Source: Undaria pinnatifida | Taxonomy: Eukaryota > Sar > Phaeophyceae > Laminariales > Alariaceae | DNA length: 64,000 nucleotides | Reading direction: 5' to 3' | Assembly: GCA_012845835.1 (NCBI GenBank) | Contig: JABAKD010000030.1 | Span: forward strand, 14,959,210 to 15,023,209 | Shown: positions 1-64,000 of the stretch, one piece after another | How positions within the stretch are numbered: the stretch's first letter is position 1 | Layout: each line of letters starts with the position of its first letter | The notes under the pieces: generated by a model | Seen by the model: only the letters and a program-made list of their open reading frames with translations | Told to the model about the DNA's origin: nothing | Databases searched by the model: none | Position numbers and translations under genes: made by a program

Positions 1-115
1 AAGAGGCGGTATAATAGAGTATGCTACCGCAATACCGTCGCCACGCTCTATGTAGTGAGAAGAGGCGGTATGACAGAGTATGATAAGAGTATGATACCAC
101 AATACCGTCGCCATG
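1..115. repeat. Tandem GGCGGTAT-type repeat, two diverged copies
   Basis: Two direct copies of a ~60-bp unit run from the start of the window. Each begins AAGAGGCGGTAT and ends near AATACCGTCGCCA. The GGCGGTAT core resembles the internal tandem unit of the GGGTCCCCC-ended elements at 2732 and 15734. No coding sequence is seen. Confidence 0.6.
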
Positions 116-126
116 GTCGTAGGACC

Positions 127-540
127 TTTTGTTTTCATCATCCTCCGGCGGATGGGGAACAATAAAGCTTAAGCTCACCACACTTCCCCGAAATTTCATA
201 CACGTCATGTGTCGATTTAACTCATTTTTTTTTTACGCGACGCGTGTCGATTTAACTCAATTGCATTCGCAATCCAGCTGGTTTTCTAGGGTGTCCTTCG
301 GTTCCCGCGATAGCGATAATAGCGCGAGCTGTGTCCCTATCGGCGGTCCCCGTTACTGCTCCGGCAGCGCAAGCTGCCGCTGTACACGGATGCGCGAGCA
401 TGGCCATTACAGCATCGGCCACATGAAGAAGCCAGAGCTTCCGGGGTGTATAGGGTGTTCCCGAACCGTCGTGTACGCGCGCTACCCCAGCGGTAGCAGT
501 TTGTTCGATAGTTTGTTCGCTGTAAGACGGGGCTCGTTAA
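127..540 (-). mobile_element. A-tailed retroposon family B, copy 1 (with remnant reading frame)
   Basis: This minus-strand copy ends in the family signature CCCCATCCGCCGGAGGAT, followed by a weak A-rich tail at 127-133. On the minus strand one frame stays open from just after a TAA near 541 to a TAA near 257, roughly 95 codons. It includes TAAACAAGAVTGTADRD and ends GLRMQLS. The copies at 13846 and 14367 keep a similar peptide (AACAAGVVTxTxDRD), so the family may carry the 3' end of a coding retroelement. No known protein family is recognised. The 5' boundary is uncertain and I found no target-site duplication for this copy. Confidence 0.5.
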
Positions 541-721
541 ACCATTTTTAACTCATACTATTTTCCTAGTCTAATTCCAAGTGATTTGTCCCCAAAACGG
601 GAATGCGGTGTTAAAAGGGTCAACACACCGTAACCCAAAGTCGGGGGAATGGTACCGTTCTTGTTTCGCAACATGTTTACGTTCAACACCAAGGCAATGG
701 GATTTGTTCATGGGGCTTGAC

Positions 722-834
722 TTTTTTTTTTTTTTTCATCCTCCGGCGGATGGGGAAAAATAAAAAATAAAGCTGAAGCTCACCACACTTCCACGAATTT
801 TCATACGCGTCGTGTGTCGATTTAACTCAGTTGA
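722..834 (-). mobile_element. A-tailed retroposon family B, 5'-truncated copy with 12-bp TSD
   Basis: The copy lies in minus orientation: a 15-nt T run at 722-736 is its poly(A) tail, and only the last ~100 bp of the family are present. It is flanked by identical 12-mers ATGGGGCTTGAC at 710-721 and 835-846. Poly(A), 5' truncation and a 12-bp duplication together are the hallmark of LINE-type target-primed reverse transcription. Confidence 0.85.
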
Positions 835-911
835 ATGGGGCTTGACGTTCGGTTTTCCTCGACGCGTTTGTGTTTCGGTGGCGTAAGGGGCTCTCAAAGT
901 GAGGAAGGAGT

Positions 912-1001
912 CTTGACCCCTTTAGAGCCTCAAAATCCCTCCGTATACTAACTTGACGTAATTTTGTTCACCAAAAGGATTTCCAGTTGTACAGGCGTTA
1001 A
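912..1001 (+). mobile_element. ~90-bp miniature element with TTAACSCCTTT inverted ends
   Basis: This copy starts TTGACCCCTTTAGAGCC and ends GTACAGGCGTTAA. The ends are imperfect inverted repeats (consensus TTAACSCCTTTA). The middle holds CCCTCC.TATACTAACTT and TTTCCAGTTGT, which recur in the copies at 16048, 27673, 27771, 36884, 42866, 44036 and 46513. The length suits a very small MITE. Confidence 0.6.
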
Positions 1002-1948
1002 GGGGAAAAAACGTGCACCGCTACGGCCGAAGTATTGGGGAATGCAAGGAACTGCTGCGTAGTATCGTATCGTGTCCCATGCGCGCGGCACGGTGGTGAC
1101 GACGACGCTTGCACCACATGGCATGCTCTCTTCCCATCACCCCCTTTGAGGCTTTCAGAGGGAAAAGTTGACGACGAAAGTGGACGATTTCGGCATCGGG
1201 CACTGCTGTTTTTTGCGATGTCGACGGTCGAATTGGTGTCCGAACGACAACAACGCAAGGACTCTCCTAGCGCGGGACGGGCGCAGCATGATCCCACTCG
1301 TACTGCTGCGTGCTCACGCTACTGGCAGACAGTTAAAATTATCGCAGTCGTCGCCTTTCTTGGTCGCTAACTACAATCAAGATTTACACGCTCCCCAAGG
1401 GTCACCAGTACAACGGTTGCTTAATAAGCTCATACTTGATCTTTTTTCCAAGTCGATCAATTGTGATGGGCACGCTGTCGCCCCCTGTGCCACGAGGTAA
1501 CGCCGGTGCTACCACGGCCGTCTGTGACCAGGGCAGCGGGTGGTCTCGTGGATTGACGCTCTAACCATGGGCTATCGTCTCGCCTGTACCACAACATCCC
1601 CGTTTTTTCCGAATATCAAAACGTCTCCATCGAAACCCACATTCCTGACGGAAGATTACAGTTTCATTTTTTCCGGTCTCTAAACACGCGTTCCCAAAAG
1701 CAAGCAGCACAAGGCAGCTAATAAGAACCAGGAATTGGTTAGACTGGGTTTCTTATTGGAGGAACAGTGCGTTCTATGTACACTATCTTCACTATAAAGG
1801 CTCCCAAATTTAACATTTTCCTGAAAAAGTCTGACTGCCTTTTTTCGAAACCCCGTTCATTACCGGAGGTGTCCCGTACTGATGTACGTAATATCAATAT
1901 TAATAGCACGATATTTGTATTTACAAAATGAAAAATACTCATCTATAT

Positions 1949-2045
1949 TGTATATTACAAGTACCAACAACGCAGCTTGCAAAGATGAGTATTGACCTGA
2001 AATTCGTCGAGCTCACGGCTGACGTCCTTGAAATTTGTTTATAAA
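1949..2045 (+). repeat. Dispersed ~70-bp unit (CAGCTTGCAAAGATGAG family), form A
   Basis: The unit reads ACGCAGCTTGCAAAGATGAG, then ATTCGTCGAGCTCACGG, then CTGACGTCCTTGAAAT, followed by an AT-rich stretch. It is preceded by TATTACAAGTACCAACA. Near-identical copies occur at 3331 and 51017 (plus) and at 19655, 33690, 33858 and 61318 (minus). Nature unknown. Confidence 0.7.
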
Positions 2046-2199
2046 ATACGCTCCAGCTGTGAGATACACCAAAAAGGAATTTTTGAGTATGATATACAAG
2101 GGGAGCCCCTATTTGCAGGACGGGCCTGCAACGAATTCTTGCAGGACGTTTTGGCACACTTTTGTCCCAGGTACCTGCACACAGACCCCACCCAACCCC

Positions 2200-2232
2200 A
2201 ACCGTAACCCTAACCCTAACCCCAACCCGACC
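2200..2232 (+). repeat. Interstitial telomere-like CCCTAA tract
   Basis: A short degenerate array contains AACCCTAACCCTAACCCC. This is the reverse complement of TTAGGG-type telomere repeats, but the tract is internal and imperfect. Confidence 0.5.
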
Positions 2233-2731
2233 CCTGACCGTTTGACCGGTACGTGGGGCTAAAAGTGTCCTCGCGCGGCTTCGCCGCGCGTTCGGCAGGC
2301 GTTCGCCAAAAAAAAAACGCGGGCAATAAAAAGCGGCAGGTGGCCAATCAGAGGCATGTCCTGCAAGAATTCGACGCAGGCCCGTCCTGCAAATAGGGTT
2401 TCTCGATATACAAGTACCTGGTATATGATAGATACGGCGGTATTACAGCAGTCCCGTATCGCTGTAGTTCAGAGTATATACTCGACGTATGATGGTTGCA
2501 GGACAACCGGGTTACTATTACTAGAGGCGGTCGTAGTTGTGTCTTGTTATCACTACAAAAAAATTACACAACATTAGCCGTCGACGCCAAGTCGATCATC
2601 AACGAACCGAGGGTTTATAAACTCGGATCGCCCGCGACAAGAACGCCTTCATATGTCGATTGGTGGGTAGGTTTTGGTCAGGGTTGCTTGGTTGTAGGTA
2701 ACGTCTTGTTACTACCAACCAATTGCAGTAG

Positions 2732-2905
2732 GGGTCCCCCAATAAGGCGGTATCCCTATATGAGGCGGTATCCCCATGTAAGGCGGTATCTCTATATAAA
2801 TCGGTATCCATATATAAGGCGGTATCCCTATATAAGGCGGTATTCCCATATAAGGCGGTCAAAATCGCTTCGCGCGTCCGGGAATAGCACTCATAACCCG
2901 GAATG
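2732..2905 (+). mobile_element. GGGTCCCCC-ended element with internal 18-bp tandem array
   Basis: The element starts GGGTCCCCCAATAAGGCGG and continues into about six imperfect copies of an 18-bp unit (TATCCCTATATAAGGCGG). It then reads TCAAAATCGCTT, CGGGAATAGCACTCATAACC. The same order is found at 15734 (plus) and 27270 (minus), where the far end is an inverted copy of the start. The far inverted end is not obvious here. Confidence 0.6.
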
Positions 2906-3330
2906 AACAAGGCAGCTCCCTCCAACAAGGTGGTCATATTGCTCTTGGCATACCGGGCGGCCCTTACTTACGTGTTACGTGAGGTGTGGCTTGATATCTA
3001 GGAGTATGTCCCACAGAGATTTTTTGGGGAGTAGCCGACGTTTATTCTCGAATGCTGTTTCAACAGCAACATATTAGATAACTAATAATACTCTGTATTC
3101 GTACTCCTCCCGATATTAAAGCGGGGGGGAGAAAAAACAAAATAAACCACTCACCACACATATGATAGAGCAGTACAGCAGTGGAGACTACAGTATTGAA
3201 TATATGATATAGATATGATGTTAGATCTAGCTCAAAATCCCCCATCTACAGTAAAAATAGCAACACTAACCATTATAGTGGATAAAAAATAGGATCCCTC
3301 CCAACAAAAAACTCAGCCATACTTGTATAG

Positions 3331-3425
3331 TATATTACAAGTACCAACAACGCAGCTTGCAAAGATGAGTATTGACCCGAAATTCGTCGAACTCACGGCT
3401 GACGTCCTTGAAGTATTTTTTATAT
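3331..3425 (+). repeat. Dispersed ~70-bp unit, form A
   Basis: Nearly identical to the copy at 1949, including the TATTACAAGTACCAACA leader. A minus-strand SINE begins a few bases after it. Confidence 0.7.
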
Positions 3426-3436
3426 AATACATATTT

Positions 3437-3716
3437 TTCACACTTCTACTTTCCAGATTCTGGACAAGTCGTGGTTGCAGGTGTCATCCCTTCTCCCCCC
3501 CCGTCCTTGCCTTCAATTTTTATCGCGTAGGATTCAGCAATCCCACCGCTCGTCGGTGTTTCATCGAGTGTTGCTAACTCACGCTCTCGCGCTTTCCGCA
3601 AGTCAATTTGTGCACAAGAAAAAGTCCCAACGAGTACGCACTCGGCGGGGCTCGAACTCACGAAACTGACCTATACCGGGCCCGAGGATAACCTGATACG
3701 CCACCGGGTCGACCGG
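3437..3716 (-). mobile_element. tRNA-derived SINE (family A), near full length
   Basis: The minus strand reads from a tRNA-like head (CGGTGGCGTATCAGG-type A box, AGTTCGAGCCCCGCCGAG B box) through the body motifs TGCACAAATTGACTTGCGG and AGCAGTGGGATTGCTGAA to the 3' end CAGAATCTGGAAAGTAGAAG. In other copies this end is followed by poly(A). The internal RNA polymerase III promoter is inferred from the tRNA resemblance. Confidence 0.85.
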
Positions 3717-4033
3717 CTGATATATACGAACCAGGTACCTGACCTGGTACCTGGTATGCATATATGATGCTGGTGAATGTTCTGCTTTTCGAATCCAGTA
3801 GGTTTGGCGCTAGCCATTTGGCACTGCATCTGCAATCGCCCGTACTTGCGATGTATGCGTGGTACTCGTCGTACAGCAGCTCTCCTCTCGCACTCGTGCG
3901 ACCACAGACCTGGCGAAAGGTCTGGTTTGATTTGTTCGTGTTCCGTCTTCCCACCCATCTTCAAGGCGTCAAGTGTAGAGTGTAGAGAGGAGCACACCAC
4001 CCCAACACCTACAGCCTTCCACATCGACATACC

Positions 4034-4321
4034 GGTCGCCCCGGTGGCGTATCAGGTTATCCTCGAGCCTGGTATAGGTCAGTTTCGTGAGTTCGAGCCC
4101 CGCCGAGTGCATACTCGTATAAATTCGTTGGGACTTTTTCTTGTGGACAAATTGACTTGCGGAAAGCGCGAGAGCGTGAGTAAGCAACATTCGATGAACA
4201 ATCGACGAGCAGTGGGACTGCTGAACCCTATGCGCGACAAAAATTGAAGGCAAGAACCGGGGAGGAGAAGGGATGACACCTGTGACCACGGCTTGTCCAG
4301 AAGCTGGAAAGTAAAAGTGTG

Positions 4322-4358
<37 letters not shown>
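4034..4358 (+). mobile_element. tRNA-derived SINE (family A), full length with 35-nt poly(A)
   Basis: The most complete copy. The head GGTCGCCCCGGTGGCGTATC carries the A-box-like TGGCGTATCAGG, and GAGTTCGAGCCCCGCCGAG is the B-box-like part. The unique body contains CTTGTGGACAAATTGACTTG and GACGAGCAGTGGGACTGCTG, and the 3' end TCCAGAAGCTGGAAAGTAA precedes 35 adenines (4324-4358). I could not find a convincing target-site duplication, so this copy is probably old. Confidence 0.9.
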
Positions 4359-4359
<1 letters not shown>

Positions 4360-4616
4360 AGGTATTCCAGTAGCACCATAAAGCCAGCCCCGCCAATCAT
4401 ACGTAACAATACGACAATACGATCGCACCATGCAGCGGTATATGATACGAGTACGAGACACGGGGTGCTACCGTGTACTCTATAGTGCATGGTTGGGTGG
4501 CGTGTTGCAGGGCGAAAAACAGGTGGTGAAATGTTGAGCTGGCGCACGTGATGGTCGTACGTCCCGGCTTTTCCAGCACGCGCATAAGGGATGGTGCTGC
4601 TTGCCGCACCACGCTT

Positions 4617-4888
4617 GCCCTTCTACTTTCAAGCATCTGGACAAGCCATGGTCACAGGTGTCGTCCCTTCTCCTCCCCCGTTCTTGCCGTCAATTTTTAT
4701 CGCGCACAGGGTTCAGCAATCCCACTGCTCGTCGATTCTTCATCGAGGAATGTTGCTAACTCACGCTCTCGCGCTTTCCGCAAGTCAATTTGTGCACAAG
4801 AAAAAGTCCCTACGAATTAAAACGAGTGCACTCGAACTCAAGAAACTGACCAATACCGGGCTCGAGGATAACCTGATATGCCACCGAG
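4617..4888 (-). mobile_element. tRNA-derived SINE (family A)
   Basis: A minus-strand copy retaining head, body and 3' end, somewhat diverged: the B-box region is shortened to AGTTCGAGTGCACTCG. It abuts an opposite-strand 3' fragment of the same family at 4909, so the two face each other. Confidence 0.8.
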
Positions 4889-4908
4889 GCCATCAGTGCC
4901 TGTATAGA

Positions 4909-5089
4909 GTTGACTTGCGGAAAGCGCGAGAGCGTGAGTTAGCAGCAATCGATGAAAAATCGACGAGCGGTGGGATATGCTGAAACCCTGTGCGCGATAA
5001 AAAGAACTGGGGGGAAGAAGGGACGACACATGTGACCACGGCATGTCCAGAAGCTGGAAAATAGAATTGTGTGAACAAAAAAAAGAAAG
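4909..5089 (+). mobile_element. SINE family A, 5'-truncated copy
   Basis: The copy starts inside the body at GTTGACTTGCGGAAAGCGCG and runs to the 3' end CCAGAAGCTGGAAAATAG and a short A-rich tail. The tRNA-like head is missing, as expected for incomplete reverse transcription. Confidence 0.8.
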
Positions 5090-5334
5090 AGTACCCGGTA
5101 GCACGGTGTCTCCTGCCAGGTGTCCTATCAGATACCCCGCTCCTTGTACGATCGTCTTACTGCTGTATCTCGACGTATGAGTAGCCCGTAAGAGTGGCAG
5201 GGTTGGGTTTTATGGTGCTACTCGAATACCTGGTATATTGAAGGGGCGGAGGGGCGTTGGGGTGGTGTTTTGACCTCTTGTATTCTATGATAAGTATGCG
5301 CGAAAGACTAGACTGGAGCGGACTTGGCTTGTTA

Positions 5335-6114
5335 GGCCATTTCTTATACAGTTATAGTCGGATTTGTCAGTCGAAAACGGCCTTTTTCGACTGAAGCCCA
5401 ATCGAGCTTTCTTACACAGTCGAAAAAGGGCTTTTTCGACTGAGAATTCCGACTGGCGGATCCAGTCAAAAAAGTTGAGTTTTTCGACTGGATCCTCCAG
5501 TCGAAAATCACAGTCGAAAAAGTTTTACACGTGTTTTTTTAACCGATCGCATCGTTCATCCCACCACCAAACACACACCCACACGGCCACACGGCCACAC
5601 ACCCATACCAGGTACCACACTGCAGTGTCATACAAGGCGCTGACGCTGGCGTGGCTATCACTGCTGTTGCTTCTCGCAGCAAGTCAGCGTGGCGCATTCC
5701 TAGTTCCGCCCGCCAGCAGCGTGTATCACACGACGGCAGCAGCGCGCGGTATCGATCCCATGCTGCCAACAACGGCTGCGCCTGCTGTAGCTTTGGCGGC
5801 TCTCGGCTGAGTGCAACACCACGAACGTAGCTTTGGCGGCTTTCGGCTAAGCCCAAAGCCACCAACTCGCTGGGACGAGGGTTCGTCGAGCCATTGCTCG
5901 CGGAGAAAGCGCGAAACACAGAGCTGCCAACCGATTTCGACTACTGCTGTACAGCAGTACTCCCTCACACCAACCGCCTCTGGGAAGAGCACAAGAACTA
6001 TAAAATCGACTCGACTGACGATAAGAAGAAGGACCAGAAGATTCCAGTAAAAAAAAAGTCCAGTCGAAAGGGGCCGTTTTGGACTGGCGGAATCCGACTG
6101 CACAAGAAATGGCC
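5335..6114 (+). mobile_element. PIF/Harbinger-like non-autonomous DNA transposon, copy 1 (TTA TSD)
   Basis: The ends are inverted repeats: GGCCATTTCTTATACAGT on the left, and on the right the complement of GGCCATTTCTTGTGCAGTCG. The element is flanked by TTA at 5332-5334 and 6115-6117. A 3-bp TWA duplication is typical of PIF/Harbinger. Subterminal regions are packed with palindromic CAGTCGAAAA...TTTTCGACTG units that would fold into hairpins. No transposase is encoded. The second copy lies at 23448-24218 in the opposite orientation and is alike along its whole length, so this is a true family rather than a chance palindrome. Confidence 0.85.
5625..5810 (+). pseudogene. Captured exon-like segment with plastid-presequence-like peptide
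   Basis: Inside the PIF-like element one frame (61 codons from a GTG; no ATG at this point) encodes ALTLAWLSLLLLLAASQ, followed by RGAFLVPPASS and an Ala-rich end with a stop at 5810. A hydrophobic signal peptide followed by a Phe near the cleavage site is the pattern of bipartite plastid targeting sequences in heterokont algae (the ASAFAP motif). The second element copy keeps the same peptide (minus strand, near 23733-23920) with a few substitutions. I infer a host first exon captured by the transposon. It could also be a chance hydrophobic frame. No function is claimed. Confidence 0.35.
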
Positions 6115-6838
6115 TTAGCGTTGTGCATTGTACCGGTATTCCAAGTCCGCTCCTGCAAGTCTAGAGTTTGAATTTTAGCATTGCCAACAAACGAACCCGA
6201 CATTCAACAGCTGAGATGTCGATAACTGATCTTCCATGACGCATGCTATCATATCGTATGTACCTACTATTGTTGACAATTATTTCTATATTGTTAAAAA
6301 TCTAAAAAGTAATTGGAACAAAATGGTACCTCTGGCGACCCATCAAGAGGACGTATTGATATGAATACGTACGTACGTATGTACGCATTCGTTGAAAGGC
6401 AATGTTACGTTAGCCACAGCTACAGCAGCAGCATCACAAACAGCAGTACGTGTACATCATAGAGAGGGCCCTTGACTACTTTGTGACAGCTATACTATAA
6501 AAAAAAAAACACTCCAGCTGTGTGACTGCTATATACGTAACAGCAGGCAAACCTTGTGCGTGTCTTGCGTATGCTCGAAAAATACTAAATGATCGTAACA
6601 TTTTCCAAACAGGAAAATCAAAACAGACTTGTTTGTACGAGTGCGTGAGCACCAAACGTGGCAAAAAAAGTGCGCCAGGTGACCCAGAGGTGAACCACGA
6701 TCGGCACGCTACTATCGACATACCAGGTACATACATACAGAGGTAGGGCAGAGGGTGAAAGTGAGGATGTACATGCATACAGCAGCAGCCTACTGCATGA
6801 TACAGGGGGAGTGCCTGCAAACATTGAGAGGGGCTTAC

Positions 6839-6939
6839 CGTCCCTTGCGGCAAGGTCTTCAACACCGGCGAATCAAGCTTCGCCCCCATCCTCACCGTCG
6901 CACCCCCAAGCCCCACCACGACATACTTGTTTCTCGATA
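6839..6939 (-). CDS. Internal exon of an SH3-like domain protein
   Basis: On the minus strand a pyrimidine-rich tract ending CTGTTCCTGCAG precedes an exon that reads SRNKYVVVGLGGATVRMG, AKLDSPVLKTLPQGT. It closes at a GTAAGC donor (6833-6838). The exon is 101 nt: it enters in phase 1 and leaves in phase 0. The pattern YVVV..GG..VR.G..LDS.V...L..GT matches the first half of bacterial-type SH3-like repeats that occur in many algal proteins. The rest of the gene was not found: the partner exons may lie in the flanking repeat-rich DNA or may be lost. The ORF that continues through both splice sites is probably not used. Confidence 0.5.
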
Positions 6940-7130
6940 CTGCAGGAACAGCAGAACCAGCACCAGCAGCAGAAGTGGGAACCCCGACCGGGTGCATACG
7001 AGGGGTGCCACACGAGGGGGGGAAGGCGCGGATGCGCGGATCAACATGGTAAAAGCGTCATATTCTTCTAACGAGTCACCGAGTGCCAGGTATATGAGTA
7101 GTCGCGTAATTGCAGTGTCTACACCTCCCT

Positions 7131-7175
7131 GGTTGTTGTTGTTCTCACATGAACTGGCCTAATCGTGGTCTTGGT
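7131..7175 (-). mobile_element. 3' end of an (AAC)n-tailed retroposon, degenerate
   Basis: The plus strand reads GGTTGTTGTTGTTCTCACAT, then ACTGGCCTAATCGTGGTC. In minus orientation this is the family end GTTAATGTGAGAACAACAAC, also found at 18925, 20990, 21030, 21841, 39838 and 59200. Confidence 0.45.
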
Positions 7176-7254
7176 ATGCCGGTGTGTGTACGAGTACTCG
7201 TATACTTCCAACTAAATAAATCGCACAGCACGCCCAAAGAGTGTGTGTGACGTA

Positions 7255-7335
7255 TCACGCAGCTTGCAAAGTTGAGTTTCAACCACCCATCGGTCGTACT
7301 CACAGCTGACGTTTTTCAATTTATTTTTTTCATAT
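7255..7335 (+). repeat. Dispersed ~70-bp unit, diverged
   Basis: It contains CGCAGCTTGCAAAGTTGAG, followed by CATCGGTCGTACTCACAGC and TGACGTTTTTCAAT. The order and spacing are those of the 1949 family. Confidence 0.55.
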
Positions 7336-7822
7336 TTTTTTCAATATTAATAGTACACAAAGAGCAAACTGCTTCCGTCGTTTAGGTACGTACGAGTACC
7401 GCGTATATACGTATCATAGCCTGCTTTGAAAGCAGCCGGGAAACCATTGTGATGGAGAGTGGATACGACGGGAGACTCGTGATTTGTGATTTCAAAAGGC
7501 CATCACATCGCCACGATGTGACTATTAATACACGTACATATAGCGAACGCACACACCACACGGGTAGACAAGCACCAGGAACGCACAGTTCAGTACCCAA
7601 CAAACCAACACTACAGCAGTACGAGAAAGCACAGCAAATTTAGCAGCAGCAGCAGCAGGAGGCATGCAAATGCAACCGTGGCAGCTGAGCAACACTTCGG
7701 CGGCAGCATCAGGTACACAACAAAAACCGCGCTCTTCTGGTCATCATCACAGCAGTCCTCGTCATCAGCAGTCGTCATCATCACCATCATCCTCATTATC
7801 ACCATCATTTCATCCACATAAA

Positions 7823-8466
7823 TCAACCGCGTGTTATCAGAATGGAGGCGTATCTGCTCCACTCCCCTGCAGTAGTTTCTTTTGCCTTTGCGCCTTCAGC
7901 TTGAAATTGCGCATCGACGCCTGGAAAGGGAGCCTGCCATGTGCATCGTGGCAAGGAAGGCAGCTACAAGCAGTGGAGCTCATTTGACCTTGTTCGAGCA
8001 AAGTACGTATACACACGACGCTTACAGGCGACGGCGCACGGGCACGACGACACGCACTCTCACGGCCTTCCCCTTCTATTACATAGGACGACCGCGGGAT
8101 GGCGCGGCATATGGGCAAAAATCGAGGCAAATGCTAGAAGCGATTTCTCGTGAGGAGCCCGGCCACTTCGGTCAGGATGACGACCTCCTTCGAATGATAT
8201 GGGGAGAGGGGAGTGAGTCGCAGCACGTTGGAGAGCGAGTCTGTCACACGCCAACCCATGGCTCCGCGACGCGCAGCATGGTGGATGGGTTAGGATGGAC
8301 GGATGTACTTACCATCTGGGATGAAGACCCGCTCGCTCGCCGAATCGTCAACACACCACTTGGATGCCTTTTTCGTGTCGTCGCGGTAGTCGTCGATGAA
8401 AGAATCTTTTTGCGCATCGTCTTCAGCACATATATAGCAGAATCCACAGCACGGCCCGGCCCCCAT
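7823..8466 (-). CDS. Small two-exon gene, acidic 83-residue protein, unknown function
   Basis: Exon 1 (8466-8313) starts at an ATG and encodes MGAGPCCGFCYICAEDD, then DDYRDDTKKASKWCVDD, and ends FIPDG at a consensus GTAAGT donor (8307-8312). Exon 2 (7920-7823) begins after TTTCCAG, restores the same frame (phase 1 to 2) and encodes VDAQFQAEGAKAKETTAGEW, then SRYASILITRG and a stop. Two independent cues support it: a strong donor and acceptor, and an open frame rich in charged residues across the join. The product is small, acidic and hydrophilic, with four Cys near the start. The start is the least certain part, since upstream exons could feed into this one. I do not recognise the family. Confidence 0.5.
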
Positions 8467-8519
8467 GTTTGCTGCTCGCCGATGGCTGCTCGGACGGTGC
8501 CCACCTCCCTAAAACTGCA

Positions 8520-8979
8520 CTAGATGCTGGCTTGTTGCTTGATTTTTGCTTCCGTCAAGCCCTCCTTGTCTCCCGCTTTGACAAACGCCTTCATATCGTA
8601 TAAAAAAGTTGACAGTCCCTTTTCGGAAGCCAGCAGCATCCATCACCATGCAAGTAATTTCGTCAGTCAATTTCATACCAGAACTAAAATAACACTGCTG
8701 TAGTTGGGGCAACTTGTAAATTTGAAACTTGCCAATCGGAGTTGATAGAATTCGCCCAGTCCCTAGCACCAGCGCGATCTGAACAGCAGGCTCCGAGTAT
8801 ATCGTTCCAATCGGTCTTCTTGAGGAAAGCGGGGAAGCGTCAGTCACCAGCAGACAATTCCAGCCAGCTGAAGGAGAGGTGCGTGCCGCGATGCATGGCT
8901 TTTACGGTAGGCGCGTCATGTAGAGGCTGTCCACCATAAAGGGCAGAGTACTTGTCGGGGCATCAAATTCGCCGCCAGA
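8520..8979 (-). CDS. Coding-like exons upstream of the 7.8-8.5 kb gene, structure unresolved
   Basis: Three minus-strand blocks look coding. First, after CTATCAG (8980-8982), SGGEFDAPTSTLPFMVDSLY continues to MTRLP before a GTAAAA. Second, after CCTCAAG near 8820, one frame gives KTDWNDILGACCSDRAGARD and an alternative frame gives PIGTIYSEPAVQIALVLGTG. Third, EKGLSTFLYDMKAFVKAGDK continues to EGLTEAKIKQQASI and a TAG at 8520-8522. The amphipathic, Lys/Glu-rich final block resembles a helical C-terminus. I could not join the blocks with matching phases, so this may be a gene, part of the gene downstream, or a decayed copy. Confidence 0.35.
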
Positions 8980-8989
8980 CTGATAGTCT

Positions 8990-10129
8990 AGTAGTCTATT
9001 AGTCGTAGTCTATACTTGTACTTCCACTCTGTTTTTTGGTGTGTATCCCATACCGGTGAACTTGTATTCGATTCAAAATATCATGCCGACCTGTGTGTGC
9101 CTCATGCGGCGAGAGCCAGCAAGCGTGCGGTACGTCGCAGGCATTCTACTCTCTCGAGCAGCGAAGCGAGATAAAAGGCAGCGAGCAAGAGCGAGTGAGT
9201 ACGTGTGAGTATACAAAGCGTAAAATAGTCGAGACTTTATGATTCATGACATACATGATGAGGTTGTATCATTGCTTTAGCGCGTTGGTCAGCGTGATGC
9301 TGGATCGCATGGTGGTGGTGGTGGTGGTGGTGGTGTGCGAGCTGGCGAACACTGCTCAAGACGAAAACGTCCCTATGTCTCATGTGATGCATTTGTTGTC
9401 GATCCAAATCCAACCATAAAAAATCCCTTGAAATACAGTACTACCAGGTACACACCTTTAAACAGATCTGTTTGGTAAAGTTTGTAGAACAGGCGGGGGC
9501 GGGGGCGTTCTTCTTGTAGATTTCGTGACACGTTGTTAGAGAGCATCCTACATATATACGCGAAACACCTGCGACGGCGATCGCCTCGAGCGAGGTGCTG
9601 TGAGGGTGTACGGCGCATGCGCACGAACGAAGTACACATGTAATACATATCGTGGCGTACCTTTGCTGCCTGCTTGCTGCTGTCGGGTGATTGTTCGAGG
9701 AACGTGTGGCGCTTCGTCGGGACGTTGGTGGGGTGCCATTAAGCCGACAAGCCGATACAACACCCAACCGTTTTAGATTTTTGAAAGATCTCTACCTCGA
9801 CCGAATATAGATATATCACATTCCGTGTCAGCTCCTTCGTTTGTGTGGGTATATCGCACGATCGCTGTCGTTTTTGTGTATCCATAGACCTCAAATAATG
9901 TGGATATTCACATAAAATACGCCCGTGTACCAGGTATCACAGAACGAACGGTTGAGAGTTGAGATACGATGCCATCGGGCATAGGGCAGTATCGTTAAAC
10001 TACAAGTATTAATAGTAAGTTACTTTCTGTACACACAGCATTATTACTTGCTTGACAGCTTGCTTTTCATTTCGACGAGCGATACGTACAAACCAGGTCC
10101 CCGTGATACCATACCATATATCGTAATCC
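8990..10129. other. No gene seen
   Basis: The stretch contains a short GGT/GGTGGT tract near 9310-9335, scattered TACCAGGTA words (9444, 9926) and a TATTAATAG word near 10006. No frame with coding character and no recognisable mobile element was found. Confidence 0.4.
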
Positions 10130-10442
10130 GGTCGCCCCGGTGGCGTATCAGGTTTTCCTCGAGCCTGGTATAGGTTAGTTTCGTGGGTTCGAGCCCCACC
10201 GAGTGCATACTCGTATAAATTCGTTGGGACTTTCTTCTTGTGCACAAATTGACTTGCGGAAAGCGCGAGGAGAGCGTGCGAGTTAGCAACATTCCTCGAT
10301 GAAAAATCGACGAGCAGTGGGATTGCCGAACCCTACGATGCGCGATAAAAACTGAAGGCAAGAACCGGGGGGAAGAAGGGATGACACCTGTGACCACGGC
10401 CTGTCCAGAAGCTGGAAAGTGTAAGTGTGAAAAAAAAAAAAA
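10130..10442 (+). mobile_element. tRNA-derived SINE (family A), full length with poly(A)
   Basis: The head GGTCGCCCCGGTGGCGTATC, B-box-like GGGTTCGAGCCCCACCGAG, body and 3' end TCCAGAAGCTGGAAAGTGTA are intact, followed by 13 adenines (10430-10442). There are small internal insertions relative to the 4034 copy. Confidence 0.9.
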
Positions 10443-10505
10443 TCATACGCGGTACGACTGAGTGCTTACTCCTACGTATAATATATTGTCATTATTTTTT
10501 TTGTC

Positions 10506-10805
10506 CTGCTGACGACGCCATTTGTAAGGTTATTGGGTGGGGACACAGAGTGCCCCCTGCAGGTCTGCCAATTGAGCAGGTCCCCGGAGAGTACTCTCTT
10601 TCTTTGCCTTCGTAGAGCCGTAGCTTTATTCGATTCCACCAGAGCCCCGGATGGCTTCTGAGATCGGAGGCCCTCTGAGATCGGAGGCACGTGCCTCCGA
10701 TCTATTTCCTAACTTTCCCGAATATAAAACGCAAACCTTATCATACGAAACCCATCCGATCTCAACTTCGGATAATTACGGGCCTTTCGAGGCCGTATTT
10801 TAACA
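10506..10805 (-). mobile_element. LTR plus primer-binding site of an LTR retrotransposon (family L1)
   Basis: In minus orientation the LTR (10805-10523) begins TGTTAAAATACGGCCTCG and ends AACCTTACA, so it has the TG...CA ends expected of an LTR. It is followed after a short gap by TGGCGTCGTCAGCAGGAC, the probable primer-binding site. The LTR contains the palindrome CGGAGGCACGTGCCTCCG. Sequence beyond the primer-binding site is lost. The family recurs at 21052-21337 and 34434-34634. Confidence 0.75.
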
Positions 10806-11947
10806 CCCTGTTACCCGGTGTACCACGCTACGAACTGCTGCTGCTATGTATGCTTCTGCTGCAATGCGAGATGCCAGAATGTCGAGGAGACGAGAGGTGT
10901 ACGTGCTTCATACACCTTATACTTGTAAGAATATATATGTAAAATATTATCTTGTTTTTGTTTTTGGCTCGCTGATCTCCGGCGGCCAAGGGTTTCTTCT
11001 CGCATTTTCGGCTGCAGGGCAAGCAAGGCTGCCATGGGTACATATGAAGCATGTCTGGATCTCGGCCGAGCTCCGCGGCGGTGCTCGGCGCGTCAAACGT
11101 CACTGAGCTGGCTCTATTTGGCAAGGAATTGCGTTCCGTTCTATATTTCTACAAGGATAGTAGGTATACTATTAGGTTGCTCTTGCCCCAGGGACGAGGA
11201 CGGCATATAAGGGCCGTTTGGAGTGCGTCCGTAGTATGCGTGTGTATGTGTGCACCTAGTGTTTACGTAGTTTGTGTGTGCCTGTTGTGATGTGTATACG
11301 ACATGATGGGGAGCAGTCAGTTACAAGCCGTGCGATCATCCATCGTCCGCCCGCTCGCTCGCTCGATCGTTCCATTGTGTGTAGTATATATATGTATGTG
11401 TGTCACACGTCTAGTTCTTCGTTTCACGAATAACATGTTACGTGCGTTACCTGTGACTCCCTTTTCGCCTTGCGCCGCCCCCGGGATTTCACGTAACACA
11501 CATCCCGAAGGGAACCTTGTACTCCATACGTATTACATGAAGGGATATCCATGACTATGACTACTCTCGTATGTACCACTTTGCGCTGAAACTTAAGCAA
11601 CATTTGGACATTAATTTATAGCTCAATCTATTAATTAATATATATATATCACTATATCCGGAAATATAAGCAACGTTCTATTTCAAGATTAAGATTAACG
11701 TCTAAAAACGGTCTTTATTCCAAAAATACCAACACTTGGTTTCATTGCTGTAAGCAACATTTTATTTCAATGTGAACGTCCAAAACAAAGGTCTTCATTT
11801 CAATACCAACATTTTATTTCATAGTAGTTTGTTCAAATAATGTTGCTTATTATATTTGTTTCCGTCTTTGGACGGTAATAATGTTGAAATAAATGTCGCT
11901 TATATTTCCGGACAGTGTGGTATATATATATTATATATACATATGTT

Positions 11948-12238
11948 TCACACACATCTACTTTCCAGCTTCTGGACAAGCCGTGAGTCACAGGTGTCGT
12001 CCCTTCTTCCCTTCGGTTATTGCCTTCAATTTTTATCGCGCATAGGGTTCAGCAATCCCACTGCTCGTCGGTTTTTCATCGAGTGTTGCTAACTCACGCT
12101 CTTCTCGCGCTTTTTCCGCAAGTCAATGTGTGCACAAGAAACCCCCCCTCCCACGAATTTATACGAGGGGATTCGAACTCAAGAAACTGACCTATTATAC
12201 CAGGCTTGAGGGTAATCTGATGCGCCACCGGGGCGACC
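11948..12238 (-). mobile_element. tRNA-derived SINE (family A)
   Basis: A minus-strand copy with a recognisable head (GGTCGCCCCGGTGGCGCATC), body and 3' end. It has small insertions such as CTCTTCTCGCGC in the body and a CCCCCCC tract near 12146. Confidence 0.85.
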
Positions 12239-12539
12239 TGGCACTACTAGCTATGTAGATGGTGGGCTATGAATTCGTTTGGGCTGGTTGGTGTTACTTT
12301 CCATGGGGGGGTTACTTGCTGCTCTGTTTTCTCTTTTCGTACCAGTGGTTTTCAAGAGTTTTGTTTCTTCTTTCTCGTTTCAACAGCTGCTTTTCAACTC
12401 GCGACACCCCCCCAGGTTTCAACCCAACCGCATCCCGAACGGGAAAAGGTTGTAAACCAACTGCAAGCTGGTCGTTATACGTGCTACCCGGTTACTTGCC
12501 GGGTGGCACATTTACTTTCTTTCATAGCTTTACAAGTCT

Positions 12540-13470
12540 CATCAACCGGGGATGGAGACGGCGATCCCCTGGGTCGACACCCCCGCACCGTGTGGAAACC
12601 CCTACCGCATTGGCTGATCACTGACTAGCTGGGGCTCATGGAGCAAACGACGCCCGAGCAGAATAGAGTGCCATCTCCTGGCCAAAAATATTTCCATACA
12701 TCTACAAATCCAACATCCCGGGGACGAAAACGGTGATCCCCCGGGTCGATACCGCCCCGCACGGTGTGGAATCCCCAACCCATCGGCTGATCGTTGATCG
12801 GCTGGGGTTTATGGAACCAGCGTGCCGCGAGAGTTGCCGCTCGGGACAACGCCGAGGTCCCGCCGCACCCGGGGACGATTCCCCATCCCCGGATTAGCAA
12901 CCTTCCATAAATCTACAACTTCAACACCCCGGGGACGAAATCGATCATCCCCCGGGTCGATGCCGCCCCGCATGATGTGGAAATTACCCCCCCACACTCC
13001 CCCCGTCTGATTTACTGGTCGGCTGGGACTCATGGAGCCAATACGCGGCGAGAGTTGCCCCTCGAGACAATGTCGAGGTCCCGGCAGACAACGTCTCATT
13101 CCCGGATCATGAATCCTTCCATACATATAAAACTCCGACACTCTAGAGATGAAAACGATTATCCCCCGAGTTGATACCGCCCCGCACGGTGTGGAAACCC
13201 CACCGCCCCGTCGGCTGTTTGCTGATCGCCTGGCGCTCACAAGGAGCCACCGCGCGGCCAGAGTTGCCCCTTGGCACAATATCGTGGTCTCACCGCACCC
13301 GACTAATTTAAGCTCCAATCCACGGATCAAAAATCCTTCCATAGATCTACAATTCCAACACCTCGGGGATGAGACCGGAGTTCCATCAGGTCTATCCCGC
13401 CGCGCATGATGTGGAAACCCCAACGCCATCGGCTGATTACTGGTTACTGGTTGGCCGGGTTGCCTAAGAC
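12540..13470. repeat. ~210-bp tandem satellite, about 4.5 copies
   Basis: A GGGGAYGAAA..GAT.CCCC block recurs near 12546, 12719, 12930, 13144 and 13363 (spacing ~173, 211, 214 and 219). Each is followed by CCGCCCCGCACGGTGTGGAA, a GGCTGAT...GGCTGG segment, GAGAGTTGCC and CCTTCCATA.ATCTACAA. The long open frames across it follow the repeat and are not genes. Confidence 0.8.
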
Positions 13471-13845
13471 CACACTGAAGACTGTGGAATATCCATAGCA
13501 AGCGGCTAATACATGGCAGTGGGTTATAGTTGATACTGCTGTAGTAGCAGTAATGGTGGTAGATTCGCGGTAGTCATGTTTCCTCGTGGCGGAATACTAC
13601 TCGTACGTGTATCCCTGTTGTTGCTGTGCATTTCATATTATACCATATAAAGACGTAAAGGCTACTATTCAGTGACTATACAGACGGAAATGTAACGGCC
13701 GTTTGAAAAACACATTTCTACCCCGTTGGTGCTGTCTGTTCCGTGCAGAGGGTGAATGCTGCATCACAGCACACACTCCCAGTATGGTGCATACTACGAT
13801 GTATATTACCCTTTCCTGCCACTACGGGCAATGCAGGCCTGTGGC

Positions 13846-14076
13846 TTTTTTTTTTTTTTTTTTTTTTTAACCTCCGGCGGATGGGGAAAAATAAAGCTTT
13901 AGCTCACCACACTTCCGCGTATTTTCATACGCGTCGTGTGTCGATTTAACTCAGTTGCTTTCGCAGCCCAACGCTAGCTGGCGCACCCTTCGAGTCCCAT
14001 TGTAGGTATAGCGTAAGCTGTCCCTATCAGTGGTCTTCGTTACAACCCCGGCAGCGCAAGCTGCCGTTGTATACGT
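13846..14076 (-). mobile_element. A-tailed retroposon family B, 5'-truncated copy with 11-bp TSD
   Basis: Minus orientation: 23 T's at 13846-13868 are the poly(A) tail, followed by the family 3' end. AGGCCTGTGGC flanks the copy at 13835-13845 and 14077-14087. The minus strand retains the peptide YTTAACAAGVVTKTTDRDSL and a stop. Confidence 0.9.
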
Positions 14077-14366
14077 AGGCCTGTGGCCCCACGGGCGGAG
14101 CTGTGGCCGTACCCGTAGTAATGTATGAATGATACAAAATCGAGTCTGCGGACACGGGATATAAGATACGAAGAAATTCGATGAATCTTGCAATATCGGG
14201 AACATGGGCGAGTGATTTACGGCTCAGGACGGATCAGCCGCCACTGAAGGTATCATGGATAGGTTCCGTTAGGGTTCCATCGATTCATTACTTAATTTTA
14301 GGGTCTACATGCCATACGGTTCAATGTGAAGAACACACACACAGTGAATGTACGCCGACGAGTATC

Positions 14367-14798
14367 TTTTTTTTTTTTTTTTTTTTTTAATCCTCCGGCG
14401 GATGGGGAAAAATAAAGCTTTAGCTCACCACACTTCCGCGTATTTTCATACGCGTCGTGTGTCGATTTAACTCAGTTGCTTTCGCAGCCCAACGCTAGCT
14501 GGCGCACCCTTCGAGTCCCATTGTAGGTATAGCGTAAGCTGTCCCTATCATTGGTCCCCGTTACAACCCCGGCAGCGCAAGCTGCCGTTGTATACGGGTG
14601 CGTGTGTATGTCGACCCGGCCTGTCCCCTGAGGGTCAGGTTCGGTGGAGATAGCCACCCGGAATGTCATCTTTCCGGGTAGTGTGGGACTTGCGCAAGCT
14701 CACCCACTAACAAAATCCCCGGACAGGAGAAAACAGCCTTCCGCCGGACTTGGTCCAGTTACGGTCCACCCTACCCATTCGGGCGTTGGTCCTCGGTA
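14367..14798 (-). mobile_element. A-tailed retroposon family B, 432-bp copy with 12-bp TSD
   Basis: The longest copy. Poly(A) is at 14367-14388 on the minus strand, and CCGACGAGTATC flanks the element at 14355-14366 and 14799-14810. About 200 bp of additional 5' sequence is present compared with the 13846 copy, including GACCCTCAGGGGACAGGCC. A minus-strand frame gives MTFRVAISTEPDPQGTGR and the shared C-terminal peptide. It resembles the 3' end of a LINE or a composite SINE; no reverse transcriptase is visible. Confidence 0.85.
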
Positions 14799-15315
14799 CC
14801 GACGAGTATCATTCATACGTATGATATCATACGAGATACCAGATACGAGACACGAGCATGAATACGACCCCCCACTGGAGATGACGATGTTCTGTGTTTT
14901 TTGTTGCCACTTCGTACTACTTCGTATTATACTGCTTACTTTCGTTTTGCGTTGTATGAACACGATATGCTATCCGACGATATGTACCCTCGATTATTTT
15001 TTATAATAGGTTCGTCGACGGCTGATGTTATACCTTTTTCACGATGAAGACGTATGTATATACAGCCGTATTCATCTGGCGGGTTATCGGGATTTTAATT
15101 TCCTGGCGGTGTTCTGTGTTCTGGCTTAGTAACACTGCACAGATTTTGAATCGAAAACAAAAGAGAGGCTCGAAAACGAAAAAATGAGAATAGGTCGAAA
15201 TCAAATTGTCTACTCTACGGTCAGTACAACTACAGCAGTAGAGGAAAGCAGCTGGAGAATACGTTAGTTTGTTTAGAATGACTGCACCACTCACCCGCGT
15301 TTTTCGGATTAACCG

Positions 15316-15430
15316 ACATACATACATACATACATACATACATACATACATACATACATACATACATACATACATACATACATACATACATACATACATA
15401 CATACATACATACATACATACATACATACA

Positions 15431-15464
<34 letters not shown>

Positions 15465-15656
15465 CATACATACATACATACATACATACATACATACATA
15501 CATACATACATACATACATACATACATACATACATACATACATACATACATACATACATACATACATACATACATACATACATACATACATCATACATAC
15601 ATACATACATACATACATACATACATACATACATACATACATACATACATACATAC
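15316..15656 (+). repeat. (CATA)n microsatellite, ~340 bp
   Basis: An almost pure CATA tetranucleotide array with only a TATATA break near 15461 and a TCATAC break near 15591. The HTYI and MYVC peptides predicted across it are artefacts of the repeat. Confidence 0.99.
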
Positions 15657-15733
15657 TGCTTGGAATGACGTCGTACTCGTATCATAGTGTGGGATCATTT
15701 TTTTGCATAATAATATACAGTAGTTGAGAGTAC

Positions 15734-15930
15734 GGGTCCCCCATTAAGGAATGCGGTATCCCGATATAAGGCGGTCAAAATCGCTTGGCACTGGAAATGC
15801 CTTAGTGCGGGATCATAATGCGTTAGAGTAAGAAGGGTCCCCCAATGAGTAAGACGGTCTGAATAAGGCGATGTCCCTATATAAGGCGGGCAACATCGCT
15901 TGGCACGACTGGAGGATTGCACTCACAACC
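15734..15930 (+). mobile_element. GGGTCCCCC-ended element, rearranged copy
   Basis: Two partial elements are joined head to tail. The first starts at 15734 (GGGTCCCCCATTAAGG) and the second near 15836 (GGGTCCCCCAATGAGTAAG). Each contains CCCGATATAAGGCGG or CCCTATATAAGGCGG, then TCAAAATCGCTTGGCA or CAACATCGCTTGGCACG. Confidence 0.55.
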
Positions 15931-16047
15931 TTGAATGAATACAGGTGAGGCGGGATCCCGTCTTAACCCCTTTATTTAGTACTGCAGTGTACATAAACCT
16001 ACATCTGACTCTATTTTCAAGTTTGTCCCCAAATTGGGACTGCAGTC

Positions 16048-16135
16048 CTAAACGCCTTTTCAACCGGAAACCCGTTTTTTAGGAAAATTGCTTGGAATTA
16101 GGATAGGGAGGGGTTATGGGGATCCAAAGGTTAAG
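16048..16135 (-). mobile_element. ~90-bp miniature element (TTAACSCCTTT ends)
   Basis: A minus-strand copy: TAAACGCCTTTTCAACCGG on the left and CCAAAGGTTAA on the right, with GGATAGGGAGGGG in the middle, matching the 912 family. Confidence 0.55.
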
Positions 16136-16509
16136 GCGGTCATTTTGTGCTCTGGCACACCACCGCCATAATACTGGGAGAAACCCTTCCTGCTACTACT
16201 ACTGCTGTATGTAGTGCAGTGTAGTATACTCGTCTGGTATAAATATCATACAGTAAGGGTTTACGGGTTTACGACGGAAACCTCGAGGATTTGGAGAGAT
16301 GTTGAACTTCAAATCAAGCAAATACGACGCGTCCGTCTGCGACAACTCTGTCCGTATTATTATTGGGTCGTGTTGGACGTCGAAAGAGAGCCGACGTCAA
16401 TACATACATGCGACGGCGATGATACCGATGCACGATAAAATGTCAACAATGTGATGATACGACGCACCGAAGCGTTAATTCAGTGTTGTTGTATATACGT
16501 ATGCTGCTG

Positions 16510-17270
16510 TATATTGTTATAAAAAATGAAAATACACTCCACCACCAGCTGTGAGATCGAATATTTTGTCGAAACTCATCTTTGCAAGCTGTGTGTGATA
16601 CTCCGATCGCGCGTATTACGGGTTGTGTGTCCTCATTAAGGATATAGGTCGGCGACTCCCCTTGCAACTACAGTGCAGCTATCAGGGTCAACAGGGTGAT
16701 GTTAGTCAGTCTGTGCGCGGAAACTATAAAACCTGTTTCTGAGGGGGACAAAATCTGACAGCTGTGGAAGGAAATGCATCCGTTTATCAAGTGAATCCTG
16801 TAAGTCGAATAACCGGTGAGGGGAGGGCGGAGTTTTGAAGGACGTGGGTGCCTGCCTGGTTTTGATCAAAAGGGAGCGGGATTGGAGGGGGGGGGACGGG
16901 GGGGGGGGGGGGGGGGGCGGACGGGCGGGCAATTTTTGCGTGTAAGCTATAAATCCTTTCAAGGAGATAATTCTGACGGTTTTGGGGACAAAAAAAAAAA
17001 AAAATGCACCAGTTTATCATGGGGGGGGGGGTTGGGGCGGGGGTGGGGCGTGTGGGGCAGCTCAATCTGGGCGTGGAAACACTACATTATTTCAAGGGGA
17101 TAAATGTGACGGTTTTGGAAAGAATGCATCAGTTTATCATGTATATTCTGGGGTAAGTCGTACAATCAGTGAGTAGAGGGCGGAGTGTTCGAGGGGGTGG
17201 GGGTGGGATGGGGTGGGGGGGTGGTCGGGGCGGGGGGGGGGGGGGAGGTTGGGGGGGGGGGGAGGGAAGG
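16510..17270 (+). repeat. G-rich repeat array of family R (first array)
   Basis: It begins with the ~70-bp unit form B in reverse (CAGCTGTGAGATCGAATATT ... ACTCATCTTTGCAAGCTG), then CTCCGATCGCGCGTATTACG and GGATATAGGTCGGCGACTCC. About four diverged monomers follow, each with GGAAACTATAAAACC, GGGGACAAAATCTGACAG and GGAAATGCATC.GTTTATCA, and each closed by a poly-G tract. The runs of 8-18 G's (e.g. 16896-16917, 17231-17262) are strong G-quadruplex candidates. Confidence 0.75.
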
Positions 17271-17279
17271 GCATTAGGT

Positions 17280-17700
17280 GGCATAGATGTAGGGGTTTGT
17301 TATACGTGTGGTGCTAGGTCTAGGCGATGGTACGGGTGGTGGGGAAGGAGGGGGCGTTCGGGGCGGGGGGGGGGGGGGGGGAAGCGGCGGCATGGATGGC
17401 TCTAGAAAGATAATGAGGTGATATCCAGTGCGTGAAGTGTTTATTAATCTGGCGGACTTCGATATTAGGTGGGGCGTTTGAGCAAGGGAGAGCGAGAAGG
17501 GGGGGGGGGGGGGAGTTTTTTTTAGGAGGTGTAGGTCACAAAAATATTCAATTACACTCCGGCTGTTGGATCAAAGATATGTAGGGGCTTGTCATACGCG
17601 TGGTTCTAGGTCTAGGAGATCGTGCGGGTGGTGGGAAAAGAGGGGGCGTTGGAGGGGGGGGTTGAGGGGGGGTGGGGGGAAAGAATGAAAACTACGTCAT
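17280..17700 (+). repeat. Diverged family R monomers with poly-G tracts
   Basis: Two partial monomers share ATGTAGGGGTTTGTTATACG or ATGTAGGGGCTTGTCATACG, and GGTGCTAGGTCTAGG. They are separated by poly-G near 17365-17381 and 17500-17513. No gene. Confidence 0.6.
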
Positions 17701-17769
17701 GGATGGTCAGAAAGATAATGACGTGATATCAACTGCGTGGAGGTGTTTATTACTCTGGCCGATTTCGAT

Positions 17770-18365
17770 TGTATATATTTTTATAAAAATTAAAATACAC
17801 TCCAGCTGTGAGATCGAATATTTTGTCGAAACTCATCTTTGCAAGCTGTGTGTGATACTCCGATCGCGCGTATTACGAGTTGTGTGTCCTCATTAAGGAT
17901 ATAGGTCGGCGACTCCCCTCGCAACTACAGTGTAGCTACCAGGGTCAACATGGTGATGTTAGGCAGTCTGTGCGCGGAAACTATAAAACCCGTTTCTGAG
18001 GGGGACAAAATCTGACAGCTGTGAAAGGAAATGCATCAGTTTATCAAGTGAATACTGTAAGTCGAATAACCGGTGAGGGGAGGGCGGAGTTTTGAAGGAC
18101 GTGGGTGCTTGCCTGGTTTCGATCAAAAGGGGGGCGGGAGGGGGGGAGGGGGGGGAGGGGACGGGTGGGGCAGGTCAATGTGTGCGTCGAAACTATAAAT
18201 CCTTCTTGTGGGGGAGGGGGGGGGGGATGTGCCGGGGGGGGGCGGGGGGCGGGGGGGGAGGGCATTAGGTCGCATAGATGTAGGGGTTTGCTATACGCGT
18301 GGTGCTAGGTCTAGGCGATGGTGCGGGTGGTGGGGAAGGAGGGGGCGCTGGCGGCGGGGGTGGGT
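17770..18365 (+). repeat. G-rich repeat of family R (second copy)
   Basis: Near copy of 16510-16870: unit form B (reverse), the same CTCCGATCGCGCGTATTACG link, GGAAACTATAAAACCCG, GAGGGCGGAGTTTTGAAGG, then G-rich tracts to ~18365. Confidence 0.8.
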
Positions 18366-18435
18366 GGGAATTGCAGCAGCGCCATGGATGTATTATTATG
18401 TGGGTGAGCATAGAAAACACGGGGATGCAGGAGAC

Positions 18436-18806
18436 TGTTAAGGTATTAGTGGGGTATTAGTCCGTTTGACCACTTGCAACTGGTTAACCAATAGCTTACC
18501 CAAACTAAGCCTTATAACACTCTCCCCCCCTGAAACGGCGGGATAGCAAGTCGGCCGGATATACGGGCGGACCTGTCAATTATCCAAGCCGTTTCATTCC
18601 CTGGGGATACCAGGAAGAGTATTTTTCAAGTTCGCCATGGGGAAATCTGAAAAAGTTTATTATGGTGGATGTGGGGATCGAACCCACGACCCAAAAACCC
18701 ATGGTCTGTCGACGACGCCATTTGTTAAGGAATTAGAGGGGTATTAGTCCGTTTGACCACTTGCAACTGGTTAACCAATAGCTTACCCAAACTAAGCCTT
18801 ATAACA
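18436..18806 (-). mobile_element. TRIM: 371-bp LTR element in miniature with 84-bp LTRs
   Basis: The two 84-bp LTRs (18436-18519 and 18723-18806) are nearly identical. In element orientation (minus) each starts TGTTATAAGGCTTAG and ends CCTTAACA. Next to the 5' LTR is a primer-binding-site-like TGGCGTCGTCGACAGACC. A purine tract (GGGGGGGAGAG) immediately precedes the 3' LTR. AGAC flanks the element (18432-18435 and 18807-18810), a 4-bp duplication. The 203-bp interior codes for nothing but holds GTCGTGGGTTCGATCCCCAC followed by ATCCACC, a tRNA T-arm and acceptor strand. It must depend on enzymes from a larger element. Confidence 0.9.
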
Positions 18807-18924
18807 AGACGTACTGCTGTAGGCCAAACGCGCTCGATACGAATCTCAAAAGTACGATATTTCGATACAACAGAGTATGATATGATACGATAATATATAC
18901 GATATGTCGAAACATTTGATACGT

Positions 18925-19650
18925 TGTTGTTGTTGTTCTCACATTAACTCGCATAATCAAGTCCGTGGTCACAGGACAGGCTCCAGTCACTCTGGAGCTG
19001 AGGAATACCCCAGGGAAAACACACACACAACCCAAGGTGGTACACGCATATGTCACAGCTAATTCATGCCTCCACCAGAAACATATAAAAGTGAAATCGG
19101 GAGTCAGTCTACGATGTGCCAGGTCCATACCGGTGCATACGTCTCATTACTCACGCCTGGAGAAACCGACTATCTATACCGCTTGCCACCCAAGAAAGAC
19201 TACCACGTATATATTACACGTATGATTAGTATCTATACGACGCATACGCACGACAGGCGCAAGTCAATTGGAGAAAAGAAACGAAGAAAAGAAAATTAGC
19301 TAAAGGAAAGGAAAGAAAAGAGAAGAAAGCGAAAAAAAAGAAGGAAAAAAACGAAAAACCAAAAAGGAAAGGAAAGAAAAGAAAGAGACAAGAAAAGCAA
19401 GAAAAGACAAGACAAGAAGAGGAAGCAAGGAAAGGAAGAGAGAAGAAAAAAGAAGAGAAAAATGTCATACTAGCAGACCCTGGGAACTGGCTAAAAGACG
19501 GCATTGGGCTCATCATAGAGAGTATCAAGTGCAGCATCAAGGGCACTGGGGAGAGAACGCAACATGGCGAAGAAGTCACGACATGGAACGCTAGGTCCGG
19601 CGGTAGTACGATACCTGCTACCACCATCCAGGCAAAAGGTATCATATTTT
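18925..19650. mobile_element. Dispersed element with (GTT)n/(AAC)n end and conserved peptide frames, copy 1
   Basis: The left end is GTTGTTGTTGTTCTCACATT, then AACTCGCATAATCAAGTCC and GTGGTCACAGGAC. Further in, the plus strand reads PPPETYKSEIGSQSTMCQV, HTGAYVSLLTPGETDY and YRLPPKKDYHVYI. After a GAAAAG-rich stretch (19260-19460) comes NVILADPGNWLKDGIGLIIE, then SIKCSIKGTGERTQHGEEVT. The copy at 58760-59265 (opposite strand) keeps the first block. The peptide may be a decayed coding region of a transposon or a gene fragment; no family is recognised. Confidence 0.5.
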
Positions 19651-19654
19651 ATAA

Positions 19655-20150
19655 AAATATTTCAAGGACGTCAGCCGTGAGTTCGACGAATTTCGGGTCA
19701 ATACTCATCTTTGCAAGCTGCGTTGTTGGTACTTGTAATAGACTATATTATATGGGTGAGATTTTTCGTAAGGGGAGGGGTCATATTGTTCGGTTAAAAA
19801 AACAAACACATATATTATTTTATTATAAAAATTAAAATACACTCCAGCTGTGAGATCGAAGATTTCGTCGAAACTCATCTTTGCAAGCTGTGTGTGATAC
19901 TCCGATCGCGCGCATTACGAGTTGTGTGTCCTCATTAAGGATATAGGTCGGCGACTCCCCTTACAGCTACAGTGTAGCTATCAGGGTCAACAGGATGATT
20001 TTAGTCAGTCTGTGCGCGGAAACTATAAAACCCGTTTCTGAGGGGGACAAAATCTGACAGCTGTGAAGGCAAAGGGGGGGCCTGGTTTTGATCAAAAGCG
20101 AGCGGGTTTGGAGGGGGGCGGGGGGGGGGGGGGGGGGGGAAAGGGGCAAT
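19655..20150 (-). repeat. Unit form A and form B in series, then family R
   Basis: A reverse form A unit (19655-19752) and a ~90-bp spacer (GGGTGAGATTTTTCG, AGGGGTCATATTGTTCGG) are followed by a form B unit (19830-19900). A family R segment then runs to its poly-G tracts (20118-20140). The arrangement shows that the short units belong to a longer tandem structure. Confidence 0.65.
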
Positions 20151-20159
20151 TTGTGCATG

Positions 20160-20585
20160 TAAGCTATAAATCCTTTCGAGGGGATAAATCTGACGGTTTT
20201 GGCACCAGTATATTATTGGGGGCGGGGGGGGGGGGGGGGGGGGGGGGGGCAGCTCGATATGTGCCCGGAAACTATACATTATTTCGATGGGATAAATGTG
20301 TATATATAAATACGAGTCTGATGCATTTCCTTCCACAGCTAGCTGTCAGATTTTGTCCCCCTCAGAAACGGGTTTTATAGTTTCCGCGCAGAGACTGCCT
20401 AACATCACGCTCTTGACCCTGATAGCTACACTATAGTTGCAAGGGGAGTCGCCGACCTATATCCTTAATGAGGACACACAACCCGTAATACGCGCGATCG
20501 GAGTATCACACACAGCTCGCAAAGATGAGTTTCGACAAAATATTCGATCTCACAGCTGGATGGAGTGTATTTTTTTTCAAATAGT
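20160..20585 (-). repeat. Family R copy in inverted orientation
   Basis: A poly-G tract at 20221-20249 separates a plus-orientation fragment from an inverted one. From 20310 the sequence runs the opposite way: GAAATG-type end, GGTTTTATAGTTTCCGCG, CGCCGACCTATATCCTTAAT, and CACAGCTCGCAAAGATGAG of unit form B. The two arms could form a large foldback with 19815-20110. Confidence 0.65.
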
Positions 20586-20934
20586 ATATACGAGTATATA
20601 AATAATTTATAAAAAACATTTCAAGGACGTCAGCCGTGAGCCAAAAGGTATCATAATATTGTATTTCTCCTTCGTATGCGTATTGTTTTAGTATCCGCTT
20701 CCTGGGCCCATGTCCATACCGCCTTGCCTGGCACCAGTATGCCCCTATGATGTACTACTAATATCTGGTATATGCTACATACACTACTACTGCTGTCATG
20801 GTATCCCGACTACAACAGGCGCATGTAGTAACAGCAGCAGGTAGGGCTTGCCGCTCACCTTCTGCCTTAGTTAATTGCCTGTTGTATATTATTAGTAGCC
20901 GAAACAGCTGAAGACGGTCGCACGCTCTCTGGTG

Positions 20935-21045
20935 TGTTGTTGGTGGTGTTGGTGTTGGTGTTGGTGTTGGTATTGGTGTTGGTGTTGGTGTTGTTGTTGC
21001 TCTCACATTAGTGGTGTTGGTGTTGGTGTTGGTGTTGTTGCTCTC
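20935..21045 (+). repeat. (GGTGTT)n tract with two retroposon ends
   Basis: A GGTGTTGGTGTT microsatellite is interrupted by GTTGTTGTTGCTCTCACATT and a second ...GTTGTTGCTCTCACATTAG. Both are the (AAC)n-tailed end in minus orientation. Confidence 0.6.
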
Positions 21046-21051
21046 ACATTA

Positions 21052-21560
21052 GTGTTAAGATACGGGCTCGAAAGGCCACAGGTGTGGTAATTATCCGAAT
21101 CTGCGAATCTGAGATCATTTGGATGGGTTTCGTATGATAAGATTGGCCTTTTATATTCGGGAAAGTTAGGAAATAGATCGGAGGCACGTGCCTCCGATTC
21201 CAGAAGCTATCCGGGGCTCTGGTGGAATCGAATAAAGCTACGTCTCTACGAAGGAAAAGAAAGTGAGTACTCTCCGAGGACCTGCTCAATTGGCAGACCT
21301 GCAGGGGGCACTCTGTGTCCCCACCTATAACCTTACAAATGGTCGAACTTGAAAAATACTCTCCCCGGCAGAGATGTCGGTTGACAAACTTTTGACCCCT
21401 CGACGGGCTGTCAAGGGCAAAACATCTTGACAGACGGCCTTGACAGTCCCACACCATGGGATGATTCAATAACATCCCCGTTTTGCCAAAAACGCCTGAC
21501 AATTTACCCGAAACCGGCGGATATTTTCTTTCTACAGGCTTTCTCGCGCTTGTGTGAGCG
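21052..21560 (+). mobile_element. Family L1 LTR (21052-21337) with partial internal region
   Basis: The LTR starts TGTTAAGATACGGGCTCG and ends AACCTTACA at 21337, and carries the CGGAGGCACGTGCCTCCG palindrome. The following AATGG and CGAACTTGAAAAATACTC match the leader of the TRIM at 18436. The CGTCGTCGACAG part of the primer-binding site is deleted here. The internal sequence decays by ~21560. Confidence 0.7.
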
Positions 21561-21840
21561 TGTTGTGTCCGGGAACGATGATGCAGCTGGCCCATAGACC
21601 TCGAGTACGCAGCGTGCACGCGGATAGAGCGGGTTGGGGGTCGGGGGAAGTACGAGAATCGTGCTCTTGTGCTCTCGCGCGAGTAAAAAAATACCTGAAG
21701 AACGACATGTTTGTGGATCGAAGATCGAACTACCACAGTCAGTAAGTACTATCGTGCGTTTTTAGGCGGGAAAGCGTAGTATTTCCCTGACGAATTTCGA
21801 TTTCACTTGGTTTTTCGGATCTTCCTAGGGCTCCAGCACC

Positions 21841-21900
21841 TTTGTGTGACCACGGACTCTAGATGTTTGACAAGAGTTAATGTGAGAAAACAACAACAAC
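21841..21900 (+). mobile_element. (AAC)n-tailed retroposon 3' end
   Basis: It reads TGTGACCACGGACTCTAG, then GAGTTAATGTGAGAAAAC and AACAACAACA. The 3' end matches 18925 and 59200 (there inverted). Only ~60 bp remain. Confidence 0.5.
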
Positions 21901-22499
21901 ATTTACTGCTGTGAAAAAGCGGAAGGGGGCACCATGTATGTGGTCAGCAAATGAATCTCGTTGAGCAGCTCAATTATTGACAAACTATAATCTGTTTTGT
22001 ACTGGGTGATATTTTTTACTTGTATTCAGCTTCTCGGCAATCGCAACGTCGATGATCAGCAGCATATGGGTGTTCATCCATGCCTCGGGACAAGAATGGT
22101 TTGACACGTAAAGACCCACACTTGAGGCTTGATGGTTCAACATTCGACGCATACACATCTAGACTAGACGCTAGGCACGAGATCTTAATGTTTTCAGGCG
22201 ACGCAGAAATTTGATTGCTCAACAATCAACTACAGCAGTATCTGGTACGAGATGAACTGCGCCAAAGCCGTCACCTCCTTTCTCTAAGAATTGCACGTGA
22301 AGAATTGTAATAACCCTTGCTCATGTTAAAATCAGTTGCATACGATATGTGTTGAGTTTATAGGGGTTTCCAAAGAGATATGGAGGCGTTATCCTACCCG
22401 GGGGTAGGGGACACTTTGTCATGACAGCCCGAAACCCCTCGGCAGACAGTTTCGACACCTCGACCACTCGGCATCTCGCTGACAACCGACATATTTGCT

Positions 22500-22685
22500 C
22501 CCCGGTTTACCCAGGAAATGAAACGGCTTGGATAATTGACAGGTCCGCCCGTATATCCGGCCGACCTGCTATCCCGCCGTTTCAGGGGGGGGGAGTGTTG
22601 TAAGGCTTAGTTTGGGTAAGCTGTTGGTTAACCTTTTGCAAGTGATCAATCGGACTATTACCCCACTATTAATAAGTCCTTAACA
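22500..22685 (+). mobile_element. TRIM family, 3' half (interior, purine tract, 3' LTR)
   Basis: The interior GAAACGGCTTGGATAATTG, GACAGGTCCGCCCGTATATC and GCCGTTTCAGGGGGGGGGAG lead into the LTR TGTTGTAAGGCTTAGTTTGG ... CCTTAACA (22596-22685). It is homologous to the TRIM at 18436 in the opposite orientation. The 5' LTR is not found. Near its 3' end this LTR has ACTATTAATAAG where the other copies read ACTAATACC. Confidence 0.75.
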
Positions 22686-23189
22686 TTAGCTCGCATTACC
22701 AAGTTCGTGGTCACAGGACACGCTCCAGTCACTCTGGAGTGGAAGAATATATGGATTGATGATCCAATCATTGGCATGTTTCAGTACTCAGTATGCACCT
22801 GACCGGTTCTCATTAGTTTGTGGTCATATCTCCGCTGAGTCTCCACTGTGACACAAAATAGTAAAACCGCTGAAGAACACTATCATACATAGGATAATAG
22901 CATGCATTCCCCTTTTCATCACCGCCCGGCACTCTTCTGTCTTCTGAGTCAAAAGTTATTACCCAGAAAATCGCCACAGAGATGTATGGTAACGGCGTTG
23001 GTCATGTTTCCATCTGTTCGCGGTTGGCTGTGCGCGGACTACGCAGAGTAGCGTGAGCTACCTCTCTCTGGTGTGTCGGCGAAACAGTTTCTGCTGCAAT
23101 CATAAATATATATATATATGAGATCATTCTTTTTTTCACGGATTCGGTCAGGACTTTTTTTTGGTCTCGGCTTTAGCATGCGATTCGCG

Positions 23190-24660
23190 GAACTGGAATT
23201 CTCGGTCAAATAGCTTCGTTCGAGCGCCGGCTTCGGGGGGCGGCTCAAACGCCCCTCGCCCTGCCGTGTCCGTCCCGCAACTCGACGTGAACGCGGGCGG
23301 ATGCCGACCGAGACAAGCGAGAAGTTGCAAAAACATCGCATGTCGAGGAGGAATTCCAGATATTTTGGTTGTATCTTCACCTCTGCAGCGCCTGGATGAT
23401 TTACAAAATTGGCATCATTTCCAAACGGTAGGTAGTTGCCATTGTAAAGCCATTTTTTATACAGTCGGATTCCGCTAGTCGAAAACGGCCCTTTTCGACT
23501 GGAATCTTCTGGTCCTTCCTCTTATCGTCAGTCGAGTCGATTTTATAGTCTTTGTGCTCTTCCTAGAGGCGGTTGGTGTGAGGGAGTACTGCTGTACGGC
23601 AGTCGAAATCGGTTGGCAGCTCTGTGCTTCGCGCTTTCTCCGCGAGCAACGGCTCGACGAACCCTCGTCCCAGCGAGTTGGTGGCTTTGGACTTAGCCGA
23701 AAGCCGCCAAAGCTACGTTCGTGGAATTGCACTCAGCTGAGAGCCGCCAAAGCTACAGCAGGCGCACCCGTTGTTGGCAGCATGGGATCGATACCGCGCG
23801 CTGCTGCCGTCGTGTGATACACGCTGCTGGCGAGCGGAACTAGGAATGCGCCACGCTGACTTGCTGCGAGAAGCAACAGCAGTGATAGCCACGCCAGCGT
23901 CAGCGCCTTGTTTGATACTGCAGTGCGGTACCTGGTATGGGTGTGTGGCCGTGTGGCAGTGTGGGTGTGTGTTTGGTGGTGGGATGAACGATACGATCGG
24001 TTCAAAAAACACGTGTAACACTTTTTCGACTGTGATTTTCGACTGGAGGATCCAGTCGAAAAACTCAACTTTTTTTACTGGATCCGCCAGTCGGAAATCT
24101 CAGTCGAAAAGAGTTGAGTCGAAAAAGCCCTTTTTCGACTGTGTAAGAACGCTCGATTTGGGCTTCAGTCAAAAAAGGCCGTTTTCGACTGACATATCCG
24201 ACTGTATAAGAAATGGCCTAATGTTTTGAATTTTGCCGTGGCGTATTCTCGAGCGTTTTTTTTGCTTGACGTCTGCAGGGCTTGAGCGTTTGTTTGTTTT
24301 GCTTGACGTCTGCAGGGCTTGAACGAACGAAACACGTAAAGTCTTCGGGGGTGGTTCCAACGCGCAAAAGTCTTCGTGGGGCGGCTCCAACGCCCCTCGC
24401 CCTTCCTTATCCGTTGGGCACCTCGACGTGAACGCGGATGGATGCCGAGCGAGACAAGGGAGAAGTTGCAAAAATATTGTATTTTGAAGAGGTAATCTTG
24501 CGACTTCGGTTGTATCTTGACGTCTTCAGCGTCTGGATATATTTCCAAAATTGGCATCATTTCCAAACGGTAGTTAGTTGCTAAAGTTTTGAATTTTGCG
24601 GTGGTATTATCTCGAGCGCTTGTTTTGCTGGACGTCTGCAGGGCTTGAGCGCGTGTTATA
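23190..24660. repeat. Tandem duplication (~370-bp units) interrupted by the PIF-like element
   Basis: Both 23200-23444 and 24360-24585 contain GGGGCGGCTC.AACGCCCCTC, CTCGACGTGAACGCGG, GAGAAGTTGCAAAAA and TTGGCATCATTTCCAAACGG. GTTTTGAATTTTGC.GTGG and GACGTCTGCAGGGCTTGAGC also repeat, at 24222 and 24586. The transposon sits at one unit junction, while the equivalent junction at 24575-24590 is empty. Confidence 0.7.
23448..24218 (-). mobile_element. PIF/Harbinger-like element, copy 2 (TAA TSD)
   Basis: 771 bp, inverted relative to 5335-6114 and alike along its length. The ends are AGCCATTTTTTATACAGTCG and the complement of GGCCATTTCTTATACAGTCG. TAA flanks it at 23445-23447 and 24219-24221. The paralogous empty junction near 24578 (GTTGCTAAAGTTTTG) has a single TAA, supporting a 3-bp duplication on insertion. 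It carries the same signal-peptide-like frame as copy 1. Confidence 0.85.
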
Positions 24661-24675
24661 ATACCAGTTACACTG

Positions 24676-24852
24676 ATCGTCGAATTTCCATTCGAGTGTT
24701 GCTAACCCACGCTCTCGCGCTATCCGCAAGTCAAACAGTGCATAACAAAGCGAAAAATTGTACGGGTACGCACTCGGGGGGATTCGAACTCGCGAAGCTG
24801 ATCTATACCTGTACCAGGCTCGAGGATATAACCTGATACGCCACCGGGGCAG
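24676..24852 (-). mobile_element. SINE family A, 3'-incomplete copy
   Basis: Only the head and first half of the body are present (GCCCCGGTGGCGTATCAGG; TTCGAATCCCCCCGAG; TTGCGGATAGCGCGAG). A 6-bp insertion (TACCTGTACC instead of TACC) lies near 24812. Immediately outside is a second head-like GGTCGCCCAGGTGGTCTGG. Confidence 0.7.
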
Positions 24853-24869
24853 TGAGTGATATAGAGCCG

Positions 24870-25755
24870 GTCGCCCAGGTGGTCTGGTGGGGTTACACTC
24901 GAATGCTACGGCTGCTATTGATGCTAGCGTTGGTCCTTGAGTTAAATAACCACCGTTGTGAGCTTTGTTGGTTTTGTTTATTTGCAGAAAAAAAATGGGA
25001 AAAAAATGGATAAACTAACTGTTGAAATCGCCTATTAATAGCAGTGTGAGTAGGTACAAATCGACGCGAATCGACGCGGGAAGTAAATGCTGGATTATTC
25101 TCGCGATAAAAATTAGGGCAGGTACCGTAGTGGGGAGGGGGGAGGGGAGCCCGCTAGATGACCCCGGATCAAAGGTATACTACTGGGAGGGCGAGAGTAA
25201 TGCGAGAATCGCACTAAGTGGGATGGGAAAAAGAAGAGAAGTGAAGTGTATTGCTGCTGCTGGAATAACACGATACCCAAGCAAGTTGCATCGATCGACT
25301 CGATCTGGACTGACTGCTGTTGTATTATGCAATTGGTCCATGTACAACTTTTCTAATCACACGCAGCGGACATGGTCAGTCACCTTACTGGCCCCGGATG
25401 CTTGATTGAGTAACTATCATAAGAAACGCACTCGACACGTTTCGTCGCCAGACTAAAGGGTCAGTCGGCGTGTGCTCGGATTTATCTGATCGAAATCTGG
25501 TGAATACAGCTCGGAATCGGATTCACTTCAAAAACGGTAGCTGGTAGCTAATATTAATTGTAGTACATTGTTATGATTGTTAGTCTATATCGAACTCTTG
25601 GCATTACCTTGCATACTGTACTGCAGAATATGATTGTGTGTGGTGACTTTTTTTACTCTACCAAGTATTGAATCGAACAATTCGAAGTGCTGCCCTGCCC
25701 TACCCGAAGCATGGGTGCCGGCGTACGCCGGCATCCATGCGGAGCCCTTGTCGCC
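24870..25755. other. No gene or known element seen
   Basis: The plus frame at 25022-25405 shows no homology I recognise. Words such as CCTATTAATAGCAG (25030) and GACTGCTGTT (25309) occur. Treated as non-coding. Confidence 0.35.
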
Positions 25756-25759
25756 TATA

Positions 25760-26069
25760 CTTTTTTTCTTCTTTTCTCTTCTCACACTTTTACTTTCCAG
25801 CTTCTGGACAAGCCGTGGTCACAGGTGTCGTCCCTTCTTCCCCCCGGTTCTTGCCTTCAATTTTTATCGCGCATAGGGTTCAGCAATCCCACTGCTCGTC
25901 GATTTTTAATCGAGTGTTGCTAACTCACGCTCTCGCGCTTCAGCAAGTCAATTTGTCCACAAGAAAAAGTCCCAACGAATTTATACGAGTATGCACTCGG
26001 CGGGGCTCGAACTCACGGAACTGACCTATACCAGACTCGAGGATAACCTGCTACGCCACTGGGGCGACC
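25760..26069 (-). mobile_element. tRNA-derived SINE (family A), full length
   Basis: Minus strand: head GGTCGCCCCAGTGGCGTAGC, B-box-like GAGTTCGAGCCCCGCCGAG, body, and 3' end TCCAGAAGCTGGAAAGTAA with a degenerate A-rich tail (25760-25782). Confidence 0.9.
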
Positions 26070-26579
26070 GGCATATCTAGTAGTGCCAGATGCAAGCGCT
26101 CGTTCGTTGGTGACATGGCTAAGTATTGAAGGTTCGAGACCAGCTATAATATATTCTGTACCAGATATACAGCGGCGGTAGTTCTTGACTTTTGCCTGCG
26201 ACCCGCTGTAGAGTTACATTTCCCGTGTTTAGTTCTCCTGCACGACCGCTGGTGGCGATGATTATGATGACCATAATGATGTTTTCTTGTTGGTTTCATG
26301 ACCAATACCACGCCAACCCTAGGCAAGATTCACATCACGACTATGAACGGGGACATTAAAGAACCATCCTCGGGTTTCAGGCCTTGCGTTTTGCGTAGTT
26401 TTCCCGCTGCGTCCATCCTTTGTAGTAGCACACTGCTGAATGAAGCCATCACAGCTTTCCCACACACCAGAGAGCCCCGCAATTGAGCGCTGCGACACCG
26501 CGTAGCTCCTCGTGCGCACCTCGTTTACATACACAACGCCATGGACCTGTCCAGTCGGGCGCTGCCGCCCTCACAGGGC

Positions 26580-26645
26580 CAACTACTAACCCTAACCCTA
26601 TTGCTAACCATAATTCTAACTATATCCCTAGCCCTAACCCCAACC
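26580..26645 (+). repeat. Interstitial telomere-like tract
   Basis: Degenerate CTAACCCTAACCCTA with decayed copies (GCTAACCATAATTCTAAC, CCCTAGCCCTAACCCC). It is longer and more diverged than the tract at 2200. Confidence 0.55.
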
Positions 26646-26990
26646 AGAAATGCTCGAGGGCTGAAACCCGGGGATGGCTCATAAAGTGTTCCCGTACGAA
26701 GTCGTTATTTCTGTTTCGCAAAAAACTAATCGGAACTATTATTGTCACCCTACCATAAACCTATCCCACCCCTCGACCCGAAATGCAGGGCCTGAAGCCC
26801 GGGGACGGCTCATAAGATGTCCCCGTGGTCGCGGTTTACAGCTCGCTTAAGTAAGCAGTCGTGATCGTCTTTTCCCCCTTTTTGTCTTCCTGTGTTAATT
26901 GTGCTGGCAGGTATACACGGCAACACGTGTAGCGGATCGTCTACATACTTCGAAGAACATCGTATAGTATTTTGGTACTCTTGCGGCAAA

Positions 26991-29432
26991 ATGGATGCAG
27001 CCAACGTGAAGACCTTCAAGCTGGATGCCAGCGGCGGGGGCTGCAGCGGCATGTTTTGGAGGTAAATGTTGAATGAGACAGTATAAGCTGTCTCGCTAGG
27101 AACTCGCGCAGTAGGGTGTTTGTAGCTGTAGCTGTGTGCGTTGATGGATCCCTGTCGGTCGGTCGGTCGGTCGGTCGCTTGAGCCGCCTCGAAAGGAGTC
27201 CTTATTAATTGGTGCCGTGTAACTTAGAAACTCGCGTGTACAGTACAGTACAGTACACCATCGCCATAGTATGGGTCCCCTCAATAAGGCGGTGGTGGGG
27301 TGTGCGAGAGCAGTATAACCGCCCTAAAGGGGGAAGCCGCCTCATCCATACCAGCTCATGAGTGCGATTCAGCAGCCGCGTCAAGCGATTTTGACCGCCT
27401 TATATCAGGACACCGCCTTACTCAGACCGCCTTATCGAGGGACCCCCACTACTGGATGAAGCTTTTAGGAAGATCGCACGGCAGTAGTACAAGGATCACC
27501 ACGCCGCACGCCTGTCGCACAGCTCTTGTTATGCATGGTAGCTCGGACACAGGCACATCCTCTACCCCAGCTTCTCCGGTTTCTCGGTGTGGTCGGTACC
27601 GCTGTAATCAAAGCGGGCCACGATCTGGACGAAGCACTCTTTGGGGCATTTTTAATTTCTGTGGGACAAGGCTCCTTAACCCCTTCAGAGCCTCCAAACC
27701 CCTCCCTATACTAACTTCAAGTAATCGGAGCACTTTTGGGGCCTTTTTGTTTTGTGGGACGGGGCTCCTCTACCCCTTTAGAGCCCCTCCCTATACTAAC
27801 TTCGGGTAATTTTGTAAGTGAAACGGGTCTCCAGTTGTAAAGGGAGAAAAAAATCACGACGAAAATTAACGATTAAGGCATCGGCCACTTACTGCTGGCT
27901 GGCGATGATGACGATAATGAAATTGGCGTCCGAACGACAACAAAGCGAAGACTCTCGCACGGAACACGGGCGCAACATGATCTTACTGCTGCCGTGCTGG
28001 TGCGCGCTCCCGCTACGATAGGTAAACCGTTGAAAATGACGCAATCAATCGTCGTTTCTGTGGTCGCTATATATATCTTCAGTGAGGCCACAAACCCAGT
28101 AATACGCGCGATCGGAGTATCACACACGGCGTGCAAAGATGATGAGTTCCGACGAAACCTTCGATCTCACGGCTGGAGGAGTGCATTTTTATGCTATACA
28201 CCGGCACCCAAAAAAGAGTTCGACCCGAAATCGCCGGGATGTCGTTCTTGTTGTGCAATATGAAATTTGGAAATATTTTTTTATACCTACAGCAGTACCA
28301 TGGTTTTTTTTGGTTGTTTAGTTGTTGCACTTTCAGTTTGCTCAAAAGTAAGTTTTTTGGTCTTGGAAGGCAAGGCAATAGACAATAGACAATAGACAAT
28401 AGGCAATGGTCAATAGGCAATAGACAATAGGCAACAGGCGATATGCAACACAGATTGCCCCACAGGTCAGGAGCCTTAGGATAACATCGCTGCACCTCCA
28501 CCATATTAATACCATACAGTACCATATTAACGCTATATTGATAACATATTAATATCATATTCATACCTTATTCATACCATATTCATACCATATTCATACC
28601 ATATCAATACCATACTAATACCATTTCAATAGCAATTTAACACTATATTCATAACATCTTCATATCATATTAATACCATATTAATACCATATTAATACCG
28701 TATTAATCCCATATTAATAGCATGTATGGGCCAATCGTCGGGGAGGGGGTTTCGGCGGAAGCTTTTTCTCCAAAGTCTCTGAGGGGTCGCGAAGGCAAAC
28801 GACCTTTTACTTGTATTAATGAATCACATTACGAAAATTGAATTGAAAGCATGGTGGCCTTTTTTTGCTCCCCCTCTATCTACAACAGAGCGGCAGAACA
28901 GAGTACGACTTTTGAAGGTATCGGGTTTGTATGCGCTGCAAAAGCACCAGGATGAGTTGTGCCCGTTCCATGCTGTGGTTTCGTGCTATTACAGAGCAAA
29001 TCCCACATATTATGACCCGAAGAAACAACAGTACAAAATCAGGCGTGTAACAGAAAACGTTCGTTATTTTGGCTGTGTGTTTATTGATCTCTGTGCTTAT
29101 TGGCGTGTGTGTATGCGCGTGTGTGCATGGACGTATGTATGTGCTACGCCGTTTTTGAGCAGGACGAAGCCGGAGATGAGCGCTAGCACCTCTAGCTCCG
29201 ACTGGCCCCGCAACGGAGCCATTCTCAAGGGCTGGTAAGTGCTGATGGTGGAAACAGAAGTGGTGACCGTCTAAACTCGCTTGTTTTCTGAAAACAGGCG
29301 TTGGAAATATTTCAAGCGTGTCATATCTGCCTGTATTCGGCACCTCGATTCTGCGTCGGGCGTGTTGTGTATTGTATTGTTGGCTCTTATCGCGCCGTGT
29401 GTGCTCATCAAGTTTGCTCGATTTCTTGTTTG
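26991..29432 (+). CDS. SH3-like 'CSGMFWR...DWPRNGAILKG' protein gene, 5' exons
   Basis: Exon 1 (26991-27061) starts at ATG and encodes MDAANVKTFKLDASGGGC, SGMFW and the first two bases of Arg, at donor AG|GTAAAT. Exon 2 (29163-29234) follows TTTTTGAGCAG, completes the Arg and encodes TKPEMSASTSSSDWPRNG, AILKG, then a split Trp at donor GTAAGT. Exon 3 starts at 29298 after GAAAACAG and encodes RWKYFKRVISACIRHLD, then a hydrophobic stretch and a TGA at 29430-29432 if read through. Phases agree at both joins (2 then 2). CSGM(F/W)WR followed by DWPRNGA.L.G is, from memory, a pattern of algal and diatom SH3-like proteins of unknown function. The 2.1-kb first intron holds two MITE types and a minisatellite. 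Whether exon 3 ends at 29432 or splices on to 41065 is open. Confidence 0.6.
27270..27448 (-). mobile_element. GGGTCCCC-ended MITE with ~20-bp inverted ends
   Basis: The left end GGGTCCCCTCAATAAGGCGG and right end ACCGCCTTATCGAGGGACCC are inverted repeats around a ~179-bp element. The interior contains the complement of GCGGTCAAAATCGCTTGAC and of ATCGCACTCATGAGC, as in the copies at 2732 and 15734. It lies within intron 1 of the 26991 gene. Confidence 0.75.
27673..27845 (+). mobile_element. Two ~90-bp miniature elements in series
   Basis: The first, truncated, is CTTAACCCCTTCAGAGCC with CCCTCCCTATACTAACTTC. The second is CTACCCCTTTAGAGCCCC with CCCTATACTAACTTCGGG and ends TCCAGTTGTAAAGGGAG. 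Same family as 912. Confidence 0.6.
28105..28200 (+). repeat. Dispersed ~70-bp unit, form B
   Basis: It contains ATACGCGCGATCGGAGTATC, then GTGCAAAGATGATGAGTTCC and CTTCGATCTCACGGCTGG. Here the core reads ATGATGA because GATG is duplicated. Confidence 0.65.
28375..28445 (+). repeat. (CAATAGA)n short tandem repeat
   Basis: CAATAGACAATAGACAATAG with variants, about eight units. Confidence 0.8.
28500..28720 (+). repeat. (CATATTAATAC)n minisatellite
   Basis: About 18 imperfect copies of an 11-bp CATATTMATAC unit fill the end of this intronic stretch. Confidence 0.85.
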
Positions 29433-29439
29433 AAAAACC

Positions 29440-30520
29440 GAACAAGATAGATAGAAATTTTGCGTTTTGCAGTACGGCAGTACATTCTCGGCCGCGCGAG
29501 AAACTCAGACTGGCTTTTCCGCGGGAAATTCGAAAGTCGGGAGCTGTTATTCTAACGTAAATAATATGAAAAACAACATTTCTTAACTGAGAAAACTAGC
29601 CTGGGACAGGTTTTCAAATTTACCGGTTGGATGCTTAAGAGCCACATTTTTCAAGTCAGATCAAGAATCGGATTGAGGAGTGATTGGCGACAGAGCCAGA
29701 GTGCTTATGAACCAACCTTGGATTGAGTTGGAGGAGGGGATGTCGAAAAAAAAAGGCGTTATGCCTGAAAATAGAGTTGAAAAGTGGGGGATTTGGGGAT
29801 TGTCATGATGGTTTCTTGTCAGAGGCGCGGTGCTGGAGTACCGTGTTTTAGAACCTTCACAATCGTGTCATGGTGTATATTTCTCGGTTAACTTCTCGTT
29901 TGCTGCTGTGGTACTGCCAGGTGAGCAATACGATGTTCTGAAACGTCCAACGTCTAAAAAGAAACGTTCTTTGATCCTGTTAATCATGCAACATGTTCCA
30001 TGAAACGTTCCACACCTACATGTATACAGCAGTGAGGTCTATGCTGACTACTTTTGCCCTACAATCTCTAGTTACTGAAAAACGCGTTGAAAGCGTCCAA
30101 CATCTCGGTAGCCTTTTTGCTCAACGTTCGAAGCCTTTCAACCCACCAACACTTTCATGCCTGACTGATTTATTTGGCCTGTTTACCTGTTTAACGTCCA
30201 GCACTCAATGTGTTGTACTTCGAAGTATACTACTAAATCGTTCTATCAAAGGCATAGCAAATAGTAACAGTGAGCTGTAGCAACGCGTCAAACTGTCCTC
30301 GAAGCGGTTGGCATCCATCTGGTACCTGGTATCTCGGAGGTAGTAGTTTGCCCCAGTGACTATTCATTGCTACTGTTGCAACGACATTTGTGTACGAAGA
30401 ATTCAACATAATCTCCGTAACAACCTTTATTTGCTCTATTTTCCCGTTGAAGCATGCCACACACCCAGCGTCTCGTAGACATGGTAGTATTCCCAGGTAA
30501 TGTTTTGCTCTATTAATAGC
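29440..30520. other. No gene or clear element
   Basis: A-rich and T-rich runs and scattered AACGTCC words are seen. The frame at 29993-30280 has no recognisable domain. TACCTGGTA occurs near 30321 and TATTAATAG near 30508. Confidence 0.35.
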
Positions 30521-30524
30521 AAAG

Positions 30525-30960
30525 ATGTCACGAGACGGTGCTTTGACCCCTTGACCGACGACAAATTAAAAAAAAAAAAAAAATACCTTGATTGACGGCA
30601 AACTACTACGCTTTAGTGTCGAATATGTCAGGAGATAGCACTTTAACCCCTTGACCGACGGCAAATTTAGAAGAAGAAAAAAAAGTTGACTGACGGCAAA
30701 CTACTACGCTTTAGTGTGGAATATGTCAAGAGATGGCACGGCACTTTGACCCCTTGTCCAAGGGCAAATTTCCAATAATTGACCTTGACTGACGCCAACT
30801 ACTCGGCTTTAGTGTGAAAGATGTCAGGAGACGGCATTTTGATCCCTTGATAGACGGCAATTTTCCAATAATTTACCTTGACTGACGCCAAACTACTAAG
30901 TGTTAGTGTGTAACGATCCATTTGACACCCTTGACCGCTGAACGTTTTCCCTTGACTGAC
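30525..30960 (+). repeat. ~100-bp tandem repeat, about four copies
   Basis: CTTTGACCCCTTGACCGACGGC-type and TTGACTGACGGCAAACTACTA-type segments alternate with CTTTAGTGTG.AATATGTCA and GAGA.GGCAC, at a period of ~100 bp, decaying to the right. Confidence 0.75.
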
Positions 30961-31489
30961 CGTCTCCTGACACGTTCGCTACTAACCCCTTGGGGGCCGA
31001 TTTACAAAATGAAAAAAACACGCTTTCATCATAAGAGTAGAACGAGAAAAGGGGATCTTATCAACCGCCTAAGGAAAAGCGCGTTCAGCATTATTTTACG
31101 TACTGCTGTTACAGTATGGTATCCCCTTCCCCCGTTTGCGGCGTTACGACTATAGCGAATGTCCCCTCAATTCCGGACGGGCAGGCGTGATCGTCTTCTT
31201 CCTGAAGGAGACGAGTCCGCCCCCTTCTTGTCGGTAGACATCCGGCGGACAGCCAGCAACTAACTCCAGAGATGATGTAACATCCAAACAACTTCATATC
31301 ATCATGATGCACATGGGCGTGTCCTTTGGCTATTTGGACAAACAACCTCTACCCCAGAAGCAAGCACGGGCTGCTTTGTGTGGTCCATATGCTTCAATCG
31401 TCCTTTCTATTAACTAGTTTTCCCCCCTGAAGAAGTGGTCGCTGAAATCCCGACGGGCTCCGTTCCGGCATTGGAGGGGTGCGGGGTCT

Positions 31490-31780
31490 ATTTTTGTTTG
31501 TTTATTTATTTATTTATTTATTTATTTTTTTATTTATATATTTTTTTATTTTATTTGTTTATTTATTTATTTATTTGTTTGTTTATTTATTTATTTATTT
31601 ATGTTTTTATTTATTTATTTATCTTTATTATTATTATTATTTTTTGTTTATTTATTTATATGTTTATTTGTTCATTTGTTCATGTGTTAATTTGTTTATT
31701 TGTTCGTTTGTTTATTTATTTATTTATTTATTTATTTGTTTGTTTATTTATTTGTTTATTTGTTCATTTATTTATTCATT
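31490..31780 (+). repeat. (TTTA)n/(TTTG)n tract, ~290 bp, abutting a SINE tail
   Basis: The tract ends exactly where the 3' end of the minus-strand SINE (31781) begins. It is best read as an expanded poly(A)/(TAAA)n tail of that element. The predicted YLFI-rich proteins are artefacts. Confidence 0.9.
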
Positions 31781-31985
31781 TTCACACTTCTACATTCCAG
31801 CTTCTGCAGTCTGACAAGCCGTGGTCACAGGTGTCGTCCCTTCTTCCCCCCGGTTCTTGCCTTCAATTTTCATCGCGCATAGGGTTCAGCAATCCTACAC
31901 TGCTCGTCGATTTTTCGTCGAGTGTAGCTACTAACTCACGCTCTTCTCGCGCTTTCCGCAATTCAATTTGTGCACCAGAGAAGTC
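31781..31985 (-). mobile_element. SINE family A, body and 3' end only
   Basis: Minus strand: GCACAAATTGAATTGCGG to AGCTGGAATGTAGAAGTG. The tRNA-like head is missing: the copy stops at AGAAGTCCATGTGG, where an LTR element has inserted (31993). Confidence 0.8.
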
Positions 31986-31992
31986 CATGTGG

Positions 31993-33553
31993 TGTAGTGG
32001 TACTCCGAGTGGGGTATGCGTGGTTGGTCGGTGTAGGGAAGCGTGCTCCTCATGGGTTCCGGTGCCCTTGTTTGGTCTCTCCTCATGGCTCGCTGGGTAA
32101 ACTCAAGAGCTTATGCATTAGTTCCTCTACATTGAACACTAAAAGACAGACACAACAGGGCTGCAGGGTAGCGCAGGGTAGAGCAGGTAGAGCAGGTAGT
32201 GAGATGTGGGGCGCCCTGCTTGTCCCATCATCGTAACCTATATTACCGCCCATCTATGATGACCTTGACGTGAGTGTGACTTCTAATATCACGTGTTTTC
32301 ATCTCAACCATGGCATGGTTTCACGTCGAATCTGTAAACTATCCTTCTACGGAGGGCACTCCATTACATTAGGCCACCCTGAACAGTCGAAGATGCAGAT
32401 CACCTGCCAATCAAAGGATGTCAACAAAACATCCAGAATTGGAAAAGGAATCGAAGATGCGGCTATTCGAAACAAACAAAAACGAGGCTATAGGTTCCCC
32501 CACACCTCGTAATAATGAGGCTTAAATGCCTCATTGCAAGATATACAACCCTATGATGGAGCTCACAACCGTGAGGGCTCGAGGAAGGGTGTGTACCTAC
32601 GGTACACCAGTAGCAATCGGCCTACGAAAACACGAAGGGCACGGCCACTGAGCGCAAGGATGCGAGCATTCCATCCCGGGTATCGTTTTGGGCGGGCTAG
32701 TTCCCCCTCCCTTTCGACCCACCATCACCATCCGGCCCCATCCACCGGCGACGCGCAAACCATGCACCTCTCCTGTTGGGCATTGACTTGGGTGGGCTGT
32801 CCACCATCACCATCCGCCCCCATCCACCGGCGACGCGCAAACTATGCACCTCTCCTGTCCCACCCAAGTCAATGCCTAACAGGAGAGGTGCATGGTTTGC
32901 GCGTCGCCGGTGGATGGGGCCGGATGGTGATGGTGGGTCGAAAGGGAGGGGGAACTAGCCCACCCAAAACGATACCTGGTACTCGGGATGGAATGCTCGC
33001 ATCGTTCGACGTGGGCAGCGAAGAGGCCGTGGAAGGGCCCGATTTCTGGCTAAAATGGTCCCGTAACACACCAGGCTCGGGAGGATCAAGAGCCCGAGAA
33101 AAAAAAATAACAAACTGGGAAAAAGGGGAGCGGTGGGATGGTAGAGTTGGGTCGGAGAGTCCTGCCGACGACGCCAATTGTAGTGGTACTCCGAGTGGGG
33201 TATGCGTGGTTGGTCGGTGTTGGGAAGCGTGCTCCTCATGGGTTCCGGTGCCCTTGTTTGGTCTCTCCTCATGGCTCGCTGGATAGACTCGAAAGCTTAT
33301 GCATTATTTCCTCTACATGAACACTCAAAGACAGACATAACAGGGCTGCAGGGTAGCGCAGGGTAGAGCAGGTAGAGCAGGTATTGAGATGTGGGGCGTC
33401 CTGCTTGTCCCATCATCGTCACGTACATTACCGCCCATCTATGATGACCTTGACGTGAGTGTGACATCTAATATCGCGTGGTTTCACCTCAACCATGACA
33501 TGGTTTCACGTCGAATCTATACACTATCCTTCTACGGAGGGCACTCCATTACA
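31993..33553 (-). mobile_element. Non-autonomous LTR retrotransposon, 375-bp LTRs, 4-bp TSD
   Basis: LTRs at 31993-32368 and 33179-33553 are nearly identical. In element orientation each starts TGTAATGGAGTGCCC and ends GTACCACTACA. GTGG flanks the element (31989-31992 and 33554-33557). Adjacent to the 5' LTR on the minus strand is TTGGCGTCGTCGGCAGGAC, a primer-binding site like that of the TRIM at 18436 and the LTR at 10506. The ~810-bp interior encodes no gag or pol. Most of it is a giant inverted repeat (32659-33003). Confidence 0.9.
32659..33003. repeat. ~140-bp-arm inverted repeat (hairpin) with a 62-bp loop
   Basis: The left arm 32659-32796 and right arm 32859-33003 are near-perfect complements. 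They start GATGCGAGCATTCCATCCCG and end TGACTTGGGTGGG on the left arm. The loop is itself a partial copy of the arm (CACCATCACCATCCG ... CTATGCACCTCTCCTGT). The right arm has an 8-bp insertion that creates TACCTGGTA, absent from the left arm. Confidence 0.95.
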
Positions 33554-33689
33554 GTGGTCATACGACTACATACGACGGCTGTGCATGAAATGAGCCCCCC
33601 CTCCCCCCCACTGAGAACCGATTTGGACGGGCACAGCATAGATAGGGATAGGTACTACAGTAGCTGCGGTCGGACGCTTGATTTTCATT

Positions 33690-33955
33690 AAAAGTATTTC
33701 AAGAACGTCAGCCGTGAGTTCGACGAAATTCGGATCAATACACATCTTTGCAAGCTGCGTTGTTGGTATCGTACTTGTAATATACTATGTGGGTGAGTTT
33801 TTTCTTAATGGGAGGGGTCCTGTTCTTTTGTTTCAAAAATAAATGAATATTTTACAACAAAAATATTTTCGAGGACGTCAGCCGTGAGTTCGACGCATTT
33901 TCGGGTCAATACTCATCTTTGCAAGCTGCGTTGTCGTACTTGTAACATACTATGT
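33690..33955 (-). repeat. Two form A units in series
   Basis: Both contain GACGTCAGCCGTGAGTTCG or a one-base variant, and CATCTTTGCAAGCTGCGTTG. They are separated by ~95 bp with GGGTGAGTTTTTTC and GGGAGGGGTCCTG. The first unit has a 7-bp insertion (GGTATCGTACTTG instead of GGTACTTG). Confidence 0.75.
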
Positions 33956-34184
33956 GATTGTTCGCGCCCGTCTCCTTTGTTGGTGGACGCATGCGACATA
34001 CAGCGGGGAAGTCGCAACATTTCTCTTCGTGGGCGTTCGTACGTGCAGAAAGGCTCTATACCTTCAGCCCCACAAAACGATTTCGAGTAAACTGAGTGAG
34101 TGCAACCGGATGATGGACAGACCCGTGATGGGTTTTCAAGTGCGTACGTACGTAACCAGAAATCAACACACTTTGCAAGACAAA

Positions 34185-34425
34185 AAAAATGTCGTTTTTC
34201 CGACGATTTGGGGTTAAGAGATCCCGTCACCCAGAAAATATTTGGACGAAAAAATGCTACCGGTGCCGCTATCGTAGCATGCGTCGTCGGTGGCTGCACA
34301 TGGGTTTCGAACGGGATTTGGGGTTAAGAGATCCCGTCACCCAGAAAATATTTTGACGAAAAAATGCTACCGGTGGCGCTATCGTAGCATGCGTCGTCGG
34401 TGGCTGCACATGGGTTTCGAACGGG
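34185..34425 (+). repeat. ~114-bp tandem duplication
   Basis: GATTTGGGGTTAAGAGATCC through GGGTTTCGAACGGGA is repeated almost exactly. It includes AAAAAATGCTACCGGTG and the palindromic GTAGCATGCGTCGTCGG. Diverged relatives lie near 42940, 44820 and 45945. Confidence 0.85.
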
Positions 34426-34433
34426 AATGGCGT

Positions 34434-34634
34434 TGTTATATTCGGGAAAGTTAGGAAATAGATCGGAGGCACGTGCCTCCGATCTCAGAAGCTATCCGGG
34501 GCTCTGGCTCTGGCTCTGGTGGAATCGAGTAAAGCTACGTCTCTACGAAGGCAAAGAAAGTGAGTACTCTCCGAAGACCTGCTCAATTGGCAGACCTGCA
34601 GGGGGCACTCTGTGTCCCCACCAATAACCTTACA
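34434..34634 (+). mobile_element. Family L1 LTR, 5'-truncated solo
   Basis: It runs from TTATATTCGGGAAAGTTAGG to AACCTTACA at 34634, with the CGGAGGCACGTGCCTCCG palindrome and a small CTCTGG expansion. No primer-binding site follows. Confidence 0.75.
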
Positions 34635-35099
34635 CTACTATCAATATCAACGTGTCGAAATGTCCACAATCCCGATCATGACATAATCTGATAATGAGTC
34701 CCACCAGGCAGGGCAGTATTTGTTTGCTCTTCGATTAATAATATTAATAGCAATGGTTAATAAGTTGTAGCGTACCGGGTATCAGGTAACGTATTTGCGC
34801 TGCGGCGCTGCTTTCACGCCACTCCGTTGACGGGTGGATTATCCTGTCGTTCATGTTTCGGCTCGTTGCTTGTTCGGCTCCACCGCTCCCCGGGCTTGTT
34901 TTTTCTTTCCGGCTTGCGACCAATATGATCGGGGAATGAACCGTGAAAACAAATATCTGTGGCAATAACCTTGGCCATGGTGGCTGTTAAGGTTGTAGTG
35001 TCTTACTATTAATAGTGCTTGGTCGAACATGTTCCTCGACTGCTTATTGTTCTGTACCGTTTTTTTTTTCTGTTTGGTCGGAATATTTTATCATGGTTA

Positions 35100-35309
35100 T
35101 TATTGTTGTATTTTTGTTGTTGTTACTCCCATGGATGGTGTTACTTCATTAAGTTGTTTTTGTTGTTGTGGTTGTTGTTGTTGTTGTTGTTGTTGTTTTT
35201 GTTGTTGTTGTTGTTGTGGTTGTTGTTGTTGTTGTTGTCGTTGTTGTTGTTGCTGTTGTTATTGTTGCTGTTGTTGTTGTTGTTGCTGTCGTTGTTGTTG
35301 TTGCTGTTT

Positions 35310-35370
<61 letters not shown>

Positions 35371-35466
35371 GGTTGTTGTTGTTGTTGTTGTTACTCCCAT
35401 GGATGGTGTTACTTCATTAAGTTATTTTTGTTGTTGTGGTTGTTGTTGTTGTTGTTTTTGCTGTTT

Positions 35467-35510
<44 letters not shown>

Positions 35511-35535
35511 GCTGTTGTTGTTGTTGTGTTGTTTC
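35100..35535 (+). repeat. (TTG)n tract with an internal duplicated segment
   Basis: An imperfect TTG/GTT array contains two copies of GTTACTCCCATGGATGGTG, TTACTTCATTAAGTT (near 35123 and 35390). The array therefore grew by duplicating a larger block. Predicted Leu-, Val- and Cys-rich proteins are artefacts. Confidence 0.9.
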
Positions 35536-36064
35536 TTGAGGGTGTGGTGGTGTTGTCGTTGTTATTGTTGTTATTCTTGTTCTTACTATATATTCGTACA
35601 CATCTTTTGTTTTACTAGATGCTGTAATTATTGTATTTTGTATTCTATCTTCCAGCTCAAACCCCGATCAACCTTGCATTCATACCTGGTATCACAGCCA
35701 ACAGGTTTGATATTCCTGACTATACCATTGCATGGTCCAGCAACTAACCCGGTACTACAAAAATTACGGTAACCCTAAATAGGCAAATCGAACCGTAATG
35801 ATTCTCGGGTCGTTGATCGGCGTTGCAGGCTGCCTGTGAAACCTCCCCTCTCCACCCGCCGACACCGACATCCGAGCAGACCTAACCTCCTTATTTCCAC
35901 AGCTCAGCTCTGCCTGTACTAGTAGCAGTGCCGAGAAAATATGACCTACCGAGGGGGCTTCGCCGCGGCGGGCTACCGCCTGCCTTGCCTCCGCGCATGC
36001 CCGCAATTTCCGGGGATGCATGACATATACTCACTGGTTGTACGACTTACGGGATATACATGAC

Positions 36065-36520
36065 AAACTGGTGCATTCCTTCCTAAACCGTCAGATTTAC
36101 CCCCTTGAAGGATTTATAGTTTCCACGCACAAATTGAGTTGCCCCGCCCTCCCCCCCCGTTCCCTCTTGTTCAAACCCATGCCCCCACGCCCTTAAAAAC
36201 TCCGCCCTCCCCGCACCGGTTATACGACTCACAGGATACACTTGATAAACTGCTGCATTTCCTTCCACAGCTGTCAGATTTTGTCCCCCTCACAAACGGG
36301 TTTTATAGTTTCCGCGCACAGATTCGTGTTAACATCACCCTGTTGACTCTGATAGCTACACTGCTGTAGTTCCAAGGGGAGTCGCCGACCTATATCCTTA
36401 ATGAGGAGACACAACTCGTAATACGCGCGATCGGAGTATCACACACAGCTTGCAAATATGAGCTTCGACAAAATCTTCGATCTCACAGCTGGAGTGTATT
36501 TTTATTTTTATAATATGATT
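36065..36520 (-). repeat. Family R copy, inverted
   Basis: C-rich tracts mark its monomers (36140-36170). Then come TTTGTCCCCCTCACAAACGG, GTTTTATAGTTTCCGCGC, CGCCGACCTATATCCTTAAT and CGCGCGATCGGAGTATCAC, ending with unit form B (CAGCTTGCAAATATGAGC). A TACACTGCTGTAGTT stands where other copies have TACACTGTAGTT. Confidence 0.8.
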
Positions 36521-36883
36521 ATGAGTATAGGATTACGGGCAAATCGAGGCTGTACATGCGACAGCACTGCCAAGGGGTACATTCATATATTTTTCGTTTG
36601 AATGCAACACATTGCGTCATCCTGCACACGATGATGAGCAGCAGCAGCAGCCCCCGCACAACTTTTATGTGTGTGTAAATTCAACAACAGCAGCAGCAGG
36701 AGCGGCAGCTGCTGCAGTTCGACAACAGCAAGCAGCATTTCCAGTAATATGCACATAAATGGGGGTGCACACCTCACGATCGCAATGCCTATAGATTAAT
36801 AATGATGATGGTAATAAAAGGGGATACTTTGTTACATACTCGACTTAACTGTGAGAACAACGGTATAATACGTCAACGTCAAC

Positions 36884-36967
36884 GCATATACAACTGGAAA
36901 CCCGTTTTTGGGGACAAATTACTTGGAACTAGTATGGGGAGGGGTTTGGGGGTTCTAAAGGGGTTAA
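36884..36967 (-). mobile_element. ~90-bp miniature element (TTAACSCCTTT ends)
   Basis: CAACTGGAAACCCG on the left, GGGGAGGGGTTTGGGGG in the middle and CTAAAGGGGTTAA on the right, matching the 912 family in minus orientation. Confidence 0.65.
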
Positions 36968-37079
36968 TTTCCGCGTCACCTAACACGTGAATGTTTGCAT
37001 CATGGTTCATTGCAGGATTAATGTCCATCACTATTAATATTAATTTTGGTTAGGTTTTGACTCATGAAAAAAATACTAA

Positions 37080-37200
37080 AAACAGGCGACCGGTGTATGA
37101 TACGCAGCTTGCAAAGATTCACAAGAGATTATCATCGACCCTAAATGTGTTGAATTCACACCTGACGTTGTTAGGATATTGTTATGTAGTATGCATACGA
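37080..37200 (+). repeat. Dispersed ~70-bp unit, diverged
   Basis: ATACGCAGCTTGCAAAGATTC, followed by TTGAATTCACACCTGACG, in the order of the 1949 family. Confidence 0.45.
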
Positions 37201-37299
37201 TAATACTTTCAATTTGCCTCGAGCCGGTATACGTAAAGAACAAAATTAAAAGGGGAAAAATAAATAAAAAGTGAAGGAGGATCGGATAATGTTCACACG

Positions 37300-37428
37300 T
37301 ACACACCCAGGCTCGAACCCAAAGGGAAGAAAACAAAGACCGAGAAAAAAGAGTGAATTCACCGTGACTCGCGGCTAACGATTAACAATCGTTCGGGGCT
37401 ACCCTTTAAGCTACGGTTGTATGATTAC
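37300..37428 (-). repeat. tRNA-Asn-like sequence (pseudo-tRNA or SINE head)
   Basis: On the minus strand, CGTAGCTTAAAGGGTAGCC resembles a tRNA D-arm and A box. AACGA-TTGTTAA-TCGTT is a perfect 5-bp anticodon stem with a 7-nt loop, and GTT would be the anticodon (Asn). The T-arm is degenerate (GTGAATTCAC). A B-box-like GGGTTCGAGCCTGGG follows ~60 nt later. It is not a functional tRNA as read here. Confidence 0.4.
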
Positions 37429-37759
37429 TACTACTACTACTACCACTACTACTACTGTGGGACGTAGCTCCGCACAACGCACAACTCGTAGGTGCGTGTA
37501 AACTCAACAACAGCATGCAGCAACGACCAACGGCAAAAGCCGTACAAGTATCATACAGCAAACACACGTAGTGTAACAGCTGCTAGCAGCAGCAACGCCG
37601 CACAACGCACAACTGTTATGTGCTTGTAAATTCAACAACAGCATGCTGCAGCAGCAGCGGCAGCACCACAGCACAGCAGCAGTACGACAAACAGCAAACA
37701 CTGCAGTACCCAGTCAGTGTAATATATGCATACCTGGTACAGTACATATAATAATATGG

Positions 37760-38470
37760 TCACTTTAGGCCTGGACCCGGTACATTATACGTGAAACAAA
37801 AAAACTGAGGGAAGGAAACCCCAAACAAAAACCAAAAAACAGTAACACATAAAATTGCAAGGAAAACAAGATATATATAAAGAAAAGCGTCGAGACTCGA
37901 ACACAAGCGGGAGAAAAGCGTCGAGACTCGAACACAAACGGGAGAAAAAGAAACAGTTGAATGAAGAGAAGAAACGAAAAGCGATGACATAGGCAAGGCT
38001 TGAACCCGCGCCTGGTGAATACAAACCATGGGGGTCTAACATATGTTTACTTTGGGTCGGTATCCGGTACATATGTAGACTAGAGAAAAAAGAAACGGAA
38101 GCAACCCAGACATGAACCAAAGGAGTAACAAGAAATTGAACGGCAAACAAACAAAATGAGGCCAAAAAAAGCTATACACTCGAACACAAACGGGAGGAAA
38201 GAAAATACGCGAAGAAGAAAAAAACTCGAAAAACGAAGATGGTAGGGCTCGAACTCGCGACTGGTATACATTTAAAGCAAATAAAAAGGGAAGCAACCCA
38301 AACATGAACACAAAAAAAAGATTCAACAGAATATTGCAAAGAAAAAAAAAGAAGAAAAAACCTCGAGACTCGAACGCAATCGGGAGAAGAAAAAAAAAGT
38401 TGAAAAATAAAAAAAAAGCAAAAATGAAATATGGCGAGGCTCGAACTGGCGACTGGTGTACAGAAACAAC
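37760..38470 (-). repeat. Three tandem ~240-bp tRNA-like T-rich units
   Basis: Each unit holds, on the minus strand, a T-arm-like segment (GCGCGGGTTCAAGCCTTGCC, CGCGAGTTCGAGCCC or CGCCAGTTCGAGCCTCGCC), then a T-rich stretch, then CGTTTGTGTTCGAGTCTCGA or a variant, then another T-rich stretch. The Phe-rich minus-strand frames are low-complexity artefacts. Possibly a tRNA-derived SINE that has become tandem. Confidence 0.55.
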
Positions 38471-39019
38471 TACGTTTTAAGTGAACTGCCAAACTGCTAC
38501 TAATGCTGTAACTGCCTCTTTAGTCAAAAGGGAAATGTAGTGTTTTTATACGTACGGCTCCGCACTTGACATTTCGGAGCGGAAATTTTGCAAAAAAGTG
38601 ACGTTTGCGTAGGCCACCACGACTCAAAGCGAGCACAACCGATGCCGCTCCCGGCAGGGTCGGGAGAGACAAGCAAGCTGATGCACGTGCAGGAAACAGC
38701 GCGCCGAGAGGTGGACCTCAGCTCGAGTTATCTCGAAGACAACTCAAAACCTGGTCTAAATCGAAGCCTTCGGCCGCTTTCGTGCCAGGGCAAACATATT
38801 TATACATGTATTTATTATTAACTTATAGAATATGTCGGTTGACGGCACTCTTGCCCCTTGACGGACGTGACGATCAGTCGTAATAAGGTACTAGTCTACA
38901 CACACTAACAATAGTATGATGAAAGTCCAAAGATGCCTTGACGGGTCAAAACTAGACCGCCAAACGACATCTTTGACCTATACCTTCAAGAAAGGAATAC
39001 CTCTGAAGGAACGCGCGGC

Positions 39020-39098
39020 CGGAGTATCGTCTGTTACGCAGGTTGCAAATAAAAGCGTCGAACCCACAGCTGACGTATTTGGAATATTTTTACAAAGT
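39020..39098 (+). repeat. Dispersed ~70-bp unit, diverged
   Basis: GGAGTATCGTCTGTTACGC, AGGTTGCAAATAAAAGCG and CCCACAGCTGACGTATTTG. The long plus frame at 38916-39431 runs through it and is probably not a gene. Confidence 0.5.
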
Positions 39099-39699
39099 GC
39101 CTGGTATGCCAGGAGCCAGCAACTTAAACCTGTGACGCAAGTGGGTTTATATTCAGAGGACACCATTTTTAGCAGGGGGGTTTCTGAAGGCGAGACTGGC
39201 GCCGCCCGGAACGGCCATCTCCTGACCCGTTTTGTACCGAGTGCCTTTCGCTCCGTTGTTGGCAGGCACCGCTGTAAAAAAATCGGTTTACAGGTGAATG
39301 TCTCGATACCTGCCTCCAAAAAACTTTTCTTGTTTGGTGTCGGGGGATTTTTATGTTCTAACTGGCATTATTGTGTTGAACCAGCACTGCGTAATGTGCG
39401 CACTAGGCGAAGCGCAATCATGTGCGGGTGAGAGAGAGAGCCCGGAGATATTTTACCTGGTGCTATGATATGAGGCTTAGGTCGGGTGCGAAATTGGTTA
39501 ACCTTTCACCAGTAGCCCGAGACGCATTAACAGCGCTAACACTGTAACCAAAAATGTTGCGTTTGGTATTACCCGTTATAACGCGCTTCCATCAAGGAGG
39601 CACATTCTGTGCGGTACTATTGCACCTCATCGGCTCGTTTTTCTTTTAGGGCGCTTTCGTCCAGATGGCACGTAACTAGTCTGTGTTTTTATGTACCTC

Positions 39700-39775
39700 G
39701 AAGTATCACACGCAGCTTGCGAGTATGATTTTTTACTTGAAATTTCGATCTCATGGCTTAAGCGTAATTTTCGTT
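39700..39775 (+). repeat. Dispersed ~70-bp unit, diverged
   Basis: GAAGTATCACACGCAGCTTG, CGAGTATGATTTTTTACTTG, TTTCGATCTCATGGCTTAAG. Confidence 0.5.
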
Positions 39776-39837
39776 CTTTTCTGATACACCTCGTTCGCTC
39801 ATTTTTTAGGGTGTTCCATCCGCGTAAGACTCGGCTG

Positions 39838-39905
39838 TACTGTTGTTGTTGTTGTTGTTGTTCTCACATTAACTCGCATAACCAAGTCCGTGGTCACAGT
39901 ACTCG
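39838..39905 (-). mobile_element. (AAC)n-tailed retroposon end
   Basis: The plus strand reads (GTT)6 CTCACATTAACTCGCATAAC, then CAAGTCCGTGGTCACAG. It matches 18925-18980 closely, then diverges. Confidence 0.65.
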
Positions 39906-40191
39906 ACCCTCTCGTTGTTCGGCAAGGGTTCAAATATTGTGTAGCGCACGAGCCGCACCGCCCAAGCAATAACAGTGGGTGCATGCATGATGCAACACCC
40001 GACACCACGCAAACCCCTTACCCACGTTTTGGAGCAGAAATATATCTTGCGTTTAATGTGGGATGTTTTTCGGTGGCAATAAGGTAAACAGTGCTCCTAT
40101 TGTTATGGGATGCCCTCTCTACCGCTGCGGCGTTATCAATAGGGTTTTATAGCAGTTGTCCCCTTGATAGCTGGCAAGCGTATTATATGCC

Positions 40192-40491
40192 GGTCGCCCC
40201 GGTGGCGTATCAGGTTGTCCTCGAGCCTGATATCGGTCAGTTTCGTGACTTCGAGCCCCGCCGAGTGCATACTCGTGTAAATTCGTTGGGACTTTTTCTT
40301 GTGCACAAATCGACTTCCGGAAAGCGCGAGAGCGTGAGTTAGCAACACACGATGAAAAATCGACGAGCAGTGGGATTGCTGAACCCTATGCGCAATAATA
40401 ATTGAAGGCAAGAACCGGGAGGGAGAAGGGACGACACCTGTGACCACGGCTTGTTCAGAAGCTGGAAAGTAAGAGTGTAAAAAAAAAAAAA
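40192..40491 (+). mobile_element. tRNA-derived SINE (family A), full length with poly(A)
   Basis: Head GGTCGCCCCGGTGGCGTATC, B-box-like ACTTCGAGCCCCGCCGAG, body, 3' end TCAGAAGCTGGAAAGTAAG and 13 adenines (40479-40491). Confidence 0.9.
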
Positions 40492-41064
40492 CGCCTGCCT
40501 GAACGAACGACCCCACCCGCCCCCCCTTCTGTCACAAGGTATCCGGCGAACGGCAAAAGCAACTTTTACCAGAGGTATAATATCCAAGCAACCCTCGTGT
40601 GATTGTCCCCAACACCACTGCTCTATTTCTTGTTGTGGGACCTGCTCAGCTTCTTATGTGTGAGGCAGGATCTGCCTTGCCCCAGTTTCAGCACCAAAAT
40701 AATGGTTTTCGTACCTGGCACCTGTTCTGTTTCAAATCAACGACGGAGCCTATCTGAATGGACTTCCTTTTTTTCTCTTGGAGTGCTGCCGCGCGCTTGA
40801 GTGACTGCATGTGTTTTGTGTGTGTGTTGCATGGCTGCGAATCGTTCCCAACCCAATCTACCACCTTGTTAAGTTGGTGTTGCTATGAAAAACGTAAAAG
40901 ACAGCCGCCGACACACTTTAGTGGTCAACTATCTGAAGGTTATGAAACGTCGTCGACCTGATTTTCCCGCCGCCCCCCGAACCGCCCCCCCCGCCCCGCC
41001 CCCCCCGCCCCGCCCCCCAACCTTTTTGTCCGCTGTGCCCGACCCTCATGACTCCGCCTGACAG

Positions 41065-41170
41065 GTACGTCGACGACCACCCGGGGTGGGTCAAGATCGA
41101 CCACCCGAACGGCTACTGGATGCCGGTTATGCAGCACGGCAAGGCCGTCATGCACGAGGTCGCGCCCTAA
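41065..41170 (+). CDS. Terminal exon, SH3-like C-terminus
   Basis: After CCGCCTGACAG (ending 41064) the frame reads YVDDHPGWVKIDHPNGYWMP, VMQHGKAVMHEVAP and a TAA at 41168-41170. GWVKIDHPNGYWMPV is typical of the tryptophan-rich close of SH3-like domains, and codon use is GC-rich and clean. It enters with one base before Tyr. It could be the last exon of the gene starting at 26991, which would imply a very long intron, or of an unseen neighbour. The exons just upstream were not found; that region is C-rich. Confidence 0.5.
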
Positions 41171-42860
41171 GATACAGCTTCTCGCCACAACGGGGGCTAC
41201 AATACTTCGGGAGCTTTGCTACGCCTCTACTCGCGCGTACACCCGCTGAAATGCGTTCATGTTGTCGTTGCGTTCGATATAAGCTCCAAGCTGTTTATGG
41301 GCTCGGCTGTCAAGACATGGTGTTCCAGCGACTCCAGATGCTGACGCGCGCTCACGAAGGGAGCACCGGGGGCAAGACCCCTGGCCAAGCGTGTGTGTGG
41401 ATTTCGCCTGTATTCACCGAACGTCAGCGCTTGGGACAAAACAACACCACCATATATTTGTACTGCAGTGCGTGATTAGGCCATTGTTCTTGGTCGTACT
41501 AGAAATGCGGGCTGATGGGACACAACAACAATCGCTTCGTTCCGCCTCGATTGCGGTTCCACGAGTCTTGGGGGGCTTTCTCGCCGTGTTTTCTCATTGG
41601 CCAGCCCACTCTGACGAACTTTCTTCGGAGCGCGCTCAAGAAAGTTGACAAAAGCCTCCGCCGCAAACTCGGCCGTGCGTTGTCCACGTCCGAGCATGCC
41701 CTGGAACGCGTCTACTGTTAATAGGTTTTTATCCTCGGGTGTTGGTGCCGCGATTGACGTGGTCAGACCTTCGATGTCAAGTGAGCAGCGCTTAGTGCTC
41801 CGCTGTTTGTGTGTTCGTGTTTTCTGCCTTCTGTTTGATATTTTATGCGCCCACGCTTCCCTACTCCAGCAGTTGTAGTAGCCCTGCGGGGTTCTCTTCT
41901 CTCCAGTACGCGAGAGAGAACGCTAGTGGGTTTTGCTCCTGGGGAAGGGGGGGGGGGGTTGCACGCGGGTAGCTCAGCTGGGCGGGCATCCGGGGTGTTG
42001 GTATTTGCGCCCCCAGTCTTGATGCTTGATCGAATGTCTTGCAAGACATGCAAGACGTGGCAAATATCGTCTCTTGTGCTAACACTGCTGGTATTAGGGA
42101 CCAGGAGCACTCCCTTTTTCGTGTTGGGTTAACATGATGTTAACCCTTTTCAATCCTACAAATTTATCTCAATTCTAAGTGATTTCGTGCCCCTAAAATA
42201 TGATTTGGATTTTTTTTTTTTGAGGGGGGCGGAGGGTGCAAACCCAGAAGTCCATTGGTATATAGCCAAAGGCAAAACACGACCCCCTCCCACGCATGCC
42301 TCCCTAGAGCTTGCGAAAACATCGCTCATATGCATACGTAAACAATACGTACTATGCGCTTCGTACGAACGAGAACGATGTTTTTGGTTGTTTCGGTGAG
42401 GGTTGCCTGGAAAGGAAATGAAGCGTACAGTCTCCGAGTTGAGAATCTATGTTATTGCCTTTACTACTGAGATTCTGCAGGATGATTGATCAAACAAAAT
42501 AAGGGGGGGGGGGGTGCGCCCGCCTTTGTTGAATAGCGATTGACTCAAGTGTATGTTGTCAGCTGGTCTCGCGAGGCATACTCGTAGAGAGCCTCAATCG
42601 AACACAATTGTCGCGTGGGAGAGCTCGCCTGAAAGGAGGCGATGTTTTCCTTTTCTTGTGATTGGTTTCATCCTGTTAACAATGGATCTCCCTAATGGTG
42701 TGCCTGGCTAGCTGCGGCCGACCCATTTCCCTACGACCATATTTTTCTTGTCGGTAGCTTTCTGAGTAGAGAGATTTGAAAATTGCACCGGAATCGGGTG
42801 TAAAGATGGCTCATTGTTACGGCTTGCGAACGGCCGGGGAAAAAAAAGTTGAAGATTACT
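41171..42860. other. No gene seen
   Basis: Overlapping frames on both strands at 41470-42130 look like shadows of one another. A tRNA A-box-like GCGGGTAGCTCAGCTGG at 41967 has no T-arm. No element boundaries found. Confidence 0.35.
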
Positions 42861-42865
42861 GCTTA

Positions 42866-42905
42866 ACCCCTTCAAAACCGCAAAACCCCTCCTTACATCA
42901 TACGG
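42866..42905 (+). mobile_element. ~90-bp miniature element, truncated
   Basis: TTAACCCCTTCAAAACCGC followed by CAAAACCCCTCCTTAC. Only the left half remains. Confidence 0.45.
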
Positions 42906-42909
42906 AGTA

Positions 42910-43240
42910 CTAAACCAGACGCGCGTGCTACGGTAGAGGTAGCACTTTTCGTCTGAAAATGTTTTCTGAATGACGAGGCGCCTTCGCCCAAAATCGTCGG
43001 AAAACACGCCCCATTTATTTATTGTTTCATGCTTCTCGTTGTGTACCTTTACCAACGAAGTTTTCATCCGGTAGCACTTTTTTTTTTGTTGCTCCAAATT
43101 TGCTTTTTGAAGAGGTCTTAGCTCCCAAATTGAGGGACCTCAAAGGCAGAAAAAAAGCTGTGCACCTCTTATCGTAGCACCCGTCACTAGCAGAATGTAA
43201 ATTGGCCCGAAAAAGAGTTTCCAGCTGCAAAAGCGTTAAG
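42910..43240. repeat. Diverged relative of the 34185 repeat plus small-element remnant
   Basis: GGTAGCACTTTTCGTC and TCCGGTAGCACTTTTTT resemble the complement of the AAAAAATGCTACCGG segment of 34185. GTTTCCAGCTGCAAAAGCG with TTAA at 43218-43240 looks like the right end of a 90-bp element. Confidence 0.35.
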
Positions 43241-44035
43241 CCCGCGGTTGCCGCCGTGCTTCGTTCAGTTTTAACTTCTCTGGCGGAGGGGGTGAACGGG
43301 AAACGGCGATCCCAGGGCCTGTGTGTTCGCGAGCATATTTTCCTGAAGTTTTCGCCTACTGCGACGTTCGCGGTGTTGTTGACGGACAATAATGAATGAC
43401 CAACCGAAACGAAGGGAAGCTGACGACGAAATGAGAGCGAGCAACGAGCAAGAAGAAGAAGAAGCGAGTCACGTCGTGGGCCACCTGCTATTTTTGCTAC
43501 GAGTACTATTAATAATAGTCCCTTTTGCTCCTGGCGCGCTTCACCTGACTTCGCAATAAGGCTGGCCTGATTCTATCTCCCCCCAAAAACGGCGACCACC
43601 ATTGCATGAACGCGCATCTTCCCACTCGCGCGGGGTGGCGTATTTCTCGATCCAATATTGCCATCAAATGCGCGGGCAAGCGCGTCTCCATTCAAGAGCC
43701 AAAGTTAAAAATAGGTCGTGAACATCATTGGCGACCATCCTCTTCTGCTTGCCTCCGAGCAACACACACGCACCAATTCACCCAATCCAGGTATTCCTCA
43801 GCGTGATGATGATGTTCGTTACCAGCTCACGACGACCGAGATTTCCTCTACAGCATTTATTTTTTCGCGCTCACTTGCAGCATGTGCCATGTTTTTTATC
43901 GTGTTCGTACCTTCTTGTTGCTGAAGAGGCATTCATTCTTAGACCACGGCTACGTTAGTTTTATTTTTTGGCCCCTTCTTGCGGCTGCTTGGGGTCACTC
44001 GCGCGAGTGACCCCCCGATATTCCTTTGCGGTCTA

Positions 44036-44135
44036 TTGACCCCTTTAGAAACCCCTTTAGAGCCCCCACACCCCTCCCTATACTAAATTCAAGTAAATTC
44101 GTCCCCCCAAAAGGGTTTTCAGTTGTGTAAGGGCG
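44036..44135 (+). mobile_element. ~90-bp miniature element (TTAACSCCTTT ends)
   Basis: TTGACCCCTTTAGAAACCCC, TTTAGAGCCCCCACACCCC, CCTATACTAAATTC, TTTTCAGTTGTGTAAGGGCG, TTAAG. There is a small internal duplication of CCCCTTTAGA. Confidence 0.65.
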
Positions 44136-44139
44136 TTAA

Positions 44140-46510
44140 GTTTATGTGCGTTTTTTTTTGCTTTTCAACATGAAAGACCCGCCAGATACAGATTAGTTAG
44201 CTACACACGAAGCCACCAAAAACTCGCCTAAGGCCCCTCATTTTTTACAATAAAAAAACGCCTACACAGGTAAGGTCTCTCTTGTTTCATTGAGGTACAG
44301 AGTCGCTCGCGGGCAAGTGGGAAAGTGCTCAGACTGATTCTGCGATGGCCCCCCAAAAAACTTGCGATTTTCTTTAACGAACGTTTTATGGCTGCTCGAC
44401 ACTAGGAAGGATGGGAGATGAAAAAATTATCTTCACTTGTTTTCTTGTTTGCAAGAGAGAAGGACTCTCGAACGATAACGTCTGGGTGGCAAGGGGCACC
44501 GTATTTCAGGATATACGGCCGTGAGCAGCTTTCGAAACCGGCGGTTTCGTTGAAGAAAAGTTGAGGAGGCTACAGTAGAACGACTCCTCACAGCGAAAAA
44601 TGGGGCACCCCCGCCCCCTACCGTGCCGGCTGACGCGTGCTACGATAGAGGCGCACCGTTTTTTTTCCTGTTCCACAACTTCGGAGCTTTACAGACCCCC
44701 CCCGGGCCCAAAACTGATTCGGAGAAAAAACAAGACTGGTACACCGGATGAATACGTAGTCCGACGGCCGAGGTACGCGACGATAATCATGCGAACGAAA
44801 GGGATTATTCTTTCCGACGGCCTTTGGCTTAAGGAGGCCCGCCATCCAGAAGCCATTTCGGGTCAAACATGCTCGTACCTCTTTTGTAGAAGGTGTCGGA
44901 GGCTAGAGCCATGCTCTCTGCGGTACGTGAGTCATCCCACGGCAAGGTTGCAGCAGAAAGTCCCTGAGCTCCTCACATGAGAAACTCAATTTCTCACCCG
45001 AAAAATGACTTCGAAGGCATTCGTTCGCACAACCCGACCAAGCTTCTATGCCTTAGTAGTAGTCCTAACTCATAAAATGCAGTATGTACTCGTGAAATTA
45101 CTCCATTGATGGGCAGTTCTCTCACATGAGGAACTCAATCGCCCAGAGGTATACATTTTTTTTGGCGCAAAAAGTGCAACCCATTCCGTGGGATGACTCA
45201 CGTGTAACAGCAGTTTTAGAGGGTGTACCATTTTGTTTCTGAAGCTCCCCTCGTAACCCATCACCATCTCCCAAAGTTATCATATCCTAGTCTAAATCCA
45301 AGTGTTTCGTCCCCATGTCGGGAGTGCGGTGCTAAATGCTCCATATATACTTCAGTACGCTTTCTCCCCCCAAAACGAATTCGGGGGGAAATGAATGTGC
45401 TATTGATAATGCATACGATGAAGAATCCCATGACCTAGTGGAACGATGTGGCCTCTTGGGATCCCTGAAGGTATGATCCGCAGAAGGGGCACAGGTGTGT
45501 CTTTCGCTGACCAGCAGTCAGCTGAGTAAAACCCAAATAGAGACGAGTAGAATTCCCTCACTACTATACATCGCGCAAGGCTTGCGTGATTGGGTCAGGG
45601 TACGACACTAGGTAGGCAACGACATACAATCCCCCCAGACTGGCTCTACGAAATAGCCCCCCCCCAAAACCAGCAACTTCTTCAACGAAACGTTATATGG
45701 CTGCTCGACACAAGGACGGATACAATCGAAAAAAAAGGTGTATGTCCATATATTTTTTTGTGTGCAAATGCCTATCGATCGATGACGTCGGGGCGTCGAG
45801 GGGCAACGTATCTTCAGGAGACACGACCGAGAGCTGGTTTTGAAACCCGGCGATTTCGTTAACAAAGACAAGTTGGGGGGGGGGGGGGCTCTACCGAAGA
45901 ACGACCCCCCCCAAAAAAAATGTTTTTTTTTGCGGACGAGTTTGGGTCAAGAAACCCTCCTGCCATTCAGAAATCGGATTCATTCAACCAAAAAGAGCCA
46001 CCTCTATCTTGTACATAGCACGGCCTGAAATTGGGAATATCGCCCATGACCGACGAAAAAGCCGTACACTGAGAACATTGCGCCAAACGTCCATAACCTT
46101 GGCTTTGCATTAAAATGTACGAGAGTGGCGCTTACTTCGGTGCAGGTTCCGTACTCCACAAATAATGCGAAGCAGAAACAAAGAATCGGTGCTGCACTGC
46201 ACCACCATACCCGCGGCTCGAATCACCATCCGATTTGTTACACCGAAAAAAAAAAAAGGACAGCCGATGTGGGGCTGACTATGCCCGCGTCTCGTCTCTG
46301 CGGCTTCTTGCCGAAACGACGCCAAAATGTGGGGTTGAGCCCCCAGCAGGTTCTCTCATACGTGGTCATGGTGTGGAGGACACACCGGGGTGGGTCGGTA
46401 CCTCGGGTCAGCTCACAACGGGGTCTGGGACCTCTGGTGACCGTGAACTTGTGTGTACTGAGGCGATACTATTAGGGGAAGAGGGGACCTGGTACCTCCA
46501 CACCGATCTT
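44140..46510. other. No gene; decayed repeats
   Basis: Fragments related to the 34185 repeat occur near 44820 (GGCTTAAGGAGGCCCG) and 45945 (TGGGTCAAGAAACCCTCC). Near 45280-45335 is CCTAGTCTAAATCCAAGTG with GGAGTGCGGTGCTAAA, which also occurs at 568-615. No conserved protein domain is seen in any frame. Confidence 0.35.
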
Positions 46511-46512
46511 TA

Positions 46513-46602
46513 AACGCCTTTACAACTGGAAACCCTTTTTTTATTGTACAAAATTACATGAATTTATTATAGGGAAGGATTTTGGGGCCCTAAAGGGGTT
46601 TG
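46513..46602 (-). mobile_element. ~90-bp miniature element (TTAACSCCTTT ends)
   Basis: TAAACGCCTTTACAACTGG, AAACCCTTTTTTT, GGGGCCCTAAAGGGG, in minus orientation. Confidence 0.6.
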
Positions 46603-47828
46603 CTCGATCTACACACACCTGATCCAAAACGTCATCACAGCATGACTATCTCGCCGCCTCCAGACATCCGAAAAACGGAGGGGCATAGGGTGAGGAGAGG
46701 GCATGGCCTCTACGCGCCATCCCTTATGCGTTCGCAAAATGCTGCATACTTTGTATACACCAGCATCCGATATGGTGTCTGCAACCTCCTCGGTTCGAAG
46801 ATTGCAGCAGCACGTACGCGTGGCCCGCTGTTAATGCCGTACCCGGCAGTTTGCACCTGTTCAGGAAGCGGTACTCGTATAAACTGGAAGTACCTCCTTC
46901 TCTCGAACAATACCAGCGTAAAAAAGTTCACTCAAAGTACAAAGCAAACGCATATGCACAAGAGGTAATGTTCTTCATTCGCCAGCAGCAACCACATACC
47001 AGGCAACAACGCACCGAAACGACAGCCCTCCGCGCAGCGTACCTCGCTTAGTCCATTCCTTCTCTATCCAGATTCGAGACCAGATCGGTAATCGTTCCGA
47101 TGGCGGTGGCTAAACCGCGCCCCCCTTACGAACAGCAATTTACGAACAGCCATTCACGCGCGCAGCAAGCGCGCATCGAAGGCGGCACCATCGAAAACTC
47201 AAGCCCCTTTCAAATGAACTGCGCCGACGTGTTCGGGGATAATGTTCTTGGAAGCAGTCGCCTAGGGGGGGGGGGGGTTGGCAGTCTTGAACGGGAGTGG
47301 AAAATAATGTGTGCGGCGTTTCGTGATAGCCGAAACACCAACTTATATCCGCACCTCAACCCGATGCGACACACCGAAATTATGCCACAAGTTAGCCTCT
47401 AATTCCATTGCGCTAGGAGAGCAACATGGGGTACAACTCGGGGACTTGGCAAATTTCGCTCGTGGAGTGGAAATGTGTAATAATGCGGCGCGCGCTGCGC
47501 ATCCAAAAGTTAGAGCATCCGAGGCGATGCGAAGCAGCAGCAGCAAACAACGATGCATACTCATAGCAACCCTATCCGGCGAGGATACGTGCTTCGTACT
47601 GCCGCTTGCCGATCAGCTATAGTCTACGCCGACTGCGCAACAATAAATTCCGCCGCATTTTTACAAGCCCGGCGCACCAAACACTCTTAACCCAACGGCA
47701 GGCACAGAATAACGATACCAACCGTTTCGTAGTACAGAGAGCGAAATGAAAATGGAGGACGTCTCTAACAAGAAACGTGGCGCTAGTTCACGAGATCCTG
47801 CATAGTAGTAGCAGAAGCACAGCTATGA
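46603..47828. other. No gene seen
   Basis: Frames here (e.g. plus 46851-47051) lack recognisable domains. A 12-bp poly-G tract lies near 47265. Downstream flank of the hydrolase gene, whose stop codon is at 47830-47832. Confidence 0.35.
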
Positions 47829-47829
47829 T

Positions 47830-50800
47830 TTACAGCCGAGACGCGGCCCGGGGTCTTTCGCCCTCATCTTCTTCTTTGCCGCCGCCGTCGTTGCCACCTC
47901 CGGCGGTATCTCCTTCTTCGCCCACCCGATCGCCAGGCGTCGCGCACAACGCAGCGGCTGCCTCTACCCCCGCTCGCTCGGCCGTCAAAGCGTCGAAGTA
48001 CCGCGTGATCAGCCTGTCCGCCCAGCTTTGTCTAGTTTCGACAGGCACAAACACGCCACCGGGAGGTTGAGGACGACGGACAAGGCACAGGGGAAACATG
48101 AGCGTCAGGAAACAGGTGTCGGCGCGAGTGTGGTGGTGGTGGTTGGGGGGGGGGGATCACAGCTCGTTCTGCGGTCACTCGCCTGGTTGTCGCTGGCGCG
48201 ATGGGAACGACAACCAAATAGGGACGGTCAACATTCAATACAGGGTTTAGGCATGGCATGCGCCAAGTTTTGGCTACAAGACTCACGATACCGCGGTGTC
48301 AACCATTCGAATCACATGCATGCATGGAAACAAGACGCAGCAGCTCTACACATCGAAAAGTGCAATGGTACTAAATATCGGAGTCTCCACCACGACATGA
48401 AGAAAACCCGTCCTAAGCGCGAAGGGAAGTCCTGGCGGGATAGCGATCACCGACGTACGCCCTCCAAGCGCTGCGTGCTACGAACTAACACGGCAATGGC
48501 GTCGACAAACTGCTGATACTGCACAGCAGCAGTCTATACCACTGCAAGCAGCACATTCTTACGCTCTCCGTGTTTGCAGCGGGGGGGGGGGGGGGGGGGG
48601 GGGGGCTCTTGTAACACCTCGTCCTGTTTTTTTTTTTTCTCACACTTCTATTTTCCAGCTTCTGGACAAGCCGTGGTCACAGGTGTCGTCCCTTCTCCCC
48701 CCCGGTTCTTGCCTTCAATTTTTATCGCGCATAGGGTTCAGCAATCCCACTGCTCGTCGATTTTTCATCGAGTGTTGCCAACTCACGCTCTCGCGCTTTC
48801 CGCAAGTCAATTCGTGCACACGAAAAAGTCCCTACGAATAACCTCGTCCTGATGACGCACCCTGAGGGTGTCGCACCATCTGTGTCAAAACCGGGTGACA
48901 AGGACCCCGCCCGCAACATCGCGTGTTTTTCCCGATAAGCGTCGAGGTGCCGTACAGTAGTATGTAGCACATCCAACGCTTGCCTGAACGGTGAGAAAGC
49001 GACAACAGTTAAGGCCGAGCGTGCACGCTCATTTGTGGCGTTTCCCCCTTTACCTCTCCAAAAAACCAAGCGAGCATGGCTTATGTGTCTGTCTGCACGA
49101 CGCGGCGGCGATGGAACCCCCCCCCCCGGACCGCACCCTTAAAATATACATATACAATAGTTGGCCTCGGTTGGCACCGACGCCGTAAAACATCATGTAC
49201 GGAGTATATATTGGGGTTGGCGTTGGTTAGCAACGACGCTGTAAAACATGCCACTCACTGCGTGAGCTAGACAACCAGGGTACCGCTTTTTTGTTCTTGT
49301 TTTTGGCGATCACCATGATGGTTATCGAGCTAGATCATATTGTGCGGGGTGGAGAACCATAACTCTGCACAAGGGGAATGATCGCACCACGTAGTGTGAA
49401 TATGGTAAGGCACCCACGAGGCAGTTACAAAGTAATACCCATTGCTGTCTCTGGAGTGGCCACACCAGAAAACAAAGTAACTCATTGGCGCTGTCATCCA
49501 TAAGCAAGAAGGTAGGCACAAGGTGCCGAAGTCCGTCTTACGAGCGGTTCTTGGAAGGATGCAGTTCACCCTTCATGCGACTCGCCCGACACCTCACCGC
49601 GCTTCGTGCTTGGTGCAAGCAATTGTCTGCCTGGTTGGTGAAAACCCGACGTGCTCCGTCCCGGCATAGTAGGGATGCGAGGGTCTATGGTTGTACGACT
49701 GCGGCCATGCACAAACTGAGTACCCCCCCCCCTCCTAGTGACCGCGCATGACAAAAAACGGAACGAGCGCCAAAACATTGGAGTGTCTCTACTAGAAGCA
49801 GGAACGACGCTCCGCCGTGAAAGGGATACGTGATCAATGGCCGAATGACTAGAGCAAACAACAATAGAGTAAGCCTCCTCCTATTGCCCGTAAAAGGCAG
49901 ACAAGGGCGAGGCACCAAGTATGACCACGGCGAAAAACCCTATCAATAACGGAATAAACATTCAAAAATATGTAAATGCAGGGTGAAAAAGAAAGGGGCG
50001 CGCGATAGCCTGAGCGGCACACAGGGTAAAAACACCCCCCCATCTTTGAGCGGAATCTCATTTTTTATGTTCTCGAAAACGCGATAGCACTCGCACACTC
50101 GCACAAAACGTACTCGAGGTACTAATACACACCCATTAATACGCGCGATCGGAGCATAACACACAGCTTGCGAATATGAGTCCGACGAAATCTTCTATCT
50201 CACAGCCGCAGTTTATTCTATGTTTTTACAATATACAGAGACTACAGGCGCACGGTCGCTGGGATGCTCCCCATGCAGCACACGTGGCAGCCGCGCCACA
50301 CCGTGCCGCGCCGCGTCGAGAGTCCCACCTTCCCCAAGGGTTGAAGCCCTCGCCGAAGCCGATGTGTCCGCCCGCGGCCGTGGACACGAAGATGACGCAC
50401 GGGTTGCGCCGCGCCTGGTCCAGCGGGAACAGGTTCGACTGGCAGATGGGGTCGTCGAGGGCGTTGATGCACAAAAGGGGGCACCGCACGTCCGCCAGGT
50501 AACGGCTGCTCGAACCGTCTCGGTGGTACTCCTAAAAAACGAGGCGTTTGTGAGAGGGAGACGGAGGGTGTGAGGGGCGCGTAAAATAGGAGTAAAGACC
50601 TGTTTGAATCGGACGAGCATATAAGATGATGTCTCTTGCGCTGCCTACGTAGACGCGGTCGCGCGCATACATGCACGAAAATCTGCCGCCGGCGAAACCC
50701 CACGAAGATGACGTGTTGGCGCACGACCACGGCAACAGCCGCCTAGTCTAGCTACTGCAACTGGGTTTATAGAGACCTCGTCTCTGTTGACTATGGATGT

Positions 50801-53800
50801 CATACTTGCGTCTGGTTGCCACCAATTACATCGGCACACAAGTAGGGGGGGCGGTGACGCAGCTCGCAAATATGAATGTTGACCTGAACTTCGTCGAACT
50901 CACGGCTGACGTCCTTGAAATGTATTTTATAAAATATGTATATACTCGTATATATATGTGTTTGTTTTTTTAACAGAACAATATGACCCCTCCCATTATG
51001 AAAATACTCTCCCACATAGTATATTACAAGTACCAACAACGCAGCTTGCAAATATGAGTATTGACCCGAAATTCGTCGAACTCACGGCTGACGTCCTTGA
51101 AATATTTTTATCAAGTAGGGGGGGCGGTGATCCCGACGAAAAAAATGGATTCCTTCGCTGTCCTTACCATAAGAAACGCCGCAGATACGCCGGAGAAGCA
51201 AGAGGTGGCAGTCCTGCTTACGCGGAGCAGCACATCATGGCACTACAGACAAGGTGCAATCGTCCATGCACACAACGCTATTGCTGCTGCGCATGCGTAA
51301 AAACCCCCTCCAAGAAGTCATTAGCCCCTCGCGGACCAAACCGCTGGCAAAAAAAAAAAATAATGGCGGAAAAACACACGTCCGTGTTTCCTTCCGGCAT
51401 ATAAATAGGCCTTTGAGCAAATTAGAACGACATACAACGGTCTTTTTTCCCCCGACCTTAACGTCCCGATAGCCCCACATGGGCACGATCAACGACGCGT
51501 CGTACTCTTCGAGACTGGAAGCGCTGGCGCATCCCGACAAGTCCAACTCCCTTCGTCGACCGAGAAACTCGTTGTCTATATGCTCTCTCAAAGCCAGCTG
51601 CTTGTTCACATCGAGTCGGGGCGGGAAACAAAGATTGGAGGCAACAAGGGGGAAGAGGACGGGGACAGTCACGTGTGTTAGACACATGTCGTGAAGAGCG
51701 GAATCGGGCAGGAAAATAATCGCAAAATGCACGGGGCCTGGCACTATTCTGACCAGAGTGTTTTTCGGCGTGTGCTCCGGTCTCTGCGCTTCCCCCGGGC
51801 AAACCCGCATCGGCCCCGTCGAGAACGACACCTAGTCTCCTATGCTTTGTCGCGCCGAGTAGCCATATAGAGCTGGCGCGATGGCAACACTACAGCGGTA
51901 GCACTGGCAGTAACATCAACACCGGGACCAACAACGACCACAACAACTACACCATCACTAGCACCACCACCTCCACCACCATTACCACCACCACTAACAA
52001 CACTAACATCACCACCACCACCAAAAACAATAACATCAAACAACTACAAAACCCATCACCAACAACACCAATACCACCAACACCGAACAACAACGAACAA
52101 GAGAGTCAACAGAGCGCTACCATCCACCCCGCGGCCTATCAACATGAAAAAAAAATCGTCAGGGGTAAACTTCTCACCCTCAATCCAATGGTCAATGCCA
52201 AGCTGTAAAACTTTCCGAGGATCGTCCCGATGATCCCGCCCGCCTCGCCCCCCGCGACAGTATTTTTCTCAAAGTTCCAAGGGTTCGACACGGCCACGGC
52301 ACCCGCCAGGGGTCGGTAACCGAGCTTCCCCTCCTCTCCCAGATACTTCACCAGCAGGTTAGCCCCAAGCGAGTACCCAACAGCATATATCGGCGCTTCA
52401 GGGTACCTGGTCGTAGAAGCGGGCGCGTGTGGCAAGGATAGGGTATATGTAGATGTTAATGCTCGTAGTATAACGGCAACACGCATTGCCAACATGCCCG
52501 AAAAAGTGGGTTGTAGCGGTGGCTTCGGCGAAGAATGATAGCAAGGGGAAAACAGCAGCTGGGGGCTGGGCGATCGAACGATATACTGTCCTTCGTTCTT
52601 CACGTACTCGTCCGTAAATAGCCCGCAAAAATTGCCGGCCACTGCTTGTTACCACGATTTTTGCTCGCAACTGCCGCCGCCGCGGTGGCCCCTCTTCTGC
52701 ACAATACACGCAGCAACCCAAGACACGTCCACGCGCAAGGCGCCGGGTAAAGCTGCCGCGACAAACAGCCACAGCAGCAACAGCAGCAGCAGCAGAAGCA
52801 GCAGCGGCAGTACACTGTCGCGTCCGAACCTACCTATGTCGGATGTGGCTGACGGCTAAACGGACATCCCCGGTGAAGGCACCGCTGTACGACCAGCCTG
52901 AAGTCAGACGAGTGCCGCCACAGCCGCGGTGGTTCATAGCGACCGCCCTCCAGCCTCTCGCGTGCGCGTTCTCCTTCAAGACCAGGACGTGGACGAAGCA
53001 GAAAGTGCGAAAAATCGAGGGGGTGCAACGACAACACAAGAGACGTATGTGCAGTAACGCTACAGCATGGGTCCACAACCAATAAACAACCCGTCAAGAA
53101 ATTGAATTTCACGCTTTGGGTAGCGCTAAAGAAATCGACTAAGAAATCATGCTCAGCGGCGAGCCCAGCACTAATCTTGTATATACAGCCCATGCTCAAG
53201 GTTGGTGCGAAAGAATGGCTCCAGCCTTGACTCCTAGCAGATTGTCATTGTTGGCGGGTCCACCGTATATTACCAAATGGATTCTGGATTCCCTTGCTTT
53301 TTCCTAATTGCAACGGAAGTACACACCCAAAACGCGCAATCCATCGTTAACTCAGGCACAACCTGAACATTTCTGCCACTTCGTGTTTGTGAATCCGCTT
53401 CACCACAGAGGCGTTTCGATGTTCGGCGGCAGCTACGCAAGCCCTGACTCTCTCCTATGCGGGTTGTGCGGGGGGGGGGAAAGTGCCCACGAAGCAAGAA
53501 GCACAGAAAACACCGCGGTTTTCTTCGGCATCGTACAAAGAACACCACATTCAGTCGCGGAAACACAACCACCCGGCTCGAATTCACGACCAGCGGGAGA
53601 AATCCCGACAGCTGTGATAATGTGGGCAACAGAGTCGTACAGCTGTCGTTTCTCATCCTCGCAGTCCATACGTGCTAACAAACCTTACAAAGTTTCAGTC
53701 CATATCCACTTATTTGATACAAGCCGGTGCGGTATGAACACGTGGGGAGGAGGGTGGGGCACCGACCATGGAGTACAGCACGCAAGCCTCGTCGCTGCTT

Positions 53801-56388
53801 CCGTTGAGCCCGTGGATGATGAGGAGCGTCGGAGCGTCTGCGGGGAGGTCGGACTGGCTTGCCCCTCGATTTCGCCAGTCCATCGCGAAATTGCCTCCAT
53901 CTGGGGTGCGGGAATGATCGCGCGTCCAATTAACATCAATGTCGCGATCGCGTGCGTTTGCGTCAAGTTGAGGTAGTTCGAACAAGCCACGGCTTGCGTA
54001 GTTTCTCTGGACAGGTGGTAATATATCTACAGATCATTTGTCTGAACTGTGGGCGTGTCGCTATGCTGCTGCTGCAACGTCGAGGTCTTGTTGCATTCAT
54101 CAGAACGTTGTCATCCAGAGGGGCCCTTAGGGAGACTCTGCACACCTCCACAATGTGTAAATGTGAGGCGTTTTTCTAGCGGGCGAACGGCTGAGAAGCT
54201 TACGCACGGCAGTACTCGTATTGCATAACACTCCGCAGTTGAGTACTACCAATGCGTGCGCCATGATTCTGTGGTGATGCCTCAGGACGGCTGGTGCTGG
54301 TCGGATGTCGGGAGTCGGGAGCAACGTTTCTTGTGCAGTACGTACCCGTGTGGTGTCACACTGTTGACCCCAGCCAACAGCAGTGTTTTGTCGTGCTCAA
54401 TGTTCAGTGGCGACTGCAGCACAGCAGCCTATCTACTGCAGTCAATGCTAAGTAGCGTGGAGTCCTATTGATGCAGAAGCACACCATGCAACATTATGCT
54501 GTCTGTCTACGAATAACCTGGTACAAGGTAGTGAAACGAACGAGTAGTCTGCCAACGCGCGGCGTTACTCCAGTTCCTTTCGGTGCTCGACAACTAGCAG
54601 CACTATTAATAGACATACACTACGAAAGTTTTCGCCGGGATGATTAACAGCAGCACAGAAAAGCAGTGTAGCAAACTTGCCACGAGGAAGTATCAGCCTC
54701 GACGAGCAAGCATCACGGAACTTTGCTGCGGGTTGGTCAGTACAGTGACCCTTGGGGTAAGTATTTTACCAGTAAACATCTAGAGTGTGTGTGTGTTCTT
54801 CACATTAAACCGTTCTTCTACTCGTCGACATCCAGCACACCCAGTGTCCGTACTGATTCTTCACCCTAGAAAGATCAGCTCTGTGGTCACAAGCCACGAC
54901 ACAGAGATAATGCATCGTAATGCATTCGACAACGCAATGTCATGCCCTAGTACTGGGTACGACAGGCACAACATACATACGTCAGCAACAGAAATACATT
55001 GGAAGAGAGAAATACGAAATAAACAAAAACAAAAACAAAAAACAAAAACAAAATAAGAAAACAAATAAAAACAAAGATAAAAATAAAACAAAAAATGAAA
55101 CAAACAAAATGAAGGGGAAATCGAAGAAACAACCCAACCGGAAAGGAGAGCCAAAGCTCGGAAAAGAAACATAATAAAATGAAATAAAATAAAGTAAAGT
55201 AAAACCAAAATAAGATAATCCGAACACGAGCCAAAAACCTGGACACGCAAGGAGGGAACAAAGGGGAAAAAAATACCCCAGAGAAAGACGAAAAGTGCTA
55301 TGTACCTACTAGTCGGCCTGGTACCTTGCTACCCTGTCTGCCATCTCCTTCCTGCCTTCGTCCACCGCGGTCTCCCTTCTATTCCTCCTGTTGCCCCCCC
55401 TGCCCCCATTCCCTTGGACGGCTTTCCTTCTACTCCTCCTGTTTCCCCCCCTCCCCCCTTTGTGTTCTTCTCATTAAACCTAGTCTTAGAAGACGCATTC
55501 TTGCCGGGTTAGTCAAAAACCTGATATCTATCAACGCTCTCGCATTTTTTCATTTGCATTTCTGGCCCGCAAGAAGCATTTTCAACGTGAAGAATCTTGC
55601 AAATACCTTCAGCGCAAGCCTGTGCTACCACCTGCAAAGGGTGTTGTTGACACAGTTAGTTGTTTCCGAACAGGTTAGCCTGTTGGAGAGCCTCGTTCGG
55701 CGCAGTGAGCACATCAAAGTTACCAGCAGGGAGACGTTTCTGGTGTCCCACAGGACCAGGTATAGTCGAAAAAAAATCTCGAAAAAAATGACGAGTTCAG
55801 CAACGGCCACATGAAGCAACCAGGGCCTCTTAGGTCGGAGGTATAAGACACGAACGCAGCATGGCGGTCCCGTGCTCCTACACGCTCTTGCGCTCCCTTC
55901 GTGCAGGCTTGATCATACATACTCGTACCTGGCTCCAAACTTGCCCCAAAACGTACGAACGTGTTCCTCGTTCCTCACGAATATACGACAGCAAAAAACT
56001 CACCCCAAGCCCTCACGAGCTCCCGAGTCTTGTTCACTTTCGGGCCCCTTTTCACGAACCCAAGCATGCAATTTATGTGCGCGTTGGGCGTGAGCCACGA
56101 GGGGTAGTACGGGTGGTCGATCACGTTCGCCAACACGCTCAGGACGCGCACGTTGTGCCCGTTTCTTCTGCAAACAACCTCCGGTCTCCGGCCCTGTCGA
56201 AACACCACTGCAAGATAAAAAAACGCTACCAAAGAGGCGGCGGCTGCCGCCTTTCCTCCTCGCCGACGGGCCTCTTTGAGCGCATGTATTCGCGGCAGAA
56301 TGTATTCCAGAGCTCGGCCGCGGGTTTCCATCTTCGCGCCGGCAACCGTCGCAGCTGCGCGATCGCCGGAATGCACACTGCCTAGCAC
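47830..56388 (-). CDS. ABHD1/2/3 (YheT-type) alpha/beta hydrolase, seven exons
   Basis: Proposed exons: 56388-56017, 54006-53767, 52973-52834, 52406-52178, ~51600-51457, 50531-50329 and 48031-47830, about 509 residues. Phases agree at every join: 0, 0, 2, 0, 0, 2. Exon 1 has a hydrophobic segment ([17 protein letters not shown], a likely membrane anchor) and [12 protein letters not shown]. Exon 2 has [11 protein letters not shown] and the oxyanion region [13 protein letters not shown]. Exon 3 has [11 protein letters not shown] and [13 protein letters not shown]. Exon 4 has the nucleophile elbow [19 protein letters not shown]. Exon 5 has [14 protein letters not shown]. Exon 6 has the acid INALDDPIC and the base [14 protein letters not shown]. 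Exon 7 has [14 protein letters not shown] and an acidic tail. This order defines the ABHD1/2/3 family of membrane-associated lipid or ester hydrolases. Substrate unknown. The exon 1 donor (GTGAGG, or GTGAGT 13 bp on) and the exon 5 acceptor are the weakest calls. Confidence 0.85.
48627..48840 (-). mobile_element. SINE family A, 5'-truncated, 11-bp TSD, in intron 6
   Basis: T-run at 48627-48638 (poly(A) of a minus-strand copy), 3' end and body to TGCACGAATTGACTTGCGG and TTCGTAGGGAC; the tRNA head is missing. ACCTCGTCCTG flanks it at 48616-48626 and 48841-48851. It is read in the same direction as the hydrolase gene and lies between its exons 7 and 6. Confidence 0.9.
50140..50215 (+). repeat. 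Dispersed ~70-bp unit, form B, in intron 6
   Basis: TACGCGCGATCGGAGCATAAC, CAGCTTGCGAATATGAGTCC and TTCTATCTCACAGCC, followed by an AT-rich segment. Confidence 0.65.
50838..51129 (+). mobile_element. Dimeric form A element flanked by a 19-bp duplication, in intron 5
   Basis: CAAGTAGGGGGGGCGGTGA occurs on both sides (50838-50857 and 51111-51129). Between them lie form A unit (CGCAGCTCGCAAATATGAA ... CTGACGTCCTTGAAATG), a ~95-bp AT-rich spacer, and a second form A unit ending CTTGAAATATTTTTAT. This gives the first clear boundaries for the family: it starts at CGCAGCTTGC and ends in an AT-rich tail. Confidence 0.75.
51890..52100 (-). repeat. (ACC/AAC)n-rich simple repeat in intron 4
   Basis: CACCACCACCTCCACCACC and ACCAACAACACCAATACC-type triplet runs. 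The Gly/Val-rich minus frame there is an artefact. Confidence 0.8.
54785..55480 (+). repeat. ~696-bp long repeat, copy 1 (inside intron 1)
   Basis: It runs from GTGTGTGTTCTTCACATT to TTTGTGTTCTTCTCATTAAA. Inside are AAACAAAAACAAAAAC tracts, ACACGAGCCAAAAACCTGG and CCGCGGTCTCCCTTCTATTC. Almost identical to 56937-57643. Both ends carry GTGTTCTTC.CATTAAACC. Confidence 0.95.
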
Positions 56389-56936
56389 CCTAGGCTAGCA
56401 TAGAGTACTAGATACTTGGAGCATTCAAAAATTTGGAGTTCTGTAACAAGCTGAAGGCGTGTTTTTAACGGGGGAGATATCTATAACGTGCCGGTGTTTC
56501 GAGGGTCTGTGGGTCCAGACGAGAGTCTGCAGTCTCTCTCTCAGACCTGCTCGCACATGTGAGCTCGCAGGATTGGATTGAGCGATACACACCTGACGCC
56601 TAACGCACGACAGACGAAGGATTGAGTTGAGCGCGTGCTACTGATATAAGATTCGACACAGAAGAAAACCAGGTCAGCCCCAATACATCGTCTTATCGAT
56701 CACTACTCGTACGTGTAAACACTACCAGGCAAAAGTTTAAAGTACCCAGGGGTCGCCTCCTCCGATGATGTCGGCCTTGATTTTGGATGGGTGTTGGAGG
56801 AGGCCGAGAGTCATATGTGGCAAGGAGGTGCCTTCGCAAACCTTTCTCGCGTTAAGCCAGGGGAGATGGTATAGGGTGCTAAGAGGGAGCTTGTGCTTGG
56901 GTCGTTCTTGTACAGCACCCTGGGCTCTGGGTCCTG

Positions 56937-57643
56937 TGTGTGTGTGTGTGTTCTTCACATTAAACCGTTCTTCTACTCGTCGACATCCAGCACACCCAGT
57001 GTCCGTACTGATTCTTCACCCTAGAAAGATCAGCTCTGTGGTCACAAGCCACGACACAGAGATAATGCATCGTAATGCATTCGACAACGCAATGTCATGC
57101 CCTAGTACTGGGTACGACAGGCACAACATACATACGTCAGCAACAGAAATACATTGGAAGAGAGAAATACGAAATAAACAAAAACAAAAACAAAAACAAA
57201 AAACAAGAAACAAAATAAGAAAACAAATAAAAACAAAGATAAAAATAAAACAAAAAATGAAACAAACAAAATGAAGGGGAAATCGAAGAAACAACCCAAC
57301 CGCAAAGGAGAGCCAAAGCTCGGAAAAAAAAACATAATAAAATGAAATAAAATAAAGTAAAGTAAAACCAAAATAAGATAATCCGAACACGAGCCAAAAA
57401 CCTGGACACGCAAGGAGGGAACAAAGGGGAAAAAAATACCCCAGAGAAAGACGAAAAGTGCTATGTACCTACTAGTCGGCCTGGTACCTTGCTACCCTGC
57501 CTGCCATCTCCTTCCTGCCTTCGTCCACCGCGGTCTCCCTTCTATTCCTCCTGTTGCCCCCCCTGCCCCCATTCCCTTGGACGGCTTTCCTTCTACTCCT
57601 CCTGTTTCCCCCCCTCCCCCCTTTGTGTTCTTCTCATTAAACC
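56937..57643 (+). repeat. ~700-bp long repeat, copy 2 (upstream of exon 1)
   Basis: Same sequence as 54785-55480, with a longer TG run at the left and a few substitutions. Together the copies bracket exon 1 of the hydrolase gene. Confidence 0.95.
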
Positions 57644-57835
57644 AAAATACCTTGTAAAAGAGAGAAACAACGAAAGAAACCAAGACAAAATAAATAAATA
57701 AATAAATAAAAAGGGGAGCCAAAGCACGGGAGATAGAAACATACCCCGAGCATGAGCCAAAATGGACATGCAAGGGGGAAAGGAAGGGAAAAAAAAATAC
57801 CCCGGAAAAAAGAAACAAGTAGAAGAAGGAAGGCT
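57644..57835 (+). repeat. Diverged third copy of the long repeat's middle part
   Basis: GGGGAGCCAAAGCACGGGAG, AGCATGAGCCAAAATGGAC and AAAAAAATACCCCGGAAAAA correspond to the middle of the 54785 repeat. It follows directly after copy 2. Confidence 0.65.
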
Positions 57836-57999
57836 GGGAGGGCCAAATAAAAGAGGCTCGTCACCTACCCACCATGCAAGACTCCCTTCATAAGGATAAG
57901 AAGGGGAAAGGGAAAGAGGGGAAAGAGGGTCCTGGGCTCCCGCGGTTGTGTTCGGTGTTCGGGGTTGATATTGCCCAAAAAGCGTCAACCGTTATGATG

Positions 58000-58625
58000 A
58001 AAAAAAAAAAAAGGAAAGCGTCAGCTGTGAGTACTACTGATTGAATGGTTTAAACTCAACTTTGCAAGCTGCGTGGTACATTTATGTTTCATTAATATAA
58101 TACACTCCAGCTGGGAGATGAATATTTTGTCGAAACTCATCTTTGCAAGCTGTGTGTGATACTCCGATCGCGCGTATTACGGGTTGTGTGTCCTCATTAA
58201 GGATATAGGTCGGCGACTCCCCTTGCAACTACAGTGTAGCTATCAGGGTCAACAGGGTGATGTTAGGCAGTCTGTGCGCGGAAACGATAAAACCCGTTTC
58301 TGAGGGGGACAAAATCTGACAGCTGTGGAAGGAAATGCATCAGTTTATCAAGTGAATCCTGTAAGTCGAATAACCGGTGAGGGGAGGGCGGAGTTTTTAA
58401 GGACGTGGGGGCCTGATTTTGATCAAAAGGGGGGCGGGAGGGGGGGAGGGGGGGGGAGGGGACGGGTGGGGCAGGTCTGTGCGTGAAAACTATAAATATT
58501 TCTTGTGGGGGAGGGGGAGGAATGTGGCGGGGGGGGGCGGGGGCTGGGGGGGAGGGCGTTAGGTCGCATTGATGTAGGGGTTTGCTATACGCGTGGTGCT
58601 AGGTCTAGGCGATGGTGCGGGTGGT
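58000..58625 (+). repeat. Unit form A remnant, then family R copy
   Basis: AGCGTCAGCTGTGAGTACTA, then ACTTTGCAAGCTGCGTGG. From 58090 comes form B (reverse), CTCCGATCGCGCGTATTACG, GGATATAGGTCGGCGACTCC, GGAAACGATAAAACCCG and poly-G tracts, as in 17770-18365. Confidence 0.8.
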
Positions 58626-58759
58626 GGGTGGAAGGAGGGGGCGTTCATTAATATACAGCAGTACGTTGTAGTTGCACAAAATTTACGGAAGGTCGTTCGC
58701 GCGTGTTAGTTACGTATTATACAAGTATATTTGATCCTTCTTGCCGTCTTTAGTCAGTT

Positions 58760-59265
58760 CCTAGGGTCTGCTAAAATAGTATAACATTTTTTTCTCTTTT
58801 CCTTTCCTTGCTTCCTCTTGTCTTGTCTTTCCTTTCCTTTTTCGTTTTTTCGCTTTCTTGTCTTTTCTTTCCTTTCCTTCACCTTCTTTTCTTTTCCTTG
58901 TTTCTTTAAATTTTCCAATTGACTTGCGTCTGTCGTGCGTATGCGTAGTGATAGGTACTACGTGCAATGTATACGTGGTAGTCTTTCTTGGGTGGCAAGC
59001 GGTATACCAGGTAGTCGGTTTTTACAGGCGCGAGTAGTGAGACGTATGCACCAATATAGACCTGGCACATCGTTGGCTGACTCCCGATTTCACTTTCATA
59101 TGTTTCTGGTGGAGGCATGAGTTGCGTCAGCTGTGATATATGCGTGTACAGTAGTACCCCCTTTGGTTTGTTTGTGTTTTTCCCTGGGGTATTCCTCAGC
59201 TCCAGAGTGACTGGAGCCTGTTCTGTGACCACAGACTTGATTTTTGCGGGTTAATGTGAGAACAA
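58760..59265. mobile_element. Dispersed element with (AAC)n end and conserved peptide, copy 2
   Basis: Inverted relative to 18925-19650: a TTTTCC-rich stretch (58790-58915), then on the minus strand ETYESEIGSQPTMCQVYIG, AYVSLLAPVKTDYL and YRLPPKKDYHVYIA, and the end GGTTAATGTGAGAACAACA at ~59265. Relative to copy 1 there is one extra codon, where TACCTGGTATACC replaces TATCTATACC. Confidence 0.55.
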
Positions 59266-59835
59266 CATATTTGATCGTCATGAATACCAACACCCATATT
59301 ATTGATGGCAGATTTGACCGGACACCGGGCGTTGGTTACGTAACGCGTCTTCATGGTTGACACGTGTGATCGGAGCTTGACGGTATGTACGTACCAGTAC
59401 CAGGATTATTCCAGTGGCCTTTTGCGAGATGTTCTCACCCCACAAATCATACCAGACAAAGTACCAAATAATATTTCGATTTTTTGAGGTGGTCCGCACA
59501 TTTTTCACCGGTTTTTTCCAAAACGCGCGGCGAAGCCGCGCTCGGGTCGGAGCCCTAGCCTGGGTTAGAGTTGGGTGCCTCGGTTATACTGCTGCGGGTC
59601 GTGCGGCGGTGCGCTGGCGCGCCTTTTCCGCGACAATTCCGCGTAGCGCATCATGTGTCAAGAGTCAATCGGCGGCTTGCCGCACCCCCATTTTTTTGTG
59701 CCACTCGTTTCTTGCTGCGCAGACGAAAAACATGGACAATAGGCGTGCGGCCCCCTTTTCGCCGTAGGCGCCCAAAAATATATATATGGTCCGTTTTCGC
59801 CGTACATAAGAGTGTTTGCGTTAAAATAATTCAAG

Positions 59836-60636
59836 GCCCAGATTAACGAAGAGCACGGGAAATCGTAGGTCGATTTTTTTTGTTTACTTCATGAAAAATA
59901 CACGAAAAATTGAACTCTGCTTCTTATCATGGAACGGCGTAGTGCGTTCTAGAATTAAAAAAACGCAAAAGGGTCAACGAACACCCGTGGGCAACGACCG
60001 AGGCGAGCGATGGCTCGCGTCCTCCCCGGAGCGCCGCGGCTAACGGCAGATTGTTTTGGCCGGCAGCGACTTGGAGGCTATGGCTCTAGGCGTCTCTTGG
60101 ATGGGCTGGCGCCACCCCGCCGCCCGACACGGGCAGCAGCGACGGGGATATAGCGGTCGAACTTCTGAGCGAAGTCGTCATATGGTAGTTATTCGTGTAA
60201 CTTTCGAGGTGCAGGGCGACGAAAAACTGGGTTTGCGGCGGTCTCGGTTGTTTTCGAAGTGTCGCAGGCGGTCTACGCTGTGCTAAGGACCTTCGGAGGC
60301 CGCGCTGCGGCTGCTCCGGTGGTCCTACCTCTCGCAATGGTGGCTGCTCGCCTCTCAATCAGCCGACGACATGGCACCAATTCGCGTGGCCGGCTTCGGT
60401 TACATAGAACGTGCCATGTGTAGGTGGGCAAACTCCCCAAATCGAATTTCGATTTTCGACTAAATTTGACGAGAGAATATTTTTTTACTTCTTTGTTGAA
60501 TTTGATTTTTCGTAATAGTTCTGAGAATGCCTGCTTGGTGATTCATTTCTTGACCAATCAGATGCAAGTTAAATTCAATTCTAGAAGAAAAAGAAAAAAA
60601 TCGATTTGATAAGTTCCTCGTTAATTCGGGCCCTAA
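59836..60636. mobile_element. Candidate DNA transposon with ~45-bp imperfect inverted ends
   Basis: The left end AAGGCCCAGATTAACGAAGA is followed by CGATTTTTTTTG, and the right end, read inward, is AGGGCCCGAATTAACGAGGA followed by CGATTTTTTTC. About 800 bp, with no transposase. The flanks CAA and TAA might be a mutated 3-bp duplication. Confidence 0.5.
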
Positions 60637-61317
60637 GACCTACTGTTACGGATTTTTTTCAGCCATTTTTTCTGGCGATTATTCTTGTAGTTTTGAGGCT
60701 CCAGAAATAAGGGGCGTCCATTATGACATCTGATTTTTGGAAGGTGGGTCTATTTTGAATTGGTCGGTCTTGTTTTGCCGTTTGCCTATATTTGTGAAAA
60801 TCTGGCACGTACACTGTCGCTGGTGACGTTAGGTCACCACCGCCTCTGCTGCTCTCTGCCGCTGTGCTGCTGATTTGCTGCTGCTGTGGTGTGCCTGTGG
60901 CGGTTTCGATGGTGGTGGTGGTGCTGCTGCTGTCGCTTTTGTGTGAGAACGAAGCGCTGTCTCGCACACAACAAGCGCGGTGTGCTGTAGTATGTGTGTT
61001 TGTGATTCATTGTTGTGGGTGGTGGGTGACGTGTACAGCAGACTGGCATCATACCAGGTACAGAGCAGGCAGTGGTGACATGTGATACTTGGTACGAGGC
61101 AGTATCCAAAAGTCAAATAATCCCACTTTTAAAAGGTTGGAAGAGCTAATGTTTTTGGGCTCAGAAATCACCAGACCCGCTGATTTCTGGCCTCGATTAT
61201 TTCTGAACCCAGAAATAGCGATGATTTCTGGTTCCATTTTTGGTTGGTTTTATTTTTGGCGTCGGAGATCCCTGCTAAAGAGAGAAACAAGCGCTCTAAA
61301 TATTTGCCATAATATTT

Positions 61318-61390
61318 GGTCTAACGTCAGCTGTGAGTTCGACGAAATTAGGGTCGATACTCATCTTTGCAAGCTGCGCACTACATCTAT
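61318..61390 (-). repeat. Dispersed ~70-bp unit, form A
   Basis: CGTCAGCTGTGAGTTCGACG, AATTAGGGTCGATACTC and ATCTTTGCAAGCTGCGCAC. Confidence 0.7.
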
Positions 61391-61904
61391 CGCCCTTTTT
61401 TAATAAGCTTCATAAATCAAGACCTAATATAAGATGACACTGCTTTACTACACTACTTATCATACATGACCAAGTGTTAGATTGGTAACACATCAATCGC
61501 CTGTGTATCTAGTAGTAATAACAACAATATAACAACGGAGATTTCATTGTCAGTTGTGAGTCGACAAGTTTTCGCCGTAGAGGGAAATCTTTTTGGGGTC
61601 CGTTTCGTCGATTTTTTTTTCTTGGTTCGTTTCGCTATGGCTAAATTTGTTTAGGTTGTTTTCCGACGCAGGCGCTTTTTGAAATTTTGAATTACGAAAT
61701 TTATCGTCTTAATCGCAGGAGGTGTAACGTTTGATTCCCCCTCTCTCCCATATATATGCTCGACACTCGTCACGCCGACTCGAGACTCAAAACAGCCATC
61801 ACTCATTCAGGTAGAGCCCAGGCTCAAACTTTAAGTACCGTAGCAACGCGCGTGATGGCACGCGGGTGCGATCGTTTTTTCAATCATTCCTTTCTTGGAT
61901 TTTT

Positions 61905-62118
61905 ATCGCACCCCGGTGCGATAACTCCGATGGGTGCGATAACCCCGATAGGAATGCGATAATCGAATTAAATCGTGCCGTCCTAGCCTTTTCAACGCAC
62001 TCTCCGGTGCGATAACCCCGATGGGTGCGATACGGATTATGATCACAGCGGCAAAGGGTGCCAAGTTCCTGTAAACAGGCACACCCCGGTGCGATAACTC
62101 CGATAGGTGCGATATTGC
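61905..62118 (+). repeat. Three copies of a GGTGCGATAACYCCGAT repeat
   Basis: CCGGTGCGATAACTCCGATG, CCGGTGCGATAACCCCGATG and CCGGTGCGATAACTCCGAT lie at ~61916, ~62006 and ~62086. Each is followed by GGTGCGATA. The separating sequences are unrelated to one another. Confidence 0.8.
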
Positions 62119-62144
62119 ATAATACCACAACGGCTTCCTTTGTA

Positions 62145-63160
62145 TCATTTTCGTGCTGTGGGCCATTGAGTGAGCATCACAATAACTGATACGTAGCAGC
62201 TTGGTGACGTGCAGCGATTGCTGACCGGCGGAGTCGAATGCGAGTTTGGTACACGGTAGCCAAGGATGGAAAACCATGCGGTCTTCTGCTGGGAATGGTG
62301 TTTCAGTTTGTCCGCCAGCTTTTTGTTGGCGTGTTTCCCTGTCTGTGTTGTTTTTATGTTCTTCAGTGAGTACAGTGGTGCCTTCTGGTTAAAGGTTGCG
62401 GGATGTGTGTGTTCTGTGCTTGGTTGAGCGTGCGATACTCTGTCACGGTGTACGATATAATGTGAGTTTAGTCCGGTTGCTTCGGCGAAATTCGGCACGA
62501 AACGCCGCACAAAATTCATCACCCCCAAAATGGGGCGAAGATCTTTGATGGCTTTGATGGAGGTGGGAGTGGGTAGCTCTTGGATAGCTTTAATACGGTC
62601 TTTTCCAAGTGCCACCCCTTCAGCAGAAATAACGTGGCCTAAATATTCGACAGATTTCGGACCAAACGCTGGTTTAGACGGTTTCAGGGTGAGGTCAGCT
62701 GCTTGCAACGCTGCAAACATGCTCTCCAAAGATTTCAAATGACTCTCCCAAGTTGCGGACAAAACGCAGAGATCGTCCATATAAATGAGCAACGCGGTGA
62801 TACTGCCCGACGTTTTATGAGCCATTTCTGTGATAAGCCACGGAGCATCACAAACACCAAAAGGCATACGCTAATATCAGTAGTACTTGCCAGAATTAGT
62901 GACAAATGCAGTAGCCTTGACATGGTCAGGGTGGACGAGAATCTGCCAATAGGCGCTTTGGATGTCAGCAACATTGATTAACTTGGTGCCTCCGTCCATG
63001 TCAACGTTGTCCTCAAGATTGACCATCGGTCAGGTCTTGCGGGTGAGGTGTTTGTTGTGTGTACTGCAATAATCAGCACAAAAACGAGGTTGACCATCCT
63101 TGCGAGCTACGATGGTAACGGGCGATTCCCAAGTGCTAGAGCGTTTCTCTGCTCTATCAC
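62145..63160 (-). pseudogene. Ty3/gypsy-type reverse transcriptase, decayed
   Basis: On the minus strand, in order: SSTWESPVTIVARKDGQPRF, CADYCSTHNKHLTRKT, an in-frame TGA, MVNLEDNVDMDGGTKLINVA, DIQSAYWQILVHPDHVKATA and FVTNSGKYY, then TGA and TAG. MPFGVCDAPWLITEMAH, the catalytic YMDD (LLIYMDDLCVL), PKSVEYLGHVISAEGVALG and LRPILGVMNFVRRFVPNFAE follow. These are RT blocks 1-7 and the connection toward RNase H of Ty3/gypsy elements. The three stops make it inactive. After NFAEATGLN the similarity ends, so RNase H and integrase are lost or moved. Confidence 0.9.
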
Positions 63161-63164
63161 CGAC

Positions 63165-63225
63165 GAGGCTACAGCATTTGTCACTAATTCTGGCAAGTAC
63201 TGCTATAAGCGTATGCCTTTCAGAC
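63165..63225 (+). pseudogene. Inverted fragment of the same reverse transcriptase
   Basis: The plus strand reads TAFVTNSGKYCYKRMPF. This duplicates, in opposite orientation and without the stops, the segment at 62862-62915. It marks a local rearrangement of two element copies. Confidence 0.75.
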
Positions 63226-63936
63226 CAGCGCCAGTCACGGTAACGGCTGCAGTGTCTGCAGACGAACCCGACGATAGGTCCGATTTGATTGCCGACGACG
63301 GCGAGGGGGTTGTAGGGGGAGTCGGTAACGATCGGGACGACCCTCCTGCAATCTGCACAGCAGATGAATCTACTGCTGTAGATGAAACTACAGCGGACGA
63401 ATTGCTGGAAGCAAGCAACACGTTATTGCCGTTTACGGGGGACAACTCCGACACTGCTGCGCCTGCACTAGTTGTCGTAGCGGACGACGCCGCGGGTACA
63501 TCAGCACTTACCACTGCATCATTAACGACGGACACCGCCAGCAGTGCAGAACCAGGCGAAAACGGTGTCGGTTCCCTCTTCTCGCGGAGAGCAACGATCC
63601 TTGCCGTGGTTTCCTCCGTGTAGAGGAGCATGGCGAGTTACTCTGGTTTCGTTGGCCTTCCGGAAACTCCCCGGATCGCCGCGCGGAGAGTTTTTTCATG
63701 ATCGCTAGACGACGAGGAGGATGAATCGGACGACGATTCATGACACGATGGGTGAGGAGACGACTCCTTACCGGCAGGCGCCGTTGCTCCCGCGCTTTGG
63801 TCAGGGCTGCTGGCCCAAGGGTTGGGTTTTTTCCCTTCTCATCGGAGGGGGCGGATCGTAGTCCGCGTCGATAACCGTGGGGATCTTTGGGCGAAGCGGG
63901 TGCTGCTTTTGCAGCAGGTTTCTTTTTCTTCGCCAC
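63203..63936 (-). pseudogene. Gag-like region of the retroelement (frameshifted)
   Basis: The minus strand has a basic N-terminal frame (AKKKKPAAKAAPASPKDPHG from 63936) and, in another frame, a Ser/Ala-rich stretch (LLYTEETTARIVALREKREP ... to 63203). The composition suits the start of a Ty3-type gag, and it lies in the correct position upstream of the RT. The frame change and the lack of a zinc knuckle or protease suggest decay or deletion. No ATG is seen near the start of the first frame. Confidence 0.4.
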
Positions 63937-64000
63937 TATTCCTCTCCCGAAATGCTTAAAAGCGAAGTTGCCGCAAGGTATCGACCCGTTTGTCGACGCC

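Follow-up and report, generated by a model that had tools for sequence, protein, structure and literature searches.

Why do a few short words that begin and end with TA recur throughout this 64-kb stretch of kelp DNA (the window)? The most likely answer is that the kelp genome has acquired fixed TA-bounded words through thousands of insertions, probably as scars of transposon exit. These words may constitute a fossil record of transposons that are hard to find today.

Abundance of TA-bounded words

Two word pairs are considered throughout: the CAGCAG word (TACTGCTGTA/TACAGCAGTA) and the CCWGG word (TACCTGGTA/TACCAGGTA). A plus sign denotes that the window reads TACTGCTGTA or TACCTGGTA, and a minus sign that it reads TACAGCAGTA or TACCAGGTA. 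A sequence-only reading had estimated about a dozen of the former and about fifteen of the latter in the window. The counts are 13 (7 + 6) and 14 (8 + 6), and the 12 and 9 coordinates originally noted are correct within 11 and 6 bases, respectively. The window also contains 17 occurrences of TACGAGTA/TACTCGTA and 9 + 9 of ATTAATAG/CTATTAAT, a figure in which four palindromes (CTATTAATAG) are counted twice.

5158..5167, plus: TACTGCTGTA word
5942..5959, no strand: TACTGCTGTACAGCAGTA palindrome, two words with a common TA, in the ~800-base repeat family
7612..7621, minus: TACAGCAGTA word
13534..13543, plus: TACTGCTGTA word
15231..15240, minus: TACAGCAGTA word
16200..16209, plus: TACTGCTGTA word
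18812..18821, plus: TACTGCTGTA word
22231..22240, minus: TACAGCAGTA word
23587..23596, plus: TACTGCTGTA word within the ~800-base family
28288..28297, minus: TACAGCAGTA word
58654..58663, minus: TACAGCAGTA word
63371..63380, plus: TACTGCTGTA word
2415..2423, plus: TACCTGGTA word
3748..3756, plus: TACCTGGTA word
5227..5235, plus: TACCTGGTA word
5606..5614, minus: TACCAGGTA word at the site equivalent to 23929, common to copies of the ~800-base family
6721..6729, minus: TACCAGGTA word
9442..9450, minus: TACCAGGTA word
9928..9936, minus: TACCAGGTA word
23929..23937, plus: TACCTGGTA word common to copies of the ~800-base family
30323..30331, plus: TACCTGGTA word
32973..32981, plus: TACCTGGTA inserted in one hairpin arm
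35683..35691, plus: TACCTGGTA word
37731..37739, plus: TACCTGGTA word
59005..59013, minus: TACCAGGTA inserted at a TA that is bare in other copies
61052..61060, minus: TACCAGGTA word

The proposed over-representation of these words is real by Markov, reversed-word, and genome-wide counts. In the 511-Mb genome, TACTGCTGTA/TACAGCAGTA occurs 30,703 times versus 1,084 for the reversed word (28-fold), and TACCWGGTA has 85,263 exact sites versus 3,475 reversed (24.5-fold). For the Markov tests, the window was combined with a 200-kb spread sample (264 kb in total). Under a third-order model, 44 CCWGG words are observed versus 1.5 expected and 28 CAGCAG words versus 0.9, and the reversed strings of both are absent from the window and the 200-kb sample. 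After masking of simple repeats and collapsing of occurrences with similar flanks, 30 CCWGG words (2.2 expected) and 24 CAGCAG words (1.7 expected) are retained. No word bounded by another dinucleotide is comparable in this masked and collapsed test, and, apart from one weak word, the non-TA words that remain are simple repeats or overlap with the TA words themselves. The CAGCAG word is dense in the window (13 per 64 kb versus ~60 per Mb in the genome). The string TACWGTA, predicted from CAGT ends, is found 52 times in the sample versus 27 under the Markov model, yet its reversed string is found 62 times.

The idea that the words are part of a dispersed repeat was ruled out by the flanks, which are mostly unrelated among the 28 + 44 sampled words; the exceptions are the SINE and the ~800-base family. 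Eight of the 38 TACGAGTA in the sample sit inside the SINE itself. As a separate observation, six words are scarcer in open frames of at least 200 codons (25 of 230, expected 21%, p = 4e-5). Because their reversed strings show a similar share (2 of 24, p = 0.14), composition may explain this scarcity.

Insertion alleles at TA sites of repeats

The words had been interpreted as small acquired insertions at TA, and this core idea is borne out by insertion alleles in repeats whose usual state is a bare TA. The following features are involved.

10128..10442, plus: ~300-base SINE-like repeat copy, used for the genome-wide insertion test
19170..19177 (approximate), no strand: TAGATA allele, same TA site as 59005
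19739..19745, no strand: TAGACTA insertion, with a bare TA in the paralogue at ~51024
24806..24813, no strand: insertion of TACCTGTA (TACAGGTA on the opposite strand) into a SINE copy at its TATA site
33767..33773 (approximate), no strand: TATCGTA, inserted by comparison with other copies of its repeat

Several paired copies cited in the sequence-only reading show the expected difference. The hairpin arms carry TACCTGGTA at 32973 and a bare TA at ~32680, with flanks 96-98% identical. Both elements at 18.9 and 58.9 kb have insertions at one TA that is bare in other copies: at the 59005 site, a bare TA is found in L018:3996 and L021:317, TAGATA at ~19177, and TATTAATA in L018:1463. The SINE at 24806 has a word inserted at its TATA site, and the LTR pair (TATTAATA at 22667 versus 18508) fits less exactly. 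The family R copy at 36359, one of the five examples given, does not belong in this group; compared with other copies, it has a CAG duplication (TACAGTG to TACAGCAGTG) and no TA-bounded word. Overall, a difference of exactly one word minus TA from a paralogue is seen for 7 of 41 word instances versus 4 of 282 random positions. None of the seven is a CAGCAG word; such words account for 13 of the 41 and come almost entirely from one family. In a BLAST-gap indel screen, TA-type gaps were a small number (23 of 373).

To extend the comparison genome-wide, three TA sites were used, two in the SINE-like repeat and one in another repeat. Insertions of 3-30 bases are present in 226 and 189 matches at the SINE sites and in 143 at the other repeat's site, and the reversed patterns of these three sites gave 0 matches. 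Half of the 300 insertion alleles listed (150) are tandem duplications, among them most TAATA, TAGATA, TATATA, TACTA, and TACATA alleles. Of the other 150, 119 are of the form TA-core-TA, with CCWGG, CGAG/CTCG, CAAG/CTTG, and CG among the cores; at least four of these 119 alleles duplicate longer local stretches, which the 20-base reference could not reveal. A TA-free SINE site served as a control and has 82 insertions, all listed (52 duplications and 30 others). Since a TA-word class cannot arise at such a site by construction, the control was compared by inserted strings: one of the 82 holds a TA word (TACTGTA), and the other words are found in none.

Ordinary slippage, tandem duplication, or base composition would account for the duplicated half of the listed alleles and for the CAG copy at 36359, and this explanation stands for the short repeats. 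It fails for CCWGG, CGAG, CAAG, and CG: most of the remaining alleles (119 of 150, less at least four longer duplications) are fixed words without a copy in the neighbouring bases, and the genome-wide excess over reversed words is more than 20-fold. As a general origin of the words, it is very improbable. Slippage from CAG is likewise unlikely as a source of the CAGCAG word, because TACAGCAGCAGTA is absent from the sample.

The direction of change was also considered. Some words are shared by copies of their own family (CCWGG at 5606 and 23929 in the ~800-base family, TACGAGTA in the SINE), as would be expected if the words were ancestral and had been deleted from some copies. In contrast, the usual state in the SINE and family R copies compared is a bare TA, and the word found at a given TA varies from copy to copy. 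Ancestry followed by loss fails at the sites examined and is of negligible probability as an account of the words. The insertions lie at TA, duplicate it, and are derived relative to the bare site.

Origin of the words and candidate source elements

The words are likely to be footprints left on excision by several families of cut-and-paste transposons that target TA (Tc1/mariner/pogo-like). Of the three mechanisms offered by the sequence-only reading, this one fits best, but no source element was found for either of the two main long words. An element would insert at TA and duplicate it; when the whole element left, a few bases of both ends would remain between the two TAs, converting TA to TA-core-TA. 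Imperfect pairing of the staggered ends followed by repair would set the core, yielding complementary outer bases and strand forms that differ inside. Because the scar contains TA, later elements could land in it and nested chains could arise.

The cores are consistent with a contribution from both ends. Complementary outer bases are present in 52 of the 60 single cores that are 3-8 bases long (13 of the 21 distinct ones), and the strand forms of a pair differ internally only (CCAGG/CCTGG, CGAG/CTCG, CAAG/CTTG, GAC/GTC). Core length is 2-4 bases for CG, GWC, CGAG, CAAG, and TTAA, five for CCWGG, and six for CAGCAG. The CAGCAG core is not accounted for by simple pairing between inverted ends, and among new insertions it was seen once, nested. 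The target context beyond TA differs between words: reading outward from TA, A is seen 4 times for CCWGG versus 19.5 expected, G 29 times for TTAA versus 13, and A at +2 68 times for GWC versus 39. At a C-TA-C site, CCWGG accounts for 16 of the 53 alleles with a single core, whereas at the two SINE sites it accounts for 3 of 126 (p = 2.6e-7). TA-core-TA and such word-specific contexts would also result from abortive transposition, in which a TA-target transposase cuts or joins a single end at TA and the host trims the joined end, leaving a few terminal bases and a duplicated TA at a site that never held a complete element. Abortive events would account for full elements not being found. The complementary outer bases of CCWGG, CGAG, and GAC are, however, expected if both ends contribute, whereas one-ended scraps need not show them, and this alternative is considered unlikely.

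TA-target transposase genes and TA-flanked elements with inverted ends are present in the genome. DDE_1 has 82 matches and DDE_3 has 8 (7 above cut-off); Transposase_1 (PF01359) gave no match, while its controls stayed silent too. One ~4-kb element, 99% identical at two places, has ends CAGTCAAACCCCGC adjoining TA, and a set of copies 98.7-99.3% identical has ends TGGTCCGTGCACAAC adjoining TA. The ends found are CAGT, TGGTCC, and CGGGGG (one 103-base element), with which the CWG, CA/TG, and CG words could be compatible; any assignment of family to word is provisional. None of the elements found has CCWGG, CAGCAG, CGAG, or CAAG ends, and none with CCAGG/CCTGG or CAGCAG/CTGCTG ends was seen in the 276-340 kb of loci searched. 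TA-flanked inverted ends are not in excess (44 versus 98 for AT, 94 for GC, 39 for CG, and 11-33 for six others). No recurrent element end was evident at one SINE site among the 100 matches listed of 150 (reversed pattern, 85).

Several candidates were set aside. Of the five genomic matches to the family R flank followed by CCWGG and a non-T base, two regions compared in full have unrelated left flanks and are taken as chance matches, and two more resemble them. The 312-base pair at 62884-63199 with CTTG ends is not counted as an element because its inverted repeat continues past the TAs, and the inverted ends of the ~750-base element at 23458 also extend beyond TA. Separately, a few strings at the SINE site with 150 matches share CAG(CAG)TGAG, read as another repeat.

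A dedicated or unknown enzyme that copies fixed words into TA sites from a nucleic-acid template, with no transposon leaving, would agree with the failure to find sources of the two main words and with the precision of the standing words: CAGCAG and CCWGG words lacking one base are barely enriched, and the mixed forms TACAGCTGTA and TACTGCAGTA are absent from the 264 kb. Such an enzyme would need many templates for the many words and contexts, TA-target transposons are present, and shortened forms do occur among new insertions (TACCAGTA four times and TACCGGTA once); it is judged improbable. Within the excision reading, a more speculative and somewhat doubtful extension is that unknown TA-target transposases with 5- and 6-base staggered ends (CCWGG and CAGCAG) excise so thoroughly that their copies are now hard to find, with ~100,000 or more scars each, such that the genome would be a fossil record of families known by their scars alone.

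Comparison with known systems

The internal eliminated sequences of Paramecium are TA-bounded, and their ends resemble TACAG. Their removal is precise and leaves a single TA; they are thus similar to the kelp words in the TA boundary and different in leaving no scar. A literature search found no description of such words or of genome-wide footprints in brown algae, which is not proof of absence. In Ectocarpus, 17 Mariner-Tc1 families with 11,912 copies, mostly non-autonomous, have been described (PMC12477816); these are brown-algal families of the TA-target superfamily, and in the main text of that paper the terms "footprint" and "excision" have 0 occurrences.

Sleeping Beauty footprints are identical to the 3-base 3' overhangs once the ends have been joined (PMC7827188), and Tc1/mariner footprints are typically 2-4 bases (PMC7913693). 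As in these systems, the TA target is duplicated in the kelp and a few bases, putatively terminal ones, are kept between two TAs. The kelp differs in that its most enriched cores include some of 4, 5, and 6 bases, the last two lengths exceeding the 2-4 range; in addition, tens of thousands of genomic sites belong to one word pair, and no elements matching the main words were found. The Stowaway MITEs of Triticeae leave several different TA-bounded remnants of their terminal repeats at one site, and an insertion beside an old footprint is reported (PMC1925063). These footprints resemble the kelp words in being short, TA-bounded, and several per site, and insertion next to an earlier footprint is a further parallel; that study concerns one intron, whereas the kelp signal is genome-wide. 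The footprint studies cited work locus by locus or in assays, whereas the putative scars dominate the TA-bounded words of the kelp sample. Because they are so common, excision could be counted, dated by word mutation, and assigned to families by core and context, even where the elements are gone. Questions that could then be tested include how frequently cut-and-paste elements exit in full, how mismatched ends are resolved by end joining in a brown alga, and whether intergenic DNA is reshaped by repeated insertions that add TA.

Over-representation of TA-bounded words

The two main words, which carry the cores CAGCAG/CTGCTG and CCWGG between flanking TAs, occur 13 and 14 times, respectively, within the window. 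In a 264-kb sample composed of the window and 20 spread 10-kb stretches (6 kb of it N), the CAGCAG word is found 28 times versus 0.9 expected from a third-order Markov model and the CCWGG word 44 times versus 1.5, and the reversed strings of both words, used as a control, are absent from this sample. Across the assembly (511,146,479 bases in 68 contigs, with the window at C38:14959210-15023209), TACTGCTGTA occurs 15,259 + 15,444 times by strand, compared with 486 + 598 for its reversed word, and TACCWGGTA, which is identical on either strand, occupies 85,263 sites, compared with 3,475 for its reversal. The over-representation described in the sequence-only reading is borne out by window, sample and genome counts, and the main-word excess persists once simple repeats are masked and similar flanks are collapsed. 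In this masked, flank-collapsed test, no comparable words bounded by any dinucleotide other than TA were found. Also enriched are TAGWCTA, TACGAGTA/TACTCGTA, TACAAGTA/TACTTGTA, TATTAATA, TATSATA and, less strongly, TACSGTA; TACWGTA exceeds its Markov expectation, yet not its own reversed string.

Forms with one mismatch are in excess for the CAGCAG word (59 versus 20 expected, alongside 27 exact) and for the CCWGG word (92 versus about 41, alongside 42 exact, not counting the other central base). On the assumption of Poisson mutation, we roughly infer 1.2–1.4 changes per word, or about 13–14% divergence, and, from the exact genome counts, about 1.3e5 (CAGCAG) and 2.8e5 (CCWGG) events genome-wide.

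Two repeats of the window are relevant here:

Window 10128-10442: SINE-like repeat of ~300 bases with an A-rich end, with about ten more copies (e.g. 3434, 4032, 4625, 11951, 25772, 40190)
Window 32656-33006: near-perfect inverted repeat with 121-base arms (98%)

The SINE-like repeat (hereafter SINE) makes up 20 stretches in 276 kb and carries what we take to be a tRNA-type B-box motif. A single CCWGG word sets the arms of the inverted repeat apart, and an open frame spans this repeat. The flanking sequence differs for most of the sampled words, so in general they are not parts of repeats. The exceptions are the SINE, which contains 8 of 38 TACGAGTA occurrences, and an 18-base palindrome at window position 5942, which has 14 sites genome-wide and is present in four of five sampled copies of an ~800-base family (window, L002, L003, L004).

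Insertion into bare TA sites

Among word instances with a paralogue in the sampled copies, 7 of 41 differ from one by exactly the word minus TA, compared with 4 of 282 random positions; the 13 CAGCAG instances in this set, nearly all from the ~800-base family, include no such difference. One TA site holds TACCAGGTA, TATTAATA, TAGATA or bare TA, depending on the copy. In a larger test, the genome was searched for 3–30-base insertions at fixed sites of high-copy repeats, which gave 226 matches at SINE site 1, 189 at SINE site 2 and 143 at a site in family R, a second repeat. The reversed patterns gave no matches genome-wide at these three sites. Allele classes rest on the 300 matches listed (100 per site) and are allele counts, not rates per intact copy: 150 are perfect tandem duplications, 119 have the form TA-core-TA and 31 are other. 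At least four of the 119 prove to be local duplications too long for the 20-base reference to reveal: three in family R and one at SINE site 2. The TA-core-TA share of non-duplications among these matches is 30/41 at SINE site 1, 59/70 at SINE site 2 and 30/39 in family R.

At a TA-free control site of the SINE, all 82 insertions were classified (52 duplications, 30 others); as this site cannot score a TA word by construction, the inserted strings were compared instead. TACTGTA lies within one of the 82, and the remaining TA words are absent from all of them. The words are almost certainly acquired insertions, genome-wide, and the earlier proposal of small acquired insertions is upheld by the bare-TA paralogues and the insertion alleles at the SINE and family R sites. 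As a separate observation, 21 of the 82 insertion alleles at the TA-free site, CGACGAGCAG|TGGGATTGCT, are the 4-base duplication AGTG, the mark of a subfamily of the SINE or else of a hotspot for duplication.

Allele forms and target context

The non-duplicated words among the matches listed include TACGTA (21), TACCWGGTA (19), TACGAGTA/TACTCGTA (10) and TACAAGTA/TACTTGTA (7), together with the shortened forms TACCAGTA (4) and TACCGGTA (1). Nested chains such as TACTGTACTTGTA also occur as insertion alleles, and CAGCAG is seen once among these matches, within a longer insertion. The outer bases are complementary in 52 of 60 single cores of 3–8 bases and in 13 of 21 distinct cores (matches listed). 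In family R, read in one fixed orientation, the matches listed contain both CCAGG (10) and CCTGG (6), as expected if a central mismatch resolves both ways or if the element lay in either orientation.

Target context was tallied over all loci sampled by then, with occurrences sharing an identical 8-base flank removed. Outward from the TA, CCWGG avoids A (4 versus 19.5), TTAA favours G (29 versus 13.3), CSG favours G (45 versus 20) and GWC favours A at position 2 (68 versus 39). Among new single-core alleles in the matches listed, CCWGG accounts for 16/53 at C-TA-C versus 3/126 at SINE sites 1 and 2 taken together (Fisher p = 2.6e-7), and CG for 18/65 at C-TA-T. These word-specific contexts point to different enzymes, each choosing its own targets.

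Candidate elements and probable excision footprints

The genome contains 82 matches to DDE_1 (pogo-like) and eight to DDE_3, seven of them above the cut-off; one protein of each type was confirmed with Pfam. The elements found at sampled loci (L-numbers) are as follows:

G000:C57:16545359-16549404 (L041, L036, L042) and contig C30, about 2730293-2734196 (L043, L037): ~4-kb pogo-like DDE_1 element, 99% identical at the two places, TA at its ends
L016:1695-2848: shorter relative
L025-L028: TA-flanked DDE_3-related elements of ~1.75 kb, 98.7–99.3% identical, with a short DDE_3 match
L019:5767-5869: TA-bounded 103-base miniature inverted-repeat element with ends CGGGGGACC / CGGGGGACCATAGTAAATAG

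The termini of the ~4-kb element read TA-CAGTCAAACCCCGC...GCGGGGTTTGACTG-TA, with both ends visible in the first copy and one in the second, the other side of which is N. Given its 99% identity at two places and the TA at its ends, this element was probably mobile recently. The DDE_3 relatives have the terminus TA-TGGTCCGTGCACAAC, and their family is also represented at L029 and L030, where its open frames are longer. No elements ending in the main-word cores were found in the 276–340 kb sampled or among the matches listed for a SINE site and those fetched for the family R site.

Three further observations concern these regions. Adjoining a DDE_1 frame, L034:480-850 is dense in TA words, some nested in others, and holds four of the six exact TACAGCAGTA copies that the whole locus (3,561 bases) contains. 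An inverted pair with 20-base perfect arms (window 62884-63199) runs on past its own TAs. Another repeat apparently contains CTGAACCCTACAG with a TGAG-rich continuation and a variable number of CAG copies (e.g. C19:15753304, C22:7773708 and C22:10402669, among the matches listed).

Excision footprints of TA-target transposons, one of the origins put forward in the sequence-only reading, are the likeliest and a fairly probable source of the words, though the source elements of the main words were not found in the sequence searched. Transposases of the Sleeping Beauty type place the cut on one strand three bases inward, which leaves 3-base 3' overhangs, and repair gives footprints identical to the overhangs (PMC7827188). 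Overhangs paired at their outer bases and mismatched centrally would yield odd-length words with a variable centre, a form that CWG, GWC and TSA share. CCWGG would require five-base overhangs, or three-base overhangs joined through one overlapping base. For CAGCAG, the stagger would have to be longer or the filling templated; the scheme does not explain this word. What is new here is the missing source elements, the cores of 5–6 bases and the scale.
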